Made by a program: the position numbers and the translations under genes. A stretch of DNA of 36,415 nucleotides, from NCBI GenBank assembly GCA_016208465.1, contig JACQXZ010000053.1, positions 1-36,415 on the forward strand, given 5' to 3'. The stretch is from Actinomycetota bacterium (lineage in GTDB: Bacteria > Actinomycetota > Aquicultoria > JACQXZ01). The notes beneath the pieces were generated by a model that saw nothing but the letters and a program-made list of their open reading frames with translations, was not told the origin of the DNA and ran no database searches. This document shows, one piece after another, positions 1 through 36,415 of this stretch; the first letter of the stretch is position 1; every line of letters starts with the position of its first letter.

Positions 1-130
1 ACCTCTCTCCTCTCAGCTTCACATAGTTCGTTACCTCCCTATGCGTGAGATTCAATGCTGGGCTGGTGGCTAACCTTTGCCCAGACCAGACTTGCACTGA
101 TAAGAGTTAATAAGCTTACTCGGCGCACAC
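1..130 (-). other. Possible 5' end of a group II intron or other structured RNA, running off the left edge
   Basis: This stretch is visibly richer in G+C than its surroundings and has no convincing reading frame. Read on the minus strand it begins GTGTGCGCCGAGTAAG, which fits the GUGYG 5' start of group II introns, and continues with structured-looking sequence: GCTGGT and CTGGGC segments pair with ACCAG and GCCCAG between positions 58 and 94. The intron body and any reverse transcriptase would lie beyond base 1. The first 16 bases recur at 22038-22053, so they may instead belong to a repeat family. The assignment rests on pattern memory and is tentative. Confidence 0.25.
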
Positions 131-150
131 GCCTTACGTCTTACGTTTCT
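115..150. repeat. Heptad array plus shared 16-mer, copy A
   Basis: Plus-strand bases 115-130 (CTTACTCGGCGCACAC) are identical to 22038-22053, and in both places are followed by CTTACG-type units at 7-bp spacing. The array stops at the stop codon of the mannosyltransferase gene at 151. It belongs to the family of 7-bp-phased tracts found throughout the window. Confidence 0.7.
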
Positions 151-858
151 TCATTTCTTATACAATCCCAACCTGAGTCTCCATGGAATAAAAAAAGCCT
201 CTATCACATCTTTTCTTGCCAGCTTTGAGGTGCCCGAACTGCGATCAATAAAAATAATTGGAATCTCTCCAATTTTAAAACCTTTCTTCCATGTCCGATA
301 AGTTGTTTCAACAATAAATGAATATCCATTAGCGTGAATTGCATCCAGATTTATGCTTTCAAGAACTTCCCTCTTAAAACACTTAAATCCGCCAGTGTAA
401 TCTGAAACATTAAGCCCAGTGACAAGACGAACATACAGATTAGCTGCTTTACTTAAGAGAAGCCTTTTGAACCCCCAGTTAACTACGCTGATACCGCGAG
501 TATACCTTGAGCCCAAAATTAAATCATATTCTTTAGCCGCTTCAAGGAAATCAGGAATATATTTTGGATCATGAGATAAATCAGCATCCATCTGAATTAT
601 GTTTTCATATCCCTTGCCTAAAGCAAACTTAAACCCCTCCACGTAAGCGCTTCCCAGTCCCATCTTGCCAGCCCGGTGGATTACATTTACTCTTGATGTC
701 TCCCTTGCAAAATTATCAGCCGCCTCTCCAGTTCCGTCTTTTGAATTATCATCAACTACAATTACATCTACATTTTGAGACAATTCAAGAATTGCCGGGA
801 TTAACTTTTTAATATTCTCAATTTCGTTATAAGTTGGTGTAACAACAACGTTTTTCAC
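151..858 (-). CDS. Polyprenol-phosphate mannosyltransferase-like GT2 (DPM1/Ppm1 type)
   Basis: This protein probably transfers mannose (or a related hexose) from a nucleotide sugar to a polyprenyl phosphate at the inner face of the membrane, making a lipid-linked donor for GT-C enzymes. The 235 residues match the compact Ppm1/DPM1 form. The N-terminal VVTPTYNE leads into the nucleotide-binding strand, VDDNSKDGT lies at about 35-43, the metal-binding DAD at 91-93, SRYTRG near 117, and TGGFKCF near 155. No transmembrane segments or GtrA domain follow, so it should be a peripheral enzyme. The start is GTG, with a GAGGTGC Shine-Dalgarno 8 bases upstream. The stop codon borders a heptad array. The family call is secure; mannose rather than glucose is inferred from overall similarity. 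Confidence 0.85.
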   Translation of the reverse strand: MKNVVVTPTYNEIENIKKLIPAILELSQNVDVIVVDDNSKDGTGEAADNFARETSRVNVIHRAGKMGLGSAYVEGFKFALGKGYENIIQMDADLSHDPKYIPDFLEAAKEYDLILGSRYTRGISVVNWGFKRLLLSKAANLYVRLVTGLNVSDYTGGFKCFKREVLESINLDAIHANGYSFIVETTYRTWKKGFKIGEIPIIFIDRSSGTSKLARKDVIEAFFIPWRLRLGLYKK

Positions 859-895
859 TTAAAAATGCACCTCAGTTAGAAAAAAATATCCTTTT

Positions 896-918
896 AGGAC
901 AGCCGAGACGGCTGTCCT
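896..918. repeat. Dispersed 23-bp palindrome, copy 1
   Basis: A perfect 9-bp stem AGGACAGCC / GGCTGTCCT encloses the loop GAGAC. It is a variant of the GACAG..CGAGA..CTG.CCTAC family also seen at 927-949, 4442-4464 and 23231-23253. It lies between two genes of the same operon and has no T-tract, so it is not a classical terminator. Confidence 0.75.
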
Positions 919-926
919 GCCGGACC

Positions 927-949
927 GTAGGTCAGGCGTCTCGCCTGAC
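927..949. repeat. Dispersed palindrome, copy 2 (inverted)
   Basis: The 8-bp stem GTCAGGCG / CGCCTGAC encloses TCT. On the minus strand it reads GTCAGGCGAGACGCCTGACC followed by TACGG, matching the copy at 23231-23253 in core sequence and in the trailing CCTAC. It sits only 8 bases from copy 1 and in the opposite orientation. Confidence 0.75.
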
Positions 950-955
950 ATATTT

Positions 956-1957
956 TTATGTTAAGACCTCCGACCTACAGCCTGCAAGCTCCTTAACCAC
1001 CAGCACCTTAACCGAATCTGTTTTTCTTTTTTTCAATCTTAGAATTCTTTTAACCAATCCCCAGAAAAAACCAAGACCATAAGAAATATGAATAGTTAAA
1101 AAAAGCGCTGGCGCTAAAAAAATCAAAACAGGATTTCTGTTTTGATAAATCATTATAGAAAAAGTAAAAATCAAACTCAAAACAATATACAAATACAACG
1201 GCAGAATATATATAGAATTCCTTACAAAAATTAAAGAAAATAAATAGATTGTAAATAAAAGAGGAATGAAATAAATAAGATTAGAGGTGAATGGGCTAAT
1301 AAAAACATGTTCCATCCTGCTCCGTCCATAAATAAACATCTGCTTCACAAAATCAGGATAAGATTCACGTTTGCTCTTGTAGATAACTGCCTGAGGATTA
1401 TAAATTAAATGATAATCCTTTTTTCTCAAGCGATTAATGAATTCATTTTCTTCATTAGGATATAAATCTTCATTAAATCCATCCAATTCCAAAAACACAT
1501 TTCTTTTAATACTAAAATTTGCCAAAATGAAATTCTTTTCGGTTCCTTCTCTTGGCTTACCGAAAGATGCAAATCTTGACCGGGTATTAAAACATCCAAG
1601 GTTTGAACCTAAAACATAGGCAAAAGATTTTTGGATAAACGTATCTGTTTCAGGAGACAATTCGGGACCGCCTGCGCCAACAATTTTATCGTCCTTATAA
1701 AAATCAATTGTTTGATTAAATAATTCGGAATCAACTATTGCATCGCTGTCCAGAAAATAAATTATTTCCCCTTTGGCTTTCTTTGAAGCTCTGTTTCTTT
1801 GGACTGATGGGTGCTTTCCTTCAACAACGATTATCTCCAGCTTCTCGCTGGGATAATTTATTTTCTCTAACGAGCTAAGAGCTTCTTTAGCCGCCTCACC
1901 GGGTGGAACAGGAATAATCACTGTGATTGAAGGATAAAAAACATTCTCATTCAACAA
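956..1957 (-). CDS. GT2 family glycosyltransferase with C-terminal membrane segments
   Basis: This is a GT-A fold family 2 glycosyltransferase that probably extends a lipid-linked glycan at the cytoplasmic membrane face. The N-terminal ITVIIPVP strand, a VEGKHPSVQRNRA segment and the metal-binding DSDA at 70-73 are visible, followed by an acidic motif NEENEFINRL near 167-176. About three hydrophobic segments occupy roughly 225-305, anchoring the catalytic domain. The start is TTG, preceded by GAGGAG at 7 bases, and it overlaps the stop of the next gene by 11 bases. The last dozen residues (around ELAGCRSEVLT) are encoded by a 7-bp-phased array, so the natural C-terminus has probably been replaced by repeat sequence. 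Sugar specificity cannot be read. Confidence 0.85.
   Translation of the reverse strand: MLNENVFYPSITVIIPVPPGEAAKEALSSLEKINYPSEKLEIIVVEGKHPSVQRNRASKKAKGEIIYFLDSDAIVDSELFNQTIDFYKDDKIVGAGGPELSPETDTFIQKSFAYVLGSNLGCFNTRSRFASFGKPREGTEKNFILANFSIKRNVFLELDGFNEDLYPNEENEFINRLRKKDYHLIYNPQAVIYKSKRESYPDFVKQMFIYGRSRMEHVFISPFTSNLIYFIPLLFTIYLFSLIFVRNSIYILPLYLYIVLSLIFTFSIMIYQNRNPVLIFLAPALFLTIHISYGLGFFWGLVKRILRLKKRKTDSVKVLVVKELAGCRSEVLT
961..1015. repeat. Heptad array overlapping the 3' end of the GT2 gene
   Basis: Plus-strand units TTAAGAC, CTCCGAC, CTACAGC and CTGCAAG, then CTCCTTA, ACCACCA and GCACCTT, follow one another in 7-bp phase. The array overlaps the stop codon and the final codons of the glycosyltransferase gene. 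Confidence 0.6.
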
Positions 1958-2927
1958 TAAGATTCTCCTCTGCTTTCTCGAAACTTAAATGTTCTTTCCA
2001 TGATATAAAATAGCCTGCCAAAGCTAATGGAATCGGGCCTAAAATAAATGTCATCAGCGAAAGAGAAAAAGCATATTCTTTGCTTACACCCAAAGTTGAA
2101 AATAATAAAATCAACGCATACTCTCTTGTTCCGAGTCCCATAACTGAAACAGGAATTAACTCAACCATAATTATCGCCGGAATAAAAAACAGAAAATAGA
2201 AATAATTAACTCTGATGCCTAACGATAGAGCATATAAAAATGCTCTGGTAGAAATAATTACCCATCCGCCAAAAGACAACAAAACAGAAAAGCCCAAGCT
2301 CTTATAATTGTGGATTACTTTTTTAACGCCCTGATAGAATTCATCAAAATTCTTCTTGAGGCGTTCATGGAATTTAGAAGGAATTATAAATTTGTAAAAT
2401 AACCTGCCTACTCTTTTTGTATAATTCTCATTCATCAAAATTATGATTAAAACAAGCAGTATGACAGCAGCAACAACAGGAGCAACAACCATCATTTCTG
2501 ACTTCACTTGAGACATAACAATAAGTAATCCTGCAACTGCCAGAATAATTAAAGTTATCATTTCAATAAATCTTTCTACGACAAGAATACCCATCCCGGT
2601 AATTGTTTTAATACGAGTAATCTTTTTTAAATTATATATTTTTATTAAATCGCCAATTCTCCCCGGTGTTACTGTTCCAAAAAAAAGACCAATAAGATAT
2701 GTTTTAAATGAATCCTTAAACGAATAATCAGCGTATGTTTCTACCATAACTTTTAGCTTCCACGATTTAACAATTGCTTCAGCAATGATTAACGCAGACC
2801 CTAAAATTAAAAATCCAGGATTGGCTTTACTGACAATTTTAATTAAATGATAAATATCAATTTGCGTTAAAATAAAAACAAATAAAATTAATCCAAAAAA
2901 ACTAAGATACTTAAGAACCCTATTCAC
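1947..2927 (-). CDS. LPG_synthase_TM / AglD-like multi-pass membrane protein (UPF0104)
   Basis: This is a multi-pass inner-membrane protein of the lysylphosphatidylglycerol synthetase transmembrane family (the flippase-type half of MprF, also the core of archaeal AglD). About eight hydrophobic segments are visible. The family signature TVTPGRIGDLIKIY lies near residues 85-98, with a later PVSVMGLGTREYALIL segment. At 326 residues it lacks the soluble aminoacyl-transferase half of MprF, so it is probably a lipid-linked sugar or lipid translocation partner for the neighbouring glycosyltransferases. The GTG start shares one G with the TAG stop of the radical SAM gene, which implies translational coupling. 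The membrane family is clear; the substrate is inferred from context only. Confidence 0.8.
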   Translation of the reverse strand: MNRVLKYLSFFGLILFVFILTQIDIYHLIKIVSKANPGFLILGSALIIAEAIVKSWKLKVMVETYADYSFKDSFKTYLIGLFFGTVTPGRIGDLIKIYNLKKITRIKTITGMGILVVERFIEMITLIILAVAGLLIVMSQVKSEMMVVAPVVAAVILLVLIIILMNENYTKRVGRLFYKFIIPSKFHERLKKNFDEFYQGVKKVIHNYKSLGFSVLLSFGGWVIISTRAFLYALSLGIRVNYFYFLFFIPAIIMVELIPVSVMGLGTREYALILLFSTLGVSKEYAFSLSLMTFILGPIPLALAGYFISWKEHLSFEKAEENLIVE

Positions 2928-4414
2928 TATACTTCCACTTTTTGTTTACTTTTATCATAATCCTTTTCATGACCCATAAGCGACTTGACCCCTCTAAAAG
3001 CAAGTTTTACATCATGGGAGGAGCGTAAAGTAACAAATGATTTAAGTAGAAATCTTGGATGGTGATGAATAGTCCATATTTTTTTACACCATGCCACAGG
3101 ATCAACTGAAGATTTTAAAACCGGCTTTGAGAGACCGTATTTCTCATAATCATTCGGATCAATAATGAACCAGTTATTTTTCAAACAATCCCGATGAAGG
3201 GGTGTGCCCGGATAAGGAATCACTACGTTTGCTTCAAGCGAATCTCCACATCTGGCTTTATATAAAACAAGATCACGAGCCACATCGTGAGACCTCTTCA
3301 CGTCTTCCTCTGTCTCCCACGGATAACCAACCATTACCGTAATCATAATCTGCAAACCATAATCCTTAGCCAGCTTCACCCCCCTTTGAATTTCCTCAAC
3401 GGTTTCATCCTTAACCAAGCGCTTTAAAGTTTCATTGTTGCCGGATTCCAGACCAACTTTAAGCATCCTGAATCCTGTTTTCCTAAGCAAATCACAAATT
3501 TCATCATCCAGACAATCCGCTCTCGCGTTAGAAGAAAGAATTACTTTACCAATCAGCTCTTCTTTCTTCATCTCTTCATAAAATTCCCTCATCCATTCTT
3601 TATTCCAGATGCCGCCCGCTTCATTATCATCAAAAATTTCCTTAACACCATATTTTTCTACCAGTATCTTGATTTCCTGAACTACATTTTTGGCTGAACG
3701 AAGACGCGCTTTACAGTTCCAAAGAGCGTATTGCCAAATACAAAACTTGCAGACACCAGCGCGTTTAACACCTCCGCATCCGCGGCCTGAAAGAATATAG
3801 GCGCAAGGACGATAAAGATAGGCTTCTCCATACATATCCCACTTGGTTAAATCCCTGTCAATAAAAGGAAGTGAATCTAAATCTTCGTATGGTTCAAATT
3901 CACCGCTGTTTTTAATTTCATCGTTTTCCCGCCAATAGACACCTTTTGGCATTGGTTCACCTTTTTCAAGATGTCTTGCCAGATTACGGAGGCTAAAATC
4001 AAAATCTCCTCCGGTTGAAACATAATCTACTTTACTGTTTTTTAAAGATTCCTCGGGGAAAAATGAAACATGATCTCCGATTAAAACAGTTTTGAGTTCT
4101 GGGTTTTTAGTTTTGAGTTCATCAATAAATTTCCAGTGTCTTCTTAGCACCGGAGCTTTAGTTTCTATAACCACCATATCAGGTTTAAAATCAAAAAGTT
4201 CTTTATTGAATTCTTCTGGCGAAAGACGTTCGTTGATTCCATCCTTATACAAAACTTCATTTCCATCAGCCTTAAGCGTTGTCGCGGCTGAAGCAATCAC
4301 AAGCGGATAAATCTTTATGCCTTCTGATGAGGTAAAAGTAAAAATTCTATTCTGGCTTAATAAAGGATACTTTCCCTTATACTCAAAAGGTGGATAAACA
4401 ATTGCTACTCTCAT
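2927..4414 (-). CDS. B12-binding radical SAM protein with atypical CX8CX2C cluster motif
   Basis: An N-terminal cobalamin-binding-like Rossmann domain (VAIVYPPFEYKGKYPLL, then VLIGDHVSFFPEE about 110 residues later) precedes a radical SAM barrel. In related enzymes this pairing carries out methylations or rearrangements of lipids, sugars or natural products. The cluster site SGRGC is followed by an eight-residue stretch (GGVKRAGV) before CKFC, giving CX8CX2C (Cys213, 222 and 225 from this start) rather than the usual CX3CX2C. The rest of the barrel (FDDNEAG, SSNARADCL, VGLESG, MVGYPWETEEDV) looks intact. An upstream ATG at 4432 exists, but AAAGGA lies 8 bases before the ATG at 4414, so the shorter start is chosen. 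The gene is coupled to the AglD-like gene. The substrate is unknown. Confidence 0.8.
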   Translation of the reverse strand: MRVAIVYPPFEYKGKYPLLSQNRIFTFTSSEGIKIYPLVIASAATTLKADGNEVLYKDGINERLSPEEFNKELFDFKPDMVVIETKAPVLRRHWKFIDELKTKNPELKTVLIGDHVSFFPEESLKNSKVDYVSTGGDFDFSLRNLARHLEKGEPMPKGVYWRENDEIKNSGEFEPYEDLDSLPFIDRDLTKWDMYGEAYLYRPCAYILSGRGCGGVKRAGVCKFCIWQYALWNCKARLRSAKNVVQEIKILVEKYGVKEIFDDNEAGGIWNKEWMREFYEEMKKEELIGKVILSSNARADCLDDEICDLLRKTGFRMLKVGLESGNNETLKRLVKDETVEEIQRGVKLAKDYGLQIMITVMVGYPWETEEDVKRSHDVARDLVLYKARCGDSLEANVVIPYPGTPLHRDCLKNNWFIIDPNDYEKYGLSKPVLKSSVDPVAWCKKIWTIHHHPRFLLKSFVTLRSSHDVKLAFRGVKSLMGHEKDYDKSKQKVEV

Positions 4415-4421
4415 AAAAAAT

Positions 4422-4429
4422 TTCCTTTC
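4422..4429 (-). promoter_or_regulatory. Shine-Dalgarno deciding the radical SAM start
   Basis: Minus-strand GGAAAGGA lies about 8 bases upstream of the ATG at 4414 but inside the longer reading frame that begins at 4432. It supports translation from the internal ATG. Confidence 0.6.
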
Positions 4430-4441
4430 CATTAAGTATTA

Positions 4442-4464
4442 GTAGGACAGCCATCTCGGCTGTC
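4442..4464. repeat. Dispersed palindrome, copy 3
   Basis: The minus strand reads GACAGCCGAGATGGCTGTCC then TAC. The 7-bp stem GACAGCC / GGCTGTC encloses GAGAT. Compared with the 23231 copy, the stem changes G to C on one side and C to G on the other, preserving pairing. The remaining gap to 4547 holds a second GC-rich piece (CAGGAACAGGCGGGC) and otherwise AT-rich sequence with no gene. Confidence 0.75.
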
Positions 4465-4547
4465 AAATCATTTCACCTTTCAGGAACAGGCGGGCATTTA
4501 AAAACAACAAGTGATTATTTATTCTATCACAACTAACAAATTTCCTC

Positions 4548-5841
4548 TCAAAAATACTTCACAACCATTTCAACCACTGGATGAATTTTTGAAAGAACTT
4601 CTTTGTCGTCTTCACTAAACGGCTTAAGAATTAAAACTCCAATAATAAATATAACAAAATATATTAAAGCGGCAAAACACAATTGAATACCATTAACAGG
4701 CTTAATCAATGAAGCCATAAATATCCCCAAAGCCCCCGCTAAAAATATTTTTAAAGCAAACACAAGAGGAAACCTGGTTTTTATATATCTTCGCAAAATT
4801 GTCATTTCTGTTAAAACAAGAAGAATCCCCACTGATCCTGTGGCTACAACGGCTCCGATCGCTCCATAGCGGGGAATTAATATAATATCTAAAATAATAT
4901 TTAGAACAGCTCCAACGCCCCGGGTAGCTAAAACTATTTTCTCTTTATTAAGCGCGTAAAGAAGTCCTATGTTTGTTCCTCCGCCGCCAGCTCTTGCAAC
5001 CAAACCGAGAACAATAAAAATCTGTTCCCGCGAGAAGAAGCGAAGCAATCATAAGCTGAAGACCATAGGCGATATTGTAAAAACCAATTTGTTTCGCGCT
5101 GTGCAAAAAATAACCAATTAACATTATATCCATTTGTTTGCCTAAGGCATAACTTAAAAAACTTATTCCCCAAACAGGATATCCGAATTTAAGCATCGGT
5201 GTAATATTAAATTTCTCTTTTTGCTTAAATAGATCTGGACTAGAAAAAACCAGATAAACAGAAAAAGCGACAAATGAAACGGCTGTAATAACCACAATCT
5301 GACCAACAATTCCATATCCTGATTTCAAAGACAAATAAGAAAAAACAAGAGTAGCCGCGGCGGCAAATACTTTGGTAAGCGCAATCAATCTTACCCTCAT
5401 CGATCCCATAAAATACATTACCATCAAATTTGAAGCGCTTAAAAAAATCAGATAAAAAACAATTAAACGAAAATATCTCGCAGCTTCCGGTAAACCAAAT
5501 AATTTTGCGATTGAATCAGAGAAGAAAAAAACAATTAAACCGCAAATAACGCTGACTAAAAAGCGACCGGATAATAATTTTGAAAAAAGATAATATGCTT
5601 TCGATTGTTCACTTTGAGCATTTAGTTTTGCGATATATGTATTTAGAACTTCATCAAATCCCATTGAACTGATAAAAATCGCAAGTGTAGAGAGAGCAAT
5701 AGCCGTAGTGTATAAACCATAAACCTTCGGACCAAAACCGCGGGCTAAAATAAAAGAAAGAATAAAGGCTAGTCCAAATTCAACTATTTTGGCAAATTGA
5801 TTCCAGATAAGTCCGTAAGAAAATTTTTTTACCAGACTCAT
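4548..5841 (-). pseudogene. Wzx/MATE-like polysaccharide flippase, broken by deletion and frameshift
   Basis: Two overlapping frames together make one flippase of the oligosaccharide-flippase (Wzx) family. The 5' part starts at ATG 5841 (MSLVKKFSYGLIWNQFAK) and gives about eight membrane segments, up to GLQLMIASLLLAG. The frame then shifts near 5015-5035 into FIVLGLVARAGGGGTNIGLL, IPRYGAIGAVVATG and the last membrane helices, ending at 4548. Intact relatives have roughly 75 more residues between these blocks (the loop and helices of the second half), so DNA is missing as well as out of frame. The total is about 420 codons against about 480-500 expected. The 5' end overlaps the aminotransferase stop as ATGA, so it was once a normal operon member. 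Real decay and misassembly cannot be told apart here. Confidence 0.75.
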
Positions 5842-6941
5842 TGCTTCTCCGAAAATTCAATGACAGCATTAGCCGTTTGATTTACTTCTTCATCTGTTAA
5901 TTCAGGAAAAATGGGAAGAGATAATATCTTAGAAGCAATTTTTTCAGTTATTGGAAGACTGCCGCGAGGGGTGTTTAAATACTGATAGGCCTCCTGAAGA
6001 TGAGCTGGAAGCGGATAGTGGATTTGAGTCTGAAGGTTTCTTTCAGACAAATATTTTCTTAATTCATCCCGCCCATCAGATTTAATGACATAAAGATGAT
6101 AGTTAGATTTACTAAACTGGCTATCAAATGGAATCTCAACATCTGAATCTTTAAGAAGACTATTATATAGTCCTGCAATTTCTCTTCTGCGCTCATTCCA
6201 CTCATCCAAATATTTTAATTTAACTCTTAAAATCGCAGCCTGCAACTCGTCCAGACGGCTATTGAAGCCTTTTGTTTTATGATAATATCTTGTTGTCTCT
6301 CCATAGTTTCTTAATAAAAACACCCTTTCCGCCAATTCGGAATTATTAGTAACTGCGATCCCGCCGTCCCCAAATGCTCCCAGATTCTTGCTTGGATAAA
6401 AACTAAAACAACCTATATCACCAAAAGTGCCTGCTTTTTTACCTTTATATTCTGAGCCATGCGCCTGACAGGCATCTTCTACGATTCTTAAATCATATTT
6501 TTTGGCTAAATCCAAAAGAGGATCTAAATCAACCGGTGACCCAAAAAGATGGACAGGAAGGATTGCCTTTGTTTTTTTATTTATTAAAAACTCAACTCTC
6601 CCAGCATCCATATTAAATGTTTTTTCATCTATATCAACAAAAACCGGAATTCCTCCGGCAAAGACAATCGCGCAAATTGTAGGAATAGCCGTATTGGCCA
6701 CTGTAATAACTTCATCTCCTTCTTTTAAATCCAACGCAACCAGCGCCAGATGAAGCGCTTCTGTCCCGGAACCAACCCCAACCGCATGAGAAGCTTCGCA
6801 ATAATCCGCAAAATCCTTTTCAAAATTCTTTAGATTTTCTCCTAAAACAAACCAGCCGCTTTCTAAAACCTCAAAAACAGCCTTATCAATCTCGTCTTTA
6901 ATTGTCTGATACTGCCTTTTTAGATCACCAAATGGAATCAC
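5838..6941 (-). CDS. DegT/DnrJ/EryC1/StrS family PLP aminotransferase
   Basis: This enzyme transfers an amino group, normally from glutamate, to a keto-sugar nucleotide, giving an amino-deoxy sugar for the surface glycan. The 367 residues have the usual length and motifs: GSGTEALHLAL at 57-67, the aspartate that pairs with the cofactor in EDACQAHG near 155-162, and the Schiff-base lysine K185 in FSFYPSKNLGAFGDGG. The C-terminal small domain (NYHLYVI, QIHYPLPAHLQEAYQYL) is complete. The start is GTG, overlapping the SDR stop as GTGA. It is immediately downstream of an SDR that could provide its keto substrate. Whether it works at C3 or C4 of the sugar cannot be decided. Confidence 0.9.
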   Translation of the reverse strand: MIPFGDLKRQYQTIKDEIDKAVFEVLESGWFVLGENLKNFEKDFADYCEASHAVGVGSGTEALHLALVALDLKEGDEVITVANTAIPTICAIVFAGGIPVFVDIDEKTFNMDAGRVEFLINKKTKAILPVHLFGSPVDLDPLLDLAKKYDLRIVEDACQAHGSEYKGKKAGTFGDIGCFSFYPSKNLGAFGDGGIAVTNNSELAERVFLLRNYGETTRYYHKTKGFNSRLDELQAAILRVKLKYLDEWNERRREIAGLYNSLLKDSDVEIPFDSQFSKSNYHLYVIKSDGRDELRKYLSERNLQTQIHYPLPAHLQEAYQYLNTPRGSLPITEKIASKILSLPIFPELTDEEVNQTANAVIEFSEKQ

Positions 6942-7951
6942 AACACTTCTCCTGTTTTCCAGTAATGTTGTTTGTTTTCTTCATAATAATCAATTGTTTT
7001 TTTAAGACCCTCTTTAAGAGAAACTTTTGGTTCCCATTCCAAAGTTTTTTTAATCTTAGTGTAATCTGCAACATAATCTCCTATTTCTATTTTTTTGCTC
7101 TCTTCAGGAAATGAGATTAATTCATATCTTCCTTTTCCGGTTATCTCGATAATCTGTTTAACCAAATCCTCAAGACTAGCCGGCTCTCCTCCCAGATTGA
7201 AAACCTCACCATTTGTTTTGTCGCTCACCGCCGCTAACAAAAATGCTTCCACAACATCGTCAACATAATTAGCGTCACGAACTTGCTTTCCGTCCCCAAA
7301 AATTTTAATTAACTCACCATCGATTGCCTGACGAATAAACCAATTTATTATTCCCTGTCGCGGATGTTTCATCTGATGGCGGGGACCATAGGTATTTGTT
7401 AATCTAAGCGAAGTGGCTCTTATTCCATAAACATTATTGTAGAGAATATGATACCATTCTCCTGCCATATTATTGATTCCATTTACATCAGTCGGATGCA
7501 TCGCATGCTTCTCATCAACTGGCAAATAATCAGCTTTACCATATTGGCCTCTTGTTCCGGCAAAAAGAATTTTAACATCAGGATTATATTTTCTACATGA
7601 TTCTAAGATTGAAAGCTGGCTCCGGCAGTTTATCTCAAGGTCGGTATATGGATCTCTCATGCTGTCTATATGGCTTAAAGTTCCAGCTAAATTAAAAATG
7701 TAATCCTGTCCTTGAACAAGATAATTCATTCCATGTTCGTCGCGCACATCCGCGATATTAATTTTTACTTTATCTTCAATTCCGCAAATGTTAAAAATAT
7801 TTCCGCCATACTCAGGAATTAACGAATCCACCAGTAGAACTTCCGCGCCCAAATCCACTAATCGATAAGCCAAAGTACTGCCAATAAAACCAAGTCCTCC
7901 GGTAATCATTACTTTTTTACCTTTAAAACTATTTTGATATATACCTGTCAT
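6938..7951 (-). CDS. NAD-dependent epimerase/dehydratase (extended SDR) with altered YxxxK motif
   Basis: This is an extended short-chain dehydrogenase acting on nucleotide sugars. The dinucleotide-binding motif TGGLGFIG is at 17-24, the AG(T)RG segment with the catalytic-type threonine near 131-135, and the substrate part LRLTNTYGPRHQM follows. Where the catalytic Tyr-x-x-x-Lys is expected (HPTDVNGINNMAGEWYH), both positions are asparagine: N157 and N161. Classic UDP-hexose epimerases and 4,6-dehydratases need that Tyr/Lys pair, so the chemistry may differ or the protein may bind without turnover. The ATG at 7951 follows AAGGAGG at a longish spacing. The GTGA overlap with the aminotransferase suggests a shared pathway. 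An overall role in amino-sugar synthesis is inferred. Confidence 0.8.
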   Translation of the reverse strand: MTGIYQNSFKGKKVMITGGLGFIGSTLAYRLVDLGAEVLLVDSLIPEYGGNIFNICGIEDKVKINIADVRDEHGMNYLVQGQDYIFNLAGTLSHIDSMRDPYTDLEINCRSQLSILESCRKYNPDVKILFAGTRGQYGKADYLPVDEKHAMHPTDVNGINNMAGEWYHILYNNVYGIRATSLRLTNTYGPRHQMKHPRQGIINWFIRQAIDGELIKIFGDGKQVRDANYVDDVVEAFLLAAVSDKTNGEVFNLGGEPASLEDLVKQIIEITGKGRYELISFPEESKKIEIGDYVADYTKIKKTLEWEPKVSLKEGLKKTIDYYEENKQHYWKTGEVL

Positions 7952-7984
7952 TTCAGGTACTTTCCTCCTTTTGCATTTTTTTCT

Positions 7985-8021
7985 TCACTTGTGTCTTGTG
8001 ACTTGTGACTTTTATTTCTCC
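7985..8021. repeat. Heptad array
   Basis: Plus-strand units CACTTGT, GTCTTGT, GACTTGT, GACTTTT run in 7-bp phase and overlap the stop codon at 8012 of the broken methyltransferase gene. Confidence 0.75.
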
Positions 8022-8492
8022 GCCATCAATATACATTCCATGCTAAACATATTAGGCCAGATACCAGCCAAAAAACCAGTGTTTAGACTATCGCCTTTAA
8101 AAAATTCTTTCTTTATTATTTTAGCTCCAGTTAAATCCAGCAATTCGATAAAATCTTTATAACTGAAAAGATGAATATGCCGTGTATTATACCATTTGTA
8201 ACCGTGAAGTGGTTTAGCCGGAAATTTACCCTTTAAAAGCAACTGGAGTCTCGATTTAAAATATCCAAAATTAGGAAAACTGACGATCACTTTTTTGCCT
8301 GTCCTTAAAGCTTATTTTAAAACATTTTCCGGCTGATAAACCATTTGCAACGTCACAAAGAACCTTCGAATTTCTGTCTATCCACTTCTCTATAAATTTA
8401 TATTCCGCTCTTTCAGTTCTGGCAACAGATTCATCAGGAGACTTATATCCGTAATCCGCAAAATAATTCTTAGATGTTTTATCCCCGCTCAT
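8012..8492 (-). pseudogene. MetW-like SAM methyltransferase, broken (internal deletion and nonsense codon)
   Basis: The C-terminal part (VSFPNFGYFKSRLQLLLKG, WYNTRHIHLFSYKDF) is characteristic of the MetW methyltransferase family, and the N-terminal part (EYKFIEKWIDRNSKVL) fits the start of the same fold. Between them the SAM-binding GxGxG motif and about 65 residues are missing: the sequence jumps near 8353-8362 from KVL directly to TLQMVYQPENVLK in another frame, and then meets an in-frame TAA at 8312-8314 where relatives have a glutamate. Reading through that codon restores ALRTGKKVIVSFPNFG. Its ATG overlaps the upstream GT4 stop as ATGA, so it was an ordinary operon gene. It cannot bind SAM as it stands. 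Confidence 0.8.
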
Positions 8493-9730
8493 TTATACCT
8501 CTCCAAGACATCTCTATACACTTTAATTGTTCCCTCGGTCATACTTTCAAGACTAAATTTCTCAACTATTCTTTCCCGAGCCATTTTGCCAATTTGTTCT
8601 CTAAAATCAGGACGACTTAACAGGTCTACAACTGATTTTGCAATCTCTTCCACGTTTCCGGGCTGAACAAGAACACCGTTTTCATTATTGTTTATTACAG
8701 TTGGAATGCTTCCAATATCTGAAACTATGACCGCCTTTCCGGAAGCCATCGCCTGAAGAATAGTTAAATCATATCCATTTGCCCTAATAGTCGGATTTAT
8801 AAAAATATCGCAATTAGAATAAAAATAAGGCAATTCCTCAAGAGAAACAGAGCCTGTAAATATTATCTTTTCTTTTAAATTCAATTCATCTGCTAACCTC
8901 TCAAGCTCAAAACGATAATCTCCGTCTCCTGCCAGTATCAGCTTTAAATTAGGTGTTTGACTAATAATCAAAGGCATTGCTTTTATCAGATTCTGGATTC
9001 CTTTTTCTTCAACCATCCGGGCAACAGCAAAAAGAACATAGTCGTCTTCGTTTAAGTTATATTCAGATAATTTTGTTCTATCTTTAATCATTGGTTTAAA
9101 TAAATTAACATCTATTCCATTATAAACAAGATACAGCTTATCATCCGGAAGCTGATACATTCTTTTCAAAATATCTCTTTGTTCATTACTGGTCGCGATC
9201 ACACCCTCGGCTCGACGAACAGGTTGAAATATAGAAGCGTAGTGCTGAAGATGCCAAAGTATTCCCTTTAAAGAACCAGCCATTGTTTTAAGATCGCCTG
9301 ATGCTGTCATCACATTATAGATTGATCTTATTTCATCGTAAGTTGTTCCGTGAAAAGAAATCACCGTTGGAATCTTGTGTTTTAAATTTACTTTTTGAAT
9401 CAAAAAGGGAAGTCCGCCGCTTCCCTGACCATGAACAATCTCAAAATTTAACTTATCATTAAGTTCTATAAATTTCCTAACACTCTCCTTCTGCCATGAA
9501 GAAGAATATTTAATTGGCTCTGTCTCTCTTAAATAAAATACCTCAACCCCATTTAAATTTTCATACTCCAGACCATCCGGATGTTGAGTTGTAATCACGG
9601 TAACTTTATGCCCGCTTTCTACCAGTTCCTCACAGAGAGAAAGAGTGTGATCCTGCATCCCGCCTTTGGCATGAGCAGGCATTACCCGCGCAAGCACGCA
9701 AATATTTAAACCTTTCTTTTCTTTATTCAT
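8489..9730 (-). CDS. GT4 family glycosyltransferase (GT-B fold)
   Basis: This is a retaining GT-B glycosyltransferase with an N-terminal acceptor domain (LARVMPAHAKGGMQDHTLSL, the glycine-rich loop after strand 1) and a C-terminal donor domain (FAVARMVEEKGIQNLIKA, LILAGDGDYRFELE, FTGSVSLEELPYFYSNCDIF). The usual EX7E donor motif is changed: the region reads RANGYDLTILQAMASGK, where the second Glu is Gln and the first is not acidic. The protein is otherwise full length at 413 residues. The ATG at 9730 is separated from the next gene upstream by a heptad array. It probably adds a hexose to the surface glycan; the donor is unknown. The reduced motif may mark a GT4 subgroup rather than loss of activity. 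Confidence 0.85.
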   Translation of the reverse strand: MNKEKKGLNICVLARVMPAHAKGGMQDHTLSLCEELVESGHKVTVITTQHPDGLEYENLNGVEVFYLRETEPIKYSSSWQKESVRKFIELNDKLNFEIVHGQGSGGLPFLIQKVNLKHKIPTVISFHGTTYDEIRSIYNVMTASGDLKTMAGSLKGILWHLQHYASIFQPVRRAEGVIATSNEQRDILKRMYQLPDDKLYLVYNGIDVNLFKPMIKDRTKLSEYNLNEDDYVLFAVARMVEEKGIQNLIKAMPLIISQTPNLKLILAGDGDYRFELERLADELNLKEKIIFTGSVSLEELPYFYSNCDIFINPTIRANGYDLTILQAMASGKAVIVSDIGSIPTVINNNENGVLVQPGNVEEIAKSVVDLLSRPDFREQIGKMARERIVEKFSLESMTEGTIKVYRDVLERYK

Positions 9731-9750
9731 ATATAAAATCCTCTGTTAAT

Positions 9751-9843
9751 AGGTTATAGGTTGTAAGTCACAAGTCAAAGCTATATCCTTCTCTTCCATT
9801 TCTCTCCACTTATGACTTACGACTTGTGACTTGTGACTTTTTA
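9751..9843. repeat. Bipartite heptad array with inverted arms
   Basis: The plus strand starts AGGTTAT, AGGTTGT, AAGTCAC, AAGTCAA and ends CACTTAT, GACTTAC, GACTTGT, GACTTGT, GACTTTT. The 7-bp phase holds across the middle. The right arm is roughly the reverse complement of the left (GTCACAAGTC against GACTTGTGAC), so the tract can fold. It supplies the last codons of the radical SAM gene on its right. Confidence 0.85.
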
Positions 9844-11210
9844 GCTTTAACTACAAACGATGCGAGACTTTTGCTTTCAAATATTTTATCTAAAATTTTC
9901 TCTGTTATCCCGCTGATTATTTTAGGCAGTTTGTAATTAAATGAATAAATTTTAAGCATTCTTCTGACGTACCAGAATGCAAAATTAACCTGATCGTGAG
10001 TTATGGATGGTTGATTAATAATTGTATCTTCAAAATAACTGTTTAAATTTTTACCTGTCAGAAATTTATTATTCTCACATTCGTCAAATAACCTTGTATG
10101 AGGAAAGGGATAAAATATAGAAACCTGTAGGTTGGTTGGATTAATTAAAGCGTTTAATTTTATAGTATCCAAAATCATCGACATATCCTCAAAAGGCAAA
10201 CCAATCATATTATAAGAAACTGTATTTATTCCATATTTTTGGCACAGCCTAAAAGCATTAATAATATCTTCCCGTTTCATCCGGCGATTTAAGACCTTTT
10301 CTCTTATATAATCGTTCCCGCTTTCCAATCCCATCGAAATCTCAAAACAATTCGCCTCTTTTAGCATTTTAACCGAGACTTCATCAAGCAAATCAACTCT
10401 TGAATTGCAGGAAAAGGGAAGATTTATTTCTTCTTTCCATCTCGCGGTAAATTCATTTAGCCATTTCTTATTTAAAGTCAGAATATCATCATGAAAAACA
10501 ACATATTCCGGTTTTTCAATTTCTATAATTTTCTTAACTTCTTCCAAAACATTATTAACGCTTCTGAATCTTACATATTTGCCTGAATAAATTTTTTTAA
10601 GCTGATGATTGCTGCAAAAAGAACATTCGTAGGGACATCCGCGCGATGCCATAAAAACTGTTCTTTTGAGTTTCGCGTCTTCAAGATTTTTATAATCAAA
10701 AATATCACGATCGGCAAATGGCAATTCGTCCAGATTCTCTTTTAATGGCCTCAAGTGGTTCTTGTGTATCTCATTATCTTTCTTTACCCATAAATTCTTA
10801 ATATCTGTAAAATCTTTATTTTTTTCAATCCTGTCGCAAAGTTCAACGATTGCTTCTTCACCCTCTCCAATACATATCATATCAATAACTTCTGAATTAA
10901 TTGAACCATCTGGATCCAATGTCGGATGAATTCCTCCGCATAAAACCGGAAGATCGAAGTTCTTTTTCACATAACCTGCATATTTTTCAACATAAGAAAA
11001 CATATTAGTGGTTGACGAAAAAGCGATTAAATCAGGTTTTTCCTGATTTATAATTTGCACAAAGTTTGATTCAGACATCTCATTTATTAAGTGAATAAGA
11101 AAGGTTTTGTGACCAGATTTTTTCAAAGCAGCAGATATATGTGCGATTCCATGATAAAATTTTCCTTTTGATCCGATACTGAAATCCGGATAAACCAAAG
11201 CAACTTTCAT
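9810..11210 (-). CDS. B12-binding radical SAM protein (canonical CX3CX2C)
   Basis: An N-terminal cobalamin-binding-like domain (VALVYPDF, CGGIHPTLDPDG, IGEGEEAIVEL) is followed by a radical SAM domain with MASRGCPYECSFCSNHQ: Cys192, 196 and 199 ligate the 4Fe-4S cluster. ISMGLESGND and YNMIGLPFEDM are typical later barrel motifs. Members of this group often methylate or modify lipids, polyketides or sugars; the position among glycosyltransferases suggests a glycan or lipid-carrier substrate. The last ten residues (KKSQVTSRKS) are encoded by GTCACAAGTC-type heptad repeats, so the native terminus has been overwritten. The Shine-Dalgarno GGGGGA, 7 bases before the ATG, comes from the hairpin end of the DUF559 element. 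The substrate is unknown. Confidence 0.85.
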   Translation of the reverse strand: MKVALVYPDFSIGSKGKFYHGIAHISAALKKSGHKTFLIHLINEMSESNFVQIINQEKPDLIAFSSTTNMFSYVEKYAGYVKKNFDLPVLCGGIHPTLDPDGSINSEVIDMICIGEGEEAIVELCDRIEKNKDFTDIKNLWVKKDNEIHKNHLRPLKENLDELPFADRDIFDYKNLEDAKLKRTVFMASRGCPYECSFCSNHQLKKIYSGKYVRFRSVNNVLEEVKKIIEIEKPEYVVFHDDILTLNKKWLNEFTARWKEEINLPFSCNSRVDLLDEVSVKMLKEANCFEISMGLESGNDYIREKVLNRRMKREDIINAFRLCQKYGINTVSYNMIGLPFEDMSMILDTIKLNALINPTNLQVSIFYPFPHTRLFDECENNKFLTGKNLNSYFEDTIINQPSITHDQVNFAFWYVRRMLKIYSFNYKLPKIISGITEKILDKIFESKSLASFVVKAKKSQVTSRKS

Positions 11211-11217
11211 CTGCAGA

Positions 11218-11223
11218 TCCCCC
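11218..11223 (-). promoter_or_regulatory. Shine-Dalgarno supplied by a repeat end (radical SAM gene)
   Basis: Minus-strand GGGGGA is the outer edge of the left hairpin of the DUF559 element and lies 7 bases before the ATG at 11210. Insertion of the element would therefore have created or replaced this ribosome-binding site. Confidence 0.5.
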
Positions 11224-11259
11224 TCTTTGAAAAAGAGGGGTTAGGGGAGATTTTTAGAA

Positions 11260-11607
11260 TCATAAATAACTCCATATCTTCTCAATTACTCCTTTAAGAT
11301 TCTCAAAAATATCCCTATCAGAGAATCTTAAAACTCTTAAACCAATGCTTTCCATGTGTTTGTCTCTATGATTGTCTTTTACTTTTCCTTCTTCAGAATA
11401 GCGCTGTCCACCATCAAGCTCTATGACCAGATTTCCTTTGGGACAGTAAAAATCTACTATGAAATTTCCTATTGGCTTTTGCCTATAAAATTGATAACCC
11501 TTCAGTTGTTTTCCCCGTATCTTTAACCACAGCATTTTTTCTGCATCAGTCATATTATTTCTTAGCTGTTTGGAATACTCTTTCGAACGATTATTATACT
11601 GAAGCAT
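11260..11607 (-). CDS. DUF559 (Vsr/PD-(D/E)XK-like) endonuclease-domain protein
   Basis: This is a 115-residue single-domain protein of the DUF559 family, related to very-short-patch-repair endonucleases. Family features are visible: LRNNMTDAEKMLWLKIRGKQL near 15-35, YRQKPIGNFIVDFYCPKGNLVIELDG at 41-66 (D52 and E63 as candidate metal ligands), and the C-terminal GLRVLRFSDRDIFENLKGVIEKIW. A longer frame back to 11652 would add FPPLTKGDKGG-type residues that are only translated inverted repeat. The ATG at 11607 has GGGGGA 9 bases upstream, taken from that repeat, and is preferred. The gene has no link to glycan synthesis and interrupts the operon between two glycan genes. It probably nicks or cleaves DNA at the flanking hairpins, as an inference. 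Confidence 0.85.
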   Translation of the reverse strand: MLQYNNRSKEYSKQLRNNMTDAEKMLWLKIRGKQLKGYQFYRQKPIGNFIVDFYCPKGNLVIELDGGQRYSEEGKVKDNHRDKHMESIGLRVLRFSDRDIFENLKGVIEKIWSYL

Positions 11608-11616
11608 AAATACAAA

Positions 11617-11622
11617 TCCCCC
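11617..11622 (-). promoter_or_regulatory. Shine-Dalgarno supplied by the inverted repeat (DUF559 gene)
   Basis: Minus-strand GGGGGA, the inner half-site of the right terminal repeat, is 9 bases upstream of the ATG at 11607 and decides that start over the ATG at 11652. Confidence 0.55.
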
Positions 11623-11623
11623 T

Positions 11624-12787
11624 TTATCCCCCTTTGTTAAAGGGGGAAACATTTCTATTTACTATACTTTTAAATAAATCAAAATATCTCTCTCCAACAA
11701 CTTCCCAGCTATATTTTTCTTCAACTATTTTCCTTCCATTAACACTTAATCTGTTCCTCAAATCCCCATTTTTTAATAAATTTATAATTGATTCGGCCAA
11801 CTGATTCACATTTTCCGGCTCTACTAAAATTCCATTTACTCCATCTTCAATCACCTCAGGAACACCGTCTACTTTTGAAGCAATTACAGGTTTGCCCGCC
11901 GCCATCGCTTCAAGATTAACTATTCCAAAAGGTTCAATTCTTGATGGACAAACGAATACTTCACAGCCGTTTAGTAAATTTAATATTTCTCTTCTTGGAA
12001 GCATTCCCATCAATTTAACTTGTTTTTTTAAATCAAGATTGTTTATTAAATTCTGCAATTCATCTTTTTTTGCCCCGTCACCGGCGATAATTAAATCAAA
12101 ATCAGGAAATTTCTTTGAAATAATTTTAAAGGAATTAATTAAAACATCAAAACCTTTTTTGTGTTCAAGGCGGCCGAATGAAAAAATATATGGTCTTTCA
12201 GTTTTATAAATATCTTTTAAATCAAATTCCGAAAGGTCTATGCCGTTGCCTGTTGGAATTGACTTATCTCTAATAGATGGTTCGAGCTTAATCGCATCTT
12301 CAAGAAGACTTTTAGAGCAAGCAGTTACAAAATCTGCTCTTCTTAAAAGATTAACTGTTAACCAGCGGTAAATATAAGACTCTTTAGGAAACTTTTGAAT
12401 ATCGTTCCCATGAACACTAACTACTATTGGAAGATTAAAAATTTTTTTTAATAAAAGAATATAAAGCGCCGCGCTGTCAGAGAAATGAAGATTAATAATA
12501 TCAGGTTTCTCTGTTCTGATGATTTTAATAAGTCTGACAAAAGACGGGAAAAATGATAAAGCAAAATATGCAGAACTTTTCAAAGAATTCCCCGGGAGAC
12601 CAAGATAAGTTCTGTATATTTTTATGCCATCTACAGTTTCAACAGACGGCAGATTCGGCTTGGGACGTGATGTAATAATACTGACTTCGCAATTTTTGTT
12701 TTTTAATATCCGGGAAAGATGATAAACAACAAACTCTACTCCACCGATTAGAGGCAAATATACATTGGTAATAATTATAACCATCAT
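11624..12787 (-). CDS. GT4 family glycosyltransferase
   Basis: This is a retaining GT-B glycosyltransferase with an N-terminal NVYLPLIGGVEFVVYHLSR (glycine loop), VVSVHGNDIQKFPK and CSKSLLEDA in the acceptor half. In the donor half are FSFGRLEHKKGFDVLI, LIIAGDGAKKDEL and an intact EX7E motif in RIEPFGIVNLEAMAAGKPVIA. Length is normal at about 387 residues. Two adjacent ATG codons compete as start (12787 and 12784). The final residues SPFNKGG and the stop codon lie in the terminal repeat of the neighbouring DUF559 element, so the original end has probably been replaced. It follows the Wzz-like gene by 15 bases and probably adds one sugar of the repeat unit; the specificity is unknown. Confidence 0.88.
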   Translation of the reverse strand: MMVIIITNVYLPLIGGVEFVVYHLSRILKNKNCEVSIITSRPKPNLPSVETVDGIKIYRTYLGLPGNSLKSSAYFALSFFPSFVRLIKIIRTEKPDIINLHFSDSAALYILLLKKIFNLPIVVSVHGNDIQKFPKESYIYRWLTVNLLRRADFVTACSKSLLEDAIKLEPSIRDKSIPTGNGIDLSEFDLKDIYKTERPYIFSFGRLEHKKGFDVLINSFKIISKKFPDFDLIIAGDGAKKDELQNLINNLDLKKQVKLMGMLPRREILNLLNGCEVFVCPSRIEPFGIVNLEAMAAGKPVIASKVDGVPEVIEDGVNGILVEPENVNQLAESIINLLKNGDLRNRLSVNGRKIVEEKYSWEVVGERYFDLFKSIVNRNVSPFNKGG

Positions 12788-12802
12788 TTAACATCCTGTT
12801 TA

Positions 12803-13642
12803 TCATTTTCTGTTTTCTGATAAATATTCCATCCCAAAAGAAATTCCAATTCCTCCAACAACTGCCAGAACCCCTGCGAATATTACATTAAACAATAGCG
12901 GACGCTCAACAGGCTTTGTTGGCACAACCGCCTTTGTTGTGACCTCGATTAAATCCATCTCGGAAAACTGCTTTTTAAGGACATCTGCATCTTGAGAAAC
13001 TAAGTATTTTGGCTGTTGAAGAGCGCTTAATGCCTGTCTGTTGTAGGCAATAATTAAACTCTTGTCCTTACTATCGATATTTAAACCAGGAGCTTCTTCA
13101 ATCGCCTTTTTCAATGTTTTCTCTTGAGCAATAATGTCGTTTAATTGATCCTCGTTACGCTTCAATTCCTTTTGAATTGCTTCACGTTTATTTTTATCAA
13201 ATGTTTTATTTTCATCAACAAAATATTTTGTTAGGGAATTGGCAATTAGCGCTGCTTTTTCAGGACTAGAGTCAACAGTATGAACTTTCACGAAATTAGT
13301 TTCCGGCACTATCTCTATTGAAACTAGACCTCTGATCGCATTAAGATCTTCTTTTAATCGAAGCTTTTTCCTGACCTTATCGAGAACGATATCGCTTGTC
13401 ATTCCCAAAATTATTGAATCAGGTTTTCTGTCTATAAGAACCGTCATTTTCTGACCTGGTATTCTAATAACCGGGTTCTCGCTCAATTTAAAAACAGAAA
13501 TTGCTTCATAAGTGACTCCTGAGAATGAACCTATAAGATAAGTTGTTCCCATCGAAACAATTATAATAAGTAAAATTAACCATTTTCTTTTATCTATTAT
13601 CTGAATATATCTTAAAAGATTTATTTCTTCCTGTTGATTCAT
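12803..13642 (-). CDS. Wzz/chain-length determinant-like polysaccharide co-polymerase
   Basis: This is a membrane protein with the Wzz topology: a short cytoplasmic N-terminus, TM1 at about 18-38 (WLILLIIIVSMGTTYLIG), a large outside domain with a helical, coiled-coil-like stretch near 145-180, and TM2 at about 250-270, preceded by the proline-rich VVPTKPVERP that is typical of the family. There is no C-terminal tyrosine kinase domain, so a separate kinase or none would be involved. It would control glycan length or gate export. No Wzy polymerase is recognisable in the window, so its partner is elsewhere or export runs through Wzm/Wzt. The ATG at 13642 has GGGAGG upstream at a longer than usual spacing. 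Confidence 0.85.
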   Translation of the reverse strand: MNQQEEINLLRYIQIIDKRKWLILLIIIVSMGTTYLIGSFSGVTYEAISVFKLSENPVIRIPGQKMTVLIDRKPDSIILGMTSDIVLDKVRKKLRLKEDLNAIRGLVSIEIVPETNFVKVHTVDSSPEKAALIANSLTKYFVDENKTFDKNKREAIQKELKRNEDQLNDIIAQEKTLKKAIEEAPGLNIDSKDKSLIIAYNRQALSALQQPKYLVSQDADVLKKQFSEMDLIEVTTKAVVPTKPVERPLLFNVIFAGVLAVVGGIGISFGMEYLSENRK

Positions 13643-13697
13643 GTTTTCACTTAAACCTCCCTGTTATCTAAATATACTACTATAGATAAGTAAATTT

Positions 13698-14456
13698 TTA
13701 AATCCTCAAAATCAATCCTACTAAAAATATAACTCCTACAAAATAAACAGCAAAAATAAAAATAAAAAAATATGGCCAATTTAAAACTATTGGTTTATTC
13801 TTGGTAATCCGGGAAAGAGCTATCTTAAATCCTTCTGTAAATGGAACCTTAAAATAAGTATTAAACTGCAAATCACCATTTAAAAGCTTTTTATTTACAA
13901 AACCGCTTCCATAAGGATATGCGTTATCCCCTGAATAATACCAGACAAAAACATCCTTTGGCTCAAGATTAACTGCTTTAATCGAAAAAAAATAAGTTTT
14001 ACCCTTTGAATTTTTGACAGGCGGAAAAACAAAAGAATAATAATGATTATCTTTTAAGTCCAAAGCGTCCTTTGATTGAGTAAATATAATTCTCCCGCGC
14101 CGGGAATCTTTTCTTAAACTAAAAATAATCTTTCCTTTATGATTTCTACTTAAAGCGGCAAAATATACATCAATCCGGGAAATATTATCTCTGTCTGGAA
14201 CAAAAGTCTGACCAATCATTACATCCGAAGATATCGCGGGAGATGGTGTGTTATGCATTTGCTGGGCGGCATCAATTATATACACCTTTGGGTTTACAAC
14301 TAAAATAATTGCTAATAATAAGATAAAAAGAACTAAATTAAGTAGAACCTTGGAATAAGATACATAAACATACCAACAAAATCGAAACCTGCCAAAAATA
14401 AAATTAACAAACTCAAGAAAACACCATTGCGCCTTGAAGGAACAAAACTTTGCCAT
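13698..14456 (-). CDS. Membrane-anchored jelly-roll-like protein, possibly the displaced C-terminus of the DUF2142 protein
   Basis: The convincing part begins at about 14345: a hydrophobic helix (NLVLFILLLAIILVVN), a roughly 150-residue beta-rich outside domain (MHNTPSPAISSDVMIGQTF, IDVYFAALSRNHKGKIIFSL, YYSFVFPPVKNSKGKTYFF, VWYYSGDNAYPYG) and a C-terminal helix near the end. Such carbohydrate-binding-like domains occur beside GT-C membrane enzymes. The frame upstream of the first helix, back to the ATG at 14456, is Trp/Cys/Phe-rich and overlaps the DUF2142 C-terminal helix, so it looks like shadow sequence. No ATG, GTG or TTG precedes the helix in this frame closer in. The domain may therefore have been joined to the preceding protein and separated by a frameshift near 14333-14350. 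Confidence 0.5.
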   Translation of the reverse strand: MAKFCSFKAQWCFLEFVNFIFGRFRFCWYVYVSYSKVLLNLVLFILLLAIILVVNPKVYIIDAAQQMHNTPSPAISSDVMIGQTFVPDRDNISRIDVYFAALSRNHKGKIIFSLRKDSRRGRIIFTQSKDALDLKDNHYYSFVFPPVKNSKGKTYFFSIKAVNLEPKDVFVWYYSGDNAYPYGSGFVNKKLLNGDLQFNTYFKVPFTEGFKIALSRITKNKPIVLNWPYFFIFIFAVYFVGVIFLVGLILRI

Positions 14457-15751
14457 CCCAGAATAAAAAGCAGACTAATTGCAGAAATCGCGGGAAATAA
14501 ATATCTTCCCTGAAGTGGAACAAATTCATAAACTGTGCTTCTAAAAAAAGCAATTGCAGTTACCCAGAAAACTGCAAAAATTATAAAAATTAAAGACCGC
14601 TTTTGCCATCCTTCTAATAATTCGTTATTAGAATAAATCTTAACAATAAATATAATCAGACCAATCAACGAGATTAAGCAAATAAAAAAAGCCGGGTAAT
14701 AATCCATCCATTCAAGAGGAATATTCATCCACCCAAAGTGGGCCCAAAAACTTCTGAACACTGTCTTGAAATTCCAAAGAGTGCGATAATAGGCAGTTGA
14801 TGGGCTAAGAAATTCAAGCATTTTTATTTTAAACTCTGAAAGTGTTAGATGAACATTGAGCGCGCTTCTTATCTTTGCTTTAATTTCAGTTGAACGCCAG
14901 ATTAAAAAAGACAAAAAACTAAAAACAAGAAAGATAATTCCAGAATATTTAAGCCACTTTTTTTTAACTCGGGCATTTATTTCCTTTCCTGAAAGCAATA
15001 AAATAATCAGTGTAATACTTAATGGAATTTCTATAATTGCGCTTCTTTTTGTCATAAAACTCAAAATAATTACAAACAGCAAAGCAACGATTCTTTCAAC
15101 TGATAAACCTGATTTTAAAATTTTAATCGACAAATATATAAAAATTGCAAAAAATAAATTTAATAAATTATCACTGCTGATTGAACCGCTAATATATGAA
15201 AACATCGGCAAAAATGCTATAAATGCTGGTGTCCCTATTGATAATAAATCATTATCTGGAAAAATTTCCTTAGCAATCAAGTAGGATAAAAAAATTGTTA
15301 CTATCCCAAAAATCACATTAAACAGTCTAATCGCGTAAACACGGCCTTCAATATGACGCGAGGCAGTCAATTTAAAAACCGGAAAAAAAATATAATAGTA
15401 AAGAGGGGCCCTGTCTAAAAACTGAATGGTTGAAAAAAACGGAATATCCGCGAAACCCCAAGGTAAAGGTGCAGGAACAGCCTGATTCTGATAACGCCAG
15501 AAATCCCACTTCGCCATTGAATGAATAATCTCTGTCTGAGTGGATGGCCTATCATGACTTGGCGGCTTTCTTTCATAACTCCTTCCTATTTCCTGAATGT
15601 ATTCATAGTGAAAGGGTTCATCCGGCGCCTGCCAGAACGGAGTAACACTGCTATATATCCATCCTCTCATAAAAGCAATAAATAAAATTACAATTATGAT
15701 TTTAAATCTGTTATTTTTAACATTTGAATTGTTGACAAAATAATTTTTCAT
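14333..15751 (-). CDS. DUF2142 family membrane protein (GT-C-like)
   Basis: This 472-residue protein has about ten or more hydrophobic segments and the N-terminal outside-loop motif SSVTPFWQAPDEPFHYEY (acidic pair at 44-45), which is the hallmark of DUF2142. The loop position and acidic residues resemble those of GT-C enzymes that use polyprenyl-phosphate sugars outside the membrane, so it may attach a sugar donated by a lipid such as the product of the Ppm1-like enzyme at 151. The late motif EFVPLQGRYLFPAISAISLLFILGW is also typical. The ATG at 15749-15751 follows GGAAGAT. The reading frame ends just after PRFYLI while another frame carries on with a hydrophobic helix, so a frameshift is possible. 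No catalytic activity is established for the family in general. Confidence 0.8.
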   Translation of the reverse strand: MKNYFVNNSNVKNNRFKIIIVILFIAFMRGWIYSSVTPFWQAPDEPFHYEYIQEIGRSYERKPPSHDRPSTQTEIIHSMAKWDFWRYQNQAVPAPLPWGFADIPFFSTIQFLDRAPLYYYIFFPVFKLTASRHIEGRVYAIRLFNVIFGIVTIFLSYLIAKEIFPDNDLLSIGTPAFIAFLPMFSYISGSISSDNLLNLFFAIFIYLSIKILKSGLSVERIVALLFVIILSFMTKRSAIIEIPLSITLIILLLSGKEINARVKKKWLKYSGIIFLVFSFLSFLIWRSTEIKAKIRSALNVHLTLSEFKIKMLEFLSPSTAYYRTLWNFKTVFRSFWAHFGWMNIPLEWMDYYPAFFICLISLIGLIIFIVKIYSNNELLEGWQKRSLIFIIFAVFWVTAIAFFRSTVYEFVPLQGRYLFPAISAISLLFILGWQSFVPSRRNGVFLSLLILFLAGFDFVGMFMYLIPRFYLI

Positions 15752-15765
15752 ACTATCTTCCTATC

Positions 15766-16629
15766 TCAAGAACCCTTCTTTTTAAAAAAATTTAAAACCA
15801 ACATTATTACCGCTCTGATTGATAATCCAATCGCAATAAAAAAATTAAAGATTCTTTTATGATTATCCTTATTCTGCTTAGTTAAAAAATAATACATACT
15901 CCGATGATGTTCAATAATCATTCCCGGACTTTTTTGCTTGCTGCTCTCGCCAATATAATGCATTACTTTTGCCTGCGGACAATAATAAACCTTCCAGCCT
16001 TTTTTCCATAATTGATAGCAAATATCCACATCTTCAACATACATAAAATAATTCTCATCAAAAAGTCCAATGTCTAAAACAGCCTCTTTTCTTAAAAACA
16101 TCGCCGCGCCTGAAATCCAGTCTACTTCTCTTTCTGTTTTATGATCCCAGTCAGTCATCATATATGATTTTGTATAAGAATTTGAAGGAGAGATAAATCC
16201 TAAAAACGCATGAATTGTTCCCATTATAAAAGAAGGAAATCTGCGGCAAGAATACTGCAAAGACCCATCTGAATTAATTAACATCGGGCCAACAGCTCCT
16301 ATATTGGAATGATTTTTTGCAAATTCAATCAGAGTATCAAGTGTGCCGGTGAATATTTTAGTATCACTATTTAAAATTAATAAATTTTCACTGACACTTT
16401 TTCTGATTCCTTTGTTTGCCGCTTTGCAAAAACCCAGATTTTCAGAATTTTCTATTAGAACAATAGATGGAAACTTTGATTTAACCATTTCAACACTGCC
16501 GTCGGTGGAAAAATTATCTACAACAATAACTTCGCAGGTAACTGTTGGATTGGAATTAAAAATAGAGGTGAGACAATCAAAAAGCATAGATTTAGTGTTC
16601 CAGTTAATAATTATAATTGAAAGATCCAA
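15766..16629 (-). CDS. GT2 glycosyltransferase, rhamnosyltransferase-like (WbbL type)
   Basis: This is a cytoplasmic GT-A family 2 enzyme. Visible motifs are IIIINWNTKSMLFDCL at the N-terminus, VVDNFSTDGSVEMV at about 37-49, the metal-binding NSDT at 87-90, GPMLINSDGSLQYSCRRFPS near 114, and the acidic catalytic region FMYVEDVDICYQLWKKGW. This combination is seen in dTDP-rhamnosyl transferases, which fits the complete rml set in the same region. The start is TTG with GGTGA upstream; a nearby ATG is out of frame. The C-terminal segment AIGLSIRAVIMLVLNFFKKKG looks like a membrane-associated amphipathic tail. The assignment to GT2 is firm; rhamnose as donor is inferred. Confidence 0.85.
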   Translation of the reverse strand: MDLSIIIINWNTKSMLFDCLTSIFNSNPTVTCEVIVVDNFSTDGSVEMVKSKFPSIVLIENSENLGFCKAANKGIRKSVSENLLILNSDTKIFTGTLDTLIEFAKNHSNIGAVGPMLINSDGSLQYSCRRFPSFIMGTIHAFLGFISPSNSYTKSYMMTDWDHKTEREVDWISGAAMFLRKEAVLDIGLFDENYFMYVEDVDICYQLWKKGWKVYYCPQAKVMHYIGESSKQKSPGMIIEHHRSMYYFLTKQNKDNHKRIFNFFIAIGLSIRAVIMLVLNFFKKKGS

Positions 16630-16643
16630 AATATCACCATTCT

Positions 16644-16673
16644 CAAGTTAGACTCACTTCGTTCGCTAACTTG
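16644..16673. repeat. Inverted repeat near the start of a GT2 gene
   Basis: CAAGTTAG (16644-16651) and CTAACTTG (16666-16673) form an 8-bp stem around a 14-base loop. It lies about 15 bases upstream of the TTG start at 16629 and borders a heptad array; its function is unknown. Confidence 0.5.
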
Positions 16674-16870
16674 AATTGTAAATTGAAAATTGAAAAATGT
16701 AAATTGAAAAATAAAGATTACTCTTCTATAGTTTATTTTGCAATTATAGGAATTTCATCAAAAAGGAAATTCCTATGCTTTCTAATTAAGTTTCTTTGTT
16801 AAGGATTCGAGTAAAAATCTTTAGAAAAAAACACTTGAACCCTCGAATCCTTGTCCCCTTGAATCCTTCC
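16674..16870. repeat. Bipartite heptad array around a central hairpin
   Basis: The left arm repeats TGTAAAT, TGAAAAT, TGAAAAA units. The right arm has CACTTGA, ACCCTCG, AATCCTT, GTCCCCT, TGAATCC units ending at the stop of the GT2 gene. Between them lie the perfect 11-bp stem ATAGGAATTTC / GAAATTCCTAT (16746-16776) and the inverted pair AAGGATTCGAG / CTCGAATCCTT (16801-16852). No small gene is apparent in this 241-base gap. Confidence 0.7.
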
Positions 16871-17857
16871 TTAAAACAGGTTTCTTCTCATCCAATTCAA
16901 ATAATTAAATTTCACAAACCATCTCTCTATTTCTGCCTGACTAATCAGTCTTCTCTCCTGAATTATTCTTCTTTTTGAAAACATCGCAGGAAGTTCTTTT
17001 GCCACATAAAACCATCCTTTAAGGGCTGAAGGACATCTGAAAATCAGCGCTGTGCCTTTGAGTATTTCAGTAAATAAAAGTTGGGGGGATTTTTTTAATA
17101 TACTCCAGAAACTATCGTTTTTAATCATTAAAAAATATCTGTTTTTATAATTATGCAATTCAACAAACTTTGAGCGCCTCAAGAACGGACCGCCTCTTTC
17201 ATGATAAGCAATTGCATAGGGTGTGTATATACACTGCCAACCTCGCAGTTGCGCGCGCCAGTCCAAATCAACAACTTCCCAAAAAGCAAAAAATGCTTCG
17301 TCAAAATACTCATCGTTTACTTTTATATCTTCAAGCATTTCCCTTCTGTAAAAAGCCGCGGCCCCACATGTCCCAAAAACAAACTCAATCTGATTAAACT
17401 GACCCTTGTCAATTTCATTCTCTCCTCTGTTCTCTGCCAAACGATTACGAAAAATTATATGTCCTGTTGAATCAATTACAGGCATGTCTTTTGTTGAATT
17501 AAGACGTAAAAGTTTTCCTGAAACAGAGCCTATTCTTTCACTGCTTTCAATTGCTTTTACCATTTCGCTTACAAAATCCTGCTGAAGAATTATGTCATAA
17601 TTCAAAAGTAAAATATAGTCCCCGTCAGATAGTTTAATTCCTTCATTCATTGCTTTGGCAAAACCTTTATTGGTATCATTTTTAATAATTGAAACAGGAG
17701 AATATTTACTAACTAATTCTAATGAATTATCAGTAGAAGCATTGTCTATCAGAATAACTTTAAGTGGTTTATAATCTTGATCTAATACTGATTCCACACA
17801 TTTCTCAATTAAAGCTTTACCGTTCCAGTTAAGAATGATAACAGAAACTGATTTCAT
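16871..17857 (-). CDS. GT2 family glycosyltransferase
   Basis: This is a family 2 enzyme of 328 residues with VSVIILNWNGKALIEKCVES at the start, LIDNASTDNSLELV at about 36-49 and FAKAMNEGIKLSDGDY. The metal-binding position reads NYD (86-88) instead of the usual N-P/S-D, with the Asp kept. The later acidic motif is FWEVVDLDWRAQLRGW, followed by a conserved YHERGG and a stretch LHNYKNRYFLMIKND shared by many rhamnosyl/galactosyl transferases of this type. The ATG at 17857 has GGAG 6 bases upstream, inside a heptad-array arm. A heptad array also begins at its stop codon. It probably adds one sugar to the surface glycan; donor and linkage are unknown. Confidence 0.85.
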   Translation of the reverse strand: MKSVSVIILNWNGKALIEKCVESVLDQDYKPLKVILIDNASTDNSLELVSKYSPVSIIKNDTNKGFAKAMNEGIKLSDGDYILLLNYDIILQQDFVSEMVKAIESSERIGSVSGKLLRLNSTKDMPVIDSTGHIIFRNRLAENRGENEIDKGQFNQIEFVFGTCGAAAFYRREMLEDIKVNDEYFDEAFFAFWEVVDLDWRAQLRGWQCIYTPYAIAYHERGGPFLRRSKFVELHNYKNRYFLMIKNDSFWSILKKSPQLLFTEILKGTALIFRCPSALKGWFYVAKELPAMFSKRRIIQERRLISQAEIERWFVKFNYLNWMRRNLF

Positions 17858-17874
17858 TAAAACTCCAAGTTATA

Positions 17875-18021
17875 AGTCACAAGTTATAAGTCACAAGTTA
17901 AAGTTTAACTTTTTTCTTTCATCCTTCTTTGCTTGTGACCTGCAACAGTTGTACTAATTTTGATTATCTAAGCTTTGACGTTTGAACTTTCACTTGACCC
18001 CTTGAATCCCGATTAATTGCT
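17875..18021. repeat. Long bipartite heptad array
   Basis: About 147 bases in 7-bp register fill the whole gap between two genes. The left arm alternates ATAAGTC and ACAAGTT. The right arm runs AAGCTTT, GACGTTT, GAACTTT, CACTTGA, CCCCTTG, AATCCCG up to the stop codon at 18020. The inversion point is near AAAGTTTAACTTTT. Confidence 0.85.
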
Positions 18022-18391
18022 ATTTCAAAGCTACCAGCGCCACTCCGACAGAAATTATAACCGCGCCAATCCATCTGGTTAACACAACTTCCTCATGTAA
18101 AAAAATCTTTGAAACAATCAAAACAATCACATAGCTAAATCCCAACATCGGATAGGCGAAACTCAAATCAACTCTTGAAAGAACAACCAGCCAAAAGACA
18201 GCAGAGACACCATATAACACCAAACCAACCCAGACTAATGGAACACCTGCAACTTTAGCAACAATCTCAGTTGGACGGGCTGCATCGGCTCCGGAAATCC
18301 TGCCCACTTGATTCATTCCTGCCTTAAGACAGAATTGTCCCAAAATTGCAATTGAAATGCTTATTAAAATTAAAATCAGTGATTTAATCAT
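18020..18391 (-). CDS. EamA/ArnE-like small multidrug-resistance-family transporter
   Basis: This four-helix membrane protein of 123 residues begins MIKSLILILISISIAILGQF, with the family features GQFCLKAGMNQ, WVGLVLYGVSAVFWLVVLSRVDLSFAYPM and a final GAVIISVGVALVAL. Related proteins (ArnE/ArnF) flip undecaprenyl-phosphate sugars, which fits the polyprenyl-sugar enzymes here; multidrug export is the alternative. A longer frame reaching 18520 exists, but its extra residues overlap the previous gene. The ATG at 18391 overlaps that gene's stop as ATGA and follows GGCAGGA, so it is chosen. Coupling to the GT2-GT4 fusion implies co-expression. Confidence 0.75.
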   Translation of the reverse strand: MIKSLILILISISIAILGQFCLKAGMNQVGRISGADAARPTEIVAKVAGVPLVWVGLVLYGVSAVFWLVVLSRVDLSFAYPMLGFSYVIVLIVSKIFLHEEVVLTRWIGAVIISVGVALVALK

Positions 18392-20910
18392 TCCTGCCTC
18401 TCTTTTAAAACTGTCTCTTCTTGTTTTAAAGTTCGATAAATTAAATTGCGGCCATGAAAAGAAACACCTTTCAATCCTTCGCTTCGGAAATGGACAATCA
18501 ATCTCTTGAAGTAATACCAAAGATTTTTTTTCTCTCTAACAGCGCTGATCGATTCAGAAAGACCACGCAGTTTTCCTTTTGTGGTTTTATCTGGAGCAAG
18601 GGTTGGAACTTTGCAAAAATTATTTAAAGGTTTTAACACTTCATCCCAGGTAAACAGGGGAATAATCTCTTCTATATTCTTTTTGGCGGTTTCATATAAA
18701 ACAGAATCATCCAATAGTTTTAATATAGCATTCTCTAACTCATTCACATTTTCCGGTTTAACAGTCAGGCCAAGCTTTCGTTTTTCAACCAAATCGCCCA
18801 TTGAATCACCACGGGTGCATATAATCGGCAAACTTGTCCAAAGATAATCCAGTATTCTTGTTCTGAATGAAAAACTCGTCTCAACATGTTCAAGATGAGT
18901 GCTTACCCCTATATCTGCTTCCAGTAAATAATTTTCTCTTTCATTATAAGGAACCCAGTCATAATTAAAAAATACATAATTATCTTTCAGTCCTAAATCT
19001 TCACTCAGTTTAATCGCATCCAGGCACATTTTCATTTCGGGCACATCAGGATTTGGATGCTTGAGCCCAAGAAAATATAATTTGACATCTTTTCTTTCTC
19101 TGGTAATCTTATAAATTGCCTTAATCAAAGTTATTGGATCAAACCAATTATAAATTCCCCCGCCCCATAAAATAAGTTTATCATCTCTTTTTATTTTAGG
19201 ATGGACTTCCTTTAAAACATTTTTTGTGTGAGAAGGACGTCTTGCGGGTAAACCAAATGGAACAATATCAATAAAATTACGCAAAGTCTTATCTCTGTCG
19301 TAAGTATAAGGGTTTATCCTGTTTAAACTACAAAGCATCCCTATCCAATAATCCCGCTGTTTTTCGCTTGCGCATATAAAAAAGTCTCCTACCATAAGCT
19401 GATCATTTAAAACTTCGAGATTGGCGCTATTTAAAACTTCACGCTCATGAAATTCCTTATATTTAAACAATTCAAGCATTTCAATAGTAAATGGATCATA
19501 TATGTCTACCACGATAGGCTTGCCTGAATTTTTTAAAAACGGGAAATGGTGAAGAATAAACCCCTGACAAATAAAAACATCGCACCATTCCGCTAATTCT
19601 TTTAGAACCTTCTTGTTGTATTTCTTCAAAGTAAAATGCGGCGACATTAATTGAGCTGAATTCGGTATGGCCAATATAACATCGTGTTCACGGCTTAAAA
19701 TATTCGCGAACTCCCAGCAACGAATAGCAGGACCCGCCATCCTCTCACCAATAATATCATTGCTAATAATTAAAACCCTGCTTTTTCTTTCAAACATATT
19801 TCTAATTTCAAGCATTTCTCCCAAAACATCCTGAGTCTTGACATAATCAGGATTTAAAATATTTGGCCTGAATGGATCACCAAATAAACGTAAAATTTCA
19901 GTATCACTTCTTTTTCGCTTTAACTGAACCAGATTTCGTTTCTTTATTGCCGTAGGTAAGTTTCTAAGCGCCTCATCAATTGCCAGAAAATGACTAGCGG
20001 TAATTCTGGGAATCTGCTCCAAGGCGCCCTGTTTGTCTGTAACAGTATTTCCTATCTTATAAGAATCAACGCTTAAGCCAGCTTCAACCAATCCTCTTTT
20101 AAAAGCAAGAAGCGCCGCAACAGGAAATATCCTTTCAAATCTTTCATCATCATAATTTTTGATTAAAGTAAAAAGAGCGTTCCGTTCAAGCAGGAATCTC
20201 TCTTTCTCATAGCCGAATTTACTCGCTGTTCCATGATGTCTATGATAAACAATGGATTTAGGAGCGAAAAAGACTTTGTATCCTAAAACCCAAAGACGCC
20301 AGCCAAAATCAACATCTTCAAAAAAAGCAAAATAATCTTCATCAAAACCACCGGATTCTAAAAATATTCTTTTTTCAACCAGCATCGCTCCGCCGCAAGG
20401 AAATAAAACTGGTTTTTCTTCCACATATTTATTTATATCCAAAGAATTAACGTCAACTTTAAAGCCGTGGCCATAAAAACTCAGATGACCGCCGATAAAA
20501 TCAATAACTTTGCCTTCCCAATCAAGTATTTTTGAACAACTACAGACAATTTCGCTGGAAGATAAAACAACAAGGAGTAATTGAATTAACCAATCTTTAT
20601 CCACACGGGTATCATTATTTAAAAAAGCCACGTATTCACCTTTTGATGACTCCACGCCCTGATTAACCGCTGTGGCAAATCCAACATTGGAAGAGTTTTT
20701 GCGTATTTTGACCCATGGGAATTTTGAAGAAACAAATTCAACTGATCCATCAGAAGAAAAATTATCAACCATAATAACTTCAAGATGTTCCTTGGGGAAA
20801 TTTAAATTTGCTATCGAATTAAAACAATTTTCCAGATGTTCTTTACCATTAAAATTTACGATTATCACAGATACATCTGGAACATTATTTAAATCAAACC
20901 TATCAATCAC
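18388..20910 (-). CDS. Bifunctional GT2-GT4 glycosyltransferase fusion (840 aa)
   Basis: Two glycosyltransferase modules lie in one chain. Residues 13 to about 300 form a GT2 domain (VSVIIVNFNGKEHLENCF, VDNFSSDGSVEFV, NNDT at 98-101, FFEDVDFGWRLWVLGY). Residues from about 378 to 760 form a GT-B domain (RVLIISNDIIGERMAGPAIR, LWGGGIYNWFDP, FRTRILDYLWTSLPIICTRG). The C-terminal about 60 residues are basic and aromatic (NLWYYFKRLIVHFRSEG, NLIYRTLKQ), possibly a membrane-binding tail. Such fusions can build two linkages in succession, or polymerise. The start is GTG with GGAGG 10 bases upstream, overlapping the methyltransferase stop. Its place after the exporter and methyltransferase genes suggests a role in chain extension; the sugars are unknown. 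Confidence 0.85.
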   Translation of the reverse strand: MIDRFDLNNVPDVSVIIVNFNGKEHLENCFNSIANLNFPKEHLEVIMVDNFSSDGSVEFVSSKFPWVKIRKNSSNVGFATAVNQGVESSKGEYVAFLNNDTRVDKDWLIQLLLVVLSSSEIVCSCSKILDWEGKVIDFIGGHLSFYGHGFKVDVNSLDINKYVEEKPVLFPCGGAMLVEKRIFLESGGFDEDYFAFFEDVDFGWRLWVLGYKVFFAPKSIVYHRHHGTASKFGYEKERFLLERNALFTLIKNYDDERFERIFPVAALLAFKRGLVEAGLSVDSYKIGNTVTDKQGALEQIPRITASHFLAIDEALRNLPTAIKKRNLVQLKRKRSDTEILRLFGDPFRPNILNPDYVKTQDVLGEMLEIRNMFERKSRVLIISNDIIGERMAGPAIRCWEFANILSREHDVILAIPNSAQLMSPHFTLKKYNKKVLKELAEWCDVFICQGFILHHFPFLKNSGKPIVVDIYDPFTIEMLELFKYKEFHEREVLNSANLEVLNDQLMVGDFFICASEKQRDYWIGMLCSLNRINPYTYDRDKTLRNFIDIVPFGLPARRPSHTKNVLKEVHPKIKRDDKLILWGGGIYNWFDPITLIKAIYKITRERKDVKLYFLGLKHPNPDVPEMKMCLDAIKLSEDLGLKDNYVFFNYDWVPYNERENYLLEADIGVSTHLEHVETSFSFRTRILDYLWTSLPIICTRGDSMGDLVEKRKLGLTVKPENVNELENAILKLLDDSVLYETAKKNIEEIIPLFTWDEVLKPLNNFCKVPTLAPDKTTKGKLRGLSESISAVREKKNLWYYFKRLIVHFRSEGLKGVSFHGRNLIYRTLKQEETVLKERQE

Positions 20911-22027
20911 TATGCTGATCCTCCGTTCTTTCTAATCCTAAATCTTTAAACAAACGATAAAATCTATATAAAAGATTATTTCTGAATTTTAAAAGAGACT
21001 TTTCTAAATTTTGAATATGCGCTTCTTTTGATTTTATCTGATTTTCTATTTCCAATATATGTAAAATAGATTTCTCATTTTCACTTTTTAATTCTTCTAT
21101 AATCAAGTCTTTATTTTCAATATCCCTCTCTTTTAAACCAAGAGTTTCTTCTAATTTAATATTGTATCTTTTAAGCTCATGGAGCTCCCTTTTTGCCCCT
21201 AAATCAAACAATGACATCAACAAGCCAAACAACTGCAACTTATAAGATAAGTCTTTAACCGATAAATCGCTGTTGTATTTTAATTTTTTATCTACTTTGT
21301 CCAATGTTTTTCTATTTGATTCCTTTGCTATAAAAAACATATTTCTGTAGCTGGGATCTCTTTTGTCGTTTTCGTAAAAATAAAGATTATAATATTTGTC
21401 AATCATCTTATGAAGGTCGTTAGAATCAGGGATTGTAAACAAAAAATGTTTAACGAAATTTAAAATTAACCAATTATACAAATAACCACTGGGAAATACT
21501 TTGTAATAACAATTCAATTTATTAATTTCCTCTTCGAACTGATCCATCCTCGGCAGACCATTTTCAATATGTTCTTTTAAAGGATGTTTGTCGGCAAAAT
21601 CCTGCCCTAAAGTTTTTAAACTAAACTCAAAAATCATCCTTTCAGCTAATTGAATATTCTCTCCAAAAAACGGACCCATCACAATAATGTATTTAGAGCT
21701 GACTCTTAAAAGTTCAGAAATAAACTTCTGACGTTTCTCAATAGGAATGTGCTCAAGTGTATCAATGGCCATTACTAAATCAAAACTGCTATCATCAAAA
21801 GGAATAGCCGTTCCATCCCCCAAAATATAGTTTGGTTTATCACAGGGGACTACATCCAAAATAAATGTTTCATCATCAGGCAGAAAATCAGAAATTAAAC
21901 CCGGATATCCGCCTACATCAAGAATCCTGATTTTCTCGGAACCATTTTTAACTAATCCAACAATTTCTTCTACTAATTTATACCTTTGAAATTGATCAAA
22001 AGGCAATTCGTAAAGCTTCTCGTTCAT
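20903..22027 (-). CDS. SAM-dependent methyltransferase with C-terminal coiled coil (paralogue 1)
   Basis: A class I methyltransferase domain occupies about residues 1-250: RILDVGGYPGLISDFLPDD (SAM-binding loop, 34-52), ILGDGTAIPFDDSSFDLVMAIDTLEHI, then LRVSSKYIIVMGPF. From about 280 to 355 the sequence is heptad-patterned coiled coil (ELKRYNIKLEETLGLKERDI and similar), closing with a basic-aromatic tail LLYRFYRLFKDLGL. It is about 60 per cent identical by eye to its upstream neighbour over the N-terminal 60 residues, so it is a tandem duplicate. It probably methylates the glycan, perhaps as a chain terminator with a coiled-coil ruler as in WbdD; no kinase domain is present. ATG 22027, GGAAAG Shine-Dalgarno. 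Confidence 0.8.
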   Translation of the reverse strand: MNEKLYELPFDQFQRYKLVEEIVGLVKNGSEKIRILDVGGYPGLISDFLPDDETFILDVVPCDKPNYILGDGTAIPFDDSSFDLVMAIDTLEHIPIEKRQKFISELLRVSSKYIIVMGPFFGENIQLAERMIFEFSLKTLGQDFADKHPLKEHIENGLPRMDQFEEEINKLNCYYKVFPSGYLYNWLILNFVKHFLFTIPDSNDLHKMIDKYYNLYFYENDKRDPSYRNMFFIAKESNRKTLDKVDKKLKYNSDLSVKDLSYKLQLFGLLMSLFDLGAKRELHELKRYNIKLEETLGLKERDIENKDLIIEELKSENEKSILHILEIENQIKSKEAHIQNLEKSLLKFRNNLLYRFYRLFKDLGLERTEDQHSD

Positions 22028-22037
22028 TTAATCTTTC

Positions 22038-22078
22038 CTTACTCGGCGCACACATCTTACGCCTTACGTTTCACGTTT
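22038..22078. repeat. Heptad array plus shared 16-mer, copy B
   Basis: CTTACTCGGCGCACAC at 22038-22053 is identical to 115-130. It is followed by ATCTTACGCCTTACGTTTCA, again in 7-bp phase, up to the stop at 22077. Together with copy A it defines a composite repeat of about 36 bases. Confidence 0.7.
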
Positions 22079-23156
22079 ATACATCGTCATTAAAAACTCT
22101 ATATAACTTATAAATTATTGTTTTTTTGATTTTTGCCAAAGAATTTTCTATTTCCGACAAATGCGTTTCTTTTAGACTTAAATTTAACTGAAGCTCATCG
22201 AAGGCAATATTTTTGTTTTCTATCTCTTTCTTTAATTGCCTGACATTCCTCTCATTAGCCTTGGTTTTACGCTCCAAATTTCTAATAGTCTGTTCCAAAG
22301 TGTTTATATAAACAGCCTGCGCCTGTAATTGCTGATTAACCTGCAAATTAAACAAATCAATTAACATCTGAAATAGCTGAAGCTTATAACTAGCTTCATC
22401 TGGATTCATTTTAGAATCAAGCGTAAAATTATTTTTAATGCTATTTAAGAAATCTAAATTCTTCTTTCTTGATGCTACTACTACATGCCGATAACTCGGC
22501 GATCCATAATCCCGATATGAGAAATTAATGTTGTAAATTCTGTCTAATTCTGCCTGAATTTTTTCTGAATTTAATACTGCCATTATATAATGTTTTACCA
22601 GCATCATAATTAACCAATTGTAGAGATTCCCGCTCGGAAATTCTACTGGCAAAAAATTATTTTCCACAAAAGTTTCCATAAGACAATTGATGTCCGGTAA
22701 TCCATAATCAATATGCTGTTTTAATGTAGGAAATTCTCCAAAAACCCGTAAAACATATTCATAAAGAAGCTGTTCTGAAAGTTTTACTTCTCTCTCATTA
22801 AAAGGGGCGCTTAAAATAACTAAATTATTTGTTACCCTGCAGAGTTCTTTAATAAAAATATCTCTTTTTTCCGGTGAAATATGCTCATAAACATCCAGAC
22901 TTGTCACAATATCAAAGCTTTTATCTTCAAAAGAAAGGGATGTCCCGTCACCTAAAATATAATTTGATTTGTCAGATGGAATAATATCCAGTATATATGT
23001 CTCATCGTCAGGCAGAAAATCAGAAATTAGACCCGGATAGCCACCAACATCGAGAATCTTCATTTTGTCTTTATTTCTTGCCAGATTTACTATTTCTTCA
23101 GTAACTTTGTATCTCTGAAACTGATCAAAGGGCAATTCGTAAAGCTTTTCATCCAT
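22077..23156 (-). CDS. SAM-dependent methyltransferase with C-terminal coiled coil (paralogue 2)
   Basis: This has the same architecture as the next gene downstream: an identical opening KLYELPFDQFQRYK, then KILDVGGYPGLISDFLPDD for SAM binding, ILGDGTSLSFEDKSFDIVTS, and LVILSAPFNE. The C-terminal coiled coil spans about residues 265-340 (LEQTIRNLERKTKANERNVR and onward) and ends with IIYKLYRVFNDDV, matching the aromatic-basic tail of the paralogue. A start at 23168 would add four residues. The ATG at 23156 is preferred because GGAG is 6 bases upstream and the start then aligns with the paralogue. Located directly after wzt, it is the best candidate for the chain-capping methyltransferase recognised by the Wzt C-terminal domain; that role is inferred. 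Confidence 0.8.
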   Translation of the reverse strand: MDEKLYELPFDQFQRYKVTEEIVNLARNKDKMKILDVGGYPGLISDFLPDDETYILDIIPSDKSNYILGDGTSLSFEDKSFDIVTSLDVYEHISPEKRDIFIKELCRVTNNLVILSAPFNEREVKLSEQLLYEYVLRVFGEFPTLKQHIDYGLPDINCLMETFVENNFLPVEFPSGNLYNWLIMMLVKHYIMAVLNSEKIQAELDRIYNINFSYRDYGSPSYRHVVVASRKKNLDFLNSIKNNFTLDSKMNPDEASYKLQLFQMLIDLFNLQVNQQLQAQAVYINTLEQTIRNLERKTKANERNVRQLKKEIENKNIAFDELQLNLSLKETHLSEIENSLAKIKKTIIYKLYRVFNDDV

Positions 23157-23185
23157 CCGTTTCTCCATACATTTATCTTTCTCGC

Positions 23186-23318
23186 GTTTTGCGTTTTACA
23201 AAGCAAGCAAAGCTAAAGCCTTGCCTTCTTGACAGGCGAGACGCCTGCCCTACTTGTGACTTGTGACTTGTGACTTGTGACCTGCAACTTACATCTCACG
23301 TCTCACATTCACTTTATG
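23186..23318. repeat. Heptad array with central palindrome, extending into wzt
   Basis: Four exact ACTTGTG units (23253-23280) continue as ACCTGCA, ACTTACA, TCTCACG, TCTCACA, TTCACTT, crossing the wzt stop (23289-23291) by about 25 bases. To the left a weaker arm (CGCGTTT, TGCGTTT, TACAAAG, CAAGCAA) is separated by the dispersed palindrome at 23231-23253. Confidence 0.85.
23231..23253. repeat. Dispersed palindrome, copy 4
   Basis: GACAGGCGAGACGCCTGCCC then TAC: the stem CAGGCG / CGCCTG encloses AGA. It is the same family as the copies at 896, 927 and 4442. Here it sits between the two arms of a heptad array. Confidence 0.75.
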
Positions 23319-24557
23319 CTTCCATTTAGCCATAATACTTACAAAACCGTTCGACTCCGTCGTCCCTCCGGGCAACACTTTAAAAGAATACATTCTGTCA
23401 TGAACATCATAAGGATGAAGACAGGATTGATCAAAAATTGCGGCTGTGAAAAGATATGTTCCTGCGAGAAGAGGCAGTTCTTTTACTTTATATTCAATAT
23501 AACCCTTGCCATTAATTGAGTCTATTTTGTAATTACTTATTTTTGTATTTGGTCCCGTAATATGAATTCCATCATTCCTGTAGACAGCAATCCCAAAAAC
23601 TGGATTGGTAATAGTTTTATGAGCATCATAATCTATTCTAACAATAAATTCTTCATTGGTTAAAAAAGAATCTGTTTTTTCTCCTTTGTTGTTTAAAAAA
23701 CCAACATCGGTTATTTCTACTTCTTGAGAACCGGCCCTTGAGCCAACTTCCTGCTCTACCTTATGTCCAGCTTTTCGACGCTCTTCCTCGTTTACTTTAT
23801 TCAAATAAAGATCAACTACCTGCCGAGCTTCCCCGTGACTCTGAATGCATCCTTCATCTAGCCAAATAGCTATATCACAGATATTTCTTACCGCCTCAAG
23901 ACTATGGGAAACCAAAACTATGGTTTTACCCTGAGCTTTAAATTCGAATATTTTATCAGAACATTTTCTCTGAAACAGCTCATCTCCTACTGCCAGAACT
24001 TCATCTATTAATAAAACGTCAGGATTAACATTTATAGCAACAGCAAAGCCTAAACGCAGATACATTCCCGAAGAATAATTTTTAACCGGTGTATCAATAA
24101 ACTTATCTAATTCCGAGAAAGAAACTATATCATCAAATCTGGCGTCTACCTCTTTTTGGGTAAGACCTAAAATAGAACCATTCAGATAAACATTTTCTCT
24201 CCCTGTAAGCTCAGGATGAAAACCCGCTCCCAATTCAAGCAATGCGGAAATTTTTCCATTAACAACAAAAAAACCTTCATCCGGCCGCAGAATTCTGGCT
24301 AAAATTTTTAAAAGAGTGCTCTTGCCGGATCCGTTCTCGCCAATAATTCCAATTGTACTGCCTTTTGACACAGTAAAAGAAACATCTTTGAGCGCCCACA
24401 TTTCTTCAAATCTGGCTTTTTTTCTCCTTAAAAATATTTCTTTAATTGTTTGATTTCTTTCATAATAAATACGATACTTTTTACTTATACCATTAGCTTC
24501 AATCGCGTTGTTGCTATTATTTACCTTATTTTTCATGGCTGTCATTAAAAATATCAC
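23289..24557 (-). CDS. wzt: Wzt: ABC polysaccharide exporter ATPase with C-terminal carbohydrate-binding domain
   Basis: This is the nucleotide-binding subunit of a two-gene polysaccharide exporter. The ATPase domain holds Walker A GENGSGKS (73-80), the O-antigen/teichoic-type SALLELGAGFHPELTGREN, signature YSSGMYLRLGFA (161-172), Walker B VLLIDE (181-186) and the switch histidine in VSHS (218). After about residue 275, a beta-rich domain of about 140 residues (VEITDVGFLNNKGEKTDSF, VFGIAVYRNDGIHITGPN, LLAGTYLFTAAIFD) matches the Wzt C-terminal domain that in E. coli O8/O9a recognises the capped, methylated glycan end. The GTG start has GAGGAGG, part of the end of wzm, 8 bases upstream. The final residues VNVRREM are encoded by heptad repeats. 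Confidence 0.92.
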   Translation of the reverse strand: MIFLMTAMKNKVNNSNNAIEANGISKKYRIYYERNQTIKEIFLRRKKARFEEMWALKDVSFTVSKGSTIGIIGENGSGKSTLLKILARILRPDEGFFVVNGKISALLELGAGFHPELTGRENVYLNGSILGLTQKEVDARFDDIVSFSELDKFIDTPVKNYSSGMYLRLGFAVAINVNPDVLLIDEVLAVGDELFQRKCSDKIFEFKAQGKTIVLVSHSLEAVRNICDIAIWLDEGCIQSHGEARQVVDLYLNKVNEEERRKAGHKVEQEVGSRAGSQEVEITDVGFLNNKGEKTDSFLTNEEFIVRIDYDAHKTITNPVFGIAVYRNDGIHITGPNTKISNYKIDSINGKGYIEYKVKELPLLAGTYLFTAAIFDQSCLHPYDVHDRMYSFKVLPGGTTESNGFVSIMAKWKHKVNVRREM

Positions 24558-24560
24558 AAT

Positions 24561-25379
24561 TTATACCTCCTCCGCAAATGAAGGATCGTAACGCTTAAAT
24601 AAATAATAAGCAACAAAAAGAGTCGCAAAAGAAGCAATAGTGGCGTAACCAAGTACTTTAAAATCAGGGATTTTGCAAAAATAAAGAACATCTCTAAAAC
24701 TCAAAATCAAATCGGCCTGTGGATTTAACTTATAAACAAAAGCCAATAATGGATATTTTACCGCCTGTGAACCAACATGCTGATTAAAATCATAGATAAT
24801 AGGGTTCGCGTAAAACCAGATCATAAGAATAATTCCCACAAAATGCTGAACGTCTCTAAAATAAACATTAAGAAACGCAAAAATAAGCGAAACTCCCGCT
24901 GTAAAAACTAATTGCACAAAGATAATTATTATTAAAAACGGCAGATAAACAAAAAATGGATAGCCAAAAAAAATTAAAAACAAAAACAACACAACTAACT
25001 CTAAGCAAAAATTAACCAGATTTGCCAGCACAATTGAAAGAGGCAAAATTTCACGTGGAAAATAAACCTTTCTAATCAAATTGCTGTTAAAAACAATTGA
25101 GCCAACGGCTGATCCGATTGAGGTACTAAAGAAATTCCAGGGAAGCAGTGCGGCTAAAAGAAATATTGGAAAATTTGTTTTACCAACTGTGTTTGGAGGA
25201 GGAATTATTTTAAGGATGAAAGCAAAAACGAAAGTAAAAACAAGCATTGTTAAAAGCGGATTAAAAAGAGACCAAAAAAATCCTAAGGCTGACTTTTTAT
25301 ATTTAACCTTCAACTCTCGCTTAACAAGATTAAATAAAAGATCCCGACTTTCATATAATTCCTTTAGATTATCAATCAT
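24561..25379 (-). CDS. wzm: Wzm: ABC-2 type polysaccharide exporter permease
   Basis: This is the membrane partner of Wzt. The 272 residues have six hydrophobic segments and the conserved N-terminal amphipathic region LVKRELKVKYKKSALGFFWS, plus FVFAFIL, FFSTSIGSAVGSIVFNSNLI, RKVYFPREILPLSIVLANL and FYANPIIYDF, all characteristic of the Wzm/TagG/RfbD family. It would move a lipid-linked polymer across the cytoplasmic membrane together with Wzt. The end of the gene (GAG GAG GTA TAA) doubles as the ribosome-binding site of wzt, three bases away. An ATG start with AAAAGGA upstream follows the rmlD stop by about 90 bases. Presence in a possibly monoderm genome would make it TagGH-like in role. Confidence 0.92.
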   Translation of the reverse strand: MIDNLKELYESRDLLFNLVKRELKVKYKKSALGFFWSLFNPLLTMLVFTFVFAFILKIIPPPNTVGKTNFPIFLLAALLPWNFFSTSIGSAVGSIVFNSNLIRKVYFPREILPLSIVLANLVNFCLELVVLFLFLIFFGYPFFVYLPFLIIIIFVQLVFTAGVSLIFAFLNVYFRDVQHFVGIILMIWFYANPIIYDFNQHVGSQAVKYPLLAFVYKLNPQADLILSFRDVLYFCKIPDFKVLGYATIASFATLFVAYYLFKRYDPSFAEEV

Positions 25380-25439
25380 TAATTTTTCCTTTTAAATTAA
25401 ATTTATAATTTTTCCAAAATATTAAACAGAAACAATTCT

Positions 25440-25470
25440 GGTCACCCTAACCTCTTGCCCAAGACCTCAC
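25440..25470. repeat. Short heptad array
   Basis: Units GTCACCC, TAACCTC, TTGCCCA, AGACCTC, ACTTTCC run in 7-bp phase and reach the rmlD stop codon at 25467. Confidence 0.55.
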
Positions 25471-26300
25471 TTTCCAAAATAATCCCTTAATGCTTCTTCG
25501 TAACTCCTCATAGGCGAAAATTTCTTTAACTCAAGGCAATAATTTCTTAAAACAGAATAAAACGGCCTTTTTGCAGGTCGATCAAGTTCATCAGAACTAA
25601 TAGGTGAAATCTTTACGTTGTCTTTACCGCCAAACTCTAATATCTTTCTCGCAAACTCAAACCACGAACAGCTTCCGCTGTTTGTTGTATGATAAATCCC
25701 ATAAGCATTCTCTTTGACTAACTCTCCGATTTTTTGCGCCAAATCAAAGCTGTATGTAGGCGAACCAAACTGATCATTTACAACTTTTAATTCATCTTTC
25801 TCATCAGCTAATTTTAGAATAGTTTTAACAAAATTCTTTCCATTTTTTCCATACAACCATGCAGTTCTGCATATATAATATTTATTTAAAAGATGCGAAA
25901 CAAAATATTCGCCAGCCAGCTTTGAGCAACCGTATACACTCAACGGATTGGGATTGTCGAATTCAATATAAGGCTCCTTTTTGGCGCCATCAAAAATAAA
26001 ATCAGTGCTCACATAGACCATTGCCGCATTAATTTCATTACAAGCTATCGCTACATTTTGCGCTCCTATAGCATTTACATTATAAGCAATATCCTGATTG
26101 CTCTCACATCCATCAACATCTGTATAAGCCGCTGAATGAATTACAACATCCGGCGATATTTCCTTAGCTGTCTTCAAAACCTTTTTTGCATCAGTTACAT
26201 CTAGATCTATATCAAAAAGAAAAAGATTGTGTTCAGATTCCAAAACCTTGGTTAAGTCACAACCAAGCTGTCCCGAAGCTCCAGTAACTATTATTTTCAA
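25467..26300 (-). CDS. rmlD: RmlD: dTDP-4-dehydrorhamnose reductase
   Basis: This performs the last step of dTDP-L-rhamnose synthesis, NAD(P)H-dependent reduction of dTDP-4-keto-L-rhamnose. It is an SDR of 277 residues with GASGQLG at 7-13, VIHSAAYTDVDGCE (53-66, the RmlD-specific signature), VYVSTDFIFDG with the catalytic threonine/aspartate, and YGCSK (Tyr123, Lys127). The substrate end KRPFYSVLRN is also typical. The start is TTG with GGAGGG 8-10 bases upstream. It is separated from the other rml genes by the DUF3048 gene and a heptad array with exact tandem units. Together with rmlA, rmlB and rmlC it gives a complete rhamnose route in this window. Confidence 0.93.
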   Translation of the reverse strand: MKIIVTGASGQLGCDLTKVLESEHNLFLFDIDLDVTDAKKVLKTAKEISPDVVIHSAAYTDVDGCESNQDIAYNVNAIGAQNVAIACNEINAAMVYVSTDFIFDGAKKEPYIEFDNPNPLSVYGCSKLAGEYFVSHLLNKYYICRTAWLYGKNGKNFVKTILKLADEKDELKVVNDQFGSPTYSFDLAQKIGELVKENAYGIYHTTNSGSCSWFEFARKILEFGGKDNVKISPISSDELDRPAKRPFYSVLRNYCLELKKFSPMRSYEEALRDYFGK

Positions 26301-26320
26301 TTACAAATTCCCTCCTTTGT

Positions 26321-26437
26321 AGGTCTTAGGTTCAAGGCTCTAGGTCGTAGGGGGTTAAGATCCATTATCCATTATCCATTATCCATTATCCATTATCCAT
26401 TATCCGTCTCCCTGTCTTCCCAACTTCTATTATTCAC
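26321..26437. repeat. Bipartite heptad array with exact tandem units
   Basis: The left arm AGGTCTT, AGGTTCA, AGGCTCT, AGGTCGT is followed in the same 7-bp phase by six exact CATTATC units and then CGTCTCC, CTGTCTT, CCCAACT. It fills the whole gap between rmlD and the DUF3048 gene and runs over the latter's stop codon (26430-26432). Confidence 0.88.
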
Positions 26438-27542
26438 TACTGCTTGTGTTCTCTGGACTTTGAACAGACTGATCTGAATATATTATCTTTGTATCAGTCT
26501 TTACAATTTCAAACCAAATCTGGCCGGGATTAAATAAAATCTCGTTTAACTCTTCATCTCTAAACACAAACTGTGAATCTGCGCTTATTTTTTCCCACTT
26601 TCCTTTTACAGCTTTGCCGTCTCTAAAAAACAAAGCAGAGCCGCTTCCAATGACATCAACATCCAAAACACCACTATCATAATCTATTAACGAAGTAGGA
26701 GCAAAAATAACCACCACATTTTTTGGCTTGAGCTGTTCTTGTGTTAATTTGTCTAAATGAGGCTTTCCGCCATTGAATCTCAAGTAAGAATTGGCGTTCC
26801 GATCGTATTTATAAACCACCTTGTATGCAGGCATAGAAAAATCAATGGAAATCTCCTCATTTTGAGGTCTTTGATTAAACGATAAATCTTTTTTAAATTT
26901 AAAACCTTCGTAATCTGCTTTTATTTTGTAATCAACATCTTCCGCTTTTAGTTTAAGTTTTTCTATATTTGTAAATACATTATGAGGTGATTTAATTCCC
27001 TTGACTCTCCAGAATCCGCCCGGATAAGCGCCTTGATCCAAATCTGCAACTTGCCAGTTTTTTATAGCAGAAAGCGCGTATTTCGAACCGCCTGCATGAG
27101 CATATATAGCATTAAATCCCTTTACTACCGCTACAAAATGGGTTCTCGCGCTTCTAACTGGCCCAATTTGGGCAATATCATTCTGTCCTGCATAGATAGC
27201 TAAAAATCTTGTTATTCCACCTTCTGTTAATCCTTCAAAAACAGCGCAGGCCTTGCTTAAACCCGCCTGAGGTCTTACAGGAACTAAATTTTCAATCATT
27301 ATACCAAAAGGCCGATCATCTTTATTCTCTTTTTCAAGATGCATACCATCAATAGAACATACAAATGTTTCTATTTGTTTTTTTAATGGTTTACTTTTAG
27401 ATTTCTTGACTTCTTTAAAAGGTGTCTCTCTCTTAGGTTCTTCAACTTTTGATAGGTTTCTACAGGATATATTTAAAAGGGCGAATATTATCATAAAAAG
27501 AAAAATTAAGTTAAAGCCTTTTTTAATTTTTGCCACCACCAT
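26430..27542 (-). CDS. DUF3048 (YerB-like) lipoprotein
   Basis: This is a secreted lipoprotein of 370 residues: a basic start, a hydrophobic core NLIFLFMIIFALLNIS and a lipobox cysteine at residue 27. The DUF3048 body contains FGIMIENLVPVRPQAGLSKA, VFEGLTEGGITRFLAIYAG and IGPVRSARTHFVAVVKGFNAIYAHAGGS, all strongly conserved in that family; the biochemical role of the family is not established. The ATG at 27542 overlaps the rmlB 3' end by 37 bases, in another frame; no strong Shine-Dalgarno is visible, so translation may depend on coupling. The placement between rhamnose genes and near LCP suggests a function in envelope glycan attachment or wall assembly. Confidence 0.85.
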   Translation of the reverse strand: MVVAKIKKGFNLIFLFMIIFALLNISCRNLSKVEEPKRETPFKEVKKSKSKPLKKQIETFVCSIDGMHLEKENKDDRPFGIMIENLVPVRPQAGLSKACAVFEGLTEGGITRFLAIYAGQNDIAQIGPVRSARTHFVAVVKGFNAIYAHAGGSKYALSAIKNWQVADLDQGAYPGGFWRVKGIKSPHNVFTNIEKLKLKAEDVDYKIKADYEGFKFKKDLSFNQRPQNEEISIDFSMPAYKVVYKYDRNANSYLRFNGGKPHLDKLTQEQLKPKNVVVIFAPTSLIDYDSGVLDVDVIGSGSALFFRDGKAVKGKWEKISADSQFVFRDEELNEILFNPGQIWFEIVKTDTKIIYSDQSVQSPENTSSSE

Positions 27543-28471
27543 ACATTATCTTTATACCATTTTATTGTTTCAGTAATCGCTGATTCAAAAGTATATTCAG
27601 AAACCCATCCTAATTTTCTGACTTTAGATGAATCAATCGAATACCTGCGATCATGACCGAGTCTGTCTTCAACATAATTAATTAAATTTTCCGGTTTACC
27701 TAAACCATTTAATACTTTTTTTGTTATTTCTATATTTGGAATTTCATTTCCTCCTCCAATATTATATATCTCACCATTCTTGCCCTTATGAAGAACCGCA
27801 TCAATCGCACTGCAGTTATCTATCACATACAGCCAGTCTCTTACATTCATTCCGTCGCCGTACAAAGGAACAGGTTTGTCTTCAAGAAGATTAGTTATAA
27901 AAAGAGGAATTAATTTTTCGGGATATTGATAAGGACCAAAATTGTTTGAGCTTCTTGTAATAATAACAGGTAATTTAAAAGTAACCCAATAAGAATAAGC
28001 AATCAAATCTCCTCCTGCCTTACTGGCAGAATACGGACTGCTTGGACTAAGCATATCTGTTTCCTTAAACGAACCATTTTCAATACTTCCATAAACCTCA
28101 TCAGTTGAAATCTGAATAAATTTTGAAATCCCGGCTTTATGGGATATTCTAAGTAAATTATTAACCCCTAACACATTTGTATTGACAAACTCATCCGGTG
28201 AAATAATTGAACGATCAACATGACTTTCAGCGGCAAAGTTAATTACGACTTCAACTTTTTTAATCAATTCTTCTGTTAATTCTTTATCGCATATATCTCC
28301 TTTCACAAACTGATAGTTTGAATTACCCTCAATATCTTTTAAGTTATCAGGATTTCCAGCATAAGTTAATTTATCCAGATTTATAATTTTGTAATCCGGA
28401 TATTTATTCAGAATATATCTTACAAAATTGCCTCCAATAAATCCGCAGCCGCCAGTTACTAATATTTTCAA
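27506..28471 (-). CDS. rmlB: RmlB: dTDP-glucose 4,6-dehydratase
   Basis: This converts dTDP-glucose to dTDP-4-keto-6-deoxyglucose, the second rhamnose step and also a possible precursor for the DegT aminotransferase. It is an extended SDR with TGGCGFIGG at 6-14, NFAAESHVDRSI (78-89, RmlB-specific), ISTDEVYG with the catalytic Thr-Asp-Glu at 123-125, and YSASK (Tyr147, Lys151). RSSNNFGPYQYPEKLIPL and DRLGHDRRYSID are further family marks. The length of 321 is at the short end of the family. The start is TTG with GGAG 8 bases upstream, 13 bases after rmlC. Its 3' end contains the start of the DUF3048 gene. Confidence 0.94.
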   Translation of the reverse strand: MKILVTGGCGFIGGNFVRYILNKYPDYKIINLDKLTYAGNPDNLKDIEGNSNYQFVKGDICDKELTEELIKKVEVVINFAAESHVDRSIISPDEFVNTNVLGVNNLLRISHKAGISKFIQISTDEVYGSIENGSFKETDMLSPSSPYSASKAGGDLIAYSYWVTFKLPVIITRSSNNFGPYQYPEKLIPLFITNLLEDKPVPLYGDGMNVRDWLYVIDNCSAIDAVLHKGKNGEIYNIGGGNEIPNIEITKKVLNGLGKPENLINYVEDRLGHDRRYSIDSSKVRKLGWVSEYTFESAITETIKWYKDNVWWWQKLKKALT

Positions 28472-28484
28472 ACTCTACACTCCT

Positions 28485-28940
28485 TTAACCGTGTTTTATT
28501 TCCCAATCATAAGGGATTTCATCTGTATCATAAGGTAATCGATATTCATCCGGTTCCTTATAATTATAAGGCAATGTCGGACAATTTATAATACATGCAA
28601 GCTCGGTTCCAATTCCTTTAAAACCATGCATTACCAATGGAGGAATTTTAAGCAAAATAGGATTCCTTTCGCCCAGGAAAAATTCATTTACTTCTCCATA
28701 AGTAGATGAACCCTTTCGGCTGTCGTACAATACAACCTTTGACATTCCTCTCACGCCTACAAAATGATCAGTCTGTTTATAGTGATAATGCCATCCTTTC
28801 ACCACGCCCGGGTAACAAGCAGTCATATATATCTGACCAAACTGTTCAAAAATTTCATCATCACATCTCAACATCTCCATTAAATAACCGCGTTCATCCG
28901 GAATAACCTTTAGTTGCTTTATTTTAACACCTTCTATCAT
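28485..28940 (-). CDS. rmlC: RmlC-like dTDP-4-dehydrorhamnose 3,5-epimerase
   Basis: This is a cupin-fold epimerase of the RmlC family, expected to epimerise dTDP-4-keto-6-deoxyglucose at C3 and C5. At 151 residues it is shorter than E. coli RmlC (about 185) and resembles compact variants. VIPDERGYLMEML (12-24), VVKGWHYHYKQTDHF (46-60, with the catalytic-type His) and PPLVMHGFKGIG are visible, and the C-terminal PYDTDEIPYDW is a family mark. The function is supported by its place between rmlA and rmlB. A 5-epimerase-only or 3-epimerase-only activity cannot be excluded because the sequence differs from the classical enzymes. The ATG has GGGAGG upstream. Confidence 0.85.
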   Translation of the reverse strand: MIEGVKIKQLKVIPDERGYLMEMLRCDDEIFEQFGQIYMTACYPGVVKGWHYHYKQTDHFVGVRGMSKVVLYDSRKGSSTYGEVNEFFLGERNPILLKIPPLVMHGFKGIGTELACIINCPTLPYNYKEPDEYRLPYDTDEIPYDWEIKHG

Positions 28941-28969
28941 TTAAAACCTCCCATTGAAAAACGTTGTAG

Positions 28970-29135
28970 GTCTAAGGTCTTAGGCTGAAGGTTTAAAATT
29001 CAAAACCCCTTGCAAACCTTAACCTAGAATCTATCCTCACCGCTTAATTAATTCTCTATCTCTATCTCAAATCTCTTCTTACTTCTGTCCTCCGTCTTTC
29101 TTACTTCTCACGCCTTACGTTTCACGTCTTACGTC
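28970..29135. repeat. Long bipartite heptad array between rmlC and rmlA
   Basis: The left arm AGGTCTA, AGGTCTT, AGGCTGA, AGGTTTA changes to TTGCAAA, CCTTAAC, CTAGAAT, CTATCCT. The right arm ends CTTACTT, CTCACGC, CTTACGT, TTCACGT, CTTACGT, CCCTAAT at the rmlA stop. No gene is seen in this 200-base gap. Confidence 0.85.
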
Positions 29136-29140
29136 CCTAA

Positions 29141-30205
29141 TCAAAGTACTCCCACTTTACTATTATCTCCCAACATAAATCTATAAGCCTTTGGTTTAAT
29201 CGGAGACTTGGAAACTTCAACATTTTTACCAATCAGGCTATCTTCAATCCTGACATGAATATCTAAAATTGAACTTTTTTCCAATATAATACTATGTTCT
29301 ATTTCACTATTTTTAATAACTACATCAAAATAAACAGAAGTAAACGGACCAATAAAAGAATTTATGATTTTTGTGTTTTCTCCTATAATCGCTGGTCCTC
29401 TGATAATGCTATTTATAACTTCGGCTCCCTTTTCAATCACCACTTTCCCAATAATATGCGAATCGCTGTCAACAAAACCATCGCATCGACCTGTAAGTGT
29501 ATCAAGGATAATCCGATTTGCCTCAAGCATGTCTTCAAGTTTTCCTGTATCTTTCCACCAGCCATTAATAATATGCGGCTGAACATCATATCCTTTATCA
29601 ACCATATACTGAATTGCATCAGTAATTTCAAGTTCATTACGCCAAGATGGTTTTATATTATTAACGGCCTCAAAAATGTTTTTATCAAACATATAAACAC
29701 CAACAAGAGCTAAATCGCTTGGCGGATCTTTAGGTTTTTCTATAAGCCTGACTATTTTATCTCCGCTAAGCTCAGCCACTCCAAACCTTTGAGGATCTTT
29801 GACTCGGGCTAATAATATCTGGGCATTTGGTTTTCTCTCAATGAATTCATCTACCAGTGATTTAATACCATCTTTAATTAAATTATCACCCAAAAACATC
29901 ACAAATGATTCTTTTTTAATAAATGGTTCAGCTATTTTTACCGCATGGGCTAGTCCTAAAGGAGCTTCCTGCCTTATATAGGTTGCTTTTATGCCCCATT
30001 GACTGCCATCACCAATTGCAGATTTAATTTCGTTCTCGGTCTCACCAACAATAATTCCAACATTGTCTATTCCTGCCTCTTTTATAGCTTCAATTGCGTA
30101 AAATAGTATAGGTTTATTTGCCACCGGCACAAGTTGTTTGGCGCTGGTATGGGTAATCGGTCTTAAACGAGTCCCTTCACCACCGCTCAAAATAAGCGCT
30201 TTCAT
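29141..30205 (-). CDS. rmlA: RmlA (long form): glucose-1-phosphate thymidylyltransferase
   Basis: This makes dTDP-glucose from dTTP and glucose-1-phosphate, the entry step of the rhamnose pathway. The nucleotidyltransferase domain has LSGGEGTRLRPIT (6-18, the signature loop), AKQLVPVANKPI, FVMFLGDNLI (the metal-binding Asp) and IEKPKDPPSDLALVGVYMF. A C-terminal left-handed beta-helix from about residue 240 (IIGKVVIEKGAEVINSIIRG and onwards) makes this the long type found in archaea, actinobacteria and many candidate phyla rather than the 290-residue enterobacterial type. ATG 30205 with GGAGGT upstream. It is the first sugar-nucleotide gene after LCP. Confidence 0.93.
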   Translation of the reverse strand: MKALILSGGEGTRLRPITHTSAKQLVPVANKPILFYAIEAIKEAGIDNVGIIVGETENEIKSAIGDGSQWGIKATYIRQEAPLGLAHAVKIAEPFIKKESFVMFLGDNLIKDGIKSLVDEFIERKPNAQILLARVKDPQRFGVAELSGDKIVRLIEKPKDPPSDLALVGVYMFDKNIFEAVNNIKPSWRNELEITDAIQYMVDKGYDVQPHIINGWWKDTGKLEDMLEANRIILDTLTGRCDGFVDSDSHIIGKVVIEKGAEVINSIIRGPAIIGENTKIINSFIGPFTSVYFDVVIKNSEIEHSIILEKSSILDIHVRIEDSLIGKNVEVSKSPIKPKAYRFMLGDNSKVGVL

Positions 30206-30221
30206 ATTTATCTATTACCTC

Positions 30222-30266
30222 CATATTCAATTTACAATCTTCAATTTACAATTCGATATTCGCAGA
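30222..30266. repeat. Short heptad array
   Basis: Units CAATTTA, CAATCTT, CAATTTA, CAATTCG, ATATTCG in 7-bp phase fill most of the gap between rmlA and the LCP gene. Confidence 0.65.
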
Positions 30267-30273
30267 ATGTCGA

Positions 30274-31575
30274 CTAGCTATTATCATTTTTCGACCCGGT
30301 AGAATCTTTTCCCAATATAACAAGAACATCAGATGATATACTGCCATTTTGAACCGATTCCAGCTCTGCATCCGGAAAGTATTTCTTAACTTTAAGCGCC
30401 TTACTATATTGTCCCCATCTATAACGAACCACTGTTTTTTTATAATCAGAACTGCCGGCATTACCGGTATTCAACACATTAAACCCATCGAGAGCCAGCA
30501 TATTACCAGCATCTCTAGCCGCCCCTGTCTTGCCGCTGCCATTCAATATGATAACCTTTATATCTTTATTCATAATTTTAGTTTTTGAAGTCTCTATGTC
30601 TTTACCATCTGTTTTGTTCACCGACAAACCACGTTTAACTAAAAAAAGAATCTGGCTTATTTTCTCTTCATCCGGAATTACATAACTTACACCATTTATA
30701 CTCTTTGGCGTTCCCGGAAAAGTTATCATCTCAATATCTTTTCTGTTTACTGATTTAAACATATTAGCAAGCCCAAACATCTCCCGCGTGGTCATATCAG
30801 TCTGAATGTTATCAGCAACAATATTAACTAGAGTAGGAAGCTTGAATATTGATTTAATCTGCCACGATTCATCAATTAAAGCATAGAAAAATTTTTGTTT
30901 TTTTTTTTTTCTTACAAAATCACCTTGAGAATCGTGTCTGAAACGAACATAATTTAACGCCCTGTCTCCATCCATCAACTGATAACCGGCAGATATTCCA
31001 AATCTTTTCTCCTTCCAAACCAGCGGTTTTTCAACATTAATCTTTATACCTCCAAGAGCATCAACCAAACGACGGAATCCCCAAAAGTGAATCTCGGCAT
31101 AATGGTGAATTGAAAGACCAGTAAAATCCTCTATAGTGCGAATTGCAAGTTCGGGACCACCTAACGCGTTGGCAGCATTTATTTTATCATAATAATCTTT
31201 TTTACCCGGAATCTTTACTCTGGTGTCACGTGGAATTGAAATCATCTGAATTCTCTTTGTAACCGGATTGATTCTGACAATAATCATAGTATCTGCCCGT
31301 GCGCTTTCTTCTTTTTTCCGCGCATCGCTTCCCAATAATAAAATATTAACTGGTTCTTTTGCAACTGGTTTAGATATAACATTTTTAACTTTTCTAAAAT
31401 TTTTATTCTGAGGATGCAGTTTGCTTTCTATGAAATTTATATAAAAATAACCCCAGACTATACCGCCAACTACTACGAGAAGAGCCGAGATTAAAAAAGC
31501 AAGCAAGACTATTTTAAGCCATGATTTACCTTTATTTTCTGTTCTGTTTCTAGATCTATTTCTATGACGACTCAT
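30274..31575 (-). CDS. LytR-CpsA-Psr (LCP) family ligase with LytR_C domain
   Basis: This is a membrane-anchored enzyme that moves a glycan from its polyprenyl carrier to peptidoglycan in monoderm bacteria. A basic N-terminus and one TM (about 19-43) precede the LCP domain: NILLLGSDAR (77-86), SARADTMIIVRI with R93 and D95, SIPRDTRVKIPG (113-124) and INAANALGG. The C-terminal LytR_C domain (about 343-425: VIILNGSGKTGAARDAGNML, SSDVLVILGKD) is common in actinobacteria. Within the core, where other LCP proteins read like GRxxRQQ, this one has VRKKKKQKFF encoded by a run of 13 A (30898-30910 as T), a slippage-prone site. ATG 31575 with GGAG upstream. It opens the rhamnose/exporter operon. Confidence 0.92.
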   Translation of the reverse strand: MSRHRNRSRNRTENKGKSWLKIVLLAFLISALLVVVGGIVWGYFYINFIESKLHPQNKNFRKVKNVISKPVAKEPVNILLLGSDARKKEESARADTMIIVRINPVTKRIQMISIPRDTRVKIPGKKDYYDKINAANALGGPELAIRTIEDFTGLSIHHYAEIHFWGFRRLVDALGGIKINVEKPLVWKEKRFGISAGYQLMDGDRALNYVRFRHDSQGDFVRKKKKQKFFYALIDESWQIKSIFKLPTLVNIVADNIQTDMTTREMFGLANMFKSVNRKDIEMITFPGTPKSINGVSYVIPDEEKISQILFLVKRGLSVNKTDGKDIETSKTKIMNKDIKVIILNGSGKTGAARDAGNMLALDGFNVLNTGNAGSSDYKKTVVRYRWGQYSKALKVKKYFPDAELESVQNGSISSDVLVILGKDSTGSKNDNS

Positions 31576-31943
31576 AAAAAAGCTTCTCCTTTCTTTCTAC
31601 GTTGATTAGATTACCATAAAGGTCGAATAAAGAAAACTGGTCTCTTGAAAAAAATACCTCGCAGCAATCTGCGAGGTATTAGTCCCTTATAATTCAAATT
31701 TGTGTAATTTTTGGCAAAAAATTTTTAAGCACCAAATTCCAAGCACCAAATAACAAACAAATTCCAATTAAGTAAAATTCAAAATCCGAAACAAAGAGTT
31801 TTCGATCATTGGAAGTTGTAGTTTGGAATTTATTTGAGTTTTGGGATTTGCGATTTGGAATTTAAACTTAGTTTGGGTTATTTGGACATTTGAATTTGGA
31901 ACTTATTTGGAATTTGGATATTGTTATTTGGAATTTCTGACTT
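31576..31943. other. Intergenic region between the LCP gene and the secreted-protein group
   Basis: This 368-base gap holds, from right to left, a large inverted heptad array, a plain AT-rich spacer, the intrinsic terminator, and about 70 bases that should carry the LCP promoter. A TATGGT or TAATCT hexamer near 31605-31617 on the minus strand could be a -10 box, but no convincing -35 partner was found. No small gene is supported. Confidence 0.5.
31644..31680 (-). terminator. Rho-independent terminator
   Basis: A perfect 12-bp stem AATACCTCGCAG / CTGCGAGGTATT with a four-base loop (31653-31680) is followed on the minus strand by seven T residues. It would end transcripts of the secreted-protein group before the LCP operon. 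Confidence 0.9.
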
Positions 31944-31945
31944 TT
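31715..31945. repeat. Largest inverted heptad array (over 200 bases)
   Basis: The left arm repeats AAATTCC, AAGCACC, AAATTCC, AAGCACC, AAATAAC in 7-bp phase. After a centre near 31795-31810 the polarity flips to TGGAAGT, TGTAGTT, TGGAATT, TATTTGA, GTTTTGG, GATTTGC, GATTTGG and continues to TGGAATT at the stop codon of the secreted protein. The arms are imperfectly complementary (AATTCCAA against TTGGAATT). Confidence 0.85.
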
Positions 31946-33392
31946 AGTTCCGACTTGTTCGGGTTAGGGTCTCATTACAACCCATGGAGCATAAGTCGGT
32001 AATTACAACATAGTTCCCACCAGTAAGAGTCTCTGTTGGTGTGGTTGGATGATTAGTTATCGCGTCCTTCGGATTCCTGACATCGGCATAAACAAACCCA
32101 AGACCTAAATCGGGCCCGGTTTTATTTTCGCCCAGCATTGTCTGATAGGTATTCGGTTTCCTGAAATTATGAATAAACCCGACTGTATCAAATCCCTGCT
32201 CAGGCCATTTTGGCAAAGCAATAAAAACCGCGAATACAGGATCCGGCGCTTCCGGACAATATATTCTCTCAAAAATCAATTTGTGATCCACGCTAAGCAG
32301 ATATGGCGCCGTGTTTGGATTATTAGGATCAGGATCAGGCATTACCTGAATCCAGTAATCTCCGGCTGGAAGAGGAATCTGGCTCCTGTATATTACTCTT
32401 TTCCAATAGAATGGTATGTGTAAATAGGTCCACGGTGTTACAGAGTCAAGATGAACTCTTAAAAGAAATTTCTCCGGATAAGCTACCTCTTTTGTTAGAG
32501 TAGTAGAAGCTGTATTTCCAGTTGAAGAAGAACTAACCGCGCCACTATTAAAATTTACATAACCAGATGAATTAAGAGAAATTGCGCCAATTGCATTGGA
32601 TGATTTGCTCCAGGTATAACGGGTGTAATCAGCTCCGTTTTCATTTAATGGATTTAAAGTATAAATAGTTAAAGCGCTGTCTGAAGCCTCTGCTGATTTA
32701 GTAAAGGCAAGCTTGGAATCAATACTTCTGACAAACCCATCCGGATCGACCCTGATAATATAATCTCCTCTTGCCAGAAGAGGTTGTGAAACCCATTTTT
32801 TAGCAGCAAAATATGCTGACACCTGAATTCTTGTTGAAGGAGTAATTGTAGGAACATGGATTAAAAAATATTGAGGAAGCGGTGACCATGTCTGCCAGTT
32901 TCCTGATGAATTGGCAATTGAAAATCCATTTCCTTCAGTTAAACCTCTGGTCAACTGACCGTTTCCAAAATCAACAAACCCCATATTCCCATAAACTACT
33001 GAAATACCATCCTTGGTATAAAGAAGCGCGTCTGCACCATTTGAAGAAGCATTTGGATACCTTATATACATCCTGAGAGCCTGATCGGTTACATCGGGCC
33101 AAGGGGTAAAATCAAGCTGTCCATCCAGACTGATTACTGTTCCATCTGATTTTATTCCTATCCGATAAATGCTTTTGCCTATCCCTTCCTGAGACATCCA
33201 TGATGTCCCTACCCAGCCGGTTGAAACCTGAATCTGGGTTTTTGAAGTAGTTGAACTATTAATCCTAACCGTTAATTCAACAGGCAGCACATCTGCCAAA
33301 GCAGCCGTTTTCGAAAGAGAAATAAATGAAATTATTAAAATTAATAAGAGGTAAACCTTAGATAAATCTTTATATTTTAAAAAGTTTCTCAT
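31944..33392 (-). CDS. Secreted protein of unknown function with three internal repeats
   Basis: I do not recognise a named family. The 482 residues begin with a signal peptide (hydrophobic 13-33, likely cleavage after ALA near 33). Three copies of one beta-rich unit of about 105-135 residues follow, from about 37, 175 and 308. Each opens with a strand like YFLIHV or KFLLRV, has a mid-block T.IQVS or TYLHIP, then Y.I.V.PDG, S(I/V)D.KL.F and a run D.AL.(I/M)Y. The last copy is the most divergent. Two cysteine pairs near the C-terminus (LCSMGC) are notable. The ATG at 33392 follows GAGGGAGAG. It shares an operon with an L,D-transpeptidase and a glycosidase-like protein, so a surface or wall-binding role is likely but unproven. 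Confidence 0.7.
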   Translation of the reverse strand: MRNFLKYKDLSKVYLLLILIISFISLSKTAALADVLPVELTVRINSSTTSKTQIQVSTGWVGTSWMSQEGIGKSIYRIGIKSDGTVISLDGQLDFTPWPDVTDQALRMYIRYPNASSNGADALLYTKDGISVVYGNMGFVDFGNGQLTRGLTEGNGFSIANSSGNWQTWSPLPQYFLIHVPTITPSTRIQVSAYFAAKKWVSQPLLARGDYIIRVDPDGFVRSIDSKLAFTKSAEASDSALTIYTLNPLNENGADYTRYTWSKSSNAIGAISLNSSGYVNFNSGAVSSSSTGNTASTTLTKEVAYPEKFLLRVHLDSVTPWTYLHIPFYWKRVIYRSQIPLPAGDYWIQVMPDPDPNNPNTAPYLLSVDHKLIFERIYCPEAPDPVFAVFIALPKWPEQGFDTVGFIHNFRKPNTYQTMLGENKTGPDLGLGFVYADVRNPKDAITNHPTTPTETLTGGNYVVITDLCSMGCNETLTRTSRN

Positions 33393-33467
33393 CTTAATCT
33401 CTCCCTCAAGGTTCCAGAATTTGGCATTACAAAGCCAATTCTTTTATCGGAAAAAAGAAGAATTAGG

Positions 33468-34499
33468 TTAAGGTACTATTTTAACCACTGTACCGACTGG
33501 AGCGCGGTCGTAAAGATCAACTATCTCCTTAGGAAAAAGCCTTACACAGCCATGAGTAACCCTTTTTCCTATTGAAGAGGGTTTGTTTGTTCCATGAATC
33601 CCATATCCGGATTTGCTTAAGTAAAGGATCCTGGTGCCTAAGGGGTTATTGGGACCAGCCGGAACCGGTTTCTCAACGTCTGCCCAGTCCGGCGGATACC
33701 AAGTAGGATTAAGGGCCTTTCTTTTAACAGCAAACGTGCCAATCGGCGTAGGCCAGCCTTTCATTCCTGTGGCAACAGGATAAGATTTCGCCATATAACT
33801 ACCGTAATAAAGGTAAAGACGGTTGTCTGAAATATCCAAGACTATTGCCGCTGGACCATCCGGCGAAAGAATTACATCTGGAACATTGGCTGTATTGTCT
33901 TTTGAAACATATATCATTTCCTGATTCTGAAAAATGTGCCCCGGAGCATCGTAACGAATATTATAATATCCCTGACTAACCGCGGTAAACCTGAATTCAC
34001 CCCCCAAATTGGTTGGAATTACTGTATCATTAACCCTTACAACTGTGCCCGCAATCGGCTGGAGGGTAGACTGACTAAAAACTTTACCCCGAATCTCTCC
34101 ATAGTTGGACTTCATTATCACTGTTGGCAAATTAATTGTTGTGTTTAAGAAAACATTGATGTTTTCTTGTTTTTGAGATTCATAACCTGCCGCATCATAA
34201 TATATAGTATATTGACCAGCCTGAACCCTGGTAAAATTAAAATCACCATTTATATCAGTTGCAACAATTGTTGTTCCAATCCTGACTACAACGTTTGGAA
34301 CAGGTGAACCATCCAGACTGCTTATCGCTTTCCCTTTTAAGATTGAAAGATCTGAGGATTTAAAATCTTTTGAAAAATATTTAATTCCTTTATAAGATCT
34401 TCTAGACTTCTTTCCTTCACTAGTACCAGACAAACTAAAAACAAAAACCACAAGTAAGACCACAAGTAATAAAAAATTTTTCTTCTTGTTTAACTTCAA
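33468..34499 (-). CDS. L,D-transpeptidase (YkuD) with two carboxypeptidase-regulatory-like domains
   Basis: This is a secreted peptidoglycan cross-linking or anchoring enzyme. A signal/anchor segment (9-27) is followed by two beta-sandwich repeats of the carboxypeptidase regulatory-like type, about 54-130 (LKGKAISSLDGSPVPNVVV, YTIYYDAAGYESQ) and 134-212 (IRGKVFSQSTLQPIAGTVV, YNIRYDAPGHIFQ). The YkuD domain spans about 216-343, with IVLDISDNRLYLYYGS, GWPTPIGTFAVK and the catalytic signature HGTNKPSSIGKRVTHGCVR (His302, His316, Cys318, Arg320). All catalytic residues are present. The start is TTG with GAGGT upstream. The YYDA.GY domain type is shared with the neighbouring glycosidase-like protein, suggesting both bind the same wall structure. 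Confidence 0.92.
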   Translation of the reverse strand: MKLNKKKNFLLLVVLLVVFVFSLSGTSEGKKSRRSYKGIKYFSKDFKSSDLSILKGKAISSLDGSPVPNVVVRIGTTIVATDINGDFNFTRVQAGQYTIYYDAAGYESQKQENINVFLNTTINLPTVIMKSNYGEIRGKVFSQSTLQPIAGTVVRVNDTVIPTNLGGEFRFTAVSQGYYNIRYDAPGHIFQNQEMIYVSKDNTANVPDVILSPDGPAAIVLDISDNRLYLYYGSYMAKSYPVATGMKGWPTPIGTFAVKRKALNPTWYPPDWADVEKPVPAGPNNPLGTRILYLSKSGYGIHGTNKPSSIGKRVTHGCVRLFPKEIVDLYDRAPVGTVVKIVP

Positions 34500-34526
34500 A
34501 TTTTACCTCACTCTGTAAACTTCATT

Positions 34527-36185
34527 TTATTTCTTTTTTTTCTTTTTAACCTTCTTCTTTTTAATTTTAACCTTCTTCTTTTTAGCTCTAGAAATACTTC
34601 CCGAACTCGATGGATTATTAGATGATAAAACCACGGTAGGAGTATTTGTAGTTATTCCTGCTCTTACCTCAAGCACCTGCGTCTGACCAATATAACCTAC
34701 AGCATCGTAATAAACTGTATAAATTCCCGCCTGAAGCCCGGTAACTCTAAAGTATCCTGCTCCATTTGAAGGAACAATATTATTAGCTCTTATCACTGCT
34801 CCAACAATAGGTGTCCCGCTCGTGTTTATTATTCTTCCAAAAATCTCTCCCGGCGAAATTGTGTCAATCGGACTATTTGCTTTTAGAATTAGGAAATCAC
34901 GAATAGCTGTTTCAAATACACTGTTTTTAATATTGTAAAAAAGTTCATTGCCTTCCTGGCTCCACATATAAGGAGCAATTATATGAACATTATAACCATA
35001 AGCAAACTGTAAAGCGCTCATAAACGTATTGTAATCAGTGATAGTTACTTTTTTATCATTTGGGTCTGGTTTTGCAGGATTATACTCAAAAATTCCCCAA
35101 TTGCTACTTAGAGCTTTTGCTTCTGAAAAAAGATTCTTATTAAAACATAAATCCTGCAAAGTTGTAATTCCCAGTGATCCGCCATCTACAGCCGCGGTAT
35201 ACAACGGACTGGTTAAAAGATAACGACTCCATGTTGGATTATCAGACCTTACAGTCTGATGAGTATAAATTTTATTTGCGGTAAGTCCTAATTCGCGCGC
35301 CCAATTAACCTGCTGTTGAACATCATTGTCTACCAAAAAAGCTCTAAAGTTCGTCCATTCTTCTCCTAAAGGATTCCCTCCCATTGCACCGCCGAGTGAA
35401 GGACGAGGAGGATCTATTTCATCAAAACTTCTTAAATTTATACCACCCATTGCTCTATTAAACGCGGCTATATTATTTCCAAATTTACTCTTTTCAAAAT
35501 CCCTGAACTCCCTGATAGTTAAAGGATTATAATCACTGAAATAGTAGGGACTCATAAAAACTTCAGGATCGGTATTTACGCCTAGAAAAAGATTGGGGTA
35601 ATTTTTTGAAAAACTGTATATTTCACTTATAGCAGCCTGAAAATTTCTCTTTCGATAATTTTTTACAGTAGTATTATAATTACTTAAGGTTAAAAGTCTG
35701 CCTAACCCTCTTACTGGATAATCAGAATCACCCGGAACCGTATTATCATCTTTCCATTGAACATTATTAATGTCCTGTTCAAGATAATCAATTAGGTTTA
35801 CTTCGGTATTTTCGGGTACCGCTACATCGCCCCAAGGACCACCATTTAAAATAATCATTACAGGAATATTGGTATCAATTGATAATTGAATAATATTTCT
35901 TACAATAGTCGGATCGTAGATAAAATCGCTTGCCCGGCCATTCGTCTCATTCATGTATCTGGTTACAGCAGTAAATCCTGATTTTGCATACTCTCCTCCG
36001 GAACCTAAACGGCTCCTCATATCCTCAAGATTTTGTCTGTCAATCAGATAATTGTTTTTTGCTACTTCGTAAATTGGAGCAATATAAAAAGTTTTATCGT
36101 AATCCGCCCCTAAGGCAATTCCTCCAAACAGATTTAAAACAAAAATGAATGTCATAAATATTGATATTGCTAATCTTTTTATCAA
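34527..36185 (-). CDS. Secreted glycoside-hydrolase-like protein with regulatory-like domain and poly-lysine tail
   Basis: A signal peptide (1-27, ending GGIALGA) precedes a domain of about 400 residues that looks like a TIM-barrel glycosidase: VMIILNGGPWGDV near 109-121, FLGVNTDPEVFMSPYYFSDY near 200-219 (E208 a candidate acid/base) and REFRDFEKSKFG resemble the beta-galactosidase (GH42-like) pattern. A C-terminal carboxypeptidase-regulatory-like domain (about 448-520: GEIFGRIINTSGTPIVGAVI, YTVYYDAVGYIGQ) matches those in the L,D-transpeptidase. The final about 19 residues are almost all lysine, probably gripping anionic wall polymers. The start is TTG with AGGAGG 8 bases upstream. Enzymatic activity is not certain; the family assignment is by pattern only. 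Confidence 0.65.
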   Translation of the reverse strand: MIKRLAISIFMTFIFVLNLFGGIALGADYDKTFYIAPIYEVAKNNYLIDRQNLEDMRSRLGSGGEYAKSGFTAVTRYMNETNGRASDFIYDPTIVRNIIQLSIDTNIPVMIILNGGPWGDVAVPENTEVNLIDYLEQDINNVQWKDDNTVPGDSDYPVRGLGRLLTLSNYNTTVKNYRKRNFQAAISEIYSFSKNYPNLFLGVNTDPEVFMSPYYFSDYNPLTIREFRDFEKSKFGNNIAAFNRAMGGINLRSFDEIDPPRPSLGGAMGGNPLGEEWTNFRAFLVDNDVQQQVNWARELGLTANKIYTHQTVRSDNPTWSRYLLTSPLYTAAVDGGSLGITTLQDLCFNKNLFSEAKALSSNWGIFEYNPAKPDPNDKKVTITDYNTFMSALQFAYGYNVHIIAPYMWSQEGNELFYNIKNSVFETAIRDFLILKANSPIDTISPGEIFGRIINTSGTPIVGAVIRANNIVPSNGAGYFRVTGLQAGIYTVYYDAVGYIGQTQVLEVRAGITTNTPTVVLSSNNPSSSGSISRAKKKKVKIKKKKVKKKKKK

Positions 36186-36252
36186 TCCAACTTCCTCCTG
36201 TTTAGTTTTGTTATTTACAAAAGGGGTAATTAGTCCCTTAACTTCATACTAT

Positions 36253-36415
36253 TTAATTTAAATTGCTTTCAAAGGGCTGATCTGAAACATCAATAATAAA
36301 ATCCTTAATTGCTCTTTCAAAAGGACTATCTTTAACCATATAAAATGATTCGCTTCCCGGATTCAGCCACATATAAGGAATAACTAAATGAGCTTTATAG
36401 TTATAGGCTATCTTG
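36253..36415 (-). CDS. 3' end of a paralogous glycoside-hydrolase-like gene (runs off the right edge)
   Basis: The minus strand encodes 53 residues ending with TAA at 36253-36255. The segment AHLVIPYMWLNPGSESFYMV and then SPFERAIKDFIIDVS aligns with HIIAPYMWSQEGNELFYNI and SVFETAIRDFLILKA of the next gene, so this is a tandem paralogue. Unlike its neighbour it stops soon after that point, so it has no regulatory-like domain and no lysine tail. The 5' portion lies outside the window. Confidence 0.8.
   Translation of the reverse strand, partial: KIAYNYKAHLVIPYMWLNPGSESFYMVKDSPFERAIKDFIIDVSDQPFESNLN

Follow-up and report, generated by a model that had tools for sequence, protein, structure and literature searches.

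Degenerate 7-bp arrays between the genes of an Actinomycetota bacterium as probable copies of dispersed, mostly hairpin-forming repeats

The heptad-bearing intergenic gaps of this Actinomycetota genome are probably copies or remnants of several dispersed, mostly hairpin-forming repeats with degenerate 7-bp tandem arms, and the phase would come from the gain and loss of 7-bp units together with drift and selection. The probability of this reading is put at roughly 0.6. Families with different units, many hairpins, a frame with exchangeable stems, single arms that differ in 7-bp steps, and tolerance of arrays at the stop ends of genes were all observed. The window is the whole stretch of DNA that was analysed (36,415 nucleotides).

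By autocorrelation, the lag-7 identity of the intergenic DNA in the window was 0.388 (z = 13.8 against dinucleotide shuffles), and the excess was also observed at lag 14 (z = 7.6) and lag 21 (z = 5.0). In contrast, the coding DNA of the window had a lag-7 identity of 0.271, which was under its own shuffle. The genome was analysed over 1.39 of its 1.75 Mb (79%), with genes predicted by a simple hexamer model. Its intergenic DNA gave z values of 47, 27 and 28 at lags 7, 14 and 21, with the signal fading by lag 35, while the coding sequences in the same 1.39 Mb showed the 3-bp rhythm alone and no lag-7 excess. An excess in intergenic DNA but not in coding DNA is what the initial annotation had expected of a real 7-bp phase. 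Exact tandem duplications of 7 bp numbered 310 in the intergenic DNA of the genome versus 19 in shuffles, and the second-largest tandem excess was at period 8 (45 versus 6). The exact tandems comprised 95 different units, which, together with the seven heptad families of different units described below, bears out the claim that the period and not the motif is the common feature. The phase is not as strict as was claimed. Lags 6 and 8 form shoulders in the intergenic spectrum of the genome, 6- and 8-bp units occur (the octads AAAGTCAC and AAGGACAC were seen among the copies of the AAGTCAC family), and the phase fades within some 30 bp.

Thirteen stretches of the window had been listed as heptad arrays, and ten of them were clear. 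Tested singly, those beginning at 7985, 9751, 17875, 22038, 23186, 26321, 28970, 30222 and 31715 reached p = 0.002 at lag 7, the floor of the test, and in 16674–16870 the heptads were confined to 16674–16710. Two were marginal: 115–150, which matches a repeat family although it gave p = 0.018 on its own, and 961–1015, which is not a gap but codes for the C-terminus of an ORF. The remaining one, 25440–25470, was not significant as a heptad array (p = 0.39). The gap 28941–29140 as a whole gave a lag-7 z of 5.9. The elements located in the window are as follows.

101–148, minus strand: ACGTAAG-type heptad array (family 11), adjoining the stop of ORF 151–858 (minus); profile E = 8.5e-5, lag 7 p = 0.018
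961–1015, minus strand: weak TAGGTC-like heptads within the 3' end of ORF 956–1957 (minus); lag 7 p = 0.02, best lag 15
7981–8013, plus strand: single arm of the AAGTCAC family (family 0), ACTTGTG on the plus strand, abutting the stop of ORF 8012–8290 (minus)
9748–9843, plus strand: hairpin of the AAGTCAC family; profile E = 5e-11, both strands
16644–16778, plus strand: element of the AATTGTA family (family 2), heptads at 16674–16710; profile E = 1.2e-27
17862–17947, plus strand: hairpin of the AAGTCAC family; profile E = 1.3e-9
22038–22078, minus strand: ACGTAAG-type array, beside and across the stop of ORF 22077–23168 (minus); lag 7 p = 0.002, type read from the sequence
23251–23293, plus strand: single arm of the AAGTCAC family, four ACTTGTG units, across the stop of ORF 23289–24557 (minus)
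26321–26405, plus strand: TAGGTC-type heptads at 26321–26350, then 6.6 units of ATCCATT in perfect tandem at 26360–26405
28970–29002, plus strand: AGGTCTA-type heptads before the start of ORF 28485–28940 (minus), by inspection of the sequence
29099–29135, minus strand: ACGTAAG-type array (family 11), adjoining the stop of ORF 29141–30205 (minus); profile E = 7e-4 to 1e-3, TRF
30226–30253, plus strand: TTCAATTTACAATC array, 7/14 bp; TRF, p = 0.002
31680–31969, minus strand: conserved frame CCCTAACCCGAACAAGTCGGAACT...TGCCAAAAATTACACAAATTTGAATTATAAGGGACTAA with an AAATTCC heptad stem replacing the AAGTCAC stem

The listed units do share the period, but several given as different are opposite-strand readings or one-base variants of one unit. 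ACTTGTG is the complement of CACAAGT, itself a rotation of ACAAGTC, and ACTTGTG, ATAAGTC and ACAAGTT belong to a single family that can be read on either strand. The hairpin at 9748–9843 consists of an arm (ATAGGTT/GTAAGTC/ACAAGTC), a loop and a second arm (ACTTATG/ACTTACG/ACTTGTG), and the second arm codes for the C-terminus SQVTSRKS of ORF 9810–11210 (minus). The ATAAGTC/ACAAGTT array at 17866–17904 lies before the start of ORF 16871–17857 (minus), and the array at 23251–23293 adjoins a GTAG-type palindrome. Rfam gave nothing above the gathering score at the heptad arrays, the one match there, at 9748–9835, being at chance level (E = 0.38). At 1–94 on the minus strand, the group II intron family RF02005 matched with E = 9e-9, short of the gathering score, and the match is cut by the contig end. 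Directly after the framed AAATTCC element, at 31653–31680 on the minus strand, there is a convincing intrinsic terminator with a 12-bp stem and a T-run. The long genes between 151 and 30205 are all on the minus strand, and judged from translations this region reads like a surface polysaccharide cluster, with putative glycosyltransferases, an ABC exporter pair and dTDP-sugar enzymes.

In the intergenic DNA of the genome, 14 dispersed families were recovered by self-comparison together with iterative profile searching. Every one has a hairpin consensus, the palindrome profiles being partly symmetrised because both strands were searched. Seven families have 7-bp periodic arms, with the units AAGTCAC, AAATTCC/AAAATCA, AATTGTA, TGTCAAA, CAGAAGA/AATACAG, TATAGGC/TAGGTC and ACGTAAG/ACGTGAG, and the other seven are ordinary palindromes without the period. 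Each heptad family has copies on 19 to 61 of the 95 contigs, and together these families cover at least half of the array in 336 of 427 cases. Most of the arrays are copies of dispersed elements rather than independent slippage tracts. An inverted partner (a complementary stretch scoring at least 24 within 200 bp) was present for 47% of the arrays, versus 7% with shuffled flanks. AAGTCAC was concentrated in the left halves of gaps and the complementary unit in the right halves (116 and 100 versus 36 and 34), the pattern expected of palindromes on either strand when arm 1 is read first. Most AAGTCAC hairpin copies (88%) fold with z below -3, and folding is mostly absent in the ACGTAAG family. 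Arm 1 matches arm 2 slightly better within than between copies in family 0 and no better in most other families, so the hairpins may not be maintained; covariation showed no excess in most families. The dispersed copies, the pairing of inverted arms and the strand rule given below are features that the initial annotation missed.

A conserved frame, CCTAACCCGAACAAGTCGG...TGCCAAAAATTACAC..., holds AAGTCAC, AAATTCC or TATAGGC stems, and also CAGAAGA nested in AAGTCAC. The flanks common to the AAGTCAC copies are CCTAACCCGAACAAGTCGGAACT... and ...ATATGTTCTGCCAAAAATTACAC...GAGACTAA. When the flanks alone were searched, 15 frames were found, nine with AAGTCAC stems, four with AAATTCC stems (one of them at 31680–31969 in the window), one with a TATAGGC-type stem, and one with an AAGTCAC stem carrying a CAGAAGA-type stem at its apex. 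Since one frame carries different heptad stems, the register of seven outlasts a complete change of unit, consistent with the earlier statement that the phase persists where the unit changes. The exchangeable-stem frame suggests a route by which repeat families replace each other at the same intergenic sites. In further nested pairs (family 2 in 4, 3 in 10 and 8 in 3) the outer element is split near its apex, and 28 of the 30 large inserts in family 0 are at the apex. This supports insertion at apexes only but does not prove it, because alignment puts anything between two matching arms at the apex.

The copies of the AAGTCAC element also differ unit by unit. Between fixed anchors at the outer end and the apex, arm 1 measures 13, 19–20, 27 or 34–35 nt and arm 2 measures 25 or 32–33 nt; lengths from anchors falling on inner units were left uncounted, and about nine copies are unambiguous by reading. 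The two arms vary in length independently and one at a time, for example in the copies C18:40985, C82:1409 and C47:4001. Single-arm differences of whole 7-bp steps are expected from slippage or unit recombination. The sizes of indels between copies, counted pairwise so that one event is counted many times, peak at 7 in the heptad families only, and the peak is absent in the non-heptad families. Transitions make up 39% of the substitutions between neighbouring units, versus 29% expected. The slippage-like mechanism proposed earlier is therefore backed by copies that differ in 7-bp steps, as judged within one genome. Fold-back synthesis, in which two arms grow in coordination, was rejected as the main process because the arms change length singly and match within copies hardly better than between copies. 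For the dispersed repeats, 7-bp units would be gained and lost by polymerase slippage or by recombination between neighbouring units, which would make and keep the phase. Point mutation would drift the units while the register stays, and selection would purge arrays that reach a ribosome-binding site, the process being otherwise near-neutral. The seven heptad families with their single-arm 7-bp differences provide a natural dataset on which models of slippage, hairpin formation and selection predict differently.

Arrays in the genome lie over 102 stops and only 10 starts. They cover about 12–15% of the first 50 bp past stops and 1–2% of the last 20 bp ahead of starts, and they avoid ribosome-binding sites. 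The heptad families overlapped stops in 60 of 304 cases, versus 8 of 145 for the non-heptad families (p = 4e-5). About 60 gene ends genome-wide are crossed by arrays, and their C-terminal tails are coded by heptads; in the window these include ORFs 9810–11210 and 23289–24557 on the minus strand. Even if the process is neutral, this is a warning that repeats can encode C-termini in such genomes. The arrays next to stops could instead have an RNA function at the 3' end of mRNA, as terminators, processing barriers or stabilisers kept by selection, which we consider unlikely. Such a function would agree with the good folding of the hairpins and with array starts at a median of 0–10 bp past the stop codon in families 0, 4, 10 and 11. 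It would also agree with the strand rule, that the first arm is found after stops and its complement before starts (147 to 22 near stops and 23 to 120 near starts in family 0; p from 2e-4 to 5e-39 relative to transcription in five of six families). However, a T-run followed 6.2% of the heptad hairpins versus 5.1% of random gap positions, and none of the heptad sites was called as a terminator, so that intrinsic termination by the arrays was rejected. Moreover, arrays are present in divergent gaps too (15 of 61), a single job would need seven different sequences, and most families lack excess covariation.

An origin as mobile REP- or MITE-like elements, whose transposase needs heptad arms and reads the ends with this period, is rather improbable. 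The spread over contigs, the conserved flanks and the nested elements split near the apex are in its favour, and two of the five Y1 transposase genes in the genome have a non-heptad family on either side, family 5 in one case and family 6 in the other.

L261 (G000:C72), 1350–1384 and 1812–1850: Y1 (RAYT-like) transposase gene with a palindrome family
L262 (G000:C51), around 1290–1464 and 1813–2630: Y1 (RAYT-like) transposase gene with a palindrome family

In contrast, none of the five genes, all of the Y1 class that was surveyed, is flanked by a heptad family, an end fragment of family 2 lying about 700 bp from one of them, and RAYT mobilisation of the heptad families was rejected on this ground. 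The unit number varies freely and frames take different units, which also argues against a transposase that needs the arms. Families 5 and 6 probably form REP/RAYT pairs with their Y1 genes, in a lineage that is not among the phyla commonly listed for such systems. Family 5, the GTAG-type palindrome, starts GTAGGACAGGC, and copies of it are located at 889–965 and 4439–4494 in the window.

The initial annotation also suggested a protein that reads every 7 bp, but arrays of sites for such a DNA- or RNA-binding protein are very unlikely. The spacing is constant and each family has some conserved positions, but there are at least seven unrelated units that drift freely, placement follows tolerance at gene ends rather than promoters, and nothing found requires such a protein. 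An assembly artefact has a negligible probability even for a draft of 105 contigs with no long reads seen, because the arrays are short, lie between different genes over most contigs, and have similar counterparts in many other assemblies. Two losses of repair functions were rejected as the cause of the arrays: an SbcD-like gene is present, which, judged by the SbcD subunit, speaks against loss of the palindrome nuclease SbcCD, and MutS1 (TIGR01070) was detected in 0 of 40 genomes, this one and 39 relatives (controls detected in 11 of 14), while the sampled relatives are array-poor.

None of the 296 other genomes searched in the phylum contained the AAGTCAC element, which is therefore lineage-specific, the closest genomes compared belonging to the same class only. 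The ACGTAAG pattern had 83 matches here and at most 2 in any other genome. Across other prokaryotic genomes, over 100 stretches contain a perfect AAGTCAC triplet, versus about one by our estimate of chance, with hosts that include Omnitrophota, Elusimicrobia, Bacteroidetes, Fibrobacter, Acidobacteria, Gammaproteobacteria and Planctomycetes. With the seeding array excluded, period 7 was the commonest at these loci (73 arrays versus 10 shuffled), and 23% of the other arrays had an inverted partner, versus 3%. These results indicate that heptad-armed hairpins occur beyond this genome (for example at L209, L162, L201 and L230). It is possible, as a tentative extension, that such repeats form a class of dispersed bacterial element whose fixed frame has replaceable hairpin stems, always on the 7-bp register regardless of sequence, with new stems arising in or entering at older apexes. 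The register would then reflect a general replication or repair property of hairpin-forming intergenic DNA, sporadic in many phyla.

Cyanobacterial STRR heptamers are tandem 7-bp intergenic units described as largely uniform arrays. They are a fair parallel, but not the nearest one as was proposed, since the GGGAATC repeats of Xanthomonas are closer. Rehm et al. 2015 (PMC4692102) describe GGGAATC heptamers in Xanthomonas and GGGGA(C/T)T in Nostoc that are intergenic, allow imperfect units and overlap stop codons; they lie on the coding strand at most 50 bp after stops and on the non-coding strand before starts, and Xanthomonas has 70–75 inverted pairs. The arrays here likewise have tandem intergenic 7-bp units, the same strands near stops and starts, and close inverted pairs. 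The Xanthomonas and Nostoc genomes have, however, a single G-rich unit each, which forms quadruplexes, whereas many units are found here and those of the seven families have no GGG run. Dispersed frames, unit exchange and nesting, none of them reported in the text consulted (PMC4692102), are all present here. MacGregor 2015 (PMC4679880) describes direct repeats of TAACTGA in marine Beggiatoaceae, Cyanobacteria and Bacteroidetes, which are also 7-bp intergenic units sporadic across phyla, with 13 sets overlapping stops. Unlike the arrays here, they have one unit and one orientation and lie mostly just before starts, with one inverted repeat among 170 sets (PMC4679880). TAACTGA was not among the 60 commonest tandem units here, and placement just before starts was not observed, coverage being 1–2% in the last 20 bp. 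REP/RAYT systems (PMC3733652) resemble the present case in their dispersed intergenic hairpins, and family 5 flanks a Y1 transposase, but REPs have no 7-bp period and the heptad families have no Y1 flanking. Long simple sequence repeats of prokaryotes most often have seven as their long unit (Mrazek et al. 2007, as relayed in PMC4679880 and PMC4692102), and a 7-nt polymerase contact was proposed by Mrazek and co-workers to favour slippage (as relayed in PMC4679880). Those repeats are exact by definition, and as relayed there, degenerate palindromic arms such as those here are not their subject. Many-unit heptads in dispersed frames or nested stems were not found described in the literature searched, which was short on subscription journals. 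The arrays appear to be a case of the kind known from Xanthomonas and from Mrazek and co-workers, in which the many units per genome, the dispersed frames and the nested stems appear to be new.

Follow-up and report, generated by a model that had tools for sequence, protein, structure and literature searches.

Palindromic repeats inserted in frame in housekeeping proteins are exemplified by the Rickettsia palindromic elements, for which we know of no enzyme. The BoxC repeats of Escherichia coli, in turn, have been known since the 1990s. Intrastrand-triplex motifs (TM; BoxC/PIT in E. coli) are dispersed repeats present in >260 genomes (Holder et al. 2015, PMC4666352), with BoxC in E. coli treated also in PMC2267715. 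Five inverted TM pairs have been described in E. coli K-12, the E. coli motif is the only one reported to form a triplex in vitro, genetic instability characterizes TM loci, and the 2015 survey reported no mobility functions beside E. coli TMs (PMC4666352). The E. coli protein YcjD has earlier been assigned to the PD-(D/E)XK superfamily, and detects Vsr (PMC1189080). In the freely accessible literature we found no report linking DUF559 or ycjD to flanking inverted repeats, nor RAYT with Vsr.

Here we analyze a locus in which a DUF559 gene lies between two inverted hairpin units, within a stretch of 36,415 nucleotides of an Actinomycetota genome (hereafter, the window). Comparison of this locus with DUF559 loci across bacteria reveals that the association between this nuclease family and the flanking units is strong, specific and general.

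Structure of the element and its nuclease

The DUF559 gene is the sole gene between the left and right units, and is encoded on the minus strand (Table 1). No C-rich perfect hairpin other than these two was returned by a scan of the complete 36,415-base window, and none at all by the same scan of the reversed sequence. A pattern scan produced 3 matches versus 0.08 expected. The bracketing by inverted hairpins put forward in the initial annotation is thus confirmed.

Table 1. Features of the element and its host genes (window positions)
Feature	Position	Strand	Composition or basis
B12-binding radical-SAM gene, host gene downstream of the element	9810..11210	-	Pfam PF04055/PF02310
Left triplex-type unit	11219..11250	+	CCCCCTCTTT-GAA-AAAGAGGGG-TTA-GGGGAGA; hairpin outside, third strand inside; 9-bp perfect stem 11220-11228/11232-11240, linker TTA, GGGGAGA 11244-11250
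DUF559 (PF04480) Vsr/EDxHD-like endonuclease gene	11260..11607	-	Pfam; likely start ATG 11607; mechanical ORF 11260-11652
Arg codon CGC at conserved His position	11401..11403	-	ELDGGQR vs E-x-DGGQH
Right triplex-type unit, inverted orientation	11617..11646	-	CCCCCTTT-AAC-AAAGGGGG-ATAAA-GGGGGA; read 11646-11617: 8-bp perfect stem 11639-11646/11628-11635, then GGGGGA 11622-11617
Last GT4 codons, SPFNKGG + stop, encoded by the right unit	11624..11644	-	ORF 11624-12787
GT4 glycosyltransferase, host gene upstream of the element	11624..12787	-	Pfam PF00534/PF13439

Each unit consists, in order, of a pyrimidine arm, a loop, a purine arm, a short linker and a purine third strand that mirrors the purine arm. 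In the left unit, GGGGAGA is the exact 7-nt mirror image of AGAGGGG in the purine arm, and the third strand of the right unit is a partial mirror of its purine arm. Among units with an asymmetric purine arm, the G-rich block fits the mirror better than a direct copy of this arm in 91 of 107 decided units and worse in 16, with 30 equal (Wilcoxon p=4e-13). Since the succession of arm, loop, arm, loop and mirror strand constitutes the definition of the triplex motif, the units can be assigned, on their sequence, to the published TM class. The GGGGA/GGGGGA block, previously taken for a separate recognition half-site, is hence best described as the third strand of such a motif.

In a relative from the same class (L067), with a radical-SAM protein 61% identical to that of the window, the GT4 and radical-SAM genes share a 4-bp overlap and nothing is inserted between them, and the GT4 C-terminus differs from the one in the window. 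This junction provides the empty site that the initial annotation had proposed to search for, and bears out its claims that the element interrupts a glycan operon and contributes the end of the GT4 protein. The start codon of the radical-SAM gene (ATG 11210) is located 8 nt past the GGGGG of the left unit, and in 27 of 53 other loci the third strand is found 4-14 nt from a start codon, in the Shine-Dalgarno range. The proposal that the units supply the Shine-Dalgarno of the nuclease gene and of the next gene is compatible with the spacing in both cases, which falls short of proof. A 12-nt perfect inverted repeat (TTTAAGATTCTC / GAGAATCTTAAA, with a 16-nt loop) is also present at 11293-11332, in the 3′ portion of the DUF559 gene.

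The window protein matches PF04480 with E=2.6e-33 (114.6 bits, for a gathering cut-off of 20.6 in Pfam) and 3hrl, the solved structure of a gonococcal DUF559 protein, with E=1.1e-19; its closest named DUF559 relative is found in an Omnitrophota MAG (72%). A Foldseek search with its AlphaFold model (pLDDT 87) ranks 3hrl first, followed by I-Bth0305I (3r3p; prob. 1.00, E=1.7e-4, TM 0.71/0.78) and then by 5hmC-specific and Vsr nucleases. The modeled protein hence presents the nuclease fold of a homing-endonuclease family, with the homing endonuclease I-Bth0305I as its best characterized predicted match. The window copy keeps E, D and E-x-D, and lacks the full E...D...E-x-D-G-x-x-H motif, the His of which is present in 94 of the 95 homologues with a parsable motif. 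Its membership in the DUF559 family stands on the profile match. Its activity is doubtful because the conserved His is replaced by Arg, and this copy may be catalytically dead.

Association of DUF559 genes with triplex-type units

The host genome (1.75 Mb, 105 contigs) contains seven DUF559 copies, all of which (7/7) lie between inverted C-rich hairpins and at mutually unrelated insertion sites. To define bracketing more generally, we required, on each side of the gene, a C-rich hairpin with a strictly perfect stem no more than 200 bp away. By this definition, 64 of 101 non-redundant DUF559 loci (a first set of 107 minus six duplicates) are bracketed, another 27 have a unit on a single side and 10 have none. 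A survey of 80 loci from named genomes (Thermodesulfobacteriota, Chloroflexota, Nitrospirota, Bacteroidota, Bacillota, Patescibacteria, Cyanobacteriota, Pseudomonadota, Planctomycetota and others) by itself contributes 46 loci with units on both sides; having been seeded with an alignment of bracketed copies, this survey samples the nearer part of the DUF559 family. More than a dozen bacterial phyla show the pairing, and ten further DUF559 matches detected in relatives by whole-genome search, fragments included, show the same kind of flanks as judged by eye.

No such arrangement is observed around neighboring genes (0/148 bracketed on both sides; Fisher p=2e-33 versus DUF559 loci) or larger proteins of the DUF559 superfamily (0/13), and only 1 of 1070 random positions is bracketed. 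Together with the window and pattern scans, the neighbor-gene and random-position controls rule out chance or low complexity as the source of the units. Within the host's class, genomes with small DUF559 genes are more strongly enriched in the hairpins (Mann-Whitney p=0.0017).

In the main arrangement the hairpin lies outside and the third strand inside, with six element pairs showing the reverse order. The two end units resemble each other more within a locus than between loci (median score 21 versus 11), and their similarity rises with that of the protein over 3437 cross-phylum pairs (rho 0.37, permutation p=0.001; partial correlation 0.36 after correcting for G+C). Two loci present divergent configurations. 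The N. gonorrhoeae gene encoding the 3hrl protein (L173) is flanked by exact mirror-type units in direct, not inverted, order, and a Rickettsiaceae MAG DUF559 (L135 2890-3375) has very long matching ends (score 112) of a divergent type, composed of an A+T-rich hairpin and CCCGCCCC blocks.

The E. coli DUF559 gene, ycjD, lies between sapF and fabI and is carried by 3362 of 5426 genomes. BoxC-type units are found only 3′ of ycjD, so E. coli is a case of adjacency and not of bracketing. E. coli genomes without ycjD carry the eef operon at the sapF-fabI site (PMC12817139); this operon being an alternative allele, the site offers no clean empty counterpart. Directly upstream of ycjD (L181 1548-1600) lies a long perfect palindrome, CACCTCATTCTGACAA...TTGTCAGAATGAGGTG, unlike BoxC.

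Insertion sites and solo units

A generic unit pattern returns 252 (redundant) matches in the host genome versus 17 for the reversed pattern. Among the matches listed, 98 rows collapse into about 42 sites, which suggests roughly a hundred unit sites in this genome, most of them without DUF559. The hairpins are thus literally widespread without the nuclease gene, a condition that had been proposed to refute the link. It does not do so, because the dependence runs one way: DUF559 genes have units and most units are solo, as is the case for RAYTs and REPs. In genomes with DUF559, there are solo units that are nearly identical to one another despite unrelated flanks, some of them apparently in frame in ORFs, suggesting that the roughly 40-bp unit can spread without the gene. 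One host-genome solo unit lies in frame in LeuRS, encoding SPLDKGGHRGV (L008 1501-1538), and a solo triplex unit (L037) is apparently in frame in a glycosyltransferase of the same genome.

Other repeats and transposases were considered in connection with the units. In the host genome (L004, L005, L007) and in genus g4 (L041, L171, L285), units or cassettes lie within a MITE-like outer inverted repeat, GGTTCTTTCTCA...AGTGGGTA, which was rejected as the general true end of the element because most copies lack it; another outer repeat, GGTACCTCTAAAAACAC, surrounds units at L350-L353. Mobilization by RAYT/Y1 enzymes was likewise rejected. Y1 (HUH) transposase genes are present in 31 of 60 relatives, and none of the five in the host genome has a unit within 900 bp.

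Several comparisons document the cassette in different states. Two copies in genome G020 lie in unrelated contexts and, in the 264 bp that can be compared starting at the left unit, are 97.7% identical. At nuoF-nuoG, genome G003 carries the complete unit-DUF559-unit arrangement, and its congener G015 retains the right unit without DUF559 and the left unit. The Bradyrhizobium pheS-pheT junction holds the full element in some species, a unit with an apparent 3′ end of DUF559 in L253, and overlapping genes with no insert in others (L281). Many species harbor an unrelated small ORF at this junction (L260-L262, L270, L274, L276, L278-L280), which points to a general insertion hot spot. In a Gastranaerophilales family, DUF559 is found in frame in the linker of PriA in 4 of 60 members and is absent from most others, the site being a hypervariable linker and not a conserved target. 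As identified by Pfam, in-frame hosts of DUF559 comprise PriA, ValRS, a GHMP kinase (IspE-like), HsdM, HsdR, MmeI-type enzymes and HsdS. In the host genome, a cassette lies in frame in a type I hsdS gene, which is split (L006 1441-2382). Restriction-modification genes (hsdS, hsdM, hsdR, MmeI-like) recur among the hosts.

On these sequence comparisons, mobility of the cassette appears well supported. The nuoF-nuoG, pheS-pheT and PriA sites contain deletion remnants, expanded intergenes or a hypervariable linker, and neither exact element ends nor a target-site duplication could be fixed from them or from E. coli sapF-fabI.

Origin of the element and relation to known systems

With a probability of roughly 60%, we interpret the segment as a copy of a minimal mobile element with a very wide distribution, composed of a DUF559 gene between two inverted triplex units whose triplex-forming ends are the substrate of the nuclease. 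When single-stranded or extruded during replication, a unit would fold as a hairpin plus third strand; the DUF559 enzyme would recognize units of its own type and cut at or beside them, and host repair would then copy the unit, or the whole unit-gene-unit element, to new places, with deletions leaving solo units behind. Insertions would survive where harmless, as in gene junctions, linkers and in-frame positions, the latter through tolerated unit-encoded peptides such as SPFNKGG and TPHPNPLPQGERG. We infer, in short, that the unit is bound or cut by DUF559 and that this enzyme is responsible for its spread by transposition. Counting against this interpretation are the predominance of solo units, the 10 of 101 loci without a unit within 200 bp, the 3′-only units of ycjD, the six reversed pairs, the lack of a fixed target-site duplication or exact ends, and the missing His in the window copy. 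The apparent spread of solo units without the gene further implies that DUF559 may act in trans alone, or may have no part in this spread.

It is unlikely, but in keeping with this last point, that another activity (replication slippage, template switching or an unlinked transposase) spreads the units and that DUF559 is simply cargo caught between two of them. The many near-identical solo units with unrelated flanks in the same genomes, and the units inside MITE-like outer repeats in several genomes, are as expected from such a process, which leaves unaccounted for the absence of any other bracketed gene among 148 neighbors, the co-variation of unit and DUF559 sequences across phyla and the lack of units near the Y1 transposase genes of the host genome.

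We regard as quite unlikely a regulatory or housekeeping role without mobility, in which the units act as terminators or operators that insulate and autoregulate the nuclease gene, or in which DUF559 is a repair enzyme limiting triplex-DNA instability. The Shine-Dalgarno spacing of the third strand in 27 of 53 loci, the fixed position of ycjD in E. coli and the genetic instability of TM loci (PMC4666352) would agree with such a role; the presence of the same cassette in unrelated contexts, in frame in PriA, ValRS, HsdM, HsdR and MmeI-like proteins, and its presence or absence between close relatives would not. Classical homing, with DUF559 as a free-standing endonuclease for fixed host-gene sites and the units as tolerated ends, is very unlikely, for even though I-Bth0305I is the best characterized fold match and some sites are reused (the PriA linker in several genomes, HsdM in L106 and L152, an IspE-type kinase in L127 and L359, and pheS-pheT), the seven sites within one genome have nothing in common, the PriA linker is hypervariable and a common site can reflect inheritance or transfer together with the host gene.

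The recurrence of the pairing across phyla makes the DUF559 family the best candidate yet for the spreader of the orphan TM/BoxC/PIT repeats. Our results, backed by strong controls, connect this repeat class across bacteria with the nuclease family to which E. coli YcjD and the 3hrl protein belong. The 2015 survey found no gene able to spread the repeats, and this old problem now becomes testable in E. coli. We give even odds to the more specific proposal that DUF559/YcjD proteins are the missing mobility enzymes of these repeats, operating with no transposase or recombinase, recognizing their ends as a folded triplex or hairpin and able also to live in frame in essential proteins. Nuclease domains framed by repeat-encoded linkers sit inside PriA, ValRS and restriction-modification proteins, and many annotated stretches resembling TPHPNPLPQGERG or SPFNKGG are probably repeat-derived inserts.

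The comparison with RAYT and REP sequences made in the initial annotation is apt. DUF559 and its hairpins form one unit repeated across bacteria, with insert-free sites and duplicates. As in REP/BIME-RAYT systems, inverted copies of a dispersed palindromic repeat lie on either side of one gene (in 7/7 host-genome and 64/101 overall loci), many repeats are solo, and enzyme and repeat types co-vary. RAYT enzymes, however, are Y1 HUH transposases, whereas the gene between the repeats is here a PD-(D/E)XK nuclease; the repeat has a triplex third strand, and the Y1 genes of the host genome lack these repeats. By analogy, the element would work like REP/RAYT without being a member, because its gene is DUF559 and not Y1. 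Compared with insertion sequences and MITEs, it has terminal inverted units but no transposase between them, and the insert-free sites available fixed neither exact ends nor a target duplication.

By its predicted fold, the enzyme is closest to the Vsr-like/EDxHD homing endonucleases (I-Bth0305I), which likewise are nucleases without a recombinase. The element differs from them in having no intron or intein and no demonstrated fixed homing site, and in its terminal repeats with genome-wide solo copies; insert-free sites exist at L067, nuoF-nuoG and PriA. The Rickettsia palindromic elements provide a parallel for in-frame palindrome insertion in housekeeping proteins, but have a different sequence, and here a nuclease gene belongs to the set. 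The units themselves share with TM/BoxC/PIT the pyrimidine arm, loop, purine arm, TTA-type second loop and purine third strand, as well as dispersed copies that sometimes form inverted pairs. The initial proposal must be qualified in one respect: the hairpins are not private to this element, falling in this described class, for which PMC4666352 reports no link to DUF559. Where that work describes orphan repeats, the units studied here bracket a nuclease gene and also sit in coding sequence.
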